Below are positions 1 through 64,000 of a stretch of 64,000 bases of DNA, piece by piece. The number at the start of each line of letters is the position of its first letter. The stretch's first letter is position 1. The translations under genes and the position numbers were made by a program. Below the pieces are notes generated by a model, which had not been told where the DNA came from, did no database searches, and saw nothing but the letters and a program-made list of their open reading frames with translations. Origin of the DNA: Arenibacter algicola (GTDB lineage: Bacteria > Bacteroidota > Bacteroidia > Flavobacteriales > Flavobacteriaceae); contig NZ_JAHKPO010000003.1 of the NCBI RefSeq assembly GCF_018860365.1, forward strand, positions 806,001-870,000, in the 5' to 3' direction.

Positions 1-1796
1 GGGTAACCCTTGAACCAATAAAGGATTGGGTAACTAATATTGAGTTTAACTACCGTACTAATGATAATAGTCAACAATCTAGATTCCCAACAGTGCCCAG
101 CGCTGTGCCAGATGGCAATGGAGGGTCAATTATAACTTCCTCTAACCAGGAAAGCACCCGCTACTATTCTAGTCTATGGACCAATACTTATTTGTCGCCA
201 AACATTTACTCGGCCTATACCAAAAGTTTTGGGAATCATAATTTTCATGCAATGGCAGGGTATCAGCAGGAAAAGTACAGCTATTCCAATTTGTTCGCAC
301 AATCTGCTTATTTGTTGACCGATGCCATTCCTTCCATTAATACATCAGTTGGTGAAAAAACCATAAGCGATGATAAAGGACATTGGTCTACTCAAGGCGT
401 TTTTGGAAGATTCAACTATAATTATGCCGAAAAATACTTATTTGAGATGAACGTGAGAAGAGATGGTTCATCAAGGTTCGATTCAGATAACAGGTGGGGT
501 ACCTTCCCTTCTTTTTCTGGTGGTTGGGTGCTTTCCAAAGAGAACTTTTATCCTCTAAAGGATCAAATAGAATTCTTGAAGTTTAGAGGTTCCTATGGTT
601 CCATCGGAAACCAAAATGTAAGTAATTATTTGTATGTTCCTTCCTTGCCAATTAGTCAATCATCTTGGTTGTTTGGCGGAGAACAATTATGGACTGTAGG
701 GATACCAAATCTTTCCAGTGTTAATTTGACTTGGGAAAAAGTGAATACGGTCGATTTTGGGTTGGACCTTAGAACCCTGAATAATAGACTTGGTCTTACT
801 TTTGACTGGTACCAATCAAAAATAGATAATCTTGTTGGGCCAGGAGAATCTGTGCCAGAAGTTTTGGGTACTAGTGTGCCAAAAATAAATAGTGGTGAAG
901 TAACTACTACTGGATGGGAGCTTGAGCTTTCTTGGAGAAACACCTCCAATGATTTTTCTTATGGTGTAAGAGGTGTTTTATCCGATTATAAAAGTGAGAT
1001 AACTAAATATAACAACCCTACGAAATTATTGAACAATTATTACGAAGGGATGCAACTCAATGAGATCTGGGGAATGGAAACAGCCGGTCTTTTTCAAACT
1101 GCTGATGATGTTGCTGGTTGGGAGAACGACCAATCCTTCATTTATTCTGGAGCTTGGTTTCCTGGAGACGTAAAATATATGGATTTGAACGGTGATAATG
1201 TTATTGATATAGGGGACAATACTAAAGACAATTCAGGTGATAGAAAAGTAATAGGGAATAGTACTCCTCGTTTTCAATTTGGTTTAAGTGCCGATGCTTC
1301 CTGGAAAGGATTTGATGCCTCTTTTGTTATACAGGGTGTAGGTAAAAGGGATTTGGATCTTAGAGGATTGGGAACCTTTAGAGGGCCAGCCAATGGACCC
1401 CTACATGCTAATGTATATACAGAACATTTAGATTATTTTAGAGCCGAGGACACTACAAACCCGTTGGGACCAAATACCGATGGCTATTTTCCAAATGCAT
1501 ATAACCAATTTACAGGACAGAACAATAAGAACTATGGTTATACTACTACAAGGTATCTGCAAAATGGAGCCTACATGCGTCTAAAGAATGTTCAAGTTGG
1601 GTATACAATTCCAAAAGAGATAACCAGCAAGGCTAAAATGTCCAGTGTCAGAATATATGTATCTGGAGAAAACCTGCTCACATTTACAGATTTAATGATC
1701 TATGACCCTGAAGCATTTGATGGGAGGGACGGACGCATAGGTGACCAATATCCTATAAGTAAAATGGTTTCATTAGGACTAAACATTAACTTCTAA
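1..1796 (+). CDS. SusC-like TonB-dependent outer-membrane transporter, C-terminal part (5' end outside window)
   Basis: This is the beta-barrel part of a SusC-family TonB-dependent transporter, which carries oligosaccharides across the outer membrane with its SusD partner. The frame is open to base 3 and reads VTLEPIKDWVTN before the internal GTG at 93, so the gene starts left of the window and the GTG is not its start. Visible family traits are a strand ending in SGGWVLSKENF, a calcium-site-like DLNGDNVIDIGD stretch, GAYMRLKNVQVGYTIP near the end, and a C-terminal Phe typical of outer-membrane barrels. About 600 residues are present; the plug and any N-terminal domains are missing, so it is unknown whether an STN domain exists. 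The SusD gene starts 10 bp downstream. The family call is firm; the substrate is inferred only from neighbouring enzymes. Confidence 0.95.
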   Translation, partial: VTLEPIKDWVTNIEFNYRTNDNSQQSRFPTVPSAVPDGNGGSIITSSNQESTRYYSSLWTNTYLSPNIYSAYTKSFGNHNFHAMAGYQQEKYSYSNLFAQSAYLLTDAIPSINTSVGEKTISDDKGHWSTQGVFGRFNYNYAEKYLFEMNVRRDGSSRFDSDNRWGTFPSFSGGWVLSKENFYPLKDQIEFLKFRGSYGSIGNQNVSNYLYVPSLPISQSSWLFGGEQLWTVGIPNLSSVNLTWEKVNTVDFGLDLRTLNNRLGLTFDWYQSKIDNLVGPGESVPEVLGTSVPKINSGEVTTTGWELELSWRNTSNDFSYGVRGVLSDYKSEITKYNNPTKLLNNYYEGMQLNEIWGMETAGLFQTADDVAGWENDQSFIYSGAWFPGDVKYMDLNGDNVIDIGDNTKDNSGDRKVIGNSTPRFQFGLSADASWKGFDASFVIQGVGKRDLDLRGLGTFRGPANGPLHANVYTEHLDYFRAEDTTNPLGPNTDGYFPNAYNQFTGQNNKNYGYTTTRYLQNGAYMRLKNVQVGYTIPKEITSKAKMSSVRIYVSGENLLTFTDLMIYDPEAFDGRDGRIGDQYPISKMVSLGLNINF

Positions 1797-1806
1797 AATT
1801 AAAACA

Positions 1807-3516
1807 ATGAAAAGGATAATATATATAATCACAATATTGTTTGCGGGAATGACATTTAATTCCTGTGACAGCGAGTTGTTGGACAAAACACCGCTAGATC
1901 AGATTTCTGATGCAGATTTCTGGAAGACTGAAGGAGATTTACAATTGTACCTAAATCAGCTGTATAACACTTTGCCAGGTTGGCCTAGTGCCGGTGCATC
2001 GCCTTCCTTAGATGTTGGAACGGACATTATTGCCCAATCCAGTACCTGGTTTGGGGCATCAAATGCCGGTAGATTGGATGGAACTGTATCTGTACCTGCC
2101 TCCGGTGGTGGTTGGAGTTGGACGAATATTCGTAGAGCAAACTATTTTCTTGAAAATGCGTCCCGTGCAGAAACCGGAAATTTGATAGAACATTATGTTG
2201 GTGAGGGACATTTCTTTAGGGCTTGGTTCTATTTTGAACTGTTCAAGGATTTTGGTGACCTACCTATAATAACAGAGGTGTTGGACTTGGAGGATGAAGC
2301 TATATTATATGGAGCGCGTAGTCCTAGAACTGAAGTGGCCAATTTTATCCTTGATGAACTTGATTTGGCAATAGCTAAGTTGGAATATGCATCTGAAGTA
2401 GGGCCATCTAGAATAAATAAGGATATCGCTGCACAGTTTAAAGCTAGGGTAGCCTTGTACGAAGGTACCTGGGAGAAATATCATCAAGGAACCGATTTTG
2501 CAGGTAGCACCGATGGATCTGGATTTTTACAAATAGCTGCAGATGCTGCTAAGACCGTAATAGATGCAGGTAATTATTCCATCTCTACCGGGGATGTGGA
2601 TATGGCCTACTATGATCTATTCGTTCAGACAGATTATAGTGGTAACCCAGAAGTTATGTTGTACAAACATTATGATTACCTAACCTACAACATACAGAAT
2701 TCCTTATGGAACCAACCTAATTTGTCAGGGATGACCAGGGAAATGACCAAGTATTACCTTGCATCTGATGGTGACCCTATTTCTGTGAGCGACGATTTTG
2801 TCGGAGATGCTACCTTGGATGAAATTGAGGTAAACCGTGACCCGAGATTGGCACAATCAGTAATGGCACCCGGGGATTTGGATATTGTAGCGTTAAATGG
2901 CGATGAGTCTTTTTTTACTATACCTGATATGACCCGTAACCCTACAGGTTATTCCATAGAAAAATGGAGATCCAAGGAAATAGTAGAGAATAATCAGAGA
3001 ACACGCGATATTGGCTATATTTTGTTCAGATATGCGGAGGCCCTTCTAATTTATGCCGAGGCCAAGGCAGAATTGGGAACTGTAACCCAAACCGATCTTG
3101 ACTTATCTATCAATCAGTTGAGGGATAGAGTGGGTATGCCACATCTAATATTAAATGCCATTACACCAGACCCAGAGTGGCCAGATTATGGTTACACTTT
3201 GCCAGATTATGTTCAAGAGGTGAGAAGGGAACGTGTGGTTGAGTTATTCGGAGAAGGGAACCGTTTGGATGATTTAATGCGATGGAGAGCACACAATTTA
3301 TTTGTAGGTACCAGACCTTTAGGGACCACTTACACAGCTGAGATTGAGGCGAAATATCCTAATTTAACTGTTGATGGGGATGGATTTTTGGATCCTTATG
3401 TGAATTTCTTAAGTGGAGGTGCTTATGGTTTTGACCCTAACAGGGATTACCTACTGCCTTTACCTATTGATGAACTTACATTAAATAATAATTTGACCCA
3501 GAATCCTAACTGGTAA
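1807..3516 (+). CDS. SusD-like surface glycan-binding lipoprotein
   Basis: SusD-family lipoprotein (569 aa) that caps the SusC barrel on the cell surface and binds glycan. The N-terminus has a hydrophobic stretch ending in FNSC (lipid Cys20). Family blocks include DADFWKTEGDLQLYLNQLYN near residue 37, the TPR-like FFRAWFYFELFKDFGDLP around 137, RYAEALLIYAEAKAELG around 405, and the C-terminal RRERVVELFGEGNRLDDLMRW. It lies 10 bp after the SusC gene and is followed by a strong terminator, so the pair forms one transcriptional unit separate from the sulfatases behind it. The family call is firm. The ligand cannot be read from sequence; the surrounding sulfatases and fucosidases suggest a sulfated algal oligosaccharide. 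Confidence 0.96.
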   Translation: MKRIIYIITILFAGMTFNSCDSELLDKTPLDQISDADFWKTEGDLQLYLNQLYNTLPGWPSAGASPSLDVGTDIIAQSSTWFGASNAGRLDGTVSVPASGGGWSWTNIRRANYFLENASRAETGNLIEHYVGEGHFFRAWFYFELFKDFGDLPIITEVLDLEDEAILYGARSPRTEVANFILDELDLAIAKLEYASEVGPSRINKDIAAQFKARVALYEGTWEKYHQGTDFAGSTDGSGFLQIAADAAKTVIDAGNYSISTGDVDMAYYDLFVQTDYSGNPEVMLYKHYDYLTYNIQNSLWNQPNLSGMTREMTKYYLASDGDPISVSDDFVGDATLDEIEVNRDPRLAQSVMAPGDLDIVALNGDESFFTIPDMTRNPTGYSIEKWRSKEIVENNQRTRDIGYILFRYAEALLIYAEAKAELGTVTQTDLDLSINQLRDRVGMPHLILNAITPDPEWPDYGYTLPDYVQEVRRERVVELFGEGNRLDDLMRWRAHNLFVGTRPLGTTYTAEIEAKYPNLTVDGDGFLDPYVNFLSGGAYGFDPNRDYLLPLPIDELTLNNNLTQNPNW

Positions 3517-3540
3517 TAATATAGTATAGTGTTTATTTAA

Positions 3541-3578
3541 AAAGAGCTGGCTACATAACTGTGCCAGCTTTTTTTTTA
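3541..3578 (+). terminator. Rho-independent terminator after the first SusCD pair
   Basis: The inverted repeat AGCTGGC (3545-3551) and GCCAGCT (3563-3569) is followed by a run of nine T residues. It lies about 30 bp after the SusD stop codon and should end the SusCD transcript before the sulfatase at 3666. Confidence 0.85.
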
Positions 3579-3665
3579 ATATTGTTCATTCTTACTGTGC
3601 AATAAATATAGCTGATAAGGGAGCTTTTAATATTGGGTGTATATGAACTCTTTTAATAAGAAAAT

Positions 3666-5195
3666 ATGACAAAGATTGGATTACTGTTAATGACCTTGAG
3701 TTTTATTATTGTGCCTATGGGATCCATGGCACAAGAACGGCCCAATATCATCATTATTTATGCTGATGACATGGGATATGGAGACCTTCATATCCAAAAT
3801 CCGGATTCAAAGATACCAACCCCAAATCTGGATCAATTGGCCTCTGAAGGCATGCGCTTTACAGATGCGCACAGCTCTTCTGGGATTTGTTCCCCCAGTA
3901 GGTATGCTCTTCTTACGGGGACCTATCATTGGAGGAGGCAATTCGGCATTGTAGGCGCTTTTGGGAAACCTTTTTTTGATGATAGTGATGTTACCTTGCC
4001 CCAGTTACTTAAAAACAATGGATATAAAACCGCTTGTATAGGTAAATGGCATTTGGGATGGAATTGGAAATTTAAGAATGAACCTTCGGGGGAGGTAATG
4101 CAATGGGGAAGAATGAGAAAATTTTACCAACCAGAGGACGTGGACTGGAGTCAGCCTATTAGCGGTGGGCCCTTGGACAGGGGATTTGATTATTATTTTG
4201 GTGATGGAACCATTAACTTTCCTCCCTATGCCTGGATGGAAAATGACCGTTTTGTACAATTGCCGGAAAGTGTTATGGATGTTCACAATGTGGGCTTTGA
4301 TATAGAGGAAGGGGAATGGGAATTTAGACCTGGCCCCAAGGTGGAAGGTTGGAACCCTTATGAGGTTTTGCCCACGCTGACCAAAAAAACGGTGGAATGG
4401 ATAGGGAAACAGGATAGCAAAGAGCCTTTCTTTTTATATTTCGCCCTTCCGTCCCCGCATGCTCCCATAATTCCCAATGATGAGTTTAAGGGTAAGTCTA
4501 CGGCAGGACCTTATGGGGATTTTGTTTATCAAACGGATTGGGTGGCCGGTCAAGTCCTAAAAGCATTAAAAGAAAAAGGATTGGAAGAGAATACAATAGT
4601 TATTTTCAGTGCCGATAACGGACCGGAACATTACGCCTTTGAAAGGGCTCAAAAATATGGACATTTCAGTATGGGCGAATTTAGGGGCCTAAAACGCGAT
4701 GTCTGGGAAGGGGGGCACCATGTTCCCTTTATTGTAAAATGGCCAAATCACATTAAGGCAGGATCCATTTCCAAGGAAGTGATATCCCAAGTAGATATCA
4801 TGGCAACATTGGCATCCATTACCAACTCAAGCATACCCACAAATGCGGCACCTGACAGTTATAATTTAACGCCACTTTTAAAAGGCAAGACCTATAGTTC
4901 CCCTTTGCGAGAGGCTACTGTACAGAACACCAACGAAAAAATATGGGCACTGCGGCAGGGAAAATGGCTTTATATAGATGGACCTTCGGGAGAGCATTCC
5001 AAAATGCCGGAAAGTTTTAAGGAACTTAGAGGGTATAAGGATTTTGAATCGGCCGGATTACTATTTAACATGGAAATCGATGCCGAACAGAAAAATAACC
5101 TCTATAATGAATATCCTGAAATTATTAAGGGCATGCAGGGCATCTTGGAAAGGTATCAACAGCAGGGGTATTCTGTTGAACGTCCAGCTAAGTAA
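3666..5195 (+). CDS. Secreted S1-family sulfatase (formylglycine type)
   Basis: Alkaline-phosphatase-superfamily sulfatase of 509 aa that hydrolyses sulfate esters on carbohydrate. The signal peptide runs to about residue 22 (GSMAQ). Metal-binding Asp34-Asp35 sit in [10 protein letters not shown]. The formylglycine Cys75 lies in the CSPSR signature followed by YALLTG, Lys127 and His129 in GKWHLG, and the C-terminal metal site is SADNGPEH. The [16 protein letters not shown] block reminds me of the S1_15 group, which I cannot confirm. It needs a formylglycine-generating enzyme or anSME encoded outside this window. It follows a terminator, so it has its own promoter or depends on readthrough, and lies 128 bp before a second sulfatase on the same strand. 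The sulfatase call is firm; the sulfated position and sugar are unknown. Confidence 0.95.
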
Positions 5196-5323
5196 AATAA
5201 GATAAGGAGGCAAGCTTTTATAAAAGTATGATCAGTTGATATCAACAAGCCCACAGAGTTGCATATATCCCTAAAATAGGAAAGAAGGAATTTAGAAAAT
5301 AGATAGTTATAGAAACATCAGTT

Positions 5324-6799
5324 ATGAAAAGAACAAGTAGCATAGTAATGTGTTTAATAATTTGCATTGGTGTCTTATCATCTTGCAAAAACAAAAACTC
5401 TAAAGAAACGGTTACCACCAAGGCCAAGAAACCAAATATAGTCTATGTGCTTGCCGATCAATGGAGGGCCCAGGCCACTGGCTATAACGGTGACCCCAAT
5501 CTTATAGGTAAGATGCCTAATCTGGACCGATTGGCTGCACAGGGTGTAAACTTTAAAAATGCCATTTCGGTCACACCCGTTTGTACACCTTATAGGGCAG
5601 CGCTTTTGACAGGGCAGTATCCAACTACTACGGGCATGATCTTTAATGACCTGCACCTACCGGAGGAGTCCGTAACGCTGGCGGAACTATTCAAAGATTC
5701 AGGTTATAAGACAGGCTATATAGGAAAATGGCATCTAGATGGCATGGGAAGGTTTGACTATACCCCGCCTGAAAGAAGACAAGGTTTTGATTATTGGAAG
5801 GCCCTGGAGTGTTCCCATGACTACAATAACCTTATTTATTATGAAGGGGACGATAGTGAAAAGAAAAAATGGGAAGGCTATGGTCCATATGCCGAGACCC
5901 AGGATGCCATCTCTTATATCCAGAAAAATGCAGGGGATGACGAACCTTTTCTTATGGTTCTCGCATGGGGCGCACCACACTTTCCGCATGCCAGTGCTCC
6001 CAAAGAATTTCAAGAGCAGTTCAATGAAGAGGATATAATCCTTAGAGGCAATGTTGCAGATGACATGAAGGCGATAGCCAAAAAGGAAGCAGTGGGGTAC
6101 TATGCTCATATGCTGGCCTTGGACAAGTGCATTGGCGACTTGGAAAAGGCGATAGACGCTGCTGGAATTTCCGAAAACACCATTATTGTCTTCACTTCCG
6201 ACCATGGTGAAATGTTGGGTTCACATAGTGTTAAACCCAAACAAAAGCAAGTGCCCTGGGCAGAATCGGTAAGAGTGCCTTTCCTCCTCAAATATCCGGC
6301 TCGTTTTGGAAATAAGAAGATTGAAATTGAAGCCCCTATCAACGTTCCGGACATTCTTCCAACGCTTTTGTCGCTTGCAGACTTGCCAGTGCCAGAATTT
6401 GTTGATGGGGAGAGTATGGCCGAAGTAATTACAAACCCCGAACTTAAAAAGGATAAGGCAACACTTGTCATGAACGTCTCCCCCTTTGCAGGTAAGTCGG
6501 ACGAATACAGGGGTGTTTACACTAGTCGTTATGCCTATGTGAAAACCCTTGACGGGCCATTATTCCTGTTCGACAATGAGAAGGATACACTCCAAATGAA
6601 CAATTTGATCAATAAGCCTGAGTATAAGGAATTGCAGGAGGAAATGGAAGTGGTACTTCAAAAGGAATTAAGTAAAATAGGAGATGAATTCAGGCCAAGG
6701 CAGTATTATATTGATAAGTGGAACTATAATTTAAACGCTGCAGGGTATATCGATTATGGCAAAGATTCCAAACCCCAAGGACCAAAACTGAATAAATAG
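5324..6799 (+). CDS. S1-family sulfatase lipoprotein with a DQ metal motif
   Basis: Sulfatase of 491 aa with a lipoprotein signal (GVLSSC, Cys21). The formylglycine Cys87 is in CTPYR followed by AALLTG; Lys135 and His137 are in GKWHLD; the late metal site is FTSDHGEMLGSH. The first metal motif reads LADQWRA (Asp45-Gln46), where most family members have Asp-Asp. This Asp-Gln form occurs in some S1 groups, so it is probably still active. The C-terminal region (YNLNAAGYIDYG) lacks an extra domain. It follows the sulfatase at 3666 on the same strand after 128 bp holding a perfect 12-bp palindrome (5235-5246), and may be cotranscribed with it. It is clearly from a different S1 subfamily than its neighbour, so the two probably remove different sulfate groups. 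Confidence 0.94.
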   Translation: MKRTSSIVMCLIICIGVLSSCKNKNSKETVTTKAKKPNIVYVLADQWRAQATGYNGDPNLIGKMPNLDRLAAQGVNFKNAISVTPVCTPYRAALLTGQYPTTTGMIFNDLHLPEESVTLAELFKDSGYKTGYIGKWHLDGMGRFDYTPPERRQGFDYWKALECSHDYNNLIYYEGDDSEKKKWEGYGPYAETQDAISYIQKNAGDDEPFLMVLAWGAPHFPHASAPKEFQEQFNEEDIILRGNVADDMKAIAKKEAVGYYAHMLALDKCIGDLEKAIDAAGISENTIIVFTSDHGEMLGSHSVKPKQKQVPWAESVRVPFLLKYPARFGNKKIEIEAPINVPDILPTLLSLADLPVPEFVDGESMAEVITNPELKKDKATLVMNVSPFAGKSDEYRGVYTSRYAYVKTLDGPLFLFDNEKDTLQMNNLINKPEYKELQEEMEVVLQKELSKIGDEFRPRQYYIDKWNYNLNAAGYIDYGKDSKPQGPKLNK

Positions 6800-7115
6800 A
6801 AGGGCTTTATTGGAATCCTAAAAGGCATGTTTAAGTGTAATGTTGTTTGGTCGATACGGCCTTTCGTAGGGAGGCGTATTCCAAAGTCTAACGGGACAGA
6901 AGTCGCACATGTCAGGCTGGAGCTACTTGTGCGATTTCTCATATGCATTCGAAATGACTATTACAGCAATTTGCGACCTTGAATTTGAAATTGTTTATTG
7001 TTAATTGAAAGAAGAAGATTGCCACGCTGCACCTGCCGGCTAGGCAGGCCTCCCTATCGGCAGGTAAACTCGCCATGACGACACCAAGGGCTCCTTCCCT
7101 TGGACCCCTCCCTAA

Positions 7116-7134
7116 CCCTCCCCAAAGGGGAGGG
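7116..7134. repeat. Perfect 8-bp GC-rich hairpin
   Basis: CCCTCCCC, loop AAA, GGGGAGGG. A related hairpin of the same composition follows at 7168-7186. Confidence 0.8.
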
Positions 7135-7167
7135 AATTGGCAAATATAAAATTGACCTGGAATTTTT

Positions 7168-7186
7168 CCCCCTCCTCGGGAGGGGG
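7168..7186. repeat. Second perfect 8-bp GC-rich hairpin
   Basis: CCCCCTCC, loop TCG, GGAGGGGG. With the hairpin at 7116-7134 it forms a strikingly G/C-rich pair in otherwise AT-rich intergenic DNA. Confidence 0.8.
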
Positions 7187-7624
7187 CTAGGGGGAGGACT
7201 TTTGGTCACTTCGACAGAGTCCCTTTTCGGGACGACGAGAAGTCGCACATATTAGGCTGGAGTCACTTGTGTGATTTAGCTCATGACATTTCTATTTTAC
7301 GGGTGTTCGTGAACCTTCGCTCAAGCTTAGGTTTCTCCTCACTATCATTCGTTCGAAATGACTGGTTCGGCAACTTTTAAACTTTCAATATAAGCCTTAT
7401 GTCTAGGCTCTAGCATCTAGGCTCTAGATTCTCAATACTGAATATTCAATACTCCTTTACCTCTTCGGTTTCGTCTCCGCCGTTTAATCAGCATTATTAA
7501 ATTTATAGATGTTTAACTTGATTAAAGCTACTTAATAACCACAGGTAAGTATATGCCCAATATAAAAATAGCAACGCTTTCCTAAGTAAACGGAAATCCT
7601 GCCAGGAGCTGGGCACGGCATTAG

Positions 7625-9391
7625 CTAATCTATTTTAGTCATCACCACATAAAAAGGTTTGATATATCCGATATTTTTACCGGTTATGATGGGGGTCAAT
7701 TTTGTTGCTCCCTTCTGTAGTTGAATATTTTTAATGTCTATTATTCCGTCGGAAAGCTCATTATAGTCTCTTTTTATTTTCAAATCACCCACATATAAAT
7801 TTAAATGGACTTCCGATACACTTTTCCTGCCCAAATTAATTCTAATATCGTAATTTCCGGCCTCTGCTGCCACTATTTCCCAGCCAGCTATATCTTGGGC
7901 CATAGCTTCATTTCTCTCAAATACGGCATCATTTAAGTTAAGTACTGAGGGATTTTCATGAACTGTTCCAACAACAGCTGGTTGTGCATTTATAAAATTG
8001 GGAGAATTGGTCATTTCATCAAACCAAATATCCATTTCATCTTTTAGTTTTTGGGACTCCAAAGTGTTGGTGCCAATAATATTATTTTGCTCATATGGGT
8101 CATCCAGAATGTTGAATAGTTCAAACGCCTCTATTCCTGCTGTATCCTCGGTATTACCAACTAGTTTATATTGCTCTTTTCTTATAGAGATATTATTATA
8201 CTTTTCCGGTCCGCCCCTTACCCAACTGCGTAAAATGGTACGATTGTCCAATGTAGAATTTTCATTGAATAATAACGGGACAAGACTTTTTCCGTCAATA
8301 ATTCTATCGGTGGGCAATTGACGATTGCATAGATCTGCAAGGGTAGGCAGTACATCATAATGGGCAGCAGGGGTTTTAATATCCCTATCGCCTTTAAACT
8401 TGGAAGGAAGTCTCCAGAAACTTGGAACCCTAACCCCACCTTCGTAAACAAATGACTTTCTACCCCGCATGCCTGCGGCATAACGATCATGTTGATGACC
8501 ATTATCCGTCATAAATATGACCAAGGTATTGTCTTCCAACTTTAAATCTTCCAATTGCTTAAATAGCTTTTTTAGGTTGTCGTCTATATTGCTTACCATG
8601 GCATACACCTTTCTGGCATTTTCTTTCATGCGTTCGTCCATTTCCGGAAAAGGTCTTCCGTCATTTTCAAAACCTGAGGTAGGATCAATGTCCTTATATC
8701 TGTCATAGTACTCCTGGGGTACCTGTAAAGGGGCATGTGGCGCGTTGTAGGATAGGTATAGGAAAAAAGGTTGTTCTTTATTATCCTCTACAAAGTCCAT
8801 GGCTGCCTCAGTAAAAACATCGGTACAATAACCTTTACTTTGGAACATTTCCTCGTTTTTCCAAAGAATGGGGTCAAAATAGCTACGCTGTCCTTTTTTG
8901 GTATTGGGCCAATCGCCTGGCTGGCCTATTCCTCCTGATAAATGTCGTAGGGTGTAATCAAAGCCTTGGTCTTGTGGTCTGGAAGGATAGTTGTCCCCCA
9001 AGTGCCATTTGCCTACCATGCCAGTGGTATAGCCCGCCTCCTTAAGCATTTCTGCTATGGTTATTTCTTCTGTGGCCATAATAGCTCCTCCTCTATAGGT
9101 GTCCCTAACCCCTGTCCTTAAAGAGTATCTTCCGGTCATCAATGAGGCACGTGTAGGCGCACAAACTGGGGATACTATAAACTGGTCAAATCGTACACTT
9201 TCTTTTGCAAAACTATTCAGGGTAGGGGTTTGTACATGTGGATTACCATAATATCCCAAATCGCCAAAACCTTGGTCGTCCGTTACCACAATGATAACAT
9301 TAGGTCTTTTTGTTTTATTGGAATCTTGTGAGCATCCTATTAAAATTAAATTAGCTAGCAGGACAAAAAGAATTTTTTTCAACTTTTTCAT
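7625..9391 (-). CDS. S1-family sulfatase lipoprotein with an extra C-terminal domain
   Basis: Arylsulfatase-type enzyme, 588 aa, with a lipoprotein signal (LILIGC, Cys20). Metal Asp38-Asp39 are in VTDDQGFGD, the formylglycine Cys77 in CAPTR followed by ASLMTG, Lys128 and His130 in GKWHLG, and the late metal site is MTDNGHQHD. The catalytic part ends near residue 470. The last roughly 110 residues, with alternating beta-type segments such as NYDIRINLGRKSV and VHLNLYVGDLKI, look like an appended beta-sandwich, possibly carbohydrate-binding. It is the last gene of the minus-strand operon, 65 bp after the TIM-barrel gene, and faces the repeat island. The sulfatase call is firm; the role of the tail is inferred. 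Confidence 0.94.
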   Translation of the reverse strand: MKKLKKILFVLLANLILIGCSQDSNKTKRPNVIIVVTDDQGFGDLGYYGNPHVQTPTLNSFAKESVRFDQFIVSPVCAPTRASLMTGRYSLRTGVRDTYRGGAIMATEEITIAEMLKEAGYTTGMVGKWHLGDNYPSRPQDQGFDYTLRHLSGGIGQPGDWPNTKKGQRSYFDPILWKNEEMFQSKGYCTDVFTEAAMDFVEDNKEQPFFLYLSYNAPHAPLQVPQEYYDRYKDIDPTSGFENDGRPFPEMDERMKENARKVYAMVSNIDDNLKKLFKQLEDLKLEDNTLVIFMTDNGHQHDRYAAGMRGRKSFVYEGGVRVPSFWRLPSKFKGDRDIKTPAAHYDVLPTLADLCNRQLPTDRIIDGKSLVPLLFNENSTLDNRTILRSWVRGGPEKYNNISIRKEQYKLVGNTEDTAGIEAFELFNILDDPYEQNNIIGTNTLESQKLKDEMDIWFDEMTNSPNFINAQPAVVGTVHENPSVLNLNDAVFERNEAMAQDIAGWEIVAAEAGNYDIRINLGRKSVSEVHLNLYVGDLKIKRDYNELSDGIIDIKNIQLQKGATKLTPIITGKNIGYIKPFYVVMTKID

Positions 9392-9456
9392 TTGTGTGTG
9401 ATTGATAGTATTGCTATGAAAAGGTATAAGGTGTTCTTTTTGATCATTTTAAGGGA

Positions 9457-11859
9457 CTACTTTTTATTTAAGGTAATTTTTACCTTTTCCCAAGGGTGTG
9501 GATAGGCTGTAATCCACAATTCTGGATCAAAATTCAGGTTGTCCTTATCGTAGCCCATAACAAAAACTTCTATTTCCTTACCTATCATACTTTTGTCCAA
9601 AGGAATAAAATAGGTGTAGTTCTTGTCTCTTCGGGAGGTCATAAATTCCCAATTGTTGGCAGGGTATGACGAAGCTCTATCCGGAGAGCCTATATATTTA
9701 TCACCCATTTTGGCAGCGGCATAGGCACCTTCAATACCATGTTTGCCATTTAAGGCCACGGAGAGATAACTGCCCTCGGTTATTTCATCCAATACTATTC
9801 TGGACTTCCATACTTTTTGCGCTTTTTTCGTACTAGGATAGGCAAATAGGTTGGAGGCCTTCCATAAACTTCTATCCAATTTTTGTCCTTTGGCCCAACC
9901 TTCAATCTCTACGATTTGCTGGGGGGAAGTTTTAAATCTGAGATAGCGTACTTTTTTTCCAATGCTTATTTCGGATTGCTTGGCAGCCAGGTAAGTTAGT
10001 TCTTCCCAATGTACCAGATCGGTAGAGATTTCAACGATGTTACCTTCTCCAACAAGTTGGGGTTGTAAGGAAAATTCATTGGGAACAGTGATTATAAGTT
10101 TGTCCAAATAGGTGGTTTCCCCTAAATCCAATCTAAAAGTACCTCCTTCGATACGTGTATCCAATCGATATTTCTTTTGTGGCCAAAATCCGGTTTCCAG
10201 ATTGCCGTCGAATAAATTTTTGTCCCAAACACCTCTATTGACAAAAGCTTCTTGATTAAAAAATGCATCCCGGGCAGCTTTCACCTCGGGAATGTTGGTT
10301 TCTCCCGATCGCAGCAAGGAGCGTACTTCCAAAGCATTGTTATCGGCGGCAAAAACAGTAGCTTCGTATAGGGTTTCTACATCTTCCGGAATAGCTATTT
10401 CTGTGAACGGATTTAGTTTACGATGAAAGTTTTGTTTTAATTCCTTTCCGGGAAATTTCAGTTTTAATTTTTTTGCTTTTAGTAATTGTTGAACACTTTT
10501 ACCATTGATTTCCGCTGAGGTGTATTGTTCCCCACCTAAGAGTTGTATGTTGGCTGTAGTTCCCGGCATTCCTAAAACCTCTATTTCAGTTGGGGCGCCG
10601 GAAACATTTTTAATGGTTTGAAAGTTTGCCCCGACTATAAGGGGAGCTTCGTATTCTTCAGTCGTAGCCAAAAGCAATGAAGCTCTAAAGGGGAGCACTT
10701 CAACAGGAATGGTTTCTCCTTTTGAAAATGTCCCTATCAATTTTTCTGTAGGATGTAATTGAATCAGGGTTATATCCCTTTCAGCCTTAAGGCCAATTTC
10801 TTCGTTTAGTGTTATGGAATATGTTGCCGTTTCCCAATTTAAATTTCTAAGGCTTAATATTTGAGTTTTGCCATCCCCTCTAGAAACGGCATTGGGACCA
10901 TAGGAATCACCAAGGATTTTTCCATCAACTAGAATATCCCTGTATTTTTTATGAAGGTTGTAGATATGGGCCAATTTAGAAAATTCATCGTCATTCAAAA
11001 GCCAAGGATTTCCGTAAATTTCTGGAGAGAGAATTAAGCTCCTATTGAAGGATTGCAATATCAAATCGTCTTCCCAATAATCCAAACATGATGAAATACA
11101 AACACCATGGTCTTCCGTTAGGCGTTGTAAGTCGGGAACAAGTCCTCTGGACATTGCCTGTGCTCTATGGTGTGGCGCTGTCATAGTATTTGCCATATGA
11201 ACATCAATATAGGTTTCATTGCCTCCCCATAGAAAAGTAGTGGCATAGGGTTTGGCTTTATCAAGACCCAGGCGGTGGTTTAACAATATTAAATCAGGAC
11301 TATGATCACGGGCTTCTTCCATCATAGTAATAAAGGCATCTTCTTTTTCTGGGCGTAGGGGACCACAAACAGCATCAAATTTGAACAGGGCAAAATCATA
11401 ATCCCTACATAGTTTTACCATTTGATCTATTCTCGCCTTTTCTTCCTCGGGTGTATCCCCAAATCCGTCAGGTCCTCCCCAAACCCCTAATCTTATGTCC
11501 AAGGTTTTAGCTTGTTCGTAAATAGGGTCAAAGCCATCGGGAAATTGTTTTTTAAACCTATCGGAATAAATACTGCCATAAAAATTCTTGCCATCTATGG
11601 CCCCGGCATCCAAGGCATAAATGTCCAGTTGCATCCCATATTCTTCTTTAAGCCAACCAAAAAAATCTAAATTGATCTTGGTATGTTCCGCTGTGGCCCC
11701 TTCATTGGTATTGTTGATCCAACTAAAATATTGCGCCTTGGAAGGCGTGCGCTCGTCTGCTCCCGCAGAAATATTGTTTTGGGCCATTATGGTCCAAAAT
11801 GGCACTAATAGTAGGCAGTAAAAAATATGCTTTTTAATGGTGTAAGTTTGTGAATTCAT
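9457..11859 (-). CDS. Putative secreted glycoside hydrolase: clan-GH-D-like TIM barrel plus discoidin-like C-terminus
   Basis: Secreted protein of about 800 aa that I cannot place in a named family. I start it at the ATG at 11859 (MNSQTYTIKKH), which gives a clean signal peptide ending TIMAQ; the longer frame from 11988 adds 43 unlikely residues and overlaps the upstream gene. Residues 45-330 look like a TIM barrel of the alpha-galactosidase type: IYALDAGAIDG, RLGVWGGPDGFG, then FALFKFDAVCGP with Asp162 where GH27/GH36 enzymes have their nucleophile, and LWGGNETYIDV and LDYWEDD as possible acid/base loops. A beta-rich linker follows, and residues 545-675 resemble an F5/8-type (discoidin) binding domain (LFDGNLETGFWP ... 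VRYLRFKT). It sits in an operon between GH78 and a sulfatase. Glycosidase function is inferred from fold motifs and context. Confidence 0.7.
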   Translation of the reverse strand: MNSQTYTIKKHIFYCLLLVPFWTIMAQNNISAGADERTPSKAQYFSWINNTNEGATAEHTKINLDFFGWLKEEYGMQLDIYALDAGAIDGKNFYGSIYSDRFKKQFPDGFDPIYEQAKTLDIRLGVWGGPDGFGDTPEEEKARIDQMVKLCRDYDFALFKFDAVCGPLRPEKEDAFITMMEEARDHSPDLILLNHRLGLDKAKPYATTFLWGGNETYIDVHMANTMTAPHHRAQAMSRGLVPDLQRLTEDHGVCISSCLDYWEDDLILQSFNRSLILSPEIYGNPWLLNDDEFSKLAHIYNLHKKYRDILVDGKILGDSYGPNAVSRGDGKTQILSLRNLNWETATYSITLNEEIGLKAERDITLIQLHPTEKLIGTFSKGETIPVEVLPFRASLLLATTEEYEAPLIVGANFQTIKNVSGAPTEIEVLGMPGTTANIQLLGGEQYTSAEINGKSVQQLLKAKKLKLKFPGKELKQNFHRKLNPFTEIAIPEDVETLYEATVFAADNNALEVRSLLRSGETNIPEVKAARDAFFNQEAFVNRGVWDKNLFDGNLETGFWPQKKYRLDTRIEGGTFRLDLGETTYLDKLIITVPNEFSLQPQLVGEGNIVEISTDLVHWEELTYLAAKQSEISIGKKVRYLRFKTSPQQIVEIEGWAKGQKLDRSLWKASNLFAYPSTKKAQKVWKSRIVLDEITEGSYLSVALNGKHGIEGAYAAAKMGDKYIGSPDRASSYPANNWEFMTSRRDKNYTYFIPLDKSMIGKEIEVFVMGYDKDNLNFDPELWITAYPHPWEKVKITLNKK

Positions 11860-11941
11860 GGGAGTTATAGGTGTCAAACCATTACTTAAATACATGAGCA
11901 GAAATTGGGGCCTGTAATAAAGTAATGGCGTTTTATGGTTA

Positions 11942-14491
11942 TTATTTAGGTGATACAACAATGGAGTAAACCCCTTCATTGAGTTCAAACTTTCCTGTTT
12001 CCAGATTTTTTATGCTGCTGTTTTTAAGTAATACCCCGTTTTTAGTGATACTTATTTTTTGGGATGGAACCTCCTTTAAATTAACCATACCCATACTGTT
12101 TTTTGGGATGGTCATCTCATAGCGGTAGTTGCCCAGTGATTCCTTCTTCCAATTGGATACTATTGTACCAAAGGGGGACTCATATTTGGTGTTCACAAAC
12201 TCTAAGCCGGCAGGGGTAGAGGGCGATAGTACAAATTTTTTGAATCCTGGATTCTCAGGGTCTGGCTGTATGCCTCCAAGCCAGCGGTAAAACCATTCGG
12301 AAACAGATCCGAACATGGGGTGGCTGTTGGAAAAGACACCATCACTTTCCTTCCAGGTCTCCCAAATGGTGGTGGCTCCGTTGTCTACCATAAAGCCCCA
12401 ACCTGGATATTCCTTACTGTTTACCACCTCGTAAACCGCTTCTGGGGAAATATTTTTGGAGATGGTCTCAAGGGCGTATTTGGTCCCAAATATACCAGTA
12501 TTCAGGTGGCCGTTAGGGCCATTTTTCAAAGCCTTTTGTAAGGAGTCCTTGGCAGCTTCAAGTTCGTTCTTTGGGACTACGTTGTGATATAGCAATGTAG
12601 AAAACAGGGTCTGGCGATTTATCTTCACGTTTACCGGTTTGTCCCAGAATTCGGCCTTTATTAGCCCACGAAGTTTTTTTGCGAGACTGTTGTATTTGTT
12701 TTCATTGTCCTTGTCGCCCATCACCTTGGCAAATGTTTCCATTATTTCGGCACACTGCAGATAATGAGAAGTTCCCGTTAATTGCACAGGGACAGGTTCT
12801 AAGGATTCATGGTCACTAAGGCCATTGTTCACCATACCCTCAGGGTGGATTCTTGCTACTTTATCCATCCATTTTATATTCTCCTCATAAAGTTCCTTAA
12901 CAAAATCCGTGTCGTTATAATAGAGATATAGGTAATATTGTGTGGTAAGATAGGCGGATTCCCAGCTAATACCACAATATTCCACACCTGCAAAAGGGGC
13001 GGTGTCCACAAAAGTGGAATCTTTCATGGCGTCTACCCAGTCGTATACCGTTTTGCGGTAGATACCTTGCATATCATAATTGGTGATATAAGATTCACTG
13101 GTAGCGTTCAAATCGCCACCGTAACCGAATTTCTCCCGTGCGGCGCAATCTGATTGTACGCTTACCAGGTTGGCCAAAAAGGTTCTTTCGGTGATCTCTT
13201 GAATTTTATTGAATAGTTCGGAAGAACTGTTAAAATCCCCTGCGTCATCCACATTGGTATGTATGGCCAACCCCTGAATGTCGGAAATTTGGGGAGCTTT
13301 ATTGAGCCCCTTGATTTCCATATATCTATAAACATGATAGGTGAATTCCGGTTCAAACCAGGCAGAACCATCCTTCCCAATTACATAAGTGTCCGTTTGC
13401 CAAGCAATATCTGGAGCTCCCGGTCCGCCAACACCTTTCCTTTTTATTTGGCCGATTACTGTGGTCATTGGGTTTAGGCTGCCATCATCATAAATGCGCT
13501 CTCCAAACCTGAAGTTGATGGTATCTCCTATTTTTCCAGATAATTTAATTTTATAAGTACCTGTAAAATTAACACCCATGTCCACCAAGTAAACTCCATT
13601 TTTAGGGGAAGTAACGGCTGTGGGAGTTATGGTCTTGGTAACTTGGACAGGAGGAAAAAATGCCTTTTGTAGATCCCCACCGGGGCTATTGCCTACAATA
13701 GCGTATCTCCAAGAGGTATCTTTAAAACCAGGGAGTTGCCATCCTTTTACTTCCTGCCTTGCATCGTAGACCGTACCCAAATAAACGCTGTTCCTTATAA
13801 TTGGTCCATAAGAATATTTCCACGAACTGTCGGTGATAATACTTTGACTGTCACCGTTCTGGTATTGCAATACAAGATTGGCGATAAAAGTTGGTTTACC
13901 AACACTGAGGTCTTTCCTTAAATTTCGTCTTCCCCATTTTCTTAAGGGAAGCGGATTGTAGAAACCATTGCCCAAACTGACACCAAGACTGTTATTTCCT
14001 TTTTTGATCTGAGAGGTGATATCATATTCAGTGTAGTACGTTCTTTTGCTATAGTCCGTCCAAGCAGGATCCAGCACGTTTTTACCAATGGGTTCGCCAT
14101 TTATGCTTCCTTTGTAGTAACCGGCAGAGGTAATATAAAGAGTTGCCTTTTTTATTTTGCTTTGGGCTTTAAATTCCTTTCTGAAAATTGGAGCGGGGTG
14201 GTCCAGGTAGAAAAGCGAATCTTTTTTCGGCAGACTGCGGTTATCCGTAATCCAAAGGGCATTGTCAAAATCCTTCGAGATTGGAGATGGAAATTCATTC
14301 TCCTGGAGTTGGTGATTGTTTTCGATACCCTTATAATCCGTTGTAGCCAACTCCCCTTTGTAATTGCTGTTTTGGTCAGAGGAATTGTAAAGGCCGAATA
14401 AGGCAATTTGACACCCTACCAAGATGGTTATCATTAGGATCAGGTTGTATCTTAGATCCTTGATTTTCGATTTTAGGTTGTTTTTGATCAT
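11942..14491 (-). CDS. GH78 alpha-L-rhamnosidase, lipoprotein
   Basis: Inverting glycosidase of 849 aa that removes terminal alpha-L-rhamnose. The N-terminus has a hydrophobic segment ending ILVGC (likely lipid Cys27). Beta-sandwich domains precede an (alpha/alpha)6 barrel. The core block DCAAREKFGYGGD gives Asp448, Glu453 and Asp460, with the same spacing as the D-x4-E-x6-D triad of characterised GH78 enzymes. The catalytic base region is GATTIWETW with Glu711. The segment HPMFGSVSEWFYRWLGGI matches the usual end of the barrel. It lies 82 bp downstream of the esterase/GH27 fusion and 82 bp upstream of the TIM-barrel gene. Rhamnose is not a standard fucoidan sugar, so this enzyme either broadens the target or acts on a related 6-deoxy-L-sugar linkage. 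Confidence 0.92.
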   Translation of the reverse strand: MIKNNLKSKIKDLRYNLILMITILVGCQIALFGLYNSSDQNSNYKGELATTDYKGIENNHQLQENEFPSPISKDFDNALWITDNRSLPKKDSLFYLDHPAPIFRKEFKAQSKIKKATLYITSAGYYKGSINGEPIGKNVLDPAWTDYSKRTYYTEYDITSQIKKGNNSLGVSLGNGFYNPLPLRKWGRRNLRKDLSVGKPTFIANLVLQYQNGDSQSIITDSSWKYSYGPIIRNSVYLGTVYDARQEVKGWQLPGFKDTSWRYAIVGNSPGGDLQKAFFPPVQVTKTITPTAVTSPKNGVYLVDMGVNFTGTYKIKLSGKIGDTINFRFGERIYDDGSLNPMTTVIGQIKRKGVGGPGAPDIAWQTDTYVIGKDGSAWFEPEFTYHVYRYMEIKGLNKAPQISDIQGLAIHTNVDDAGDFNSSSELFNKIQEITERTFLANLVSVQSDCAAREKFGYGGDLNATSESYITNYDMQGIYRKTVYDWVDAMKDSTFVDTAPFAGVEYCGISWESAYLTTQYYLYLYYNDTDFVKELYEENIKWMDKVARIHPEGMVNNGLSDHESLEPVPVQLTGTSHYLQCAEIMETFAKVMGDKDNENKYNSLAKKLRGLIKAEFWDKPVNVKINRQTLFSTLLYHNVVPKNELEAAKDSLQKALKNGPNGHLNTGIFGTKYALETISKNISPEAVYEVVNSKEYPGWGFMVDNGATTIWETWKESDGVFSNSHPMFGSVSEWFYRWLGGIQPDPENPGFKKFVLSPSTPAGLEFVNTKYESPFGTIVSNWKKESLGNYRYEMTIPKNSMGMVNLKEVPSQKISITKNGVLLKNSSIKNLETGKFELNEGVYSIVVSPK

Positions 14492-14573
14492 AATATGGAT
14501 TCAATAATAATTTTAGCTTCTAAATTTTTACCTGGAAGGGTTACCATCTAGGTTTACATGTTTTTATAGTTGT

Positions 14574-17186
14574 TTATTCGGATATAACCTTTGCATCGCC
14601 CCAATTGCCAAATACTTTTTTTCCTGAAAAATCCAATAAAATAAAGTCTAGGCCACTTACGTCTATATCAATATTTACTTTCCCTTTTTTGATGTTGCCA
14701 CTATCAAATAGTATCCGTCCACCAAATTTTTCCTCTACCATTACTTGAAACCTACCTGTGGCTCCTTTTGGTGAGCTTTTATCCAATGAGACTACCGCCT
14801 GAAAACGTTGGGCTTTTCCATTGAGTCTATACATTACTTCAGAATTGCTTTTTACCCCTAGTCCTTTTTCGTATTTCTTGCCACCAACTTTTAAAGGTTT
14901 TCCATGAAAATTTTTGTTTTCCACAGGGGCATTTCCTTTTTTAAGCATATAGTAAATATCGCTCAGATATGTGGTTCCATTTTTGGTTACGGTGTACTTT
15001 TCTTCCGGTACCGGTGTAGGTCCGGCAACAGGGGCACTGCCTACAGTCCCTATTTTAAGCAATAGGTGTTTGTGTTTTCCAAGATTTTTTGCGGTAAATG
15101 AACCATTAAATTTACCTAAGTCTTTTTGAAGCCAAAGGTCCCTAATATTTTGTGTCCCCGACACTCCAATTTGGTCCCATTGCACGGTGATGTCCGATCT
15201 TTTTTCACCTTTATTGAGCATTAATACGGCCGTAGTTCCATCCGATAATGGCTTGTTATATATTTCAAGGCTATCCTTGTCATACACTTTAAACCCTTGG
15301 TGTGCCCTTGGATCTTGATTAATGGCGATTACTTCAGATGCCAAAAGAATGTTTTTAACCTCGTCGGACATGGTGCGTAAATCATTTCCTGCCATAATGG
15401 GTGCGGCCAAAATACTCCACAGACTAAAATGCGCCTTGTCTTCTACGGTACTCTTTAGATTGCCCACCTGAAGCATATCTGGATCGTTCCAACTGTCGGG
15501 TCCGGCAAACTGCCATAAACCTTTGAAGGCGGGATGGATAGCTCCATCACCTCCGGAGGTTTCCGCACAACGGTAGACCGATTGTATTCTTGGATAGATA
15601 TCCATAGAGGTGCGCCAAAGCTGTCCATAATTTTTCCCTCCCCAGGCCCAGGCACCACTGCCAAAGTCTGAAATACTCAAAACCATTGGCCTTCCGGTAT
15701 TAAGGATGGCCTTATGGTAAACGTCGAAATCTTCCGTAGATAACCTTCCATTTTTCCTGGCGAAACAGGCATCCAATTTAATGTAATCCACACCCCATTC
15801 CGCAAAGGAATCCATATCTATTTGTTCGTGCTCAAAACTACCCGGCAAGTTCTGACAGGTCTTATCGCCCCTACATTCGTAAATACCATACTTAAGTCCC
15901 TTACTATGGATATAATCCCCAACGGCCTTCATACCTCCTGGGAACTTAATGGAATCGGCAACCAATTGTCTCTTTTCGTTTCTTTCAGGGGCCATCCAAG
16001 CATCATCCAAAACCAGGTATTTATAACCTGCATCCCGCATTCCGGAACTTACCATGTAATCCGCGATTTCCTTTATTTTCTTTTCATCGATATCCTTTTC
16101 AAAGGCATTCCAACTGTTCCAGCCCATAGGTGGAGTAGGGGTTAGGAACTTACTATCATAGCTGGGGACATTTCTAATTTCCTGATGTATGTTATAGGCA
16201 GTTTGTTGTTCCTTTAAAGCTATCATAGCCTTCCCCAACGCTTCTCCTATAAGAAGGTAAGATTTTGCATTTCTATTCCAGTGATAAAATTGTTTTGATG
16301 GGGAATCTTCAGTCTCTATATAAAAATCCCTAGTATCAACAACCGATATATTATCCTTAAATTCTGGATAGCTCGTCATGGCCATTTGTGCGTTCATAAG
16401 GGAAAGTGCTCTAGGATCCTTGTCTTCCCATCCCTTCATACCAGTGGTGGCAATTACAAATGGTAAGGTAGGGGTTCCCAAATCTTTGCGTATATCTTTT
16501 ATGAAATGAATTAAATTCTCTTCGTAGTATTTGTTTGCTGTCTTGGTGACCCGATCATTCCAGCCCTGATGCCATCCAAAGCCGGCAAGTTCATAACCTT
16601 CACCTTGATAATCGGGAACATATTCCTGCAAATTGTCCAATACCTTATGGATAGTAGATAGCATTTGTACATAATAGTATCCGGTATCCTTGGGTTGGGA
16701 GGGGATGCGTTTGTATCCAGATTCGCCTACCGCTGAGGGCGGACGAAAATCAACGGCCAGACTCTTGCCGCCCCAAGACGTTTTTATAAGGAGTATCTTG
16801 TTTTCATAATGGTCCCCAATAACATGGCCAAAACCAAGTTCAGGACCAATGGTAGTATCAAACGCACCATAACCGGCACTTAATTTTCCGCTTTTTATAG
16901 AATCGAATTTATCCCAGGTATATATAAACACATCATCCCGTTCCGACCATTTTCCATTTTCGTCCACCAGGTGTTGGTAAACGCCTTTTTTGTCGTTTTC
17001 AATTACCCACTTCAAGTTGCCCTTTTCCCCTTTTTCCATCTCTCCATGGCCTTGCATATTGGACTGTCCGGCCAGTATAATTATTTTAATAGGTTGTTGG
17101 GCCGTAGCCTTTAGACCTAGGCAGAGTACCAGCAGTAGGAGTAGGGGGAGTCTATTGGAATATTTGCTTTTGGATTGCTTGATCAT
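14574..17186 (-). CDS. Trimodular fusion: SASA-type carbohydrate esterase, GH27 alpha-galactosidase, NPCBM domain
   Basis: Secreted 870-aa fusion. The signal peptide ends near residue 30 (LKATAQ). Residues 31-330 form a sialate-O-acetylesterase-like SGNH/SASA domain: the nucleophile Ser42 is in LAGQSNMQGHG and WHQGWND lies at 205-211. Residues 350-715 are GH27: PPMGWNSWNAF, LDDAW, YGIYECRG, nucleophile Asp472 in YIKLDAC, and acid/base Asp568 in SWNDPDML. Residues 733-868 match an NPCBM carbohydrate-binding module (GLGVKSNSEVMYRLNG ... ILFDSG). It would remove acyl groups and alpha-D-galactose from the same region of a glycan, held on substrate by the NPCBM. It lies 24 bp after the three-domain esterase gene, indicating tight cotranscription. 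Domain calls are firm; acetyl as the ester is inferred. Confidence 0.93.
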   Translation of the reverse strand: MIKQSKSKYSNRLPLLLLLVLCLGLKATAQQPIKIIILAGQSNMQGHGEMEKGEKGNLKWVIENDKKGVYQHLVDENGKWSERDDVFIYTWDKFDSIKSGKLSAGYGAFDTTIGPELGFGHVIGDHYENKILLIKTSWGGKSLAVDFRPPSAVGESGYKRIPSQPKDTGYYYVQMLSTIHKVLDNLQEYVPDYQGEGYELAGFGWHQGWNDRVTKTANKYYEENLIHFIKDIRKDLGTPTLPFVIATTGMKGWEDKDPRALSLMNAQMAMTSYPEFKDNISVVDTRDFYIETEDSPSKQFYHWNRNAKSYLLIGEALGKAMIALKEQQTAYNIHQEIRNVPSYDSKFLTPTPPMGWNSWNAFEKDIDEKKIKEIADYMVSSGMRDAGYKYLVLDDAWMAPERNEKRQLVADSIKFPGGMKAVGDYIHSKGLKYGIYECRGDKTCQNLPGSFEHEQIDMDSFAEWGVDYIKLDACFARKNGRLSTEDFDVYHKAILNTGRPMVLSISDFGSGAWAWGGKNYGQLWRTSMDIYPRIQSVYRCAETSGGDGAIHPAFKGLWQFAGPDSWNDPDMLQVGNLKSTVEDKAHFSLWSILAAPIMAGNDLRTMSDEVKNILLASEVIAINQDPRAHQGFKVYDKDSLEIYNKPLSDGTTAVLMLNKGEKRSDITVQWDQIGVSGTQNIRDLWLQKDLGKFNGSFTAKNLGKHKHLLLKIGTVGSAPVAGPTPVPEEKYTVTKNGTTYLSDIYYMLKKGNAPVENKNFHGKPLKVGGKKYEKGLGVKSNSEVMYRLNGKAQRFQAVVSLDKSSPKGATGRFQVMVEEKFGGRILFDSGNIKKGKVNIDIDVSGLDFILLDFSGKKVFGNWGDAKVISE

Positions 17187-17210
17187 TGGGTAATCTTAAT
17201 TTTAGGGGGG

Positions 17211-19778
17211 TTATTTGTTGATGTAGAAATATCGTATCCTACAAGTGTTTCCAATTCTCTTTGGGTCTTCTTTTTCCGCTATTTTTATCTGTAGAGTGTG
17301 TTTCTTATTTTCCAGTCCGTTTGCCAATGTAAAGAACCAAGGCAAGTGTAGGCTTCGGCTCCAATTGGTCAGTAAATCCAATTTTTGCCATTCTCCTTTG
17401 TCTATCCGGTAATGGATAATTCCGGCATCGGGGCCAGCTGCTACAGCAATCCCTACAGTGTTGCCAACGAATGTAAGGCTTGCTTTTCCCTTATTGGCCT
17501 TCTCGCCGATCAGCATGGGTACATTGGTGTAATTGTTTCGGGTTCCTTTTCCATCTTGTGGTTCCCAGTTGGGTACCAATTTCCAATCTCCACTGATTTT
17601 GGCATCAGAAATATCAATTAGCACCCCATTATCATAGTTTAGTTCGTCCAAAGGCTCCGGCAAATTGTGACTTTTTATTTTATCATCTTCTGCAGCAGGG
17701 CCGGTCCATGAGTTTTTTAAAAGGGCAATCATGGAGCGCGCATATACACCTTGCCCAAAAGGGGATGGATGTAGGTTTTTAAAATCATCTTTCCAGGTAA
17801 ATTCCCCGGCGTCAATCCGCTCTGTTACTTCCTTGGCCAGATTAATAGTGGGAATGCCGTAATGCTCGGCCACTTTTTCATGGTTAAGAATAACCTTTGG
17901 GGTTTGGCCTTGACGGTATAATTTCATCTTGCCGGGGTCCACAAAATGCATGATAACTATATCTGTTGCCGGATTTTGGTATCTCGCATGGCGTACAATA
18001 CCTTCCATTGCCCTTATCTGCTCTTCATCTGTCCTGCCATTTGTGGCATCGTTTACGGCGGCTTCCTCAAATAATAGGTCTACCGGCCCATCGCTAAAAA
18101 GATCGCGCTCCATACGGAAGGCGCCCGGAGTTGAACCTGTAGAAGGGATGCCCGCAGCAATGAACTCGAACTGGGTGTCCGGAAATCTATCTTTTAAATA
18201 ATTGGTGATGCTATCGCGCCAGCCACCGTTATAGGTAATAGATCCACCTAAAAAGGCTACCCTGCCTTTTTTTTCATGTTCAAATTTAATCTGACTGTTT
18301 TTAAGTCCTCCCCTTAAGTTGTGATAAGCTGAAGGGTCAAGCGATTTAGCTTCCGGTTTGCTGTAATATTTAATGAAATCGGCACCCAATCTCGGCGTCT
18401 CAATAGGGAAATGATGCCCGTGAAGGGTTTGTTTCCCCTCGGTACAGGTGACCACTGTGGCTATACCACCTAGGGCTAAATATTTATTTATTAAAGGAAA
18501 GGTGTTTTCCTTAGGGGGAACTACGGAATCCGTAAGGCTAATCATGTGTAATACAGGAACTTTGGCCTTGGCTAGATTCTCAAGGTTATCTATGGGATTA
18601 TCGGCGTACTTTTTGGCTTCGGCATCCGATTTAAATCCATATTCCTCCTTTAATATTTTCCAGGCTTTTTCCGAACCCATACCTGTTCCAAATCCACCAG
18701 GCCAACTTTTAAAGTCGCATACTGGGGCTTCTGTATAGATACAACTAACCAGTTCTGGATGCATTTTTGCCCAATTGTAGACAAATAACCCCCCTCTACT
18801 CACACCTTCCAGAGCTACTTTTTTATCAAAATCATGAGACCTGATCAGGTACTTGTAAAATCTATCCCAAGATTTCATAGCTTTTGGACTGCCAAACTGG
18901 TCGTTGGTGTTTAGGTAGGCAAGGTGAAAACCTTCGGAAAGTAAAATGCTGTCCATTTCGGAATGCCATCCCGGGAAGCGAGCCCTCCATACCCAGGGCT
19001 TGCCCGGTGTGGTTTTGGTAGGTTCTATTACAAAGGCATTTTTTCCATCAAACTCAAAATCATATCGACTAAATCCTTTCCAATCTGATTTTTTGCCAGG
19101 AAAAGTCTGATCTACCAAAACAGCCTCTTTACCGCTAAGGTTCTCGAAGATAATTTTTGCAATTTCTCCAGCACCTTCTCCATTGGGATGTATAGCGTCT
19201 GGAAATAATTTGCCTTTTCCGAGCATAGGCGTATAAAGGTCTATTAATTTTAAACCTTGCTCTTTGGCAATTTCCCTTATTTTGGGATTCACCTCATTGG
19301 TTACGATTTCGGCACTGATCTTTCTGCCCTTTTCGTAAACGGGAACGGCCAAACACGGATATATGGTTGGCTTGGATGCTAAATTTTGAAAAGATTTAAG
19401 GAGTTGAAGATAATCGGCTTCAAACTCATCCTTGTACACCCAGTTAAAATCCTTGCTATCATTGGTTCCCAGCTTTATAATAACTATATCCGGATTATAG
19501 GCCAGGGCGTCTTTATAGGCTTGGGTTTCTATATAGGGTGAATTCCCTTTTGATAAAAGGGTGCGGCCGCTAATTCCAAAGTTTTTTACTTCATATCCTT
19601 CTCCCAGCATACGGGCCAATTGTTCGGGATAGGCATCCTTGATTCGGTCCTTTATTCCATACCCAAAGGTGATGCTGTTTCCAATACAGGCTACTTTTAT
19701 CTCTTTGGTTTCTTGCGCGTTGGCATTGGCAAATGAAATTAAGAAGAGGAATAGTAGTATAAATTTTAATTGCTTCAT
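17211..19778 (-). CDS. Three-domain carbohydrate esterase: SGNH - alpha/beta hydrolase - SGNH
   Basis: Secreted 855-aa protein with three esterase-like modules. The signal peptide ends near residue 22 (NANAQ). Module 1 (25-215) is a GDSL/SGNH esterase with Ser35 in CIGNSITFG, GTND at 104-107, and Asp194/His197 in DAIHP. Module 2 (225-475) is an alpha/beta hydrolase with nucleophile Ser327 in GVSRGG, probable Asp417 and His453 or His455. Module 3 (500-695) is another SGNH domain with Ser513 in LGGSITYNGGW, an AVND block at 574-577 and His670 in NLHPSPFG, where the usual D-x-x-H Asp is not in its standard place. A beta-rich tail ends the protein. Removal of acetyl or other acyl groups from algal polysaccharide is inferred. 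It is the second gene of the operon, 32 bp after the sulfatase at 19811. Confidence 0.88.
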   Translation of the reverse strand: MKQLKFILLFLFLISFANANAQETKEIKVACIGNSITFGYGIKDRIKDAYPEQLARMLGEGYEVKNFGISGRTLLSKGNSPYIETQAYKDALAYNPDIVIIKLGTNDSKDFNWVYKDEFEADYLQLLKSFQNLASKPTIYPCLAVPVYEKGRKISAEIVTNEVNPKIREIAKEQGLKLIDLYTPMLGKGKLFPDAIHPNGEGAGEIAKIIFENLSGKEAVLVDQTFPGKKSDWKGFSRYDFEFDGKNAFVIEPTKTTPGKPWVWRARFPGWHSEMDSILLSEGFHLAYLNTNDQFGSPKAMKSWDRFYKYLIRSHDFDKKVALEGVSRGGLFVYNWAKMHPELVSCIYTEAPVCDFKSWPGGFGTGMGSEKAWKILKEEYGFKSDAEAKKYADNPIDNLENLAKAKVPVLHMISLTDSVVPPKENTFPLINKYLALGGIATVVTCTEGKQTLHGHHFPIETPRLGADFIKYYSKPEAKSLDPSAYHNLRGGLKNSQIKFEHEKKGRVAFLGGSITYNGGWRDSITNYLKDRFPDTQFEFIAAGIPSTGSTPGAFRMERDLFSDGPVDLLFEEAAVNDATNGRTDEEQIRAMEGIVRHARYQNPATDIVIMHFVDPGKMKLYRQGQTPKVILNHEKVAEHYGIPTINLAKEVTERIDAGEFTWKDDFKNLHPSPFGQGVYARSMIALLKNSWTGPAAEDDKIKSHNLPEPLDELNYDNGVLIDISDAKISGDWKLVPNWEPQDGKGTRNNYTNVPMLIGEKANKGKASLTFVGNTVGIAVAAGPDAGIIHYRIDKGEWQKLDLLTNWSRSLHLPWFFTLANGLENKKHTLQIKIAEKEDPKRIGNTCRIRYFYINK

Positions 19779-19810
19779 TTGAGCTTTAATTTTTCTAAGG
19801 TATTATTGAT

Positions 19811-21265
19811 TTAATTCGTCGGTGCTTTTTTTGTAAATTCCATTGGAAATTTGGCATCTACCTCATCCCACCATTTATATAATTTCTTGTATAAATGTTC
19901 CCTTAATTCCGGTAATTCGGAAGCTAGATCGTCCCTTTCCCCTATGTCATTTTTAATATTGTAAAGTTCCATCCTGTAATCATTGAGAAATACGATCAAT
20001 TTGTAATCCCCATCCCTGATGGCACTGCTGGGACTTCCCTTTTGGTTGGATATATGTGGATAGTGGAAATAGGTGTATTCGTGTATATTCTTGGACTCTC
20101 CTTTTAATATTGGGACTATACTTTTTCCATCCACATGTAAATCCGGTCTTAAGGGTTGCCCGGTCATTTCCAAAATGGTAGGATAAAAGTCATTACTGGT
20201 TATAATGGCATCGGAAACGGTTCCCGGCTCTATAATTCCGGGCCATTTAATTATGGCCGGTTCCCTGATACCCCCTTCATATAACCAACCTTTTCCTGCT
20301 CTTAAAGGAGTGTTTGCCGTAGGAGTGCCTTCCGAAGTGGAAAGTCCGCCATTGTCCGAAAAGAAAACAACCACAGTATTATCTGCAATACCTTTGTCCT
20401 TTATTTTATTGAGAATTTTGCCTACGGCCATGTCCATGGATGCTACCATAGCTGCATAAGTAGGGTGGTCTTGTGTTTTTCTATAGGTAAAGGTTTTATC
20501 ACCTGTGGTTTCTTCAGCAAATCTGTCCGCATCGGTCAGGTCCAATTTTTCCTTCTTTTTATTGTATTTCTCAACCCTATCGGCAGGGGCATCAAATGGG
20601 GCGTGGACGGAATAGAGTGAGAAATACAGCAGAAATGGGTCGTTTGCATTTTTTTCGATGAAATTCACGGCTTCTTTCGCCAATCTGTCCGTCATATATT
20701 CCCCTTCAGGACCATTTTCCAAATTGGGAATATTCCAAGGTGAGAAATATTTGTTCTTAATATATAGGCCACCTCTAAAATGACCAGCTACATTAACATC
20801 AAATCCCTGTTTATCAGGCCAAAAGGTTTCTTCACCCTCTACATTGTTAAGGTGCCATTTTCCCATAAAGGCCGTTTTATATCCAGCTTCTTGAAGCAGT
20901 TCAGGAAACAATACTTCTTCCAAGGGTAGATTTCTTTTATAGTCCGGATTCCCTGGACCCCCTATCCATTGGGTCAAGTCTATTCGCGCTGGGTTTTTTC
21001 CCGTTAGAATGGAAGCCCTGGTGGGGGAGCATATAGGAGATGCGGCATAGGCCTGGGTAAAGCGTATTCCTTCCTTTGCCAATTGGTCTATATTGGGTGT
21101 TTCGTAAAAAGTACTGCCATTGGCGGAAATGTCCATCCATCCCAGATCATCAACTAGGATAAACACTATGTTAGGTTTTTTGTTTTGGGCGTGAATATTA
21201 AAGGAGAGGAAAATCGGAAGTAATAATAAAAATCTTCTTTTTAATAGGTCTGATATCATGGTCAA
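19811..21265 (-). CDS. Secreted S1-family sulfatase
   Basis: Sulfatase of 484 aa with a cleavable signal peptide (FLLLLPIFL ... IHAQ, about residue 27). Asp39-Asp40 are in LVDDLGWMD, the formylglycine Cys79 in CSPTR followed by ASILTG, Lys136 and His138 in GKWHLN, and the late metal site is FSDNGG. The motif pattern (DDLGWMD, then a TPNIDQLAKEG helix) resembles the arylsulfatase A-like S1_16 group, an assignment I cannot verify. It is the first gene of the probable six-gene minus-strand operon ending at 7625, with inter-gene gaps of 24-82 bp throughout. Methionine 3 is an alternative start. Function as a sulfatase is firm; the sugar and sulfate position are unknown. Confidence 0.95.
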   Translation of the reverse strand: MTMISDLLKRRFLLLLPIFLSFNIHAQNKKPNIVFILVDDLGWMDISANGSTFYETPNIDQLAKEGIRFTQAYAASPICSPTRASILTGKNPARIDLTQWIGGPGNPDYKRNLPLEEVLFPELLQEAGYKTAFMGKWHLNNVEGEETFWPDKQGFDVNVAGHFRGGLYIKNKYFSPWNIPNLENGPEGEYMTDRLAKEAVNFIEKNANDPFLLYFSLYSVHAPFDAPADRVEKYNKKKEKLDLTDADRFAEETTGDKTFTYRKTQDHPTYAAMVASMDMAVGKILNKIKDKGIADNTVVVFFSDNGGLSTSEGTPTANTPLRAGKGWLYEGGIREPAIIKWPGIIEPGTVSDAIITSNDFYPTILEMTGQPLRPDLHVDGKSIVPILKGESKNIHEYTYFHYPHISNQKGSPSSAIRDGDYKLIVFLNDYRMELYNIKNDIGERDDLASELPELREHLYKKLYKWWDEVDAKFPMEFTKKAPTN

Positions 21266-21555
21266 TGCTGTTGAATTTTTTAAAAGTAAAGCGTACTTCT
21301 CTAATAAAGTTGACGAATTTGGAAGGGGCCTACCCTATGTTTTTATTAGGGAAAGTTAAATTTAATGTGAATAAGGCATTTTTCATTTTAAAGTGATATT
21401 ATTTTTTTGTCTATTCATGGTCTCCGTCTAATTATTCCCCTAATTGTGGTTTAAGTAAATTGCCCTAAACTTTCGGTAAGGGGAAAAGGTCTTGTTTATA
21501 TTTTTTGAGTTCTATATTTGACCACCCACTTGATTAAGAATGGTTTAAGAGGTTT
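21266..21555. other. Probable promoter region of the six-gene minus-strand operon
   Basis: These 290 AT-rich bp separate two minus-strand sulfatase genes and are far longer than the gaps inside the operon, so the operon promoter probably lies here. An inverted repeat CTAATAAA (21301-21308) / TTTATTAG (21342-21349) encloses it about 36 bp upstream of the start codon and could be an operator or a leader hairpin. I found no exact match to the Bacteroidota TAnnTTTG -7 element on this strand. Confidence 0.4.
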
Positions 21556-23106
21556 TTATTTAAATTGATTTTGTAGTTGTTCTGCCAAGAGCGCTACTTC
21601 CTCCTTTAGACCAGCCATGTCCGCAATATTGACGTTTTCCTTGGGGTCGGCAAAATGGTCGAATAGTTCATGGTCCAAAAATTTACCCTTCTTGTTTAAT
21701 GTTTTGTCCCAGCTATACCATCTTATGTATCTATACTGATCTGTCCTTATAGAGTAGCCCATGCGTTCTTGGTCCCTGGTTTCCATGGGGCCAAACCTGC
21801 CGAGTAGAAATTGACTATAGGCAGCGGTATTCCATGCTGTTTCTGGTTCGTTTAATAGTGGGGTTAGACTCTTGCCTTGTAAATGGGAAGGAACAGGGAG
21901 TCCGGCCAATTCGCATAATGTGGGATAGATATCCACCAGTTCTGTAAGTGCTTTGCTTTTTTCACCTTTGGCTTTTATCTTGGCTCCCCCAATTATCATA
22001 GGTACATGGGCATCTATGTCATAATTGGACATTTTTCCCCAACCATTGTGTTCTCCTAGCTTCCATCCGTGGTCTCCCCAAAGTACTACAATAGTATTTT
22101 TTAAAAGGTCCAATCTTTTTAATTCATCCATGATTCGCCCTATCTGTGCATCGGTGTAAGAGACACTGGCATAGTATCCATGTTTTACTTCCCGTTGCCT
22201 GTCCAAATCCCATGCTTGTTCTGTTGGTTTGGGTAATTCGTGGTTGTCGTCATAATATCTTAATTCCTGGTCACCGTGAACCGTATAGTCCGGACTTCCC
22301 TTTGGAGGATATTGGTTGTCGGCCAATGGTATGGAATCCCTTTGGTATAGATCCCAATATTTCTTTGGGGCATTAAATGGCAGATGGGGTTTGTAATACC
22401 CTACGGAAAGAAAAAATGGTTTTTTCTCAATGGCCAGTTCCTGTAATCTATGAATGGCATAGGTCGTCTGAGCCCCGTCATAATAAGCGTCGTCTTCTAC
22501 ATCGGCACTCTCGGTGGAATTTGCTTTAAGGTACCAATGGCCTAATGGATCCAATCTGTTTTTTCCTTCGGCGATCAACTTTTGTTTTTTTGCTTCCTGT
22601 ATGTCCAAGTTTAATTTGGAGGCGTATACAGCATCGGGATCAAAAGGGAACCCTTTTAAATGAGGTCTTTCTGTCCAGGATATAGAATCCGGTATGTCAT
22701 TATGGAAGGTTTTTCCCAGGCCAATAGTGGTATAGCCGTTTTGTTTAAAGTATTGGGGTAGGGTAACCACGGTTGGTAGAATATCCCGGAATTTTGTTGA
22801 CAGATCCCATACTTGTATGGAGTCGGGACGTAAGCCCGTTAGCAAACTTGCCCTGGAAGGATTACAGACCGCCTGTTGGCAATACGTCCTGGTAAAAACC
22901 ACGCCCTCTTCTGCCAACTTATCAATATTGGGGGTTTTAATATATGGGTTGCCATAACACCCCAGTTCCGGCCTTAGGTCATCTACGGGTATAAAAAGAA
23001 TATTGGGTGCTATGTCCTCCGTTGTCCCACTTTTCTCTGCGCAAGAATATAAAATAGAACAGAGTGCGGTTAAACCAATTATTGTTAATTGACTAATATG
23101 TTTCAT
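21556..23106 (-). CDS. Iduronate-2-sulfatase-like S1 sulfatase, lipoprotein
   Basis: Sulfatase of 516 aa with a lipoprotein signal (SILYSC, Cys22). Metal residues are Asp42-Asp43 in PVDDLRPELGCYG, the formylglycine Cys81 is in CNPSR followed by ASLLTG, and the Lys/His site takes the iduronate-sulfatase form GLGKTFHND (Lys132, His135). LWGDHGWKLGEHNGWGK near residue 345 is the late metal site. This motif set is the one seen in iduronate-2-sulfatase-like enzymes (S1_7-like), common in bacterial PULs acting on non-uronate sugars, so the animal name says little about substrate. It has about 500 bp of AT-rich DNA in front of it and 290 bp behind, so it is probably its own transcription unit. Confidence 0.94.
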   Translation of the reverse strand: MKHISQLTIIGLTALCSILYSCAEKSGTTEDIAPNILFIPVDDLRPELGCYGNPYIKTPNIDKLAEEGVVFTRTYCQQAVCNPSRASLLTGLRPDSIQVWDLSTKFRDILPTVVTLPQYFKQNGYTTIGLGKTFHNDIPDSISWTERPHLKGFPFDPDAVYASKLNLDIQEAKKQKLIAEGKNRLDPLGHWYLKANSTESADVEDDAYYDGAQTTYAIHRLQELAIEKKPFFLSVGYYKPHLPFNAPKKYWDLYQRDSIPLADNQYPPKGSPDYTVHGDQELRYYDDNHELPKPTEQAWDLDRQREVKHGYYASVSYTDAQIGRIMDELKRLDLLKNTIVVLWGDHGWKLGEHNGWGKMSNYDIDAHVPMIIGGAKIKAKGEKSKALTELVDIYPTLCELAGLPVPSHLQGKSLTPLLNEPETAWNTAAYSQFLLGRFGPMETRDQERMGYSIRTDQYRYIRWYSWDKTLNKKGKFLDHELFDHFADPKENVNIADMAGLKEEVALLAEQLQNQFK

Positions 23107-23611
23107 TTCTATGCAGTTTGGTATTGAATATTTTTTTCGATGAAGTTGAAATTTGCGAAAAAGCTTAAACGATTCACTTCTTTTTTTGTTAGATATAAAA
23201 TAGGTTTTTTGAATTTTCTAAGTACTAAAGCATCTTGTCGGCAAACTTTATAAAACATGTTTTAAAAGTAGACTAATATGGTGATTTGACAAATTTTAAA
23301 TTGATTTTTGTGTAAAATTTCATATTTGATTTGTGATTATCATTAAAGCAAATTTCACATAAGTAATTGTTTTTCAGGTAAATATGTGATATTTGTGATT
23401 TAACTTAAATTTAAAGTTTATTGTTTTGTGGATATTTTTCTATATTTATAAAATTATTCCGGCGGATTGATGCTTTGTTATTTTTTGATATTCTTAATTT
23501 ATCATTAATAAGTGATTAAATTGAATATTTCGGAATTTGGGCCAAGTAATTTTGTGGCTTGTTAAGCAGGATGTTGGTTTTATGAATGTTTAATTGATTT
23601 TTGAAAGAGAT
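23107..23611. other. AT-rich divergent promoter region
   Basis: This gene-free spacer lies between a minus-strand and a plus-strand sulfatase and must hold both promoters. It is very AT-rich, with repeated TTTGTGATTTG-like and TAAATTT stretches, for example near 23330 and 23390. A candidate plus-strand promoter is listed separately. No ORF, RNA gene or terminator is evident. Confidence 0.55.
23521..23554 (+). promoter_or_regulatory. Candidate Bacteroidota sigma-ABfr promoter for the 23612 sulfatase
   Basis: TAATTTTG at 23547-23554 matches the -7 consensus TAnnTTTG exactly. A TTGA at 23521-23524 lies 22 bp upstream, roughly where the weak -33 TTTG element is expected. The start codon follows about 57 bp downstream of the -7 box. 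Confidence 0.4.
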
Positions 23612-25195
23612 ATGGGTTTTAGGAACTCGATTGGTTTGTTTACTGCAATTTTGATCATTGCGGGTTGTTCGGAAGCGAAAAAAGAAAAGGGTGTTGTAAG
23701 TACCAAACCTAATGTTATCCTTATATATGCCGATGATCTGGGAAGGGGATTACTTTCAGTGGAGGGGCAGCGCATTATTAAAACACCAAATATAGACGGC
23801 TTGGCCAGTGAGGGCATGCGTTTTGAAAATGCCTATGGTGCTATGTTCTGTGCCCCGGCAAGGGCCAGTCTTATTACAGGCTATCACGATGCCCAAAAAG
23901 ATCGGTGGAAAATAACTGCAGGGGGGCTGTACCTAAATATTTCCAGAGGCACTATGGATCAAGAGGAAATTGAACAGAAGCTGAACGATCAGTTGGGTGA
24001 AATTCCAGAAGATGAAGTGTTTTTGGCAGAAGTATTTAAGTCTTCAGGATATGTTACGGGAGAAGTTGGTAAACTGGAATGGGGTTTTTCAACTACAGAC
24101 AAGCAGATGAAAAGACATGGTTGGGATTACTATTATGGATATTTGGACCATGTGCGTTGTCATGGATTTTATCCGCCTTTCCTGTTTGAGAATGGAAATT
24201 TGATCAATATTGAAGGCAACACTTTGGCAAACTGTGGTAAGACCATGGAAAAGGAAACGGAAAAAGCCTATGAAGAACGATGGAATATGGAAGGAAAGAC
24301 TAACTATTCCCAAGACCTATTTCTAGAAAAAATATTGACTTTTATAAGGGGTAATAAGGATAAGCCATTTTTTCTTTATCACCCTACCCAATTGCCGCAC
24401 GGTCCTGTAGCAATTCCCAAGGTGCATGAAGACTTTGTCAATGATGATAGGCTTACGCAAATTGAAAAAGAGTATGCGTCTATGGTGAAAATGTTGGATG
24501 ACCATGTAGGTATCATTATGAATGAGCTGAAGACTCTTGGGATTGATGATAATACCATGGTGGTCTTTACCTCCGATAATGGACATGAAATATATTATTC
24601 CAAGGAAGGCAGAATATTAAAACCGGTAAGGAACATGAAAACCGGGGAGTTTTTTGACGATTTAAATACCAAGTATTATAGTGAATTGGCAGGGGATGTG
24701 TTTGATGGTAATGATGGTATGGCAGGAATTAAAAGAAGTAATTGGGAAGGTGGGGTTAGAGTACCCTTAATAGCCAGATGGCCGGGTAAGATAAAGCCAG
24801 GAACAACATCGGATGCCTTGGTTTCCAACTATGACTTTATGGCTACAATGGCAGATTTGGTGGATTTTGACATCCCTGAGAGCAAGGACGGGGTTTCCTA
24901 CCTTCCAGAGTTATTGGGAGAAAAAGGACAAGAACATGATTATGTGGTGTATTCTTCGTTTTTGGGACCGGCCATAGTATCCAAAGAAGGTTGGAAACTA
25001 CGATATTTTGCAGCTGATGATATTTTTCAATTATACTATCTGCCAGATGATTATAGGGAGGAAAAAAATCTTTATGAGGGTAATGAGGAGAAAGCTGAAA
25101 AGTTGAAAAAAATATTGATAGAGGAATGTGACGGTGATTTGAACAATGGATGGTTCAAAGTAAGAAGTAGTATTTTACCTTATATAAGGTCTTGA
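23612..25195 (+). CDS. S1-family sulfatase lipoprotein with GKLEWG in place of GKWHLG
   Basis: Sulfatase of 527 aa from the ATG at 23612 (MGFRNSIG), preceded by GAAAGAG; a TTG at 23594 in the same frame would add six residues. The lipobox LIIAGC gives Cys19. DD lies in IYADDLGRG and the formylglycine Cys80 in CAPAR followed by ASLITG. The usual Lys-x-His motif reads GKLEWGF: the Lys is kept but Glu stands where the sulfate-contacting His is normal. The late metal site FTSDNGHEIYY is intact. I have seen this GKLEWG form with a YYGYxDHVRCHG block in a subset of S1 sulfatases, so it is probably a subfamily trait rather than decay. The gene precedes the sigma/anti-sigma pair by 88 bp and may be read with it. 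Confidence 0.92.
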   Translation: MGFRNSIGLFTAILIIAGCSEAKKEKGVVSTKPNVILIYADDLGRGLLSVEGQRIIKTPNIDGLASEGMRFENAYGAMFCAPARASLITGYHDAQKDRWKITAGGLYLNISRGTMDQEEIEQKLNDQLGEIPEDEVFLAEVFKSSGYVTGEVGKLEWGFSTTDKQMKRHGWDYYYGYLDHVRCHGFYPPFLFENGNLINIEGNTLANCGKTMEKETEKAYEERWNMEGKTNYSQDLFLEKILTFIRGNKDKPFFLYHPTQLPHGPVAIPKVHEDFVNDDRLTQIEKEYASMVKMLDDHVGIIMNELKTLGIDDNTMVVFTSDNGHEIYYSKEGRILKPVRNMKTGEFFDDLNTKYYSELAGDVFDGNDGMAGIKRSNWEGGVRVPLIARWPGKIKPGTTSDALVSNYDFMATMADLVDFDIPESKDGVSYLPELLGEKGQEHDYVVYSSFLGPAIVSKEGWKLRYFAADDIFQLYYLPDDYREEKNLYEGNEEKAEKLKKILIEECDGDLNNGWFKVRSSILPYIRS

Positions 25196-25283
25196 TTATG
25201 GCGCATAAGTTTAAATGTAGTCCAATGTAATTGTCTTAGGTTTTATGTCAGAGGAGTATGGGATAAAGAAATAATTTTTTGTA

Positions 25284-25874
25284 ATGAGATTTAAGGAGCA
25301 AACCCCCGACGAATTCTTAATATCTGAATTAAAAAATAACAAAGAGGAGGCTTTTGATTGTATTTTTCGAAGGTACTACAAAGGGCTTTGTGCTTATGCC
25401 ACCAATTATGTTTATGATCTGGACCAGGCTCAAAGTCTTGTTCAGGATTGCTTCGTGAAGCTATGGGCCAACCGTGATAGGGCGGATAGTATAGAAAGTT
25501 TACCGGCATATCTGTCGCGCATGGTAAGGAACAGATGTATAGATCATATTAGGCAGGTTAAGTCGTTGGAGAAGCTACACGAAAAATTGGAATTGGAGGA
25601 GTTCGTAATCAACGCAGAGAATTCTTTGTTGTCCCGTGAGTTCGAGGAACTTCTTGTCAAAGCAATTTCCGCCCTTCCCAAAAAGAGTAAAATGGCCTTT
25701 GAGTACAGTAGGTTCGAGAATCTTACCTATAAGGAAATTGGGGTTAAAATGAACATTTCAAGTAAGGCGGTCGAAGCCCTACTGAGTAGGGCCTTAAAAC
25801 TGTTGCGTAAAGATTTGCAGCCTTATTTTACTACGGTTGTACTTGCCATTTTGATTTGGATGTCAAAATTGTAG
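25284..25874 (+). CDS. ECF RNA polymerase sigma factor (FecI/RpoE type, Bacteroidota family)
   Basis: ECF sigma factor of 196 aa. The region-2 helix set AFDCIFRRYYKGLCAYA ... AQSLVQDCFVKLWANRD binds core polymerase and the -10 element. Region 4 (LTYKEIGVKMNISSKAVEALLSRAL) is the helix-turn-helix for -35 recognition. A hydrophobic tail (VVLAILIW) follows region 4, as in some Bacteroidota sigma factors, and could aid membrane-side sequestration. It is followed by FecR and an STN-type SusC, the standard trans-envelope signalling trio: the loaded transporter signals FecR, which releases the sigma factor to drive the locus. The role is firm by family and context; its target promoters are unknown. 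Confidence 0.95.
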   Translation: MRFKEQTPDEFLISELKNNKEEAFDCIFRRYYKGLCAYATNYVYDLDQAQSLVQDCFVKLWANRDRADSIESLPAYLSRMVRNRCIDHIRQVKSLEKLHEKLELEEFVINAENSLLSREFEELLVKAISALPKKSKMAFEYSRFENLTYKEIGVKMNISSKAVEALLSRALKLLRKDLQPYFTTVVLAILIWMSKL

Positions 25875-26278
25875 CAGAATCAACATATTTGACTGCAGGT
25901 TTATGTTATTTCACTGTATTGAATGTGGATCTATATAAGGTTGGTAAATAGCAAGGCTTGTCTCATCTTCTTCTTTCCACAACGGCATTTTCCATTCTTT
26001 TTTGGAATCTTATCTGCCTATTTTCCTAGAACAAAATTTATGCAATTTGAAAAAAAATGATGGGTTGGCAACATTTTTTTTATATTATATATTAATGATG
26101 TAGATATTCTTAATTTACGTCTTAAGCCTTGTTTTTATTGGGGTGGAATGGTTTGTGTGTCATTCCTTTCTTGATGTTCTCACTTCATTTACAGCATTAA
26201 TTTAACTTTTTTTTTACATAAACGTAGGGTGTACTCTATTATGGCTCGTCATTTAACTGAACCATATCTATAAAGCAA
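25875..26278. other. Unusually long sigma-to-FecR spacer
   Basis: There is no gene in these 404 bp. It is AT-rich, with TTGAAAAAAAATGATGG near 26045, a T-run and ATATTATATATTAATG near 26090, and TTTTTTTTACATAAACGTAGGG at about 26208-26229 shortly before the FecR start. The last element is placed where a self-activated ECF promoter could lie, so FecR and SusC may have a start site separate from the sigma gene. This is inference from position only. Confidence 0.45.
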
Positions 26279-27334
26279 TTGGAAAAAAAAGAAAATAAGA
26301 TTGAACGTATCATAGCCAAGTCCTTTAAAGGTGAGCTGGATTCTAAAGAACAGATTTTCTTGGATCAATGGATTTCCTTGTCGCAAGAGAACAAAAAGAA
26401 ATTCGAGATTTACGAAAAATTGTGGAAAAGATCTGGAGAGTTGTTGTTGTCCAATACTATAGATGTAGAAGCATCACTCCTAAAAACCAAAAAACGTATA
26501 CCGGATTTTCGATTTAAAAGAAGATTCAGTTTTGGCAATCTTCGGGTTGCTGCAGCATTGATTCTTGCCATGGGGCTTGGATTCCTGTTCAATTACCTTC
26601 TAGGGGCCAACGATTTAATTGATGGTACATCCGGAACAGTGTACCAAGAGGTAAGGGCGTCCTATGGTACCCGTACCAAGCTACTTTTAGCGGACGGAAC
26701 CAATGTTTGGCTTAATTCAGGGAGTACACTTAAGTTCCCTGTTATTTTTGATAATACGGAGGAAAGGGTAGTAGAGTTAAATGGCGAAGGCTATTTTGAT
26801 GTAACCAAGAATGAATCAAAGCCATTTATTGTCAATACGGCCGGGTTGGATGTAAAGGTGTACGGTACCTCCTTCAATGTTTCCGCTTATGATGAATATG
26901 ACTCTATGGAAGTAGCCTTGGTGGAAGGGAAAGTGAGTTTGGTGCAAGGAGATAAAGGAAATAGAAAAGAGTATATGGTTTTGAACCCCAATGATGTGGT
27001 GGAGTGTAATATCAGCGAGAAAAGATTATCCCGTATCAGCGATTCCAAGATGAGTAGGTATACCGCATGGAAAGATGGCCAAATGGTTTTTTATGGGGAT
27101 CCAATAGATAAGGTTGTCAGTAGATTGGAAAAATGGTACAACGTGGATATTGAAATAAGTGACAAGGCCCTTGAAAATTATAGGTTCACAGCAACTTTTA
27201 ATGATGAAACCTTGGAGCAGGTTCTTAAACTGTTAAGTCTGTCTTCGCCTATGGAATATGAAATTTTGGCATCAAAAAAAATGAATGACGATAGCTTCAG
27301 TAGGAGGCAGGTAATATTGTCGATTAAAAAATAA
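26279..27334 (+). CDS. FecR-family anti-sigma factor (TTG start)
   Basis: Inner-membrane anti-sigma regulator of 351 aa. The cytoplasmic N-terminus (1-85) would bind the sigma factor. A transmembrane helix at about 88-108 (LRVAAALILAMGLGFLFNYLLG) is followed by a periplasmic FecR domain (125-215; GTRTKLLLADGTNVWLNSGS, GEGYFDV, VYGTSFNVSAY) and a DUF4974-type C-terminal domain (275-345; DKVVSRLEKWYNVDIEI) that meets the STN domain of SusC. No ATG lies in the N-terminal part and an in-frame TGA is at 26258-26260, so TTG at 26279 is the most likely start, though ATA or ATT cannot be excluded. It sits 162 bp before the SusC gene. The family call is firm. Confidence 0.93.
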   Translation: MEKKENKIERIIAKSFKGELDSKEQIFLDQWISLSQENKKKFEIYEKLWKRSGELLLSNTIDVEASLLKTKKRIPDFRFKRRFSFGNLRVAAALILAMGLGFLFNYLLGANDLIDGTSGTVYQEVRASYGTRTKLLLADGTNVWLNSGSTLKFPVIFDNTEERVVELNGEGYFDVTKNESKPFIVNTAGLDVKVYGTSFNVSAYDEYDSMEVALVEGKVSLVQGDKGNRKEYMVLNPNDVVECNISEKRLSRISDSKMSRYTAWKDGQMVFYGDPIDKVVSRLEKWYNVDIEISDKALENYRFTATFNDETLEQVLKLLSLSSPMEYEILASKKMNDDSFSRRQVILSIKK

Positions 27335-27402
27335 TAGCATTAACGAAAACTCTAACAAAAACAACTTAAACTTTCTTGCCTATGATAAGATGATTGAAAA
27401 AA

Positions 27403-27430
27403 ACAGGAAAGTGTTGACGCACTTCCCTGT
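27403..27430. terminator. Hairpin between FecR and SusC
   Basis: ACAGGAAAGTG (27403-27413) pairs with CACTTCCCTGT (27420-27430) with one mismatch. On the plus strand no U-tract follows, so it could be an attenuator or stability element for the FecR-SusC transcript. On the minus strand it is followed by TTTTTTTC and would act as a terminator of an antisense transcript. A second small repeat CCTGAA/TTCAGG lies at 27441-27459. Confidence 0.45.
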
Positions 27431-27496
27431 CTAAAATTTCCCTGAACTGAGAATTCAGGTAGTTAAATAGTATCAATTTAATACCAATCCAAAATT

Positions 27497-30400
27497 ATGA
27501 AAAAAAAGTTAATGGTTGGGAAAGCCTTTAAGGTGTTTCCGCCTTCCAAAATGTTCCTCATTATGAAATTATTTGTTCTAATTATTTGTTTGTCGTCATT
27601 CGCGGCTGTTCCTGTCTCTACTTATTCGCAGGATACAAAGCTTTCACTTAGTGTAGCGAATACTTCCATTAAGCAAGTGTTGACGGAAATAGAAGAAAAC
27701 AGTGAGTTTTATTTCGTGTACAACAATAACCTGGTTAATGTTGAGAGAAAAGTAAGTCTTGAGGTAAACAAATGGAAGATTTCCAAAATCCTGGATGCGA
27801 TTTTTGAAAATGATGAAGTGGTTTTTTCCCTTATGGACAGGCAGATAATAATTTCTCCAAAGAGCATGGCGGGTGTAAAGAATGCTGAGCAGAATATCGT
27901 AGAGGGTGTTGTTGTAGATGAATTTAATATTCCTTTGCCAGGGGTTTCTGTGGTCGTAAAAGGTACAAGTACTGGAGTGGTTACGGATTTTGATGGAAAT
28001 TATTCTATTGCTGCTGCTACCAATGATGTCTTGGTTTTCTCATACTTGGGTATGAAAACCCAAGAGGTTACCGTGACAGGCAGTTCTATGAATGTTAGCA
28101 TGGAGTCTGATATTATTGGTTTGGAAGAATTTGTGGCCATTGGTTATGGAGTCGCAAAGAAAAGTGACCTAACCGGGGCTGTTGTAAGTGTAGATGTGGA
28201 AAGAATGGCGGAAGTTCCCAATGTTTCTATTTTATCTGCTATGCAAGGTTCTGTCGCAGGATTGAATATCGGCGCTACAGATGCAGCTGGTGAAGATCCA
28301 ACCATCTCTATTAGGGGGCAGAATTCGCTTTCAAGCGGTGCTGCGGCAAATCAACCTCTAATTGTAGTGGATGGAATAATTTATAGGGGAAATCTTGTTG
28401 ATTTGAACAAGGCCGATATTGAATCTGTGGATGTTTTAAAGGATGCCAGTTCTGCCGCTATATACGGTTCTCAGGCTGCCAATGGTGTTATAATTATTAC
28501 CACTAAAAAAGGTAAGACAATAGGGAAGCCGGTAATTAACTATTCTGCTAGTTATACAATTCAGACGCCTACCAATACGGCTTTGGAGCCAATGCATACT
28601 GCCGAGCTTAAGGAATTTTTACCAGACGCATATTGGGCCGAAGGTTCCAGAACCGAAGAGTCAGGTTATTTGGATTCCGATCCTAGCTTTGATGTTACTA
28701 AGTATTTCGGTACTAATGAAATGATACAAGGTTATAATAATGGTACTGATAGTCTCTTGTATGATATTCTTACAGGTGATGGCTATATCAATAACCATAA
28801 TTTAAGTGTGACCGGGAGGTCCGAAAACTTTGGATACTTCTTTTCTGGAGGTTTAACGGATGTTAAAGGATTTGTGGTGAACGATACCTACAAGAAAGTA
28901 AATTATCGTATGAACTTGGATGCTACAATTAATGATTGGTTAAAGGTGGGTACGGAAACATTTGTTACCACCAGTGACTATGATGGCGAGACTCCACGTT
29001 ATGCTACGGCCTCATTGGTGATGCCATTTACGCCATTGTATGAGGATGATGGTGTTACGCCCAGGCAAACACTAGAGGGGACATGGACCAATCCTTTGTT
29101 GGATCTTGAAACTGATGATGAGGAAAAACATTTAAATCTTTTTGCCAATATTCATGCCGATGTAAAATTGCCAATAGATGGTTTAAATTATCGAATCAAC
29201 TTTTCGCAAAATTACAGAACTGTAGATCATAACAATTTTGACCCGACCGAATCCAATTTTACGGGCTATGGTTATAAAAATGCCTCTAAATATTATGATT
29301 GGACATTGGATAATATACTTAGCTATAACAAGACTTTTAATAGGGTGCATAATGTTAGTGCTACACTTCTTTATGGGGTGGAAGAACGAAATTATTCCTT
29401 TACAAATGTAAATGCTTCAAATTTTACCAATGATATATTAGGATATAATTCCCTAGAGGCCGGTGATGCAAGTTTGTATGGTGTAAATACAGGTGCTGAA
29501 AGGGAGCAGAGCTTGTATACTATGGGGCGCTTACAGTATAGCTATGACAGTAAATATTTATTAACAGGTACAGTTAGAAGAGATGGTTTCTCAGGTTTTG
29601 GAACCGAGGATAAAATTGGTGTCTTCCCGTCCATGGCATTTGGCTGGGTAGTTAGTAAGGAGAATTTTATCAATCAAGATTCTAAATGGTTGAATTATTT
29701 AAAACTTAGGGGTTCTTATGGTACTACAGGTCGTAGAGGTGTCGGTAGGTATGATACCCAGGCAGTTGTAAATGCAACGGTAGATGGTAATTATGGTTAT
29801 ATTTTTGGAGATGGCGGGTCTACCACTATTACACAGTCAATCTCATCTTTGGCCAATAATGAATTGGGTTGGGAGACTACTACAGGATTGAACTTAGGAG
29901 TTGATTTTGCCTTTTTAAATTCTAGATTAAGTGGTAATGTGGAATATTACAACAATTCTACAAAAGACATTCTTTATGCAATTGATTTGCCCACCACTTC
30001 CGGTTTTAGCAGTATCAACACCAATATTGGTGAAGTGGCAAACCACGGACTTGAATTTTCGTTGACCAGTAAATGGATCAATAATAGCGATTTTAAATGG
30101 GAAACAACCTTTAACTATTCCAGAAACAGAAATGAAATTGTTTCTGTTTTGGGAGCAGATGATGATGGTGATGGGATAGAGGATGATTTGGTTTCGGATC
30201 AACTATTCATAGGGGAACCTACGAATGTTATTTATGATTATGAAATTACTGGTATGTGGCAATTGGCCGACGAAGCAGCAGGAGATGTTCCTGATGGTTT
30301 TTATGCAGGTACTTATAAAATTGCAGATTTAAATGACGATGGCGCATATTCTTCCCTTGATGATAAAAAGATTTTAGGATATAGTGATCCTGGATATCGA

Positions 30401-30874
30401 TTTGGTATCGCCAACACGGTTCGTTACAAGAATTTTAGTTTGTACGCTTTTGTTAATTCGGTTCAAGGTGGTAAAGATTATTATTATGGAGAGGATTCCT
30501 TAATTTTTGGTTCGGCAAACACTGTTCTTGAACGATATGATTCACAAAATGTACCTACTGGAGGTTGGGATTATTGGATGCCGGAGAATACGGATGCTAG
30601 GTTTAGAAGATTGGATGTTTCCGCTTCCTATGAGGCCAAAAGATATATGCAAAGAAATTTTGTGCGTATTCAGGATGTTTCCCTTACCTATGATTTTGAT
30701 AGGAGCATACTTGAGAAACTTGGCTTTAGTAGCTTAAAGCTTTTTGTGAGCGGGAAAAACCTTCATACGTTTACAAAATGGCGCGGATGGGACCCAGAGA
30801 TAGGGTCAACCTATACATGGGGTTATAGTCCGGTTATGGCAAATTATTCAGTGGGCTTAAATGTTGAATTTTAA
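27497..30874 (+). CDS. SusC-like TonB-dependent transporter with N-terminal STN signalling domain
   Basis: Complete 1125-aa outer-membrane glycan transporter. The signal peptide ends near residue 44 (VSTYSQ). An STN domain (48-120; SIKQVLTEIEENSEFYFVYN) receives the DUF4974 end of FecR. A carboxypeptidase-regulatory-like domain (137-205; PLPGVSVVVKGTSTGVVTDFDGNYSI), the TonB-dependent plug (215-340; SIRGQNS, QPLIVVDGIIY, VDVLKDASSAAIYGSQAANGVI) and the barrel follow, ending NVEF. The STN domain, absent from many SusC proteins, ties expression of this locus to sugar loading through the upstream sigma/FecR pair. The SusD gene starts 10 bp after its stop. The call is firm; the oligosaccharide is inferred from the downstream GH2 and GH95 genes. 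Confidence 0.97.
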   Translation: MKKKLMVGKAFKVFPPSKMFLIMKLFVLIICLSSFAAVPVSTYSQDTKLSLSVANTSIKQVLTEIEENSEFYFVYNNNLVNVERKVSLEVNKWKISKILDAIFENDEVVFSLMDRQIIISPKSMAGVKNAEQNIVEGVVVDEFNIPLPGVSVVVKGTSTGVVTDFDGNYSIAAATNDVLVFSYLGMKTQEVTVTGSSMNVSMESDIIGLEEFVAIGYGVAKKSDLTGAVVSVDVERMAEVPNVSILSAMQGSVAGLNIGATDAAGEDPTISIRGQNSLSSGAAANQPLIVVDGIIYRGNLVDLNKADIESVDVLKDASSAAIYGSQAANGVIIITTKKGKTIGKPVINYSASYTIQTPTNTALEPMHTAELKEFLPDAYWAEGSRTEESGYLDSDPSFDVTKYFGTNEMIQGYNNGTDSLLYDILTGDGYINNHNLSVTGRSENFGYFFSGGLTDVKGFVVNDTYKKVNYRMNLDATINDWLKVGTETFVTTSDYDGETPRYATASLVMPFTPLYEDDGVTPRQTLEGTWTNPLLDLETDDEEKHLNLFANIHADVKLPIDGLNYRINFSQNYRTVDHNNFDPTESNFTGYGYKNASKYYDWTLDNILSYNKTFNRVHNVSATLLYGVEERNYSFTNVNASNFTNDILGYNSLEAGDASLYGVNTGAEREQSLYTMGRLQYSYDSKYLLTGTVRRDGFSGFGTEDKIGVFPSMAFGWVVSKENFINQDSKWLNYLKLRGSYGTTGRRGVGRYDTQAVVNATVDGNYGYIFGDGGSTTITQSISSLANNELGWETTTGLNLGVDFAFLNSRLSGNVEYYNNSTKDILYAIDLPTTSGFSSINTNIGEVANHGLEFSLTSKWINNSDFKWETTFNYSRNRNEIVSVLGADDDGDGIEDDLVSDQLFIGEPTNVIYDYEITGMWQLADEAAGDVPDGFYAGTYKIADLNDDGAYSSLDDKKILGYSDPGYRFGIANTVRYKNFSLYAFVNSVQGGKDYYYGEDSLIFGSANTVLERYDSQNVPTGGWDYWMPENTDARFRRLDVSASYEAKRYMQRNFVRIQDVSLTYDFDRSILEKLGFSSLKLFVSGKNLHTFTKWRGWDPEIGSTYTWGYSPVMANYSVGLNVEF

Positions 30875-30884
30875 AAATATTAAG

Positions 30885-32558
30885 ATGAAAAAAAATAGAT
30901 ATACAATAGTTTTTATATTCCTATTTCTTAGTTTCTTTTCATGTAAGGAAGATGAATGGTTGGAAGAGGAAGTTTTGGACTTCTACAGTGCAAATAATTC
31001 GTATCAGACTTTTGATCAGTTCAACCAGGCTGTGGCAAGTTTGTACAACTTGACTGATTTATATCATGTCTGGGCGGCATCATATGGCCCATTTGTTTGG
31101 AATTTTTCAACTGATATGGCTTATGCAGCAATTAATGCTACTTCAGGATTGAATTCTTATTCGGCTTCCCTAACAGCAGATAATACTTATGTAATAAATC
31201 TTTGGACGCGTTATTATTCAATAGTTTTTGATGCCAATGTTGTTTTGGGAAGAATTGATGGGGAAGACACCGAGTTCGATACTGAAGAGCAACGTACTGT
31301 TCTGAAGGCAGAAGCAAGTTTCTTGAGGGCCTTTTCCTATAGGAATTTGGCTCATTTATATGGAGGTGTGCCTCTTGTGTTGGAAGAGACTACCGAAGCT
31401 AAAAGAGATTATGTTAGGGCTAGCCTCGATGAGGTGTATGCTCAAATTATTAGTGATTTGGAGTATGCCGCTGCCAATTTGCCCGATGTAGGTGACATAT
31501 GGGAGGAAGGTAGGTTGACCAATGCTGCTGCATATCATATGTTAGCTGAATTGTATATAAGTACGGGAGAGTATGATAAGGCCATTGCCAGTGCTACGGC
31601 AGTAATAGATAATCCTGATTATGCCTTAATGACATCTCGTTTTGGAAGTAAGGTGGATGAGGATGGAGATGTATATGGTGATCTTTTTAGAAGAGGTAAC
31701 CAAAACCGTAATTCAGGTAATACCGAAGGTATTTGGGTTGCGCAGTACGAATACAATGTTACTGGTGGTGGCCGTGGTAGTATTTTGACTCAATATCTTT
31801 GTCCCGGATATTACAACTTAACTGGATTGGATGGAAATCCGCTATTTTTTGCTCCTACAACCCAGAATGGGGGTAGGGGTATAGGATGGTTTGCCCCTTC
31901 AGATTATGTTTTGGAGGATATCTGGGAGGGTGATCCCAATGATATGCGTAATTCTGAATATAACATTATTCGGGACCTGGTGGCCGATAATCCGGAGTCT
32001 GCATATTATGGGAAAAATATTGTTGCTGACAATGCATTTGATCAGAGTGGTAATACAACATATAATAGGTATTGGAATGCTATTTTCGCCAAAGCGACCC
32101 CGATTAACGATTTTCCAGATGAAGTGATGGTTGATTATGAAACAGGTGAGGTAACGAGAAATGCTTCTCAAACTTTTAGGGACCATTATAATATTCGTTT
32201 GGCAGAAACCTATCTTTTAAGGGCAGAAGCCTACCTAAACAACGGTGACCTGGCCAATGCTGCCGAGGATATTAATGCTGTTAGGGCAAGATCCAATGCG
32301 ATCCCAGTGGAAGAAGGAGATGTGGATATAGATTATATTCTTGACGAAAGGGCTAGGGAATTAACTTGGGAAGAATCTAGATTAATGACCTTGAATAGAT
32401 TAGGGCTAATAGATGAAAGAAGAAACTTACATCATCCATTTAACAATGGTAAGTATGAAAGTTTCCTTATAGAGGATTTCCATAATCTTTGGCCAATACC
32501 CAATCGGGAGATCGAAAGGAATACAGAGGCTGTATTGGAGCAGAATCCAGGTTATTAA
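30885..32558 (+). CDS. SusD-like surface glycan-binding lipoprotein
   Basis: SusD-family lipoprotein of 557 aa. I use the ATG at 30885 (MKKNRYTIV), which gives a lipoprotein signal ending FFSC (Cys20); an in-frame ATG at 30861 would overlap the SusC gene by 14 bp. Family blocks are SYQTFDQFNQAVASLYN, EASFLRAFSYRNLAHLYGGVPLV, AAYHMLAELYISTGEYDKAI, YLLRAEAYLNNGDLANAAEDINAVR, and the C-terminal LWPIPNREIERN. With the SusC before it, it forms the glycan import complex. A strong terminator follows, so GH2 and GH95 are read from a separate start. Confidence 0.96.
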   Translation: MKKNRYTIVFIFLFLSFFSCKEDEWLEEEVLDFYSANNSYQTFDQFNQAVASLYNLTDLYHVWAASYGPFVWNFSTDMAYAAINATSGLNSYSASLTADNTYVINLWTRYYSIVFDANVVLGRIDGEDTEFDTEEQRTVLKAEASFLRAFSYRNLAHLYGGVPLVLEETTEAKRDYVRASLDEVYAQIISDLEYAAANLPDVGDIWEEGRLTNAAAYHMLAELYISTGEYDKAIASATAVIDNPDYALMTSRFGSKVDEDGDVYGDLFRRGNQNRNSGNTEGIWVAQYEYNVTGGGRGSILTQYLCPGYYNLTGLDGNPLFFAPTTQNGGRGIGWFAPSDYVLEDIWEGDPNDMRNSEYNIIRDLVADNPESAYYGKNIVADNAFDQSGNTTYNRYWNAIFAKATPINDFPDEVMVDYETGEVTRNASQTFRDHYNIRLAETYLLRAEAYLNNGDLANAAEDINAVRARSNAIPVEEGDVDIDYILDERARELTWEESRLMTLNRLGLIDERRNLHHPFNNGKYESFLIEDFHNLWPIPNREIERNTEAVLEQNPGY

Positions 32559-32599
32559 ATTTAGTATAATAAGCTGATAATATTCGTAAATTCTTAATA

Positions 32600-32636
32600 A
32601 AAAGGGGTGAGTTCGTTAGAATTTCACCCCTTTTTA
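32600..32636 (+). terminator. Rho-independent terminator after the second SusCD pair
   Basis: AAAAGGGGTGA (32600-32610) pairs with TCACCCCTTTT (32624-32634) around a 13-nt loop and is followed by T residues, about 40 bp past the SusD stop. Symmetry of the A- and T-runs means it could also work on the other strand. Confidence 0.85.
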
Positions 32637-32744
32637 AATAAAGGTTACAAATTCTTTTGTTACTAAATAAAGTAGGGATAATTTAGAGCCTTGATCTTTA
32701 AGGAATCAATTAAGAAGTAATATCAAAACGTAGCAAATCTAACG

Positions 32745-35255
32745 ATGAAACAATCTAAACAGAGGAATTTTTTTAAGGACATTTTATTTACTGTAGGTCT
32801 GTCCCTATTTGTACTTAATTTTTACAGTTGTAATAGTGCAGATGCACCGACAAAAGCACCAAGGGAAAAAATTAAATTCGATTTTGATTGGAAATTTACA
32901 AAGGGCGATTTTCCAGAAGCTTCACAACTATCTTTTAACGATAGTAAATGGGAATCCGTAGATGTGCCTCATGATTGGAGCATAGCAGGGCCTTTTTTAA
33001 AGGAAAACCCGGCAGGGAATGTAGGGGCATATGCTCCTGGAGGTATTGGATGGTATAGAAAAAATTTCACTTTGGATAAATCCGACAAGGACTCCAAGGT
33101 CACCATCGAGTTTGGCGGTGTCTATATGAACAGTGAGGTCTGGATAAATGGAAATTATTTAGGAAAGAGACCTTTTGGTTACATTAGTTTTAATTATGAT
33201 CTAACTCCCTATCTTAATTTTGGGGAAGAAAATGTACTATCCGTAAGGGTGGATAATTCCAAGGAACCCAGTGCAAGGTGGTTTACGGGTTCCGGTATCT
33301 ACAGACATGTTTGGCTGGTAAAGACAAATAAGCTTCATATTGATAGATATGGGGTGTATGTAACAACTTCTTCCATTACCGAGGACAATGCTGCGGTAGA
33401 GATAAATACGCAGGTTCTAAATGGATTGGAAGATTCCAAGGAATTTACCTTGGTCAATAAAGTATATGATGCCAATAATCAATTGGTAGCCGAGCACCAA
33501 TCCCAAGCCAACATCTTAGGGAACCAAGAAGAGAAAATCCGTCAGAACTTAACCGTGAGCAAGCCCAATTTATGGTCTCCGGAGAATCCATATCTCTACA
33601 CCCTGAAAACAGAGGTTAGGCTAAATGATGAAGTAGTGGATGAGGTGTCTACCAATATGGGAATACGCAGTATTAAGTTTACAGCAGATAATGGTTTTTT
33701 CCTAAACGGTGTAAATACAAAATTGAAAGGGGTTAACAACCATAGTGATTTGGGAGCCTTGGGTGCGGCGATGAACGATAAGGTTCTGGAAAGAAGACTT
33801 AAAATATTAAAGGAGATGGGTTGTAATGCCATCCGTACTGCACATAATCCTCCTAGTGAAGTGCTATTGGATCTATGTGATAAAATGGGCTTTATGGTGA
33901 TGGACGAGGCCTTTGATGAATGGATCGAATCCTGGCCATTTGGAAATAAAAAGAAAGAAGGCAAGGCAAAATACGGTTACCACCTCTACTTTGAGGATTG
34001 GGCGGAAAAGGACCTTACGGAATTAATTAGAAGAGATCGTAACCATCCGTCCATAGTCCTTTGGAGTGTGGGTAATGAAATACCCGATGCCTGCTTTGTA
34101 GAAGGAACGGAACGTTTGAAAGTACTTATGGATGTGGTTAGGCGTGAAGACGCTACAAGACCCATCACTTGCGGTATAACACACATGCATTTGGCCAATG
34201 AAAGTGGATTCGCCAGTATTTTGGATGTTACCGGTTATAATGGAGGCGGAGGCTCTGCTTTTATGTATGAACAAGACCGTGAAACTTACCCCGAAAGAAA
34301 ATTTGTAGCTACCGAGGTGCCACATACTTTTCAGACGCGTGGTGTTTACCAAAGTAAATCATGGGTCCGTGGAAAAAACCCATTGGGAGGTATTATGGAA
34401 GTTCCGGACCTAACAGATGAGGAAGTATTTGGTGAGGTCAGTAAGTATTACAGTTCCTCTTATGACAATTCCATGGTACGTATTTCTGCCAGGGATTCCT
34501 GGAGGCGAACAAGGGATTTTCCTTATATGGCAGGGGAATTTAGATGGACAGGTTTCGACTATTTGGGAGAGTCCATGTTTGGATGGCCGGCAAAACTTTG
34601 GAATTTTGGTATAATAGATATGTGTGGCTTTCCTAAGGATACCTATTATTTTTATCAAAGTCAATGGACAGAGGAGCCTATGGTGCATATTCTTCCGCAT
34701 TGGAATTGGGAAGGTAAGGAAGGTGTAGAAATTCCTGTTGTGGCTTACTCCAATTGTGATAGTGTTGAATTGTTACTTAATGGCAAATCGCTTGGCAAAA
34801 AGGAAATGGGAGATCTTATGGATTTAATGTGGAAAGTTCCTTATGAAGCAGGAACCTTAATTGCAAGGGGTTATAAAGACGGCAAGATGGTTTGTGAGAA
34901 AGTAATTACTACTGCTGACGCCCCTGCTAAAATTGAATTATTGGCAGATGCCAAGGTCATAGATGCCAACGGACAGGATGTGGTTCATGTAGAGGTAAAT
35001 ATATTGGACGCCAACAACAATTTTGTTCCGGATGCTTCCAATAATATAAAATTCACAGTAGAAGGGGAGGCAACTATTTTGGCCGTGGATAACGGTGACC
35101 CAAAAAGTGAGGAAAGTTTTGTGGGAGATACAAGAAAGGCCTTTAATGGTAAATGTATAATAATAGTAAAGGCCACAAAAAAGAGTGGACAGATTACCAT
35201 AACGGCCGAAGGAGAAGGCCTGGAAGGAGCCAAAGTTGTAGCGAAATCAATTTAA
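32745..35255 (+). CDS. GH2 glycosidase, beta-galactosidase-like, lipoprotein
   Basis: Retaining glycosidase of 836 aa. The lipoprotein signal ends LNFYSC (Cys29). Domain order is sugar-binding jelly roll (45-195; VPHDWSIAGPF, GIGWYRKNF), Ig-like (200-305), TIM barrel (310-620) and C-terminal Ig-like domains. Glu445 in SVGNEIPD is the expected acid/base. Glu524 in FVATEVPH is the probable nucleophile. NAIRTAHNPPS at 361-371 is the usual GH2 barrel motif. Beta-galactosidase is the commonest activity for this architecture, but beta-glucuronidase or other GH2 activities cannot be excluded. It follows the SusD terminator by about 110 bp and precedes two GH95 genes, so the three look like one operon removing beta-galactosyl and alpha-fucosyl units. 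Confidence 0.92.
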   Translation: MKQSKQRNFFKDILFTVGLSLFVLNFYSCNSADAPTKAPREKIKFDFDWKFTKGDFPEASQLSFNDSKWESVDVPHDWSIAGPFLKENPAGNVGAYAPGGIGWYRKNFTLDKSDKDSKVTIEFGGVYMNSEVWINGNYLGKRPFGYISFNYDLTPYLNFGEENVLSVRVDNSKEPSARWFTGSGIYRHVWLVKTNKLHIDRYGVYVTTSSITEDNAAVEINTQVLNGLEDSKEFTLVNKVYDANNQLVAEHQSQANILGNQEEKIRQNLTVSKPNLWSPENPYLYTLKTEVRLNDEVVDEVSTNMGIRSIKFTADNGFFLNGVNTKLKGVNNHSDLGALGAAMNDKVLERRLKILKEMGCNAIRTAHNPPSEVLLDLCDKMGFMVMDEAFDEWIESWPFGNKKKEGKAKYGYHLYFEDWAEKDLTELIRRDRNHPSIVLWSVGNEIPDACFVEGTERLKVLMDVVRREDATRPITCGITHMHLANESGFASILDVTGYNGGGGSAFMYEQDRETYPERKFVATEVPHTFQTRGVYQSKSWVRGKNPLGGIMEVPDLTDEEVFGEVSKYYSSSYDNSMVRISARDSWRRTRDFPYMAGEFRWTGFDYLGESMFGWPAKLWNFGIIDMCGFPKDTYYFYQSQWTEEPMVHILPHWNWEGKEGVEIPVVAYSNCDSVELLLNGKSLGKKEMGDLMDLMWKVPYEAGTLIARGYKDGKMVCEKVITTADAPAKIELLADAKVIDANGQDVVHVEVNILDANNNFVPDASNNIKFTVEGEATILAVDNGDPKSEESFVGDTRKAFNGKCIIIVKATKKSGQITITAEGEGLEGAKVVAKSI

Positions 35256-35327
35256 ATGATTTGTCCACAAAAAAGAATAATGAAAGAAGCTTTTCAATTT
35301 CAAGGTAGAAAAATATACAGTTTAGTT

Positions 35328-37727
35328 ATGAAGACAAATAGCGCTGCCAAGGCCAAGGCAATAGTTTTGGGTTTTTGTTTTATGTTCTTTTTCCATTACA
35401 GTGCAATAGCCCAGACGTCAAATTCGGGAATTGCGGGCAGCGAGGGGAATAACAATAAATTATGGTACCTGGAGCCTGCGGCCAATTGGATGGAGGCCCT
35501 TCCCATTGGTAATGGTAAACTTGGAGCCATGGTTTTTGGCGGCGTTGAACAGGAAAAACTTCAGCTAAATGAGGAGTCCGTTTGGGCAGGTCCACCAATT
35601 CCTGAAAATAGGGTAGGAGCCTATAAATCCGTTGAAAAGGCCAGGGAGTTAATTTTCCAGGGTGATTATGCGGAAGCCAATAAACTGGTACAGGATGATG
35701 TAATGGGACCACGGATAGCCCCTAGAAGTTATCAGACATTGGGCGATCTCATCCTGAATTTTGAATTGAAAGGTACTCCTTCAAATTATAGGAGGGAACT
35801 GGACATCAATAACGCCATTGCAAAAACAAGCTTTACTGCAGACGGTGTAAACTACACTAGGGAATATTTTAGCAGTGCTATAGATGATGCCATAGTTGTG
35901 GTGATAACGGCAGACCGGCCCAAATCCATTTCTTTGGAACTGGAAATGCAGCGCAAGGCCGATTTTGAAGTGGCCAATATAGGAAAGAATAGGTTAAAAA
36001 TGTGGGGCCAGGTAAGTCAGAAAGGCAAGCATTTGGGAGTGAAATATGAAACCCAGATTATGGCCTTGCCTAAAGGAGGGGGTGTAAAATCGGGCAATGG
36101 CACCCTTTCCATAAGCAAGGCCAATTCGGTTGTACTTATAATTTCGGCTGCTACGGATTATAATGCAGCATCACCTTTTTCCCCATTGACCCAAAATTTA
36201 AGCACAGTTTGTGCTACTAAATTGAAGAAGGCGGCAAAAAGGTCCCTCAAAAAACTGAAAGAAGATCACATTGCGGATTATCAAAAGTTTTTTAATAGGG
36301 TTGCTATTGATCTTGGTGAAATTAAGGGCGAGGAAAGACCTACCAATGAGAGATTGGAAGCGGTTGCCAAGGGAGCCGATGATCCTGGTTTAATGGCCTT
36401 ATATTTTCAATATGGACGTTATTTGTTAATTTCTTCCTCTAGGCCTGGAAGCTTGCCTGCAAACTTGCAAGGTATTTGGAACGATCATTTGGCTGCACCG
36501 TGGAATAGTGACTACCACACCAATATAAATATGCAGATGAATTATTGGCCAGCAGAGGTGACCAACCTTTCGGAGTGCCATGAACCTTTTTTCGATTTTA
36601 TTGAAAGTTTGGTGCCAGCCGGTAAAAAGACGGCCAAAGAAGTATATAATAGTGATGGCTTTGTGGTACATCATACCACAGATGTATGGCATTGGACCTC
36701 ACCAATTGGAAAGGTGCAATACGGAATGTGGCCCATGGGTGGTGCCTGGTGTACGCGTCACTTTATGGAGCACTATAATTTTAACGGGGATACAGCATTC
36801 TTAAAAGATCACGCTTACCCCATTATGAAGGAGTCGGCTAAATTTCTTTTGGATTGGTTAACTAAGGATCCTAGATCCGGTAAATTGGTTTCAGGTCCGT
36901 CCACATCTCCGGAGAATAAATTCTATACCCCAAAGGATCCAGAGGTGTTCGCCAATTTGGACATGGGCAATGCCATGGATCAGGAAATAATCTGGGACAA
37001 TTTCACCAATGTTCTGGAAGCTGCGGAAATACTTAAAATAGAGGATGAATTTGTGGAAAGGGTAAAAGATGCCCTTGCCAATCTTTCCTTGCCTAAAATT
37101 GGCTCGGACGGCCGTCTCATGGAGTGGTCCCAAGAGTTCGAGGAAGTGGATAAGGGGCATCGACATTTGAGTCATTTGTACGGTCTTTACCCAGGAAATC
37201 AGTTTACAGAGAACAAGACCCCTTATTATATAGATGCTATAAACAGGAGTATAGAACACCGTATTTCCAACGGTGGTGGGCATACCGGATGGAGTAGGGC
37301 GTGGATAATCAATTTTTATGCACGCTTGGGCAACTCCGAAAAGGCCTATGAAAATATTAAGGCCCTTTTGGCTAAATCCACGGCCAATAACTTGTTCGAT
37401 TACCACCCTCCATTTCAGATTGATGGAAATTTTGGGGGAACGGCAGGTATTGCAGAGATGCTGATGCAGAGCCATGAAACAGATCAAAGTGGTACTACTA
37501 TTATTAACCTATTGCCTGCATTGCCATCGGAATGGTCCACAGGTAGTGTTTCCGGTTTAAAGGCCAGGGGAGGTTATGAAGTGGATATTGTATGGAGCAA
37601 TGGAGCTTTGGAGTCCGTATCGCTAGTGTCCAAAGAGGCTAAAGTGTGTAAGCTGCGAATTGGGGATAAGATCATTGATGTTGAATTGACGGCTGGGGCA
37701 AAACAAACAATAACTGAATTTAAATAA
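35328..37727 (+). CDS. GH95 alpha-L-fucosidase-like enzyme (His type)
   Basis: Secreted inverting GH95 enzyme, about 799 aa from the ATG at 35328 (MKTNSAAKAK), which gives a signal peptide ending SAIAQ. An ATG at 35256 abutting the GH2 stop would add 24 residues without a better signal. In numbering from 35256, the catalytic Asn423 and Asn425 lie in YHTNINMQMNYWPA, the general acid Glu623 in RLMEW, and Asp723 in FQIDGNFG, matching the Asn/Asn/Glu/Asp set of the Bifidobacterium enzyme AfcA. His421, two residues before the first Asn, is the form found in alpha-L-fucosidases. It sits between GH2 (72 bp upstream) and a second GH95 (11 bp downstream). Confidence 0.94.
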   Translation: MKTNSAAKAKAIVLGFCFMFFFHYSAIAQTSNSGIAGSEGNNNKLWYLEPAANWMEALPIGNGKLGAMVFGGVEQEKLQLNEESVWAGPPIPENRVGAYKSVEKARELIFQGDYAEANKLVQDDVMGPRIAPRSYQTLGDLILNFELKGTPSNYRRELDINNAIAKTSFTADGVNYTREYFSSAIDDAIVVVITADRPKSISLELEMQRKADFEVANIGKNRLKMWGQVSQKGKHLGVKYETQIMALPKGGGVKSGNGTLSISKANSVVLIISAATDYNAASPFSPLTQNLSTVCATKLKKAAKRSLKKLKEDHIADYQKFFNRVAIDLGEIKGEERPTNERLEAVAKGADDPGLMALYFQYGRYLLISSSRPGSLPANLQGIWNDHLAAPWNSDYHTNINMQMNYWPAEVTNLSECHEPFFDFIESLVPAGKKTAKEVYNSDGFVVHHTTDVWHWTSPIGKVQYGMWPMGGAWCTRHFMEHYNFNGDTAFLKDHAYPIMKESAKFLLDWLTKDPRSGKLVSGPSTSPENKFYTPKDPEVFANLDMGNAMDQEIIWDNFTNVLEAAEILKIEDEFVERVKDALANLSLPKIGSDGRLMEWSQEFEEVDKGHRHLSHLYGLYPGNQFTENKTPYYIDAINRSIEHRISNGGGHTGWSRAWIINFYARLGNSEKAYENIKALLAKSTANNLFDYHPPFQIDGNFGGTAGIAEMLMQSHETDQSGTTIINLLPALPSEWSTGSVSGLKARGGYEVDIVWSNGALESVSLVSKEAKVCKLRIGDKIIDVELTAGAKQTITEFK

Positions 37728-37738
37728 TATTTACAAGG

Positions 37739-40174
37739 ATGAACGGCAATCATATTGGGAAGGTGTTGGCTCTTTTTTTTCTATTGTCCCTAGTAGGATG
37801 CGATCAAAAGGAAAAGAAAGTTGAAAACAATAAATTGGTGCTATGGTATAAATCCCCTGCAAAGAAATGGACAGATGCCTTTCCATTGGGTAATGGTCAA
37901 TTAGGGGCAATGTGCTACGGAGGTACCGATGTGGAACGCTATCAGCTTAACGAAAAAACGTTGTGGGCCGGTAGTCCCAGCAATCCCTATGCGGAGGACT
38001 ATTATGGCAAATTGCAAAAGATCCAAGGGTTGATATTGGCCGGAGATAAAATGGAGGCCAATAACTATGGATTGGAAAATATGGGGGCAGCCCCTGCCTC
38101 CTTCAGATCATATGAGCCTTTGGCCGATTTACTGATAAGTTTTGAGGCACATGATTCCGTTCAGAATTATAAGCGGGAATTGGATTTGACCCGTGGAATA
38201 CACAAGGTATCCTATAAGACGCCCGACTCAGAAATAATACGGGAATCCTTTATTTCTGCGGTAGACAACGCATTATATGTTCGAATAGTAGCCAAAGGTA
38301 AGACGAAGATAAATTGTAGTATTGGATTGGAACGTGCTAAAGATGCAATCATTAAGGCGTTGCCAGATGGATTGCTACACATGGATGGGCAAATAGTGGA
38401 TATTGAAGCCCCTATGGCCCATGATGAAAATGCCGGTGGATCGGGTGAAGGTGGAGAGCATATGCGTTTTGCAGCTCGAGTGAAAACTGAAGTTGTAGGA
38501 GGTAGTGTTGTGCCCAATGAAGATAGGTTGATAGTGAAGAATGCTGATGAACTTATTATAAAATTGACTGCTGCGACCGATTATAATTTGTCCAAGTTGA
38601 ATTTTGACGACACTATAGATCCAGCTGTATTGGCCAATGAAAATCTTAATAAAGTGATTGCTACCTCTTGGGAACATTCGAAAAAGGCGCATGTGAAAGA
38701 CCATAGCAGTATGTTTGGTCGTGTTGCGCTGGACTTGGGTAGTTCCACTAAAGATTCACTCCCTACAGACGAGCGATTATTGGCTTATAAGGAGGAAGCT
38801 CAAGATCCAGGACTGGAGGCACAATTGTTTCAGTTTGGAAGGTACTTGCTTATGGGGAGTTCGCGTTCCAATGCTGTACTTCCAGCAAACCTACAGGGTG
38901 TATGGAGTGAGAGAATGTGGGCGCCATGGGAAGCGGATTATCATTTAAATGTAAACCTGCAGATGAATTATTGGCCTGCAGATGTGACCAATATTTCGGA
39001 AACTTTGGATCCCTTGGTCAATTGGTTCGAGCTAATTGCCGAAACTAGTAAGCCTTTGGCAAAAGAAATGTACGGTTCCGATGGTTGGTTTTCTCATCAT
39101 GCCTCAAATCCGTTCGGGAGGGTAACCCCTTCTGCATCTACTTTTGCCTCCCAATTTAACAATGGCGTTTTGGATGCGCTTCCAGGAGCCTGGATGGTAA
39201 TGAATTTGTGGGACCACTATGAATTTACCCAGGATAAGGAGTTTCTTAAAAATAGACTTTATCCCTTGCTATCGGGAGCCAGTGAATTTATTCTGGATGT
39301 TTTGGTTGAAGATTCAGAAGGAGTGCTGCATTTTATGCCATCTTCATCCCCAGAGAACCAATACAGGGATCCAGCCACAGGGGAAATGTTGCGAATTACT
39401 TCCACTTCTACCTATCACTTATCAATAATTAAAGCGGTATTTAATGCCACCTTGGAAGCGGCATCTATTTTAGGGGAGAAGAATGATATGTCTGACCGTT
39501 TAGTTAAAGCACAAAACGCATTGCCAGATTTTCCTGTTGATCCAGAGAATGGTAGACTTATGGAATGGCGTCAGCCTTTGGAAGAAAAGGAGCCAGGCCA
39601 CAGACACCTTTCCCATTTGTTAGGGTTGCATCCATTTTCATTGATTACAAACGAAACGCCGGAGCTTTATAAAGCTGCCCGTAAAAGTTTGGAATGGAGA
39701 GAGCAAAACGGTCAAGGAGGAATGGGATGGGCCTATGCCCATGGCTTGTTGATGCACGCCAGATTGTTGGAAGGGGAAAAGGCCCATAAGAGTGTGGTGA
39801 CCTTACTTTCAAAAGGTAAAAAGTCCAGCTTGATGAATACGATAGGACCTTTTCAAATTGATGGTAATTTAGGAGCTACTGCAGGAATTGCCGAAATGCT
39901 GATTCAAAGCCATATGAAAGATGAAAATGGTGATTTTGTTATTCATTTATTGCCCGCGATACCTACAGATTGGTCCAATGGCAAGGTTTCTGGGTTAAAA
40001 GCGCGAGGTAATTTTGAGGTAGATATGGAGTGGAGTTATGGAAAATTGACTTCGGTATTGTTGTATTCAAAGAATGGAGGCTCTTGCAGTGTAAAAGCCG
40101 GAGATAAGATGTTGAAGATAACATTGAAAGCGGGAGAGAAAAAGGAATTGACCCTCGAAACAATAAGTAAATAG
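37739..40174 (+). CDS. GH95 alpha-L-fucosidase-like lipoprotein (His type)
   Basis: Second GH95 of this operon, 811 aa, with a lipoprotein signal LSLVGC (Cys21) in contrast to the cleavable signal of its neighbour. Catalytic residues are Asn404 and Asn406 in YHLNVNLQMNYWPA, Glu609 in RLMEW, and Asp708 in FQIDGNLG. His402 occupies the fucosidase-type position. The start of the mature protein, LWYKSPAKKWTDAFPLGNGQLGAM, is the usual GH95 opening. The sequence differs widely from the upstream GH95, including a Gly-rich loop at about 230-241 (NAGGSGEGGEH) before the catalytic barrel, so the two probably act on different linkages or sulfation contexts. It starts 11 bp after its neighbour and ends at a strong terminator. 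Confidence 0.94.
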   Translation: MNGNHIGKVLALFFLLSLVGCDQKEKKVENNKLVLWYKSPAKKWTDAFPLGNGQLGAMCYGGTDVERYQLNEKTLWAGSPSNPYAEDYYGKLQKIQGLILAGDKMEANNYGLENMGAAPASFRSYEPLADLLISFEAHDSVQNYKRELDLTRGIHKVSYKTPDSEIIRESFISAVDNALYVRIVAKGKTKINCSIGLERAKDAIIKALPDGLLHMDGQIVDIEAPMAHDENAGGSGEGGEHMRFAARVKTEVVGGSVVPNEDRLIVKNADELIIKLTAATDYNLSKLNFDDTIDPAVLANENLNKVIATSWEHSKKAHVKDHSSMFGRVALDLGSSTKDSLPTDERLLAYKEEAQDPGLEAQLFQFGRYLLMGSSRSNAVLPANLQGVWSERMWAPWEADYHLNVNLQMNYWPADVTNISETLDPLVNWFELIAETSKPLAKEMYGSDGWFSHHASNPFGRVTPSASTFASQFNNGVLDALPGAWMVMNLWDHYEFTQDKEFLKNRLYPLLSGASEFILDVLVEDSEGVLHFMPSSSPENQYRDPATGEMLRITSTSTYHLSIIKAVFNATLEAASILGEKNDMSDRLVKAQNALPDFPVDPENGRLMEWRQPLEEKEPGHRHLSHLLGLHPFSLITNETPELYKAARKSLEWREQNGQGGMGWAYAHGLLMHARLLEGEKAHKSVVTLLSKGKKSSLMNTIGPFQIDGNLGATAGIAEMLIQSHMKDENGDFVIHLLPAIPTDWSNGKVSGLKARGNFEVDMEWSYGKLTSVLLYSKNGGSCSVKAGDKMLKITLKAGEKKELTLETISK

Positions 40175-40230
40175 TGGGGTATATGTTTTAAAAGCCTTGG
40201 AAAGGGCTTTCTTATAAAGTGTTTAAACAA

Positions 40231-40268
40231 AAAAGGGACTGTCTTTTAAGGCAGTCCCCTTTTTTTTG
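40231..40268 (+). terminator. Rho-independent terminator after the GH2-GH95-GH95 operon
   Basis: GGGACTG (40235-40241) pairs with CAGTCCC (40252-40258), extended by flanking A/T pairs (AAAA...TTTT), with eight T residues after. It lies about 60 bp beyond the GH95 stop codon. Confidence 0.88.
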
Positions 40269-40596
40269 TTCAATTAATTTTTACGGTTTAGGTAAAAACT
40301 TGAGTTCGATCAATTTTTAATTGTTAATCAGTTGTTTAGGGTAATGTTGTCTGGTCGAGCAGTCGAGACCTCATTTTAACATTATAAGTGTCCAACACCT
40401 CTCGACTGCGCCTGTCTGTCGACAAGGCAGGCTCGAGGAGACAGAAATATTGACTATAACTAATTGATAATAGGTTATTTATGATTTATTTTAAATCGAG
40501 CTTATGTATAATGACCAAAAGTGGAATTCCTGCTGGATTCGACTTTTAGGACGGTATCCCACAGGTATTCTGGTTTTGCTGGTAGACGATAAATCT
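40269..40596. repeat. Dispersed palindromic repeat between convergent genes
   Basis: No gene is present. The 18 bases at 40341-40358 match 6837-6854 with one difference. The segment 40353-40440 carries inverted copies GAGCAGTCGAG and CTCGACTGCGC, and a palindrome-like CCTGTCTGTCGACAAGGCAGG. It lies, like the 6.8-7.6 kb island, between plus- and minus-strand genes that converge. Confidence 0.6.
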
Positions 40597-42105
40597 TTAT
40601 TGGGTATTTTTTACCGTTAGGTTAAGTTGTTTTCCAGTTTCATCTATGGTCTCGAAAATAAGCTGTGCCGATTTGCCATTTTCAGGTGGTGTTACCTTCA
40701 CCAAGATGAAGCCACCCGTAGGCTCTACCTGAATATAAGGTTGTTTTATTAGCCCTAAGGGGTCGGTAGAATTAGGGTCGCCAGGTTTTCTGCCATGTCT
40801 GGAATTCTGTCCATTTATAGATCCCGTACCAAATTCTTCAAAACCAGCTGGATGGATGGAGTGATACTGCCAATGACGATCGCCGGTTATAATATAAAAA
40901 TTCTTATCAAGATTATTTTTCTTTAGCCAGTGGAAAAAGGCGTCACGCTCGTTTTGAAAACCACCATAGCTTACATGATTATCGTGTTTGGAGGCATCAT
41001 CGGGCCCAACGAGGGGTGAGGCTACAATAAAGAGCTTAAAGGTGGCGTCGCTCGCTATTAGCGATTCCTTGATCCACTCTAGCTGTTCCTTGCCCCAGAT
41101 AGATTTGTGGGGACCATCTGGTTTATCATTGGGATCCCTATAATCCCTCCCTTCAGGCATCCAGATCTGTAGGTGTTTGTTTACTTGTCGGGTACGGTAT
41201 GTAACTGGCTTTTCGTCCTCAGGGGCAGCAATAGGAGCTTGTTCCAAAAAAGTGGCCCTGGCCGTCTGTGGGGAAGGCTCCTTACCATTCTCTACATTGT
41301 CGCTATCATTGTATCTATATTCGTGGTCGTCCTTCATTAAATAGACGGGCACATGTCGCAAAAAACTTTCCATACGTGGCATACCCAACTGTCTGTGCCA
41401 CTTGGACCGCAATTCGGGAAGTGTTTTTGCAATGCCTTTATTTGGGTAATCGTAATAGACCGTATCACCTGTCTGTACCCAGAAGGCCGGTTTTAGATTT
41501 TTCATGACTTCCAAGGCAGGATATCCCAGTTTTCGGTCTTCACCTTCAGCGGCCCTACTCTTACTTCCCGCTCTTTGTACTCCTCCTCCCAAGAAAAATT
41601 TGCCCAGATTTAAACATGAAGTCACCACAAAAGAGGTAGGCTTTTCCGAACCCAAGGATTGGAGGGTGCTAAATTCACTTACAGGACCTTTCTTGGTACG
41701 GGACGCATTGGGACCGTAGTGTACACGAACATAATATTGGGTGTCCGCCTTAAGCCCATCGATCCGAAACTTGATTATAAAATCCCGGTCCGAAGTGGCC
41801 TGCAACCATGGTGATACATCTGAATTCTTAAACTTGGGGTTATCTGCGATTTCAAATTTGGCCGTTCCCTCTGCTCCCGGAATGTCGAACGATAAAAGCG
41901 CCTCTGCCGTATCAAAACCATTTTCGGGCATCTTGTTGGTAACCGTTAATCTGGTCTGTAAAATGGCAGAGGTTTGGGTAACTTCTCCTATCATTTGAGG
42001 AAAACTGTACATTGAGGGTTTGGCATCCATAAATTCCCAGGAGGGCTTAAACGACAGAGCCGTGACTCCAGCTCCGGATAATTTTATAAAATTTCGACGT
42101 CTCAT
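40597..42105 (-). CDS. PhoD-like Tat-exported metallophosphoesterase
   Basis: Alkaline-phosphatase-D-family protein of 502 aa. The start is placed at the ATG at 42105, because MRRRNFIKLSGAG is a textbook twin-arginine signal; the frame extends 43 codons further but those residues look non-coding. An Ig-like PhoD_N domain covers about 30-150 (DTQYYVRVHYG), followed by a metallophosphoesterase core: SCLNLGKFF, QTGDTVYYDYPN, LMKDDHEYRYND, and ITGDRHWQYHS. It should be a calcium/iron-dependent phosphomonoesterase or diesterase in the periplasm. It ends the probable seven-gene operon, 110 bp after the sulfatase at 42216. Its presence in a sulfatase operon may reflect phosphate scavenging, or activity on a modified sugar; neither is shown by the sequence. 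Confidence 0.9.
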   Translation of the reverse strand: MRRRNFIKLSGAGVTALSFKPSWEFMDAKPSMYSFPQMIGEVTQTSAILQTRLTVTNKMPENGFDTAEALLSFDIPGAEGTAKFEIADNPKFKNSDVSPWLQATSDRDFIIKFRIDGLKADTQYYVRVHYGPNASRTKKGPVSEFSTLQSLGSEKPTSFVVTSCLNLGKFFLGGGVQRAGSKSRAAEGEDRKLGYPALEVMKNLKPAFWVQTGDTVYYDYPNKGIAKTLPELRSKWHRQLGMPRMESFLRHVPVYLMKDDHEYRYNDSDNVENGKEPSPQTARATFLEQAPIAAPEDEKPVTYRTRQVNKHLQIWMPEGRDYRDPNDKPDGPHKSIWGKEQLEWIKESLIASDATFKLFIVASPLVGPDDASKHDNHVSYGGFQNERDAFFHWLKKNNLDKNFYIITGDRHWQYHSIHPAGFEEFGTGSINGQNSRHGRKPGDPNSTDPLGLIKQPYIQVEPTGGFILVKVTPPENGKSAQLIFETIDETGKQLNLTVKNTQ

Positions 42106-42215
42106 AGATTTAAATTTCAACTTTGTTGAGTGATTGCACTGGACCCTGAATTTTTTCTTACTTAATAAGTGGCCCAAGGAAGAGAAATGTGGGTGTGAAA
42201 TAGATTTTAAGGGTC

Positions 42216-43745
42216 CTATTTCAAATTCTCCCAAATGGGACCTTCATCCCTAATTTCCTTCCATTGTTCCATCATAAGAGGTTGTAATTTACTTATGATT
42301 TCGGGTTCAAGATCTGCTAGATCATTTTTTTGCTCTGGATCTGTGGATAGGTCATATAAGGAAAATTTTACAGGAACGGAGGTTTTCATCCATTCCATTA
42401 ATGTATCGCTATCCGATTTCTCAGGTAACCAACCCAATAGGGTATAATCGTTATAGCGCAAGGCCATATGGGGCATTCTAAAATAGGTGTCCTCATGGGT
42501 GGGAAATATCCATAAATAGGGCTTGTTTCTTTCTGTCTTTTGGCCTAAAAAGGCAGGAAATGCATTTGTGCCGTCCAAATTTACACCGCTAGGTACATTT
42601 ACTTGAGCTAGTTCGGATATCGTGGTCAAGAAATCAGTTGCCACCACCAATTCGTTACTGGTAGTTCCTGCAGGAATTTTTCCTGGATAGCGCACAATAC
42701 CGGGAACCCTATGGCCTCCTTCATAAGGGTATCTTTTCATGCCCCTGAAATTACCAGGAGTTCCAAAACAAAAATCCCTAGTAGGTGCTTCCCATTCTCC
42801 TTTGGATTCTTCAAAGTTTACCGGATGTTCCGGACCGTTGTCACTGGTAAAAATAACCATTGTGTTATCCTTCAAGTTTTCCTGATCTACCGTTTTCATT
42901 AAATTGGCAAAGGCATTATCCAATTGAGAAATGGTACCGTAATACTCTTTTTTGTTCTGGCTAATATCATACTCAGGTCTATCAACATCTCCGTATTTAA
43001 TTGTGTGTTCCAAGGAGTCGACTGTGCTGTTGTTGTAAACGTTACTGTATTCTTCAGGAGGCGACAACGGAGCGTGTGGCTCGTGGGTAGAAACTATAAG
43101 GAGGAAAGGTTTGTCCTTGTCCCTTTTGTTGGTAAGCCAGTCTGTGGCTTCCTCTGTAAGTACGTCACAATACCAACCATCAACCTCACCCACCGCTTCG
43201 CCGTTTCTAATGAATTTGGTGAAATTTTTAGGACCTTCATAAGCATTATGGGTAGAGGCAAACCAATAGTCAAAGCCTTGATCCCCTGGACTGGGTTCTT
43301 TTATCTTTTCTGATTCCTCTAATCTTGATAAGTGCCATTTCCCCATAAAGGCTGTTTCATAGCCTCCAGATTTTAGCATTTCGGCAATGGTGGTTTCGCT
43401 ATCCCTTAGATGTGCTCCCTTGTAACCCTGTAGGTAATAAATTCCACTTCTATAGGGGTGTCTACCTGTTAAAAGTCCGGCTCTTGACGGTGAGCACACA
43501 GTTCCGGCAGAATGGCAATCGGTTAGCAAAACTCCTTCCGAGGCAAACTGGTCTATTGCAGGAGTCTTGGTAATGGGGTTGCCGTAGCAGCCCAAATCCC
43601 CGTAACCCATGTCATCGGTTAAATAAATAATGATATTGGGTTTTAAGACCTTCTTGTCGGTAGTATTGTCATTTTTAGATTTGCAACCCATCATTGCAGT
43701 CGCACAAAGAAATATGTAGCTAATTAATTTTATTCTTTTCATCAT
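42216..43745 (-). CDS. S1-family sulfatase lipoprotein, tandem copy A
   Basis: Sulfatase of 509 aa from the ATG at 43745 (MMKRIKLIS); the next codon, also ATG, is equally possible. The frame opens at 43817 but those residues overlap the upstream gene. The lipobox is AMMGC (Cys21). Asp-Asp lies in [14 protein letters not shown], the formylglycine Cys84 in CSPSR followed by AGLLTG, then GKWHLSR and FTSDNGPEHPVN. It is a close paralogue of the next gene upstream: long blocks such as DCHSAGTVCSPSRAGLLTG and EVDGWYCDVLTEEAT are identical, which points to local duplication. The intergenic gap is 40 bp. Both copies keep every motif needed for activity, so both are probably functional. Confidence 0.94.
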   Translation of the reverse strand: MMKRIKLISYIFLCATAMMGCKSKNDNTTDKKVLKPNIIIYLTDDMGYGDLGCYGNPITKTPAIDQFASEGVLLTDCHSAGTVCSPSRAGLLTGRHPYRSGIYYLQGYKGAHLRDSETTIAEMLKSGGYETAFMGKWHLSRLEESEKIKEPSPGDQGFDYWFASTHNAYEGPKNFTKFIRNGEAVGEVDGWYCDVLTEEATDWLTNKRDKDKPFLLIVSTHEPHAPLSPPEEYSNVYNNSTVDSLEHTIKYGDVDRPEYDISQNKKEYYGTISQLDNAFANLMKTVDQENLKDNTMVIFTSDNGPEHPVNFEESKGEWEAPTRDFCFGTPGNFRGMKRYPYEGGHRVPGIVRYPGKIPAGTTSNELVVATDFLTTISELAQVNVPSGVNLDGTNAFPAFLGQKTERNKPYLWIFPTHEDTYFRMPHMALRYNDYTLLGWLPEKSDSDTLMEWMKTSVPVKFSLYDLSTDPEQKNDLADLEPEIISKLQPLMMEQWKEIRDEGPIWENLK

Positions 43746-43785
43746 CAATTTGGAGGGGTTCTGTATTAAGGCGATTTTGTACAAA

Positions 43786-45321
43786 TTACTTGGACTTTCC
43801 CCAATCTGGTCCCTCATCCCTAATGTCTTTCCATTGTTCCAACATCAAAGGCTTTAATTTGTTTACCACTTTCGGCTGTGATTCGGCCAAGTCATTTTTT
43901 TGTTCGGGATCGGTAGATAGATCGTAGAGTGCGAATTTTTCGGGAACGGACGACTTCATCCAATCAATGAGGTTGCTACCGTCTTTGTTTTCAGGAAACC
44001 AACCTAGAAGGGTGTAATTGTTATAGCGCATGGCCATATGTGGCATTCTGAAATAGGTGTCTTCATGAGTTGGAAAAAGAAATAAATAGGGCTTGTCCCG
44101 CTTCGTTTTTTCACCGAGAAATGCTGGAAAGGCATCTATGGCGTCTAAAGTTATATCGCTAGAGGTATTTACATTGGCTAGTTTGGCGGCGGTAGTAATA
44201 AAATCTGTCCCTACTACAAATTCATCGCTAGTGGTTCCGGCGGGAATTTTACCGGGATAGCGTACTATACCAGGTACCCGGTGTCCACCTTCATAAGGAT
44301 ATCGTTTCATGCCTTTATAAATTCCGGGAGTTCCAAAGGACATATCGCGAATCGGGTCTTCCCATTCTCCTTTTGATTCTTCCAAGTTTACGGGGTGTTC
44401 AGGGCCATTGTCGCTGGTAAAAATGACCATAGTATTGTCGGTCAGGTTTTCTTTGTCCACCGTCTTCATTAAATTACCAAAGGCGTCATCCAATTGTGAA
44501 ACGGTGCCGTAATATTCTTTTTTATTTTGGGTAATATCATATTCTGGTCGCGCTACCCCGCCATAACTGATCGATTTTTCTAAACTGTCCACCTCGGCAT
44601 TGTTGTACATCTCGCTGTATTTTTCGGGAGGTGCAATTGGAGTGTGGGGTTCGTGGGTAGAAACAATGAGTAGGAACGGTTTGGATTTGTCCCTGATATT
44701 GCTAAGCCAATTGGTGGCCTCCTCGGTAAGTACATCACAATACCAACCATCTACTTCCCCTACAGCTTCCCCGTTCCTGATAAATTTCCCAAAATTTTTG
44801 GGACCTCCAAAAGCATTATGGGTAGAGGCGAACCAATAATCAAACCCTTGGTCGCTTGGACTCGGCTCATCGTATTTTTCGCTTTTTTCCAATCTGGATA
44901 GGTGCCATTTCCCCATAAAGGCGGTTTCATAGCCACCGGACTTTAGCAGTTCGGCTATGGTAACTTCATCTTTCTTCAAATAAGCTCCATAAGCTCCCTG
45001 AATATAATAAAAACCACTTCTATAAGGGTTTCTGCCCGTTAATAGGCCGGCTCTTGAAGGGGAACATACGGTTCCAGCAGAATGGCAATCGGTCAACAAA
45101 ACCCCTTCCGAGGCAAATTTATCTATTTCGGGTGTTTTTATAATGGGGCTTCCATAACAACCTAAATCCCCATACCCTAGATCATCCGTTAAGTAAATAA
45201 TGATATTGGGTTTCTTTTCTTCTTCTTTTTGAGGTGACTTCTCTTTACAGGAAGAAAAAAGAACAAGCAATGTAAATGTAAAGGTGAAAATTTGTAAAAT
45301 CTGTATACTTGATTTTCTCAT
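43786..45321 (-). CDS. S1-family sulfatase lipoprotein, tandem copy B
   Basis: Sulfatase of 511 aa from the ATG at 45321 (MRKSSIQIL); an earlier ATG at 45360 adds 13 residues before the signal. The lipobox is VLFSSC (Cys25). Motifs are LTDDLGYGDLGCYG, Cys86 in CSPSR followed by AGLLTG, GKWHLSR, and FTSDNGPEHPVN. It matches copy A (42216-43745) through most of its length, the differences being concentrated in the signal peptide and the C-terminal subdomain. It lies 84 bp after the symporter gene in the same operon as an L-sugar-type GH95 and two dehydrogenases, suggesting a sulfated form of the same sugar as substrate. That link is inferred. Confidence 0.94.
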   Translation of the reverse strand: MRKSSIQILQIFTFTFTLLVLFSSCKEKSPQKEEEKKPNIIIYLTDDLGYGDLGCYGSPIIKTPEIDKFASEGVLLTDCHSAGTVCSPSRAGLLTGRNPYRSGFYYIQGAYGAYLKKDEVTIAELLKSGGYETAFMGKWHLSRLEKSEKYDEPSPSDQGFDYWFASTHNAFGGPKNFGKFIRNGEAVGEVDGWYCDVLTEEATNWLSNIRDKSKPFLLIVSTHEPHTPIAPPEKYSEMYNNAEVDSLEKSISYGGVARPEYDITQNKKEYYGTVSQLDDAFGNLMKTVDKENLTDNTMVIFTSDNGPEHPVNLEESKGEWEDPIRDMSFGTPGIYKGMKRYPYEGGHRVPGIVRYPGKIPAGTTSDEFVVGTDFITTAAKLANVNTSSDITLDAIDAFPAFLGEKTKRDKPYLFLFPTHEDTYFRMPHMAMRYNNYTLLGWFPENKDGSNLIDWMKSSVPEKFALYDLSTDPEQKNDLAESQPKVVNKLKPLMLEQWKDIRDEGPDWGKSK

Positions 45322-45405
45322 AATGGGGACTATTTTAGGAGTATATTTTTGGAACATCAATTTTTTTAGAGCTATTATTTTGGGAATTGTAAATACTAAA
45401 AGTGA

Positions 45406-47019
45406 TTATTGAAAAATGGTATAAAGGATGATTAGGGTAAAAAGCAATAAACCGGCATAAAGTCGGACATCCTTAGCACCTTTGAACTCTTTGTCCGTTA
45501 GAAATTGCCATGGGTTGTCCCATGTATATTGCAATTGCTCCACGCTGGGTTTGGGAGTAAGGTAACTAACTATAAAATATACTACGGAACATATACAGAA
45601 CAACCACCATGCCTGCATCATAAAGGGTATTCCCCAATTATCTGTTATAATACTTGGTTTCCCGTAGAGAGTTGGGATGAAATCGGCAGCAAACGCACTG
45701 ATTCCCAGTAGAAATCCAAATATCAAAGTAATCAATGAGGCTTCCTTTGTCCCCCTTTTACTGAATACCCCAAATAGAAATACCGTAGCAATTGGCGGGG
45801 CCAATGCGGCGGCAATCTTGTTGATGGCCTCAAATATACTATTGAATCTTCCTCCTTGGGTAGACCAGGCAATGGCTAAAATCATTACAACAACCGCTAC
45901 ATATTTTCCTATTTGTACTTGTTTTTTATCGGAAAGTGATGGTTTAAGCCTTTTGGCTATGTCTATGGCCACTAGGGTAGAACAGCTGTTGAGTGCGGCG
46001 GCAATGGTACTCATTAGTGCAGAAAGTAAGGCCGCGGCAAAAATGCCCTTTATTCCGATGGGTAAAAGTTCATTGATAAGTACGGGTAAAGTTTCATTGC
46101 TCGTGGCTATTTTATCTTTAAACAATACATAGCCAATAACCCCTGGCAATACCATAATAAATACGGGAAGGATTTTTAGAAAACCTGCGAAAATGGGTCC
46201 CTTTTGGGCATCATCCTCACTTTTGGCAGCCAGTACGCGTTGTACTATAGTCTGGTCCGAACACCAGTACCAAAGACCCAATATTGGATAGCCTAAGAAT
46301 ATAGCATACCATGAAAGTCCCGAATTTCCGGCATTATCGCCGCTTCTAAGCATGCTCAGTTGGTCGGGTTTTATTCTGTCTTTAAAATCGGCTAGGGTGT
46401 TCACCCCAATTTCTGGCAGTGCGTTAATGGCAAATATGGTTAGTATCACTGCACCAATGATCAAGACAACCGTTTGGACTGTTTCGGTTATTACTACAGC
46501 TTTTAATCCACCTAGGATGGTATAGGTGGCGGTTATGACCGATATTATTATAATGGAAACAAATACATCGATCCCAAAAAAGGATTTGAATACTATGGCC
46601 CCTGCATAGAGGCTCATCCCTATGTGCACAAACAATGCACCTAATATGGCCATAAAGGCCAAGAAGGACCTTGAGGGGGAACCGTATCTTCTTTCCAGGA
46701 ATTCCGGCAGTGTGGAAATTTGGCTTTTGAAGTAAAAAGGAGCGAAAATAAGTCCAAGAAATATCAGGACCACTGAGGCCATCCATTCAAAATTACCCCA
46801 GACCAATCCGTCCTCAAAGCCCGAAGCCGCCAAACCAACCAAATGTATGGTAGAAATATTACTCGCAAAAAGAGCAGCACCAATTATAACCCAATTTAGA
46901 CTACGCCCGGCCAGAAAATAGTTGTCCGAAGTCATTTTAGTCTTTCCTGTGGACATTATACCCAGCACTAGAATTCCAACTAGGTATAACAGAATTATAA
47001 TTAGGTCAATTGTGCTCAT
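45406..47019 (-). CDS. Sodium/solute symporter (SSS/SGLT family), probable monosaccharide importer
   Basis: Inner-membrane symporter of 537 aa from the ATG at 47019 (MSTIDLIIIL), which leaves 1 bp after the stop of the preceding gene; a start at 47040 would overlap it. Many hydrophobic helices of the SSS fold (about 13-14) are visible. Family blocks include NYFLAGRSLNWVIIGAALFASNIST near residue 32, STLPEFLERRYG around 100, LGLWYWCSDQTIVQRVLAAK around 250, and ALLSALMSTIAAALNS around 330. It is the SGLT-type sugar branch. Its tight coupling to two sugar dehydrogenases and a GH95 implies uptake of the monosaccharide they release, L-galactose or L-fucose. The family is firm; the sugar is inferred. 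Confidence 0.94.
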   Translation of the reverse strand: MSTIDLIIILLYLVGILVLGIMSTGKTKMTSDNYFLAGRSLNWVIIGAALFASNISTIHLVGLAASGFEDGLVWGNFEWMASVVLIFLGLIFAPFYFKSQISTLPEFLERRYGSPSRSFLAFMAILGALFVHIGMSLYAGAIVFKSFFGIDVFVSIIIISVITATYTILGGLKAVVITETVQTVVLIIGAVILTIFAINALPEIGVNTLADFKDRIKPDQLSMLRSGDNAGNSGLSWYAIFLGYPILGLWYWCSDQTIVQRVLAAKSEDDAQKGPIFAGFLKILPVFIMVLPGVIGYVLFKDKIATSNETLPVLINELLPIGIKGIFAAALLSALMSTIAAALNSCSTLVAIDIAKRLKPSLSDKKQVQIGKYVAVVVMILAIAWSTQGGRFNSIFEAINKIAAALAPPIATVFLFGVFSKRGTKEASLITLIFGFLLGISAFAADFIPTLYGKPSIITDNWGIPFMMQAWWLFCICSVVYFIVSYLTPKPSVEQLQYTWDNPWQFLTDKEFKGAKDVRLYAGLLLFTLIILYTIFQ

Positions 47020-47020
47020 A

Positions 47021-47983
47021 TTAGTCGTTATATTCTCCAAAATCGAAATCCTTGTTCCTTATTGGTTCAAGAAATTGTTTTATGTTTTCAATCATAGCTT
47101 GATCTATCGGTTCTTCAATCCAATCAACATTTTTATTTAAGATACTTCTTTCTGTACAACTAAATAAAGTAGTTGGAATCTCAGGGTTACTTAGGGCATA
47201 TTGAACAGCTAATTTTTCAATAGGAACATTGTTTTCCCTGCAAAAATTAAGTGTTTTGTTTATCACACACAAATCTTTATTGTTAATTGGATACCAGTCA
47301 GGAGGACCTTGGTGGGTCAACAATCCACTTGCAAATGGAGAAGCACTTACCAAGCCCATTCCCTTGGCCTTAATTTTTGGTATTAAATCCAATAGCTCAT
47401 CGTTGATTAGGGTGTAATGATTGTGCACCAGTACGGTGTCCAGATCATAATTGGGGATAACCTTGTTGAGCACTTCAATAGAATAACAAGAGACTCCAAC
47501 AGCCCTAATTTTCCCCGCCTTTTTTAAATCCCTTAGTGCAGCAAGGCCTTCGTTTAAAGCCATTTCCAAATGAGTGCCTTTATTATATTCAATATCATGT
47601 AAAAAAAGCATGTCTATATAATCGGTTTGAAGCCGCTTAAGGCTACCTTCTACCGATTTCAATATTGCTTGGTAACTGAAATTTAACTCTGGAGGTAAAG
47701 ATGCGATTTTTCCAGCTTTGGTAGAAAGGATTATTTCTGAACGTTTTAAATCTTTTAGGCCCTGGCCTAATAATGTTTCGGAAGTAACCGGACCATAGGT
47801 AGAAGTGCTTCTACCATATGCAGGGGAAGTGTCAAAGTAATTAATACCTCGGTCAAATGCGTTATGCACTGTTTTTATGGCTTCATCCTTTTCTACGTTA
47901 TTGAACATACCGCCTATTGCTGAAGCACCAAAGCCTAATTCGCTTATTTTAATATTGGTTTCACCTAGGGTATTGTATTTCAT
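47021..47983 (-). CDS. Aldo/keto reductase, candidate L-galactose/L-fucose 1-dehydrogenase
   Basis: NAD(P)-dependent aldo/keto reductase of 320 aa. The catalytic tetrad is visible: Asp51 and Tyr56 in FDTSPAYGRS, Lys89 in LSTKAGK, and His129 in LFLHDIEY. The overall pattern (ELGFGASAIGG, then YGPVTSETLLGQGLK) is close to the D-threo-aldose/L-fucose dehydrogenases and plant L-galactose dehydrogenases of this superfamily, which oxidise C1 of L-sugars to lactones. It lies 6 bp after the zinc dehydrogenase and 1 bp before the symporter, so the three are translationally linked. The AKR call is firm. The sugar is inferred from context, and a reducing role cannot be excluded. Confidence 0.88.
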   Translation of the reverse strand: MKYNTLGETNIKISELGFGASAIGGMFNNVEKDEAIKTVHNAFDRGINYFDTSPAYGRSTSTYGPVTSETLLGQGLKDLKRSEIILSTKAGKIASLPPELNFSYQAILKSVEGSLKRLQTDYIDMLFLHDIEYNKGTHLEMALNEGLAALRDLKKAGKIRAVGVSCYSIEVLNKVIPNYDLDTVLVHNHYTLINDELLDLIPKIKAKGMGLVSASPFASGLLTHQGPPDWYPINNKDLCVINKTLNFCRENNVPIEKLAVQYALSNPEIPTTLFSCTERSILNKNVDWIEEPIDQAMIENIKQFLEPIRNKDFDFGEYND

Positions 47984-47989
47984 ACTTTT

Positions 47990-49027
47990 TTAATTTTTTA
48001 CTACAATCTTAATATCATCTATGGAATCTGAAGCTTTTTGCAAGGCTTCAGGTATTTCGTCAAAAGGAAATCGATTTGTAATTATTTTGGTAAGGTCTAT
48101 TTTTTGTTGCTCCAAAAGCTCAATGGCCAATGAATATTCCTGGTTAAAACGAAAGGAAGATTGAAAGGTGAGTTCATTTTTCATAAAAGCCGAAAATGGG
48201 AACTGGGCATTGTCGTGATGCATACCCAATTGAACTACTTTACCTCCCTTTTTAATGAACTTGATCGTATTGGTAAGAATACTGCTGGCTCCTGATGCTT
48301 CCAATAAAATATCAAATCCATCTGGGGCTATGGCAAATAAATCTTCCTCAAAATCTGGCTCCTTTGGATTTAAGGCTGCTGTTACCCCTATTTCCATTGC
48401 TTTTTGCAGGGCAGCCGTTCTTATATCCGTAATTACAATTGGTTGGGATGTATATAGGGCGGCTGCCATATGGCAAAGTTGGCCAATGGTACCTGCCCCG
48501 GTAATAAGAACCGATTTTCCTTTTAGATCGCCAGCTATGGTAAGGGCATGCAGAACAACCGAGAGTGGTTCCAATAATGCAGCCATTTCAAAACTTATAA
48601 AATCCTTTAAGGGTACACAGTTTTCGGCAGGGATCTTAATATACTCTGAAAAGCCACCATTAAGATGGGGAAAAACACTTGCCGATCCCAAGTACTTCAT
48701 GGAAGGACATAAGTTTTGTTTTCCTGCTTTACAATGAATACAGGTTTTACAAGGTCTGGATGGGTTAATGCTTACCCTGGTTCCATTTTTTAGCATGGGA
48801 AACAAAGAAGATTCTTTTTCTATTTCTCCTGAAAGTTCATGACCAAGGGCAAAGGGTGCTTTGGGAATGAAATCGCCAATTTTACCATCTTTATAATAAT
48901 GGATATCCGAACCACAGATACCCACCGACCTTACCTTTACGATAACTTCATTCTCGGCAGTATCCTCCGGGTAGGGGATATCGGAATACCTTACATCCTT
49001 TTTTCCGTACAACAAATATGATTTCAT
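47990..49027 (-). CDS. Zinc-dependent medium-chain alcohol dehydrogenase, candidate L-galactonate or polyol dehydrogenase
   Basis: MDR-family dehydrogenase of 345 aa. Catalytic zinc ligands are Cys38 in GICGSD, and His63 and Glu64 in GHE. Structural zinc ligands are Cys93, Cys96, Cys99 and Cys107. The Rossmann motif is GAGTIGQL. It belongs to the sorbitol, L-idonate 5- and L-galactonate 5-dehydrogenase group rather than to ethanol dehydrogenases. Its start codon overlaps the GH95 stop by 4 bp (ATGA), a strong sign of translational coupling with that glycosidase. In an L-galactose pathway it would oxidise L-galactonate to D-tagaturonate after the aldo/keto reductase. The family is firm; the substrate is a hypothesis. 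Confidence 0.9.
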   Translation of the reverse strand: MKSYLLYGKKDVRYSDIPYPEDTAENEVIVKVRSVGICGSDIHYYKDGKIGDFIPKAPFALGHELSGEIEKESSLFPMLKNGTRVSINPSRPCKTCIHCKAGKQNLCPSMKYLGSASVFPHLNGGFSEYIKIPAENCVPLKDFISFEMAALLEPLSVVLHALTIAGDLKGKSVLITGAGTIGQLCHMAAALYTSQPIVITDIRTAALQKAMEIGVTAALNPKEPDFEEDLFAIAPDGFDILLEASGASSILTNTIKFIKKGGKVVQLGMHHDNAQFPFSAFMKNELTFQSSFRFNQEYSLAIELLEQQKIDLTKIITNRFPFDEIPEALQKASDSIDDIKIVVKN

Positions 49028-51486
49028 ATCTCCTTTATGGTGTAAGTTTTACCCTTTACAGTGCTAAATTCTATTATTTTATTAGGACGTTTTTTAACAC
49101 TGATAGGTTTTCCGTCCAAGAATACTTTTACCTTGTTATTGGTTTTTAATCTAAACCGTTCACCAGCTTTGGAAAGTACTTTGGTAGAGGTAAGTTCTTT
49201 GTTTTTCCAACTGAAATCCAGTTCAAATCCTCCTCTGGCGCATACTCCCTTAAATTCACCATCTGACCATTCGGTAGGAAGTGCAGGTAGTAATTCTATA
49301 TAGCCTTCATGGGATTGGATAAGCATTTCGGTAATTCCGGCTGTGACACCAAATGAACCATCTACTTGTAAGGGTTTGCCACATTTTGCAAAAAGTGAAG
49401 CATAACATTGCTCCTTTAAATATCCTTTGAAAATAGAGTTGGCCCTATCCCCGTCATTTAAACGGGCCCAAAGCGACATTTTCCAGCCTCTTGAAAAACC
49501 GGTACCACCGTCACCTCGCTGTTCCAATACCTTTTTAACGGGTTCAATAAAATCGGGCGTACGGACAGGGGAAATAACATTCCCGGGATAAAGGCCATAA
49601 AGGTGGGAGAAATGACGATGCTTGTCTTCCATTTGTTCATAATCCTCTGTCCATTCTTGAAGCATGCCGTCCCTGCCTACTTGAGAGGGTGGGAAGCGGT
49701 CTCTGGCTGCAAGTACGGCTTTGGCATACTCACCGTCTTTTTTCAATATTTTGGAGGCTTCTCCGTAATAGGCGAATAAATCTTTAAGTATTTGCATATC
49801 CATGGTGGCACCTGCTACTATGGTGGTGAAATAGTACATTCCGGTCACTTCATCATAGAAGTATTCATAACCCTTTCCTTTTGGGGGATTCTCTGGGGAA
49901 TTGGATGGATTGGTAACCAACCAGTCCTTCCCTGGATATTCCACTAGGAAATCCATAAAAAAATCGACCGACCCTTTAATAATGGGATATACCTCTTTTA
50001 AATATTCTTTGTCCTGGGTAAACAGATAATGCTCCCACAGGTGGGTAGTTAACCATGCACCGCCCACGGTATAAGTACCCCAGGTTGGTCCGTCCATAGG
50101 GGCAGCAACCCTCCATAGATCGGTGTTTTGATGAAAGACCCAGCCACCGGCTCCGTAGTGCTCCTTGGCTACTTCAGCTCCTTGGTCTGTAAGTTCTTTT
50201 ACCATAGTAATTAAAGGCTCTGAAAACTCGGATAAATTGGCGGTTTCAACAGGCCAGTAATTCATTTCGGTATTTATGTTGGTAGTGTATTTTGAATCCC
50301 AGGCCGGGTTCATGTCATTGTTCCATATGCCCTGAAGGTTGGCGGGCTGGGTTCCAGGTCTGGAAGAGGCTATTAGAAGATATCTACCAAAATTATAACA
50401 AAGGGTAGCCAATTGTGGATCCGGATCAGTTTGTATCTTGGACATACGCTCGTCCGTTGTCAAATACGAATTATCAGTAGTAGGAAGTGTCAGGGAAACC
50501 CTGTCATAATATTCTTTGTGGTCCTCAACGGCACTTTGTTTAATGTTTGTAAAGGAACTACCTTCCAAATCGGCCATCATTTTCTCTACTCTGGCATGTT
50601 CGTCGGCACTGACATCCTTATAATTGATGAAGTTTGTAGCGGCTACAAAATAAAGGGTAACGGCATTGGCGTTTTCAATCTTTAGTCTACTACCTTTTAG
50701 AGTCATACTGCCTCCTTCGGGAAGGGCTTTTATTCTTGCCTCGTATTTTAATTGACCATCAACTCCCAGGTAATCGGCAGACTTACCGGTTAGCTTCAAT
50801 TGGTTATTTCCTAAGCCGTCCATTCGAAAGTAGTCGGTGGCATAGTTGGAGTGGGAGTTGTTTCTGACCCCTCTCAATTCGGCATCCAATGAAATGCTTC
50901 CTGCTTTGTCAGCGGATATACGTACCGCAATGGTCTGGTCAATGGCGGAAGCAATTATTTCCCGCGTGTAGTTGATACCGTTGGCCTTATATTTAACCGT
51001 AGCGATTCCTGTTTTCAGGTCAAGGGACCTACTGTAGTTGGTTACGCTGTCTTGGCCGAAAAAAAGATGCAGGTTGGCCATGGACTGATACTTCTGTTGC
51101 TCCACAGGGTATCCCATAAGAGCACGACCAAATAGCTTATGGGCCTCTATAGGTTTACCTTCAAAAATGTATTTTTGAATTTTGGGCAGTTCTTTGTATC
51201 CTCCTTTTACTACAGTTGAATAAGGGCCTCCCGTCCAATAGGTCTCCTCATTGAACTGAATTTTTTCCTCTCCATATTTTCCATAAACCATAGCGCCCAA
51301 CCGACCATTGCCAACAGGAAGTGCTTCCTCCCAAATAGCAGCAGGTTCATCGAACCACAACGTATTGGCGGGATCAATTTTTTGGCCGCTCGCTGGTAGG
51401 TTTGTCGTCGAATTCCCGGGAGATTGGCCAAAAAGCTGAGCTCCCACAAAAACAATCGAAAATAATAGTTTGGATTTTAAGTGCAT
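49024..51486 (-). CDS. GH95 enzyme of the Thr type, candidate alpha-L-galactosidase
   Basis: Secreted GH95 of 820 aa with a signal peptide ending QLFGQ (about residue 21). Catalytic Asn403 and Asn405 are in KYTTNINTEMNYWP, the general acid Glu611 in LQEW, and Asp709 in LQVDGSFG. Residue 401, two before the first Asn, is Thr instead of the His of fucosidases; as I recall, this change marks alpha-L-galactosidase activity in a Bacteroides enzyme because it makes room for the C6 hydroxyl. It heads a probable seven-gene operon and overlaps the zinc dehydrogenase by 4 bp. It is a close paralogue, of the same length, of the GH95 at 55973. The GH95 call is firm; the specificity is a prediction. Confidence 0.92.
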   Translation of the reverse strand: MHLKSKLLFSIVFVGAQLFGQSPGNSTTNLPASGQKIDPANTLWFDEPAAIWEEALPVGNGRLGAMVYGKYGEEKIQFNEETYWTGGPYSTVVKGGYKELPKIQKYIFEGKPIEAHKLFGRALMGYPVEQQKYQSMANLHLFFGQDSVTNYSRSLDLKTGIATVKYKANGINYTREIIASAIDQTIAVRISADKAGSISLDAELRGVRNNSHSNYATDYFRMDGLGNNQLKLTGKSADYLGVDGQLKYEARIKALPEGGSMTLKGSRLKIENANAVTLYFVAATNFINYKDVSADEHARVEKMMADLEGSSFTNIKQSAVEDHKEYYDRVSLTLPTTDNSYLTTDERMSKIQTDPDPQLATLCYNFGRYLLIASSRPGTQPANLQGIWNNDMNPAWDSKYTTNINTEMNYWPVETANLSEFSEPLITMVKELTDQGAEVAKEHYGAGGWVFHQNTDLWRVAAPMDGPTWGTYTVGGAWLTTHLWEHYLFTQDKEYLKEVYPIIKGSVDFFMDFLVEYPGKDWLVTNPSNSPENPPKGKGYEYFYDEVTGMYYFTTIVAGATMDMQILKDLFAYYGEASKILKKDGEYAKAVLAARDRFPPSQVGRDGMLQEWTEDYEQMEDKHRHFSHLYGLYPGNVISPVRTPDFIEPVKKVLEQRGDGGTGFSRGWKMSLWARLNDGDRANSIFKGYLKEQCYASLFAKCGKPLQVDGSFGVTAGITEMLIQSHEGYIELLPALPTEWSDGEFKGVCARGGFELDFSWKNKELTSTKVLSKAGERFRLKTNNKVKVFLDGKPISVKKRPNKIIEFSTVKGKTYTIKEI

Positions 51487-52368
51487 ATGGATAAAATTTT
51501 AAATAGTGTTTCTGTTTTATATTTCTCCCAACGGATTCAAATATCATTAATACTTATGCTTCTTGTAAAAGCATGAATTTTTATTATTGGTTGAATAGCT
51601 AAATTGAGGGATTGTGACGAATTCCTATTTTTATTTAAATACTTGAAGCAAGAGCAAGATTAAAAAAAGGAGTAGCAGTGTATGGTATACTGCTACTCCC
51701 GGACTAACTCAAACTAACTTAATAAACAATATATTTAAATGTTCCTGCAGTAATCAGTCTTGGTAAACCTCATTAATGCTATCATTTTTTATTTCAAAGT
51801 AACTTTTGTTTTATCTGTTATTAATATAGGTTTAATAACTTTTGTAAAGTTAGGAATTTTTAAAAGATTAATTGCAATTAATATTAGCTTTAAACTGTAC
51901 TATATTAACAATATTTGCAATTTATACAAAGTGAAATGATTAAAAAGTAATTGTAATATTGATGTAAAATACTTATAATAAATAGTTTGTGTAAATTGCT
52001 GATTACAAATCCCAGTTCTTGTTTGTTGTGTAAAAGTCTTATTAATATAATATAAATAAGTAGTTGTGTGTGATGTAAATTATTGAGGTGTTACCGTTTT
52101 ATATTTCTTTATAAAGTATCAGATCTATTTATTAAGTGGTTGGCTTAGGTGAGGTCGTGCATGGAATATGCTTAAATCTAAAGGATGCCTTAGGTCTAAC
52201 CGTGAAAAGGGCTATTTTTCTTGGAATGTGGGGTATGTAGTAATATTCTGGAGCGATTATTATAGGGATAATAATATCTTATGATATTGTATTTAATAAG
52301 TGTTGATGAAACTGGCCATTGACTTACAAAGGATTTGGTCAAATGAGGTAAGTTTGGAATAGTATATA
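51487..52368. other. Long AT-rich intergenic region with a minus-strand terminator
   Basis: No coding frame or RNA gene is evident in 882 bp. It must contain the promoter of the GH95-dehydrogenase operon, which starts at 51486. A strong hairpin at 51669-51699 oriented for minus-strand transcripts is listed separately. The stretch 51780-52060 is strongly AT-rich, with repeated TTAATATTA-type words. No exact TAnnTTTG element was found on the minus strand. Confidence 0.5.
51662..51699 (-). terminator. Minus-strand intrinsic terminator
   Basis: GGAGTAGCAGT (51669-51679) and ACTGCTACTCC (51689-51699) form a perfect 11-bp stem with a 9-nt loop. Read on the minus strand it is followed by seven T residues. 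It lies about 670 nt past the stop codon of the cytochrome gene ending at 52369. Confidence 0.8.
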
Positions 52369-55300
52369 CTACTCCGTTGTCCTTGCTTCTTTTAAATGGT
52401 GAATGGTGTTTTGGATTTTTCCTTTTAATTCATTGCCATCTGAATCGGTAACCTTGTATGTAATTTTCATGATATCTATCGGGGCAATGTCGGGTAACAT
52501 AAGTTTTACTTTTTTCCCATCCTCAGCTACCCGTACCTTTGAAATATCCAGCGTTTTTGTATTGTATCGCTTGGAGCCATATTTATGACTGCGGAGTAAT
52601 TCCCAAGTTTGTACTTCAAAATTAGAACTGTCTTCGGTTTTGGCGGCATCTAATTTGGAAGCGAACGTTAATACCATACCATCCTTTTCGGCACTTAGGG
52701 CAATGGGTACCGACAGTGGTTTTCCAGTATAACGAAGTCTATAAAATTCTCCGCCTTTCATGTTTTGGGAGGTGCCCCAGGCCGACATTCCGCACGCATA
52801 TAAATCCCCGTCTTTAGGATTGTACCTTCCCCGCATGATCCCAGTTAGAAACTTAACGCCAGGAAGGTCCACTACTCCTGCCTGTCTTTGGTTCTGAACT
52901 TTTTCGTGTAAAACAAGTTGGATCTTGCCATAGCCATATGAAAAGCTCAGCAATCCTTTATCCAAGGGCCCCCATTTTTTGCTGTTTACCCACAATAGTT
53001 CCGAGGGGGACCGGTCAAACTCCATATCTATCCAGGCCATTGGCTGTTCCATTCCCAATCGTGTGGTGTCCTTGGGTGGATTGTATCCCCAGATATTGCC
53101 ATAAAACTTTCCTTTGCCCTCTACCCAGTTTATGCGGTTCATAGGATTCCAGAAACCCTGTTGATCTGTGACTATAAAACTGCCGTCCGGATTGATGCAT
53201 ACACCGTTTGCCGCTCTAAAACCAGTGGCTATAATGTCCGTCTTAGCACCGTCCTTACTAACCTTTAACAAAGTGCCGTGTTGTGGAATCAGGGCCTCTC
53301 TTGCATGACGACCACTTTTGGCGTAATAGAAATTACCTTGTTGGTCTGTCTGTAAGCCCATGGCGAACTCATGAAAATGATCTGTCACCTGGTGATCGTT
53401 ATTGAAACTCTCGTAAAAATCTGTTTCCCCATCGCCGTTAAGATCGTTTAGCTTCACAAGTTGGTCCCTACAGATAACATAGATTTCATCTTTAACGACT
53501 TTGATACCCAGAGGTTGAAAAAGGCCGGAAGCAATTCTTTTCCAATGTAGTTTGTCGGTATTGTCCGTAAGTCCTTTTACGGACCATATGTCGCCATCTG
53601 TGGTACACAAAACTCCAATATTGGCGTCCTCTAGAAAATCAATTCCACTTAATTTTAAGCGGCTGTCCCATGGGTTTTCGTAGGGAGGTGTAAGTTGGTC
53701 CATGGCTATGGGACCATCTTCTTTTCCCTTGACAATTGTCGTGACAACTTCTTGGTTGTATTGTGGTTCCCCACCTTGAAGGTATTTATCCAGATTTTCA
53801 GGGCCTGGGGCATTCTGAACTAGCTTGGCCAAATCACTTGTATCGGCTCCTGCTATGAACAATTTGATAGAGGCTGCTTTCCCTTTTGCAATTTCCAGCA
53901 CAACAAACCCATTAGAATTCGTCAAAGAAGCACCTTCCCCTTTTATTTCAACTTTTACGCCTTGCGGGGCCACCCTCATTCGCAATGGCTTGTCCGAGGG
54001 CTCAATGTTCAAGGTTCTGGTAAAGATTATTTGCTTTCCGGATTTCTCCATGCCTAGACGTTCCAGAATGTTTGCTTTCCCTACGGTGTAGGAGATAATG
54101 ATATTTTTACCACTGTGATAAATCCCTTTAAAATGTGACCATGTTTTGGGCAATGGGCCAAATCTTCGGCCATCGCGAGCCTTGAATCGGGTGTCTAGAA
54201 ATGATCCGGTATCTGGATCTGCCCATGCCGGCCCCACCGGGGTTTCGAAATGTAGTTTGCCAATAGTTCTCGGGTAGGTTTCATGTTTGTCGTTCAATAG
54301 AATTCCTTCCCAGTCTATAAATCCTTCACCAGTCCAGCCGCCTGCCACGCGCATCAAGTCGTGGTCGAATATCATCCATGCATTTCCTTTGGAAACTCCG
54401 CCAGGACCTTCGTCCAATCGGACTGCTATTCCTTTATAGGCAAAGTTGTTCTTTAAATAATTTTCGTCAGGGTAGGGTCGGGGTCCTGGCGAATGAAATC
54501 GTTTAATTCCGGTTTCAGAATCCACCAGTTCATAGGTGTTGATTGAAAAATTTCCGTAATCCATATCGGACCAGGGATGATATGGTTTGGACTCGGGACC
54601 TTTTGAGGATCCTTTGGGCAAGTTGACCAAATACTCGGAATCAACATTGAAATAAGCGGTCTTGTTTTGGTCCTTGATATAAGTTTCCCTGATATAAGTA
54701 ATTACATCATACTTCTCCTGAGGAGTTAAAGCCATTTGAGGCGGCATTAACCCAGCGCCCTTGGTTATTGTTTGGTACATTGAATAGGGGTCGTTGCCGA
54801 ACTTGAATGGTTGTGCCCAAAATTTAAGGGAGTTGGGAATAGATCCTTCCACCTCTGGTACGCCATGACAATTTATACAGTTCGAGTTGTAAATTAGACT
54901 TCCACGCTTAAGGGCATTTTTGTCGAAGGCTTCGATCATTCCTTGGTGATCAATGTCTTTTTCATAGTCGTTTAAATCGGAATCATTTAAAACATAAGTT
55001 ATCTTGGAGTGATCTATTGGGCCTTCTTGGTCAATAGGCCTTGATGCCGTTAGCGTAACTTCTTCTCCATTATATGAACCAGTACCTGTAAACAAGTCAT
55101 CCTTAAATTTACCGCTAATCGTTATTATTTTATGGTTAAGTACAATGTCCATGGTCATGGAGTTGCCTTCAATGGTTAAATTATGGATATTGGTTTCCTC
55201 TAAATCCTTAGACACCATAATTCCTGTATAGCTATCGCCGTTTTTTTTAAGTTTAAAGGTTCCAGAGTGCAGATCCTGTTGTGATATGAAAATTTCATAA

Positions 55301-55395
55301 TCCCAAATACCCTGATATACCTTTTCGGATGAACAGTTAAAACAAGTACTGAAGGCAATGAACAACGAAATAATAGGTAGAATTTTACTTTTCAT
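52369..55395 (-). CDS. Cytochrome c / DUF6797 / beta-propeller sugar-dehydrogenase-like lipoprotein
   Basis: Exported protein of about 1008 aa from the ATG at 55395 (MKSKILPII); the longer frame begins at 55425. A Cys-containing signal end (STCFNCSS) suggests a lipoprotein. In numbering from 55425, residues 35-130 are a beta-rich N-terminal domain and about 170-250 a cytochrome c domain with haem motif CINCH (Cys183, Cys186, His187) and probable axial Met227 in GLMPP. Residues 290-500 match a DUF6797-type region (SPGPRPYPDENYL, GGWTGEGFIDWEG), and 600-930 a beta-propeller like soluble sugar dehydrogenases (GLQTDQQGNFYYAKSG, NPDGSFIVTDQQG). A periplasmic oxidation passing electrons to haem is plausible. 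It lies between two GH95 genes on the same strand. Confidence 0.85.
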   Translation of the reverse strand: MKSKILPIISLFIAFSTCFNCSSEKVYQGIWDYEIFISQQDLHSGTFKLKKNGDSYTGIMVSKDLEETNIHNLTIEGNSMTMDIVLNHKIITISGKFKDDLFTGTGSYNGEEVTLTASRPIDQEGPIDHSKITYVLNDSDLNDYEKDIDHQGMIEAFDKNALKRGSLIYNSNCINCHGVPEVEGSIPNSLKFWAQPFKFGNDPYSMYQTITKGAGLMPPQMALTPQEKYDVITYIRETYIKDQNKTAYFNVDSEYLVNLPKGSSKGPESKPYHPWSDMDYGNFSINTYELVDSETGIKRFHSPGPRPYPDENYLKNNFAYKGIAVRLDEGPGGVSKGNAWMIFDHDLMRVAGGWTGEGFIDWEGILLNDKHETYPRTIGKLHFETPVGPAWADPDTGSFLDTRFKARDGRRFGPLPKTWSHFKGIYHSGKNIIISYTVGKANILERLGMEKSGKQIIFTRTLNIEPSDKPLRMRVAPQGVKVEIKGEGASLTNSNGFVVLEIAKGKAASIKLFIAGADTSDLAKLVQNAPGPENLDKYLQGGEPQYNQEVVTTIVKGKEDGPIAMDQLTPPYENPWDSRLKLSGIDFLEDANIGVLCTTDGDIWSVKGLTDNTDKLHWKRIASGLFQPLGIKVVKDEIYVICRDQLVKLNDLNGDGETDFYESFNNDHQVTDHFHEFAMGLQTDQQGNFYYAKSGRHAREALIPQHGTLLKVSKDGAKTDIIATGFRAANGVCINPDGSFIVTDQQGFWNPMNRINWVEGKGKFYGNIWGYNPPKDTTRLGMEQPMAWIDMEFDRSPSELLWVNSKKWGPLDKGLLSFSYGYGKIQLVLHEKVQNQRQAGVVDLPGVKFLTGIMRGRYNPKDGDLYACGMSAWGTSQNMKGGEFYRLRYTGKPLSVPIALSAEKDGMVLTFASKLDAAKTEDSSNFEVQTWELLRSHKYGSKRYNTKTLDISKVRVAEDGKKVKLMLPDIAPIDIMKITYKVTDSDGNELKGKIQNTIHHLKEARTTE

Positions 55396-55972
55396 ATCAA
55401 AATCAATGAGAGTTGTTTTATGCACTTATACCTTATAGAAAACCCAAGTTGTCTTTGTACTTCGGATGATCAATAACATTTTAATTTCTTCAAATGTTAT
55501 GATTATAGTTAAGGTAGGTTTGATAATATGCTCAAATTATCAAATTTTAATCGAGTATTAGCTATGAATATTAGCCTTAAACTATATCTTTTCAACAAGT
55601 TGCAAAAATTTAAAACATGAGAATAAAGTTAATCTATCGTTAAGCCATTGGTTACCAATATTTTAATTACTTGGGGAAGTTAGATAGGTCAATACAGTTA
55701 TTAATTCCAAAGGCTTATCAACCTATAGTATATAAGTATAGGTTTTTGTTCTGTAATAAATATGAAAATCGATTTTGATTCGCTTTGTTAAGAGTGTGCA
55801 ATTGTTTCTCCCCTGTGGTTTTAATGGGTAATTGATGATATATTTTTTCTTTTGCTAATTAGGGTCTTGTATGTATTTTTAAAATAAAAATGGTCCTTTG
55901 GTGATAACTTCCCAAAGGACCATTAATTTTTGTATTCGGATTTTTATCCTAAACCAAACAAGTACTTGCTGT
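55396..55972. other. AT-rich intergenic region between GH95 and the cytochrome gene
   Basis: No gene is present in these 577 bp. It contains a strong hairpin near its right end (separate entry) closing the GH95 transcript, and otherwise AT-rich DNA that should hold the promoter of the cytochrome gene. Words such as CAAATTATCAAATTTTAA near 55533 resemble but do not match a reverse-strand TAnnTTTG element. Confidence 0.5.
55884..55930 (-). terminator. Bidirectional-looking terminator after the fourth GH95 gene
   Basis: AATGGTCCTTTGG (55889-55901) and CCAAAGGACCATT (55912-55924) form a perfect 13-bp stem. T-rich tracts follow on both strands. It lies about 50 nt after the minus-strand GH95 stop at 55973. 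Confidence 0.88.
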
Positions 55973-58435
55973 CTATAGTCCTGCTATTGTATAGGTTTTT
56001 CCTTTTGTGGTTTTGAATTCCACAATACCGTTCTTAAGTTTTTTTACCTTGATTTGCTGGCCATCCGAATATACTTTTATTTTTTTGTCCGTTTTTAGGT
56101 TGCATGGCATACCTGCTTTGGATAAAATCTCCAAGGATGTCAGAGCTTTGTTCTTCCAGCTAAAATCGAGTTCAAAACCTCCTCTGGCACAAACACCATC
56201 AAAATGTCCATCGGCCCATTCGGAGGGTAGTGCGGGTAACAGGTCTATATACCCCTCATGTGATTGAAGCAGCATTTCGGTAATTCCCGCTGCTACACCT
56301 AAAGAACCGTCCACTTGAAACTGTCTTGCACATATGGCAAATAGTGAAGGAAAACATTGCTCCTTTAGATAGCCTTTAAAAACTTTATTGGCTCTGTCGC
56401 CATCTCCTAAGCGTGCCCATAGGTTGGTTTTCCATGCTCTTGACCATCCTGAGGCTCCATCACCCCTTAGTTCCAATACTTTTTTAACTGGTTCTATTAA
56501 TTCGGGAGTCTTGTTTACGGAAATTACCTTTCCGGGATATAGCCCATACAAATGCGAAGCATGCCTATGGTTTTTCTCCATTTGACCATAATCTTCCGTC
56601 CATTCCTGAAGGGTTCCGTCTTTACCAATTTGAGAGGGTACCAGGCGTTTTCTTGCTTCAAGAACCTTTTTTGCAAAGTCAGCATCCTTGCCCAGGATTT
56701 CCGAAGCAGATCCGTAATAGCTAAACAGGTCTTTTAAAACTTGCATGTCTATAGTAGATCCTGCGGCAATGGTAGTAAAGTAATACATTCCTGTTATTTC
56801 ATCATAGAAATATTTATATCCTTTTCCCTCTGGTGGGTTTTCCGGGGAATTTGACGGATTGGTTACCAGCCAGTCTTTTCCAGGGTATTGTACTAAGAAA
56901 TCCATAAAAAATTCAACTGAACCTTTCATGACCGGGTATATTTCTTTCAAATATTCCTCATCTTGCGTAAAGAGGTAGTGTTCCCACATGTGGGTGGTAA
57001 GCCAAGCTCCCCCAACCGTAAAAGTACCCCATGTTGGGCCATCCATTGGCGCGGCAGTTCTCCATAGATCGGTGTTCTGATGAAAGACCCAGCCGCTGGC
57101 ACCGTAATGTTCCTTAGCAACCTGGGAACCTTGATCCGTTAGTTCCTTTATCATAGTGGTCAAAGGCTCTGAAAGTTCCGAAAGGTTCCCCGATTCAACC
57201 GCCCAATAGTTCATTTGGATGTTGATGTTGGTGGTGTACTTTGAATCCCAAGCCGGATTCATATCATTGTTCCATATCCCCTGTAAGTTGGCAGGTTGGG
57301 TACCTGGTCTGGAAGAGGAGATCAAAAGATACCTTCCAAAATTATAGCATAGTGAAGCCAACTGTGGGTCTGGGTTGCTTTGGGAATTGGTCAAACGTTC
57401 ATCTGTTGGTAAAAAAGAACTTGAAGTGGTTGGCAAGTTTAAGGTAACCCTGTCAAAGAAATTCTTGTAATCGGTTAAGGCATCTTCCTTGATTTTGGTA
57501 AAGGTGTTTTTCTCCAATTTCGCCAGCATTTCTGCAACTCGAGCCTGTTGGTCGGCACTTACGTCCTTATAATTCACAAAATTAGTGGCAGCTACAAAAT
57601 AGAGGGTTACGGCATCCGCATTCTTTATACTTAGAATAGTGTCGTCCATATCCATGCTACCACCCTCTGGATAGGCTTTGATCTGTGCCTCGTACTTTAA
57701 TTTTCCTTCAATGCCAAGATAATCGGCCGATTTCCCTGTGAGTCTTAATTGACCGTTTCCAATACCGTCCATTTGAAAATAGTCTGTGGCATAGTTGGAG
57801 TGGGCGGAATTTCTGACTCCACGTAGTTCGGCATCAAATGAAATACTACCAGGTTTATCTGCTGTAATGCGGATGGCGATGGTTTGGTCTATGGCAGAGG
57901 CAAATACCTCTTTGGTGTAGTTTACATTGTTCACGGCATAGGTGTCCGTAACAATACCAGTTTTTAGGTCCAGAGATCTTTTGTAATTTTCCACACTATC
58001 ATTGCCAAAGAACAAATGTAAATTGGCCATGGATTGGTACTTCATTTGTTCCACGGGGTATCCCATCATGGTGCGCCCAAAGAGCTTATGGGCTTTGATA
58101 GGTTCCCCGTTAAATATTAGTTTCTGAATCTCAGGAAGATGCTTGTAACCTCCTTTAACCACGCTATTGTATGGGCCTCCTGTATAATAGGTATCTTCAT
58201 TGAATTGTATAATTTCTTCTCCATATTTACCGTATACCATGGCGCCTAGGCGTCCGTTTCCCACAGGAAGGGCCTCTTCCCATTTGCTTGCAGGTTGATT
58301 GTACCAAAGTACTGTGGCAGGATCAAAAGAAGCCTGGCCGGTTTTGGACAGCTGGTCTTGATTTGTGTTGTTTTGGGCAATCAAAAAATTCCCCATAAGG
58401 AAGATTGCACAGAGTGTTAGTTTTTTTAAATTCAT
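55973..58435 (-). CDS. GH95 enzyme of the Thr type, second copy, candidate alpha-L-galactosidase
   Basis: Secreted GH95 of 820 aa with a signal peptide ending FLIAQ (residue 21). Catalytic residues are at the same numbers as in the GH95 at 49024: Thr401, Asn403 and Asn405 in KYTTNINIQMNYW, Glu611 in LQEW, and Asp709 in FQVDGSLG. Long stretches are identical to that protein (for example PANLQGIWNNDMNPAWDSKY and KDWLVTNPSNSPENPP). This points to duplication, yet the surroundings differ: this copy follows an M60 peptidase gene by 115 bp and ends in its own terminator. Loop residues after NYW differ (AVESGNL versus PVETANL), which may tune subsite use. Family firm; L-galactose specificity predicted. 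Confidence 0.92.
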   Translation of the reverse strand: MNLKKLTLCAIFLMGNFLIAQNNTNQDQLSKTGQASFDPATVLWYNQPASKWEEALPVGNGRLGAMVYGKYGEEIIQFNEDTYYTGGPYNSVVKGGYKHLPEIQKLIFNGEPIKAHKLFGRTMMGYPVEQMKYQSMANLHLFFGNDSVENYKRSLDLKTGIVTDTYAVNNVNYTKEVFASAIDQTIAIRITADKPGSISFDAELRGVRNSAHSNYATDYFQMDGIGNGQLRLTGKSADYLGIEGKLKYEAQIKAYPEGGSMDMDDTILSIKNADAVTLYFVAATNFVNYKDVSADQQARVAEMLAKLEKNTFTKIKEDALTDYKNFFDRVTLNLPTTSSSFLPTDERLTNSQSNPDPQLASLCYNFGRYLLISSSRPGTQPANLQGIWNNDMNPAWDSKYTTNINIQMNYWAVESGNLSELSEPLTTMIKELTDQGSQVAKEHYGASGWVFHQNTDLWRTAAPMDGPTWGTFTVGGAWLTTHMWEHYLFTQDEEYLKEIYPVMKGSVEFFMDFLVQYPGKDWLVTNPSNSPENPPEGKGYKYFYDEITGMYYFTTIAAGSTIDMQVLKDLFSYYGSASEILGKDADFAKKVLEARKRLVPSQIGKDGTLQEWTEDYGQMEKNHRHASHLYGLYPGKVISVNKTPELIEPVKKVLELRGDGASGWSRAWKTNLWARLGDGDRANKVFKGYLKEQCFPSLFAICARQFQVDGSLGVAAGITEMLLQSHEGYIDLLPALPSEWADGHFDGVCARGGFELDFSWKNKALTSLEILSKAGMPCNLKTDKKIKVYSDGQQIKVKKLKNGIVEFKTTKGKTYTIAGL

Positions 58436-58550
58436 AATGTGTGTTTGTTAATTGATGCTGTTTTTAAATTTTTATTTTATTAATGCGTTGAATCTTCCAG
58501 ACCCCTTCCAACGATCCAATTGTTTGGAAGCATTTTGGTTTTTAATTATT

Positions 58551-61193
58551 CTAGGGGTTATTTACTTGTTTAAAATAGAATTTTACATCACTTATACTGT
58601 TCAAGTCATCGGTTTCATTTCCACGGCCAATTATCTTCACATAACGTGCTTTTCTAGAAATGGAAAACGTGTCAAAAGTGGCTGTAGTTTTGGTATTGGA
58701 TAAATCTTGTTTTACAGTGAGATAGGTTTGATTGTCCCTAGAAACTTCTATGTCAAAATAATTAAACTTTGTTTGCCCATTTTTAAAGTTGATCTCTAAA
58801 TCACAAAGCTCATATACATCTCCTAAATCGTAAAGCAGGTATTGGCCATCCCCTTTGGCAGTCCATGCCGTAGCAGGATTATCATCCAAAGTGTTTTCTG
58901 GGCCGGTTGTGGAACTGGATTCCACTGAATGTGGGGTAATTTCGGAACAGGAGGTGTTGGCTACTTCCGGTCTACCGTCAGGGAAATATAAATCCAAAAT
59001 ACTTTGTATTTGTTTTACAGCAGCCAACCCTTCGGCTGCATCGTAATCATTCCACCATTTCTTAAGGAAGCCCGGGTAATAACTTTGTGAGACATTATCA
59101 TAAAAGGAACTATTTTGGATTTTAGTTTCCGAAAAATCTTCCAATCCAAAATTCCTAAAGGCGGTATTGTCCATGGGAACTATGGTTTTATAATATGATA
59201 ATTGATCGTAAATAGCAGTAGATTTTTTTAAATTATTGTTTTGTATTTCTGCTTCCAAGTTTTTAAAATCGATTGGATGAATACCCCAAAAATGTATGAG
59301 TGGTCGCAAATCGTGACCGGCTGCTTGAGACATTCTTAAGATTCTGTCATCTGTAGGAATCTCGTTAACGCGGTTGGGGAATGAATAATTTATCTCTCCT
59401 CTGTCATACATTTTACTCGTATTTGCATAGAATCGTTCAATGGCTTCCCAATTAAAAAGTCGCACTAAATCGGCATATTTTGCATGGCCTCTTGGTTGAT
59501 AAGAGAACTCTTGACGGTATTGACCGGTTTGGGAACTCATAGGGTTCCCTGCTCTGAAATTTTCTGTTATCATCCAACTAATGGCTGCTTCTTCAATAGA
59601 ATGAGATATTCCGTAGCCGTTAAATGATTCTTCAAAAGCCTTGTTCAATTCTACTCCAAATTTTTTGTTATGAACAGCTACCCAAAGGAAATTGATCATA
59701 GATTCAATTTCACCCTTAAATTTATAGATTTTTTCTGCGTGACCCTGTTCGTGGAACAATACATTGGTCAAATACCCTCTTTCATTTCTGGGGCCATCTG
59801 TTAAATAGCTGCTGTGATATCCTTTGTAATCCGTGTAAGGATCGTAGTCTACATTTGATTGTGGATATCCGGGGAAGTTTGCTTTTCCTCTTTTTATGAC
59901 GTCTACTTGCATGTAGATTACCGTCTTGGATCTTAGAAGTGGCCGTCCTAGCAGTGTTGAAATAGCATCCATAGCCATATCCCAATCATCCATGGTTGTT
60001 TCAATGCCGTCAAAAGCATAAATCCATGATGTTGGTACCTGCATCATCACTTTATCAGTTTCAATATCTGTCCAAGGAGCAGCACGTAATCTTTCTACAT
60101 TGAGCCAGTCGCTCAAGCTGGTCTTATTGGCTGCGGTTCTAGCATAATATGGTGAACGAACCACATTTTCTAGGGTAATATCAAGAACGCCTAAATCGTT
60201 TTGATACGGTACATTTATATATACACCTCCTCCCAACGGATTGGCAATGGTAGTTGTAGTGCTATTTATTTCGTATTTTGTTGTTACACGATCCATTCTT
60301 TTAACGGTCGTTTTTTTTATTAAATCCCAAGTATGGGCACCTACTAATATTGTGGCCCCAATACCAACCAATGACGATGGAACGGTTACTTTTGCAATAC
60401 TTCCGGGAGCCAAATAACAACCTGTGGGTCTCCTTGCATCTTCCGTTTCATAGTTGGCTGGTGTACCAGGTTTACGTACGTGGGTTCCATTAATTTTAAT
60501 GGTGAAACTTTGAGAGTCATCAGCTGGTTGTGCAACCGACCCTGGGAAATAAGAGGAGGTTTTAAATAGCCTATTGTTGAATAATTTTGGATATGCGGCA
60601 AGGTTAGCTTTGGTGTACGAGTAATCAATGACAGATTGCATAATTACCAGCATTAAATTCTCAAGTTCGTAACCTGGTGCTGTTCTAATAAACCCTCCTT
60701 TAGTTCTATTATCGGTAGTAAACAAACCTCCAAATCTGGATTCATACAACTCAATTGCTTCCAACCCCAATTTGATAACCTTAAAATTATCTGCAAATAG
60801 TTTATTGTCCTTGGCAATAGCGCTGCTTACCAACTCCAAATCTGCTGCTGATAATGTAGTTTTACCTAAGAGATGTCTTTTAACTTTTTTCAGTTCAACC
60901 AATAAATGAACACCTTCAAAGGTGTCATAATTAGCTTTGTTATCGTAATTCCTTGAAAGTTCGGGACTATTCCATGTTATAATGGGTTGATTGGTGATGC
61001 TTGTATTGGTCGTTTTCCCGTCATTAAATCCCGCTAATTTCCAATTTTCAGGATAATCCACTTCGTGCATTGGTCCGAATGTGCTTAAAGAACCATTTGA
61101 CTCTTCGGAAAACAAGTCGTGAGCAAAAATTGTGGTTGTTAGTGCAAACAAGTGCAATGTTAACAACTGTTTGAGCCGTAGACTGTTTTGCAT
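58551..61193 (-). CDS. M60-like (enhancin/mucinase type) metallopeptidase with F5/8-type domain
   Basis: Secreted protein of 880 aa from the ATG at 61193 (MQNSLRLKQL); the frame extends to a TTG at 61205. The signal peptide ends near IFAHD. The zinc motif HEQGH (His481, Glu482, His485) with Glu495 in GEIESMINF fits the HExxH-x(8-28)-E signature of the M60/enhancin-like family, many of which cleave O-glycosylated proteins. The segment HSIEEAAISWM follows. Residues from about 755 to the end form an F5/8 C (discoidin, CBM32-like) domain: ENTLDDNPATAWTAKGDGQYLLYDLGD ends in ARYVKIIGRG. It lies beside an M1-type aminopeptidase and a GH95, suggesting a glycoprotein or proteoglycan as part of the target. 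That role is inferred. Confidence 0.88.
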   Translation of the reverse strand: MQNSLRLKQLLTLHLFALTTTIFAHDLFSEESNGSLSTFGPMHEVDYPENWKLAGFNDGKTTNTSITNQPIITWNSPELSRNYDNKANYDTFEGVHLLVELKKVKRHLLGKTTLSAADLELVSSAIAKDNKLFADNFKVIKLGLEAIELYESRFGGLFTTDNRTKGGFIRTAPGYELENLMLVIMQSVIDYSYTKANLAAYPKLFNNRLFKTSSYFPGSVAQPADDSQSFTIKINGTHVRKPGTPANYETEDARRPTGCYLAPGSIAKVTVPSSLVGIGATILVGAHTWDLIKKTTVKRMDRVTTKYEINSTTTTIANPLGGGVYINVPYQNDLGVLDITLENVVRSPYYARTAANKTSLSDWLNVERLRAAPWTDIETDKVMMQVPTSWIYAFDGIETTMDDWDMAMDAISTLLGRPLLRSKTVIYMQVDVIKRGKANFPGYPQSNVDYDPYTDYKGYHSSYLTDGPRNERGYLTNVLFHEQGHAEKIYKFKGEIESMINFLWVAVHNKKFGVELNKAFEESFNGYGISHSIEEAAISWMITENFRAGNPMSSQTGQYRQEFSYQPRGHAKYADLVRLFNWEAIERFYANTSKMYDRGEINYSFPNRVNEIPTDDRILRMSQAAGHDLRPLIHFWGIHPIDFKNLEAEIQNNNLKKSTAIYDQLSYYKTIVPMDNTAFRNFGLEDFSETKIQNSSFYDNVSQSYYPGFLKKWWNDYDAAEGLAAVKQIQSILDLYFPDGRPEVANTSCSEITPHSVESSSTTGPENTLDDNPATAWTAKGDGQYLLYDLGDVYELCDLEINFKNGQTKFNYFDIEVSRDNQTYLTVKQDLSNTKTTATFDTFSISRKARYVKIIGRGNETDDLNSISDVKFYFKQVNNP

Positions 61194-61491
61194 AATTAAG
61201 ATCAATTTAAATTGTGATTTAAGAAGTTAACAATTGTATTTTTAAAAAACCTTCCCTTTAGAAAATTCTTGATTTTTTTTAAACACAATATTATAATTAT
61301 AAGACAAAAAACAAGCATAGCTTATTGGCACAACACTATACTATTTCAATAAAATAGCATTTAGGGAGGTTGCCATATTCATTTAATTAATACATCTTTA
61401 ACAATTTCAGTGAAATTCCAAATTATCGTTTTGATTTTTATGTTTAAACTTAGTTGGAAATGTACCCTTAACTATTTGGCCTTATACTTTA
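61194..61491. other. AT-rich spacer between M1 and M60 peptidase genes
   Basis: About 300 bp without a gene. It contains a perfect palindrome TTATAATTATAA (61291-61302), but no clear terminator or consensus promoter. The length suggests that the M60 gene has its own promoter. Confidence 0.4.
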
Positions 61492-63147
61492 TCAATTCTT
61501 GCGTGTAAAATCCCACTGGGCCAATAGTTTTGTTTCTGGATCCAAAAGAATATTACTAGGTTCCGATTTGCAGGGAATGGATACTTTTATCTTTCGCTTG
61601 TTGAGTTGTATGGTTTCCCTTAGTTCGGGAATGTCCTGATTGGTTAGGATATCCAATTCCAATGGCATATTAAAGGTGTATTTTTCCGGCTGCATTTGGG
61701 TCAATTCAATTTCGATGAGCTTATTTTTTGAATTATAACTCCATGTGCCTTTAAGTTTAATGTTGCCTCCTTGAAAAAGCCATTGGTTAAAAAATTGGGT
61801 AAGATCCTTGCCCGATGCCCTTTCCAATGCCATTCTAAGGTCCAATGTTGTTGCATTCCCATTATAATATCTTTGATAGTAGTCCCTTATTCCTTTTTGA
61901 AAGGCTTCTTCGCCAATATAGTTGGATATCATATGTGTAATCCATGCCCCCTTTTGATAGGTAAGACCAGAAGAGACTTTTGTCATATCCGATAAGTTAT
62001 CATGTACTATGCGGTAATCTTCATCGTCTTGGGATAATTTAAATACAGTAGCTTTTGCTTTTTTTAGCTCTTCTACAAAGGCATCTTCCCCATAGGCATG
62101 TTTTATGAACCTCATGGTGAAGTAGGTGGTAAGCCCTTCGCTCAACCATACATCATCCCAATCGTATTCCGTAACCGCATTACCGAACCATTGATGGGCT
62201 ATTTCATGGATTACAACATTTCTCCATCGAACACTTCTATTCCCATCAACCGATTTATCCCCATATAATATTGCCGATGCGGCTTCCATTCCCCCGCCAA
62301 CACTATTGGATTGTATGTTGGCCAGCTTCTCATAGGCAAACGGTCCAACGTAATTGCTAAAAAATTCGAGGGCTTGTTTTGTAGGGGTTGCAAAATCATA
62401 AAAACCGTTTACTCTATCTTGTTTGTAGACCCAGGTTTGAATGGATTTTCCGTTAAAGGTGTCAACGTATTGCACGGCAAATTCGGCAACACCCAGCACA
62501 TATAGCCAACAGGCAATGGGAACCGATTGTTTCCAATGGGTCAACCGTTTTCCATTGCTTAAGATACTTTCCTCCACTTTTAAGCCGTTGGAAACCACTT
62601 GATATTTAATGGGTGCGGTAACGATAAATTCGCAGGTAGCCTTATCGTAAGGATGGTCTACAGTTGGCAGCCAGTTTCTTGCCTTGTTGGGCCAGTTATC
62701 GCTAAAAAATGTTCGGTCTCCATACTTGTTCGGTGCAATCTTTAAACCCTCATTTGGGATGCCCTCATATTCTATGATGATACTTCGCTCTTCGTTTTCG
62801 AGGATGGTTGGCAGGTTTATTAGGAGTACGTCTAAATTATGGCTGTATTCCAAGATTTTGCCCTGTGAGAGAATCCGCTTAACCTTCATACCCTTGTTGG
62901 CCAATTTTTCGCTTTTATTGGTCAGGTCGAGGCGCAATGTTTTGATGCCGTTGGTTTTAAATTTAACCAGAAGGGCAGCAGTTGCCTTAATTACATCGGT
63001 CTCATCGGATAAGGTGATGTCAAAGGTGTAGTGAACCACATCTATATTCGGGTTTTTGGGATAATTATCAGCAAAGGAAGTATTCGGGGCGACCAAACAG
63101 CTGATCAGCACAAGTGTCCTAATGATATTTTTTTTCCAATTTTTCAT
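61492..63147 (-). CDS. Secreted M1-family (aminopeptidase N-like) metallopeptidase
   Basis: Zinc aminopeptidase-like protein of 551 aa, shorter than full-length aminopeptidase N because it lacks the large C-terminal helical domain. The signal peptide ends near TSFAD (residue 27). A beta-rich N-terminal domain covers 30-230, and the catalytic domain 235-500. Zinc ligands are His314 and His318 in HEIAHQW, with Glu337 in WLSEGLTTYF. The exopeptidase motif reads GGGMEAAS, with Ala where GAMEN has Asn. It lies 80 bp after a sulfatase gene and upstream of the M60 peptidase, so the two may jointly degrade protein parts of a glycoconjugate. A peptidase role is firm by motif; the partnership is inferred. 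Confidence 0.93.
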   Translation of the reverse strand: MKNWKKNIIRTLVLISCLVAPNTSFADNYPKNPNIDVVHYTFDITLSDETDVIKATAALLVKFKTNGIKTLRLDLTNKSEKLANKGMKVKRILSQGKILEYSHNLDVLLINLPTILENEERSIIIEYEGIPNEGLKIAPNKYGDRTFFSDNWPNKARNWLPTVDHPYDKATCEFIVTAPIKYQVVSNGLKVEESILSNGKRLTHWKQSVPIACWLYVLGVAEFAVQYVDTFNGKSIQTWVYKQDRVNGFYDFATPTKQALEFFSNYVGPFAYEKLANIQSNSVGGGMEAASAILYGDKSVDGNRSVRWRNVVIHEIAHQWFGNAVTEYDWDDVWLSEGLTTYFTMRFIKHAYGEDAFVEELKKAKATVFKLSQDDEDYRIVHDNLSDMTKVSSGLTYQKGAWITHMISNYIGEEAFQKGIRDYYQRYYNGNATTLDLRMALERASGKDLTQFFNQWLFQGGNIKLKGTWSYNSKNKLIEIELTQMQPEKYTFNMPLELDILTNQDIPELRETIQLNKRKIKVSIPCKSEPSNILLDPETKLLAQWDFTRKN

Positions 63148-63227
63148 TTTTTATCCTTTTTAAATTCCAAAATCAATAATATGATCTACACTTATTTTTT
63201 TAATACTGGAATAATTTAGACCATAAG

Positions 63228-64000
63228 TTAAAGATTTACCACAGACTCTGTTTCCTTGCATTCCAATAAAAGTTTGCTCAATTCCAGTACTGTTTGGGGA
63301 TTGCTCTCCCATAAATTGGTGGTTTCATATGGGTCGGTGGACAAATCATACAGCTCACCTTTGGTTTTCTCGGCGCTTTTGCCAACCTTAGGGCCATCTC
63401 CTTCCGTTTCCCCTTCTATAAATTTCCATTTGCCCTTCCTAATGGCAAATTTACCTGCATAGGAATGAAAAATTCTTATTTGTTTGTCCTTGTCATGAAT
63501 CTTTTCACCAAAGAAGGCGGGTAGTATGTTGTAGCTGTCTTCCCCTCCTGTAGATGTTGCTCCGGTAAGTTTGGAAAAGGTTGCGAACATATCCGTTAAG
63601 CTAATTACTTGCCCACTTGTAGTTCCCTTTTTTATACGGTCTGGCCAACGGGCTATAAAGGGAACACGGTGGCCTCCTTCCCATATGCTTCCTTTGTATC
63701 CTTTAAAATTACCGGCAGAAAGATGGCCATTGGCTCCCTTTCTAGGGCCGTTGTCACTGGTAACTATAACTAGGGTGTTTTTTGAGAGATTGTATTGGTC
63801 CAAGGTCTCCATTATTTTCCCAACACTCCAATCAACTACGGTTACCAAATCGCCTCGTGGACCTTCTTCGCTCTTTCCTTTTGCAAATTCGGGGGGTAAA
63901 AAAGGGATATGGGGAGACGACAGGGCGAGATAAAGAAAAAATGGTTTTTTGTTATTGGCCTTTTGGGTTTTATCAATAAATTCAGTGGCCTTTTGGGTAA
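63228..64000 (-). CDS. S1-family sulfatase, C-terminal part (N-terminus outside window)
   Basis: This minus-strand frame is open to the right edge, so the gene is cut there. The first visible residues include KKPFFLYLALSSPHIPFLPP, the usual central sulfatase strand with a metal/substrate His. The late metal site VTSDNGPRKG and the following WEGGHRVPFIARWPDRIKKG are standard. The signal peptide and formylglycine Cys lie outside the window, so activity cannot be judged. About 257 residues are present. It precedes the M1 peptidase gene by 80 bp and is probably cotranscribed with it. The pattern (PHIPFLPPEF, WEGGHRVPFIARWP) resembles the sulfatase at 3666, which may belong to the same S1 group. 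Confidence 0.93.
   Translation of the reverse strand, partial: TQKATEFIDKTQKANNKKPFFLYLALSSPHIPFLPPEFAKGKSEEGPRGDLVTVVDWSVGKIMETLDQYNLSKNTLVIVTSDNGPRKGANGHLSAGNFKGYKGSIWEGGHRVPFIARWPDRIKKGTTSGQVISLTDMFATFSKLTGATSTGGEDSYNILPAFFGEKIHDKDKQIRIFHSYAGKFAIRKGKWKFIEGETEGDGPKVGKSAEKTKGELYDLSTDPYETTNLWESNPQTVLELSKLLLECKETESVVNL

What the first reader, a model, noticed from the sequence alone, without database searches (positions are those of the whole stretch)
35328..58435. Four GH95 enzymes split into His-type and Thr-type active sites
All four GH95 proteins keep the catalytic Asn-x-Asn, Glu and Asp. Two residues before the first Asn, the copies at 35328 and 37739 have His (YHTNIN, YHLNVN), while those at 49024 and 55973 have Thr (YTTNIN in both). 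From memory, the His belongs to alpha-L-fucosidases such as Bifidobacterium AfcA, and Thr at this site was linked to alpha-L-galactosidase activity in a Bacteroides GH95. One locus would then process both L-fucose and L-galactose, which differ only by the C6 hydroxyl.
Basis: partly seen in the sequence, partly recalled or inferred. Interest (0 to 1): 0.75.

Follow-up and report, generated by a model that had tools for sequence, protein, structure and literature searches.

The report
GH95 enzyme beside likely L-galactose genes
A marine bacterium's gene cluster for eating a sulfated sugar polymer has four related sugar-cutting enzymes; the one-letter difference that was noticed does not reveal which sugar they cut, but the genes beside one of them suggest it frees the rare sugar L-galactose.

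Summary
In detail: four full-length GH95 proteins; A and B carry His, C and D carry Thr, two residues before the catalytic Asn-x-Asn. The inference from that residue fails. XacAfc95 has the same Thr, is strict for L-fucose, and T395H does not change its preference; a second Thr-type fucosidase is known (both in print, 2021). In my Bacteroidota sample Thr is the commoner state (39 of 71). On a tree His/Thr changes once, with L-galactosidase 4UFC and L-fucosidases 7KMQ and 8ZBV on the Thr side.

L-galactose survives on other evidence for C. Its gene heads an operon GH95-ZnADH-AKR-symporter-sulfatases, conserved in some marine Flavobacteriia. The AKR falls in the L-galactose dehydrogenase superclade; LguA, grouped by its authors with known members, is inactive on L-fucose. 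In four other Bacteroidota genomes with such an AKR a Zn-ADH lies within 2.3 kb. The genome also encodes FucI and candidate later steps.

Against simple assignment: C and D belong to a GH95 clade lacking the His thought to contact sugar O4 (63 of 64 representatives), and C has Phe for the stacking Trp. I favour L-galactose for C (about 0.5); D is open. Nothing was assayed; the structure prediction did not finish.

The parts
35256..37727 (+). GH95 A, His-type (start may be 35328); pocket residues as in the fucosidases (His421; HPPFQIDGN loop; TGW)
37739..40174 (+). GH95 B, His-type, lipobox-like LVGC signal; lacks the His at the FucOB-693 position (TIGPFQIDGN)
49024..51486 (-). GH95 C, Thr-type, first gene of the operon C-ADH-AKR-SSF; no His at the FucOB-693 position (KCGKPLQVDGS), Phe in place of the stacking Trp
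55973..58435 (-). GH95 D, Thr-type, 74% identical to C; no His at the FucOB-693 position (ICARQFQVDGS), Trp kept
47990..49027 (-). Zn-dependent dehydrogenase (L-idonate 5-DH-like, 303 bits, below that model's cut-off of 469); candidate L-galactonate dehydrogenase
47021..47983 (-). aldo/keto reductase of the L-galactose dehydrogenase superclade
45406..47040 (-). sodium:solute symporter (SSF), candidate monosaccharide importer
43786..45360 (-). sulfatase downstream of the operon core
42216..43817 (-). second sulfatase of the run
40597..42234 (-). PhoD-like phosphatase, end of the run
32745..35255 (+). GH2 glycosidase upstream of GH95 A and B
27497..32558 (+). SusC-like TonB receptor and SusD-like protein (behind ECF sigma 25284-25874 and FecR 26279-27334)
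58551..61205 (-). M60-like peptidase with F5/8 domain next to GH95 D
3666..25195 (.). left arm: six sulfatases, GH78-type rhamnosidase, GH27-type melibiase with SASA esterase domain, GDSL/S9 esterase, one protein without Pfam hit

Best explanation
A sulfated-glycan utilisation locus of an Arenibacter strain encodes four exo-acting GH95 glycosidases with four different sugar pockets. The His/Thr residue marks an old split of GH95 and does not set the sugar. A looks like an ordinary alpha-L-fucosidase. C most likely releases an alpha-L-galactosyl residue (perhaps after the sulfatases act); the SSF symporter imports the sugar, the AKR oxidises it to L-galactonolactone, a lactonase-type enzyme encoded elsewhere (C25) may open it, a Zn-ADH oxidises L-galactonate to D-tagaturonate, and UxaB/UxaA-type enzymes elsewhere in the genome lead to KDG. 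L-fucose from A would enter the separate FucI route. Shown: gene content, order, conservation, family placement. Inferred: every catalytic step and the substrate.
For: Operon: 8 of 77 C/D-like loci (76-93% identity to C or D) have the AKR ortholog downstream followed by SSF; in 6 of the 8 the ADH lies between. None of the other 69 has the ortholog, though several of those contigs are short. 13 of 26 flavobacterial-clade AKRs on contigs over 5 kb share the contig length with a listed C/D-type GH95 (the lists are capped). AKR: the five best PDB hits are all L-galactose dehydrogenases at 229-194 bits, the next is at 92; in a 53-row tree it lies in the GalDH superclade (99/96), three alphaproteobacterial AKRs outside. 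LguA, which its authors place with plant GalDH and BVU_0219, uses L-galactose and shows no activity on L-fucose (PMC12632266, passages and Discussion). In 4 of 4 other Bacteroidota genomes with a close match a Zn-ADH lies within 2.3 kb (adjoining in 2), and a lactonase-type amidohydrolase in 3 of 4; L206 has a window-type ADH. On the three best-matching plasmid records the AKR lies with an amidohydrolase and a Zn-ADH; Catenovulum adds mannitol-dehydrogenase-family and altronate-dehydratase-family genes, GH2, PhoD and sulfatases; Paenibacillus adds a Thr-type GH95 about 7 kb on. Own genome: FucI and tagaturonate reductase over cut-off, UxaA-family and lactonase-family genes below theirs.
Against: The AKR is only 36-39% identical to the solved GalDHs compared and forms a sister clade, so its sugar is not proven. 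The ADH is missing in 2 of the 8 operons and only 26-29% identical to the ADHs near the AKRs on the plasmid records read. A second genome of the same genus (G324) lacks the AKR. Lactonase-type and UxaA/B genes are not in the locus; the lactonase scores 273 against a cut-off of 400. The Catenovulum mannitol-dehydrogenase-family gene fits the fructuronate reductase model better than tagaturonate reductase. The C25 cluster could serve L-fucose oxidation instead. C/D lack the His and C the Trp that the known L-galactosidase 4UFC keeps. In one search the +1 loop of C (DGPTW) reads like the fucosidase 7KMQ (DGAQW), not like 4UFC (DFAAAG). The wider C/D clade lacks the AKR ortholog and is often beside a DPP-IV peptidase.
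Confidence: 0.5

Rival explanations
1. All four GH95 enzymes are alpha-L-fucosidases acting on one fucose-rich sulfated glycan at different linkages; the AKR is an L-fucose dehydrogenase of an oxidative L-fucose route with the C25 lactonase-type and dehydratase enzymes.
For: Most characterised GH95 enzymes are fucosidases (PMC10154630, passages), Thr-type ones included (PMC8245568). The C25 cluster Zn-ADH + UxaA family + lactonase-type gene (best model L-fucono-1,5-lactonase, below cut-off) could be a fuconate route. The AKR is a sister, not a member, of the solved GalDH group.
Against: The genome has a true L-fucose isomerase (1068 bits, cut-off 775), so L-fucose has its own route. LguA, placed with known GalDHs, is inactive on L-fucose. 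The Phyllobacterium AKR next to a fuconolactonase-type gene falls outside the superclade.
Confidence: 0.25
2. C and D belong to a GH95 clade with a sugar of its own: not plain L-fucose or L-galactose as seen in crystals, but one substituted or differently configured at C3/C4 (for example sulfated, methylated or acetylated there), possibly on glycopeptides.
For: The His thought to contact O4 (FucOB H693, AfcA H760) is absent in 63 of 64 clade representatives and present in 60 of 71 other representatives; the stacking Trp is Phe in 44 of 64; the Asn two after the catalytic Asp is Ser/Thr/Ala in 64 of 64, a feature used to define the set. FucOB mutants in these loops were reported as critical for activity (PMC10063614), and PMC12282258 (passages) calls the His pair flanking the Trp conserved in GH95. 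At 51 clade loci outside the operon group, 15 of 88 neighbour proteins are DPP-IV-type peptidases, and D lies by an M60 peptidase.
Against: Catalytic Asn, Asn, Glu, Asp and His613 are kept. In the operon of C the GalDH-type AKR points to a simple hexose product. The same neighbour scan also shows 3 rhamnosidases, 3 sulfatases and SusD-like proteins. No structure or assay.
Confidence: 0.3
3. One reading: Thr at this site makes C and D alpha-L-galactosidases, His makes A and B alpha-L-fucosidases.
For: Thr370 of BACOVA_03438 contacts O6 of L-galactose and T370H abolishes activity on corn xylan (PMC4491172).
Against: XacAfc95 and Blon_2335 are Thr-type fucosidases; T395H changes no preference. 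Thr is the majority state in the sample and changes once on the tree, with both activities on the Thr side.
Confidence: 0.04

Closest known systems
BACOVA_03438 (PDB 4UFC), GH95 alpha-L-galactosidase of Bacteroides ovatus
   Same: Family, domains, catalytic residues, Thr in the O6 column
   Different: Different clade (4UFC in a 19-row clade at 99, C/D in a 21-row clade at 100); 4UFC keeps the His, the Trp and DGN; it releases L-Gal from corn xylan
XacAfc95 (PDB 7KMQ), GH95 alpha-L-fucosidase of Xanthomonas citri
   Same: Thr in the same column, similar +1 loop
   Different: Strict for L-fucose, keeps His and Trp
AfcA and FucOB, His-type GH95 alpha-1,2-L-fucosidases
   Same: A shares the pocket set Trp, His, His, Trp, His with FucOB; B shares the first His
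   Different: C and D differ from FucOB at the His/Thr position, the second His and the residue after DG, C also at the Trp; B lacks the second His
L-galactose routes of Phocaeicola vulgatus (BVU_0219/0222) and Luteolibacter LG18 (lguABCDEF), from PMC12632266
   Same: GalDH-type enzyme and an L-galactonate dehydrogenase, then tagaturonate, altronate, KDG; candidates of each type exist in this genome
   Different: Here the first steps stand in one operon with a GH95 in a sulfatase-rich locus; the other candidates lie elsewhere; nothing assayed

Membership tests
GH95 | N-terminal sandwich, (alpha/alpha)6 catalytic and C-terminal domains | tested here: met
   all three Pfam models over cut-off in all four proteins
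GH95 | Asn-x-Asn, Glu, Asp catalytic set | tested here: met
GH95 alpha-L-galactosidase | Thr in the O6-contacting column | tested here: met
   C and D; not diagnostic, since fucosidases share it
GH95 alpha-L-galactosidase | other -1 pocket residues as in 4UFC | tested here: not met
   second His absent in C and D, Phe for Trp in C
GH95 alpha-L-galactosidase | release of L-galactose | not testable with these tools
   needs an assay
GH95 alpha-L-fucosidase (A) | pocket set Trp378, His383, His613, Trp655, His693 (FucOB numbers) | tested here: met
   A only; B lacks His693
L-galactose dehydrogenase (AKR) | falls in the GalDH superclade apart from other AKRs | tested here: met
   as a sister clade of the solved enzymes, rooted on long-branched paralogs
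L-galactose dehydrogenase (AKR) | H[DN][VIL][ED][FY] motif shared by the superclade | tested here: met
   35 of 35 flavobacterial-clade members and 81 of 84 of the next group; in none of three alphaproteobacterial AKRs
L-galactose dehydrogenase (AKR) | activity on L-galactose, not L-fucose | not testable with these tools
   needs an assay
Polysaccharide utilisation locus | SusC/SusD pair with degradative enzymes and a regulator | tested here: met
   ECF/FecR, SusC, SusD, GH2, GH95, sulfatases

The most novel reading that the evidence does not exclude
C and D represent an undescribed GH95 subfamily with a rebuilt -1 pocket (no second His, Ser/Thr/Ala two after the catalytic Asp, often Phe for Trp) and a sugar specificity not yet known in GH95; in marine flavobacteria one branch was joined in an operon to L-galactose oxidation, giving a dedicated route from a sulfated L-galactose-bearing glycan to KDG.
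Probability: 0.3. Interest if true: 0.65.

Novelty: new variant of a known kind. Interest (0 to 1): 0.45.

Why it matters
Enzymes that free L-galactose are scarce: the review I read passages of marks two GH95 enzymes as releasing L-Gal (PMC10154630). An operon that links a GH95 to a GalDH-type dehydrogenase gives a specificity marker that does not depend on one residue, and would point to marine sulfated glycans with L-galactose as food for Arenibacter and its kin. The clade of C and D also suggests that the annotation alpha-L-fucosidase covers enzymes whose pocket has lost residues reported as critical in FucOB. It further warns against annotating GH95 enzymes by the His/Thr residue.

Tried and rejected
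Rejected: the His/Thr rule (contradicted in print and by the tree). Considered and left: that the 2+2 split is special (Thr 39, His 31 of 71). The sulfatase 43786-45360 was compared with solved sulfatases; the best hit was 3ED4, an arylsulfatase, and the exo-L-galactose-6-sulfatase 7LHA ranked far down, so it gave no substrate clue; the other sulfatases were not compared. The protein at 9457-11988 had no useful hit. An apparent ADH-AKR fusion in L206 was rejected on reading the frames: the two hits lie in different frames, so they are neighbours. G050, G243 and G315 have the contig lengths of L012, L079 and L015 and are not counted as independent. The residue letters printed are off by one column; only its loop strings and counts are used, the pocket residues come. 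The tree kept the His/Thr column (1 of 416), is a quick tree without bootstrap, and left out most rows with Glu for the catalytic Asp. In the AKR tree the outgroup was not one side of a branch and has long branches. In one search, 91 neighbour proteins were found at 51 of 77 loci (the operon group and loci with little flank were left out); 88 were scanned (3 long ones dropped for the size cap), and only the 25 commonest of 76 families are shown. In the GH95 sample I dropped partial low-scoring matches (under 40 bits), one locus (L191) that did not pass the HMM threshold and one 134-bit match with stop codons that I did not fetch. Of 1608 plasmid records with an AKR match (30 listed) I read the surroundings of 5 (H1, H2, H3, H5, H19); in the Roseibium record a D-mannonate oxidoreductase adjoins the AKR and a Zn-ADH lies 4 kb on. 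Literature searches on the Thr/His question; bacterial GalDH; Arenibacter; marine GH95 with L-galactose; a known GH95 subfamily like C/D: (listing only). I found no report of this operon in those listings; subscription papers are mostly not held. Papers read in passages without use for the argument: PMC5943477, PMC5698469, PMC6950322.
Full report
What is there. The window lies in a 5.75 Mb genome (G000) whose nearest named kin are Arenibacter: protein C is 94% identical to one of Arenibacter palladensis. The locus has ECF sigma factor and FecR, SusC and SusD, GH2, and four GH95 genes, with eight sulfatases inside the window and a ninth cut by its right edge. The ninth is whole when read with the next stretch of the contig. 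A GH78-type enzyme, a GH27-type enzyme with an esterase domain, a PhoD-like phosphatase and an M60 peptidase are also present.

Check of the observation. All four GH95 proteins are full length. The motifs are as stated: A YHTNIN, B YHLNVN, C and D YTTNIN, and the catalytic Asn-x-Asn, Glu and Asp are kept. Thr401 of C falls on Thr370 of BACOVA_03438 in a gap-free stretch (numbering from PMC4491172). A is 38-40% identical to the other three, B 35% to C and D, and C and D are 74% identical.

Does the residue report the sugar? No. PMC4491172 proposed the idea with a caution (passages). PMC8245568 then reported XacAfc95, with Thr, as strict for L-fucose, with no change of preference in T395H, and named Blon_2335 as a second Thr-type fucosidase (passages). 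PMC10063614 repeats this. In my sample, drawn by family search in 100 Flavobacteriaceae and 118 Bacteroidota genomes, the window's own in both, 71 distinct rows show Thr 39, His 31, Trp 1. On a tree of 89 rows, which adds solved structures and C/D-like loci, Thr is one side of a single branch (SH-aLRT 96), and that side holds 4UFC (L-galactosidase), 7KMQ (L-fucosidase) and 8ZBV (called alpha-L-fucosidase in the PDB). The residue is an old clade mark.

What sets C and D apart. They lie in a clade of their own (21 rows, 100). By FucOB numbering, His693 contacts O4 of fucose in a docked model, and mutants of the fucose-contacting loops were reported as critical (PMC10063614, section 8 part 1). 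It is missing in 83 of 84 clade rows and, after collapsing at 90% identity, in 63 of 64 representatives; 60 of 71 other representatives keep it. Near that site the loop may carry a one-residue insertion, so the firm statement is absence of His, with a Cys at or beside its place. Trp655 is Phe in 44 of 64 (C has Phe, D has Trp). The residue two after the catalytic Asp is Ser, Thr or Ala instead of Asn, which I used, with the Thr, to define the set. The other Thr-type representatives mostly keep the His (35 of 39). B also lacks this His; A has the canonical set. The four enzymes thus have four different pockets.

Genomic context of C. On the minus strand the order is GH95 C, Zn-ADH, AKR, SSF symporter, two sulfatases, PhoD. 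Among 77 loci with C/D-like genes from the genome collection, 8 have the AKR ortholog and SSF downstream (five Arenibacter, one Cellulophaga, one Kriegella, one uncultured flavobacterium), 6 of them with the ADH in between; none of the remaining 69 has the ortholog, though some contigs are short, and two have a distant AKR (27-29%) nearby. A search of 299 Flavobacteriaceae genomes at E 1e-90 found the AKR ortholog in 4, the window's own included; a second genome of the same genus lacked it.

What the AKR is. Its five best PDB hits are all called L-galactose dehydrogenase (229 to 194 bits), the next is at 92 bits. In a 53-row tree it lies in a superclade with the four I included (99/96), within a separate flavobacterial clade (100/99), at 36-39% identity to them. 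7LH6 is 76% identical to the AKR of a Bacteroides finegoldii cluster AKR, amidohydrolase, fucP, Zn-ADH; I take this cluster to be the counterpart of the P. vulgatus enzymes BVU_0219 and BVU_0222 cited in PMC12632266 as L-galactose and L-galactonate dehydrogenases (inference from gene types and spacing). That paper (abstract, passages, whole Discussion) reports that LguA, which clusters with plant GalDH and BVU_0219, works on L-galactose and L-glucose and not on L-fucose, and that LguD oxidises L-galactonate. In 395 Bacteroidota genomes, searched with the Paenibacillus AKR at E 1e-60, I found a match in 5, the window's included; each of the 4 others has a Zn-ADH within 2.3 kb (adjoining in L206 and L207) and 3 have a lactonase-type amidohydrolase. 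In L206 the neighbour is of the window's ADH type (40%). Among plasmid records, Catenovulum adriaticum has a mannitol-dehydrogenase-family gene, Zn-ADH, amidohydrolase, AKR, GH2, altronate-dehydratase-family gene, PhoD and sulfatases together, and Paenibacillus cellulositrophicus has amidohydrolase, AKR, Zn-ADH and, about 7 kb on, a Thr-type GH95. The Catenovulum mannitol-dehydrogenase-family gene fits the fructuronate reductase model better than tagaturonate reductase, both below cut-off.

The rest of the pathway. The genome has L-fucose isomerase (1068 bits, cut-off 775), tagaturonate reductase (666, cut-off 359) next to a UxaA-family gene, and a C25 cluster of Zn-ADH (47% to the Paenibacillus one), UxaA family and a lactonase-type gene (L-fucono-1,5-lactonase model, 273 bits, cut-off 400); the two UxaA-family genes score below the galactarate dehydratase cut-off. 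So L-fucose has its own route and candidates for the reaction types of an L-galactose route exist. The C25 cluster could also serve an oxidative L-fucose route, which keeps the fucose rival alive.

Against the L-galactose reading. The known L-galactosidase keeps His and Trp, C does not. The +1 loop of C resembles the fucosidase 7KMQ more than 4UFC (my reading). Away from the operon group, 15 of 88 neighbour proteins at 51 clade loci are DPP-IV-type peptidases and 6 are serine dehydratase alpha proteins; 3 rhamnosidases, 3 sulfatases and SusD-like proteins also occur, so part of the clade does sit in sugar loci, and AKR is not among the 25 commonest families shown. For D there is no catabolic neighbour in this window, although a D-like gene carries the AKR in Kriegella (L079).

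Verdict. Nothing here is an activity measurement. I rate it a new variant of a known kind: a GH95 clade with an altered pocket, one branch of which is tied to GalDH-type oxidation.

Noticed in passing
L178:7823-11407 (G000 contig C25): Cluster Zn-ADH, altronate/galactarate dehydratase family, L-fucono-1,5-lactonase-type amidohydrolase, near polysaccharide synthesis genes; an aldonate route for L-galactose or L-fucose.
   Followed up: partly
window 9457-11988 (minus): 843-residue protein with no Pfam, NCBIfam or significant PDB match, between a sulfatase and the GH78-type gene; a candidate unknown glycan-active enzyme.
   Followed up: partly
L031:12449-14698 and similar neighbours among the loci: Away from the operon group the C/D GH95 clade often lies beside a DPP-IV/S9 peptidase (15 of 88 neighbour proteins), and 6 are serine dehydratase alpha family proteins.
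   Followed up: partly
G000 contig C7 (L003, L166) and 13 of 71 non-C/D GH95 representatives: The first catalytic Asn is Asp (for example YHTDIN); the proposed amide base would be a carboxylate there.
   Followed up: no
G000 contig C19 (L007) and five similar rows: Very divergent GH95 homologs with FHHDLN or FHHNLN and Glu in place of the catalytic Asp.
   Followed up: no
window 52369-55425 (minus): Large protein with DUF6797 and cytochrome c domains between GH95 C and D; a homolog lies upstream of C in four Arenibacter loci (L008-L011).
   Followed up: no
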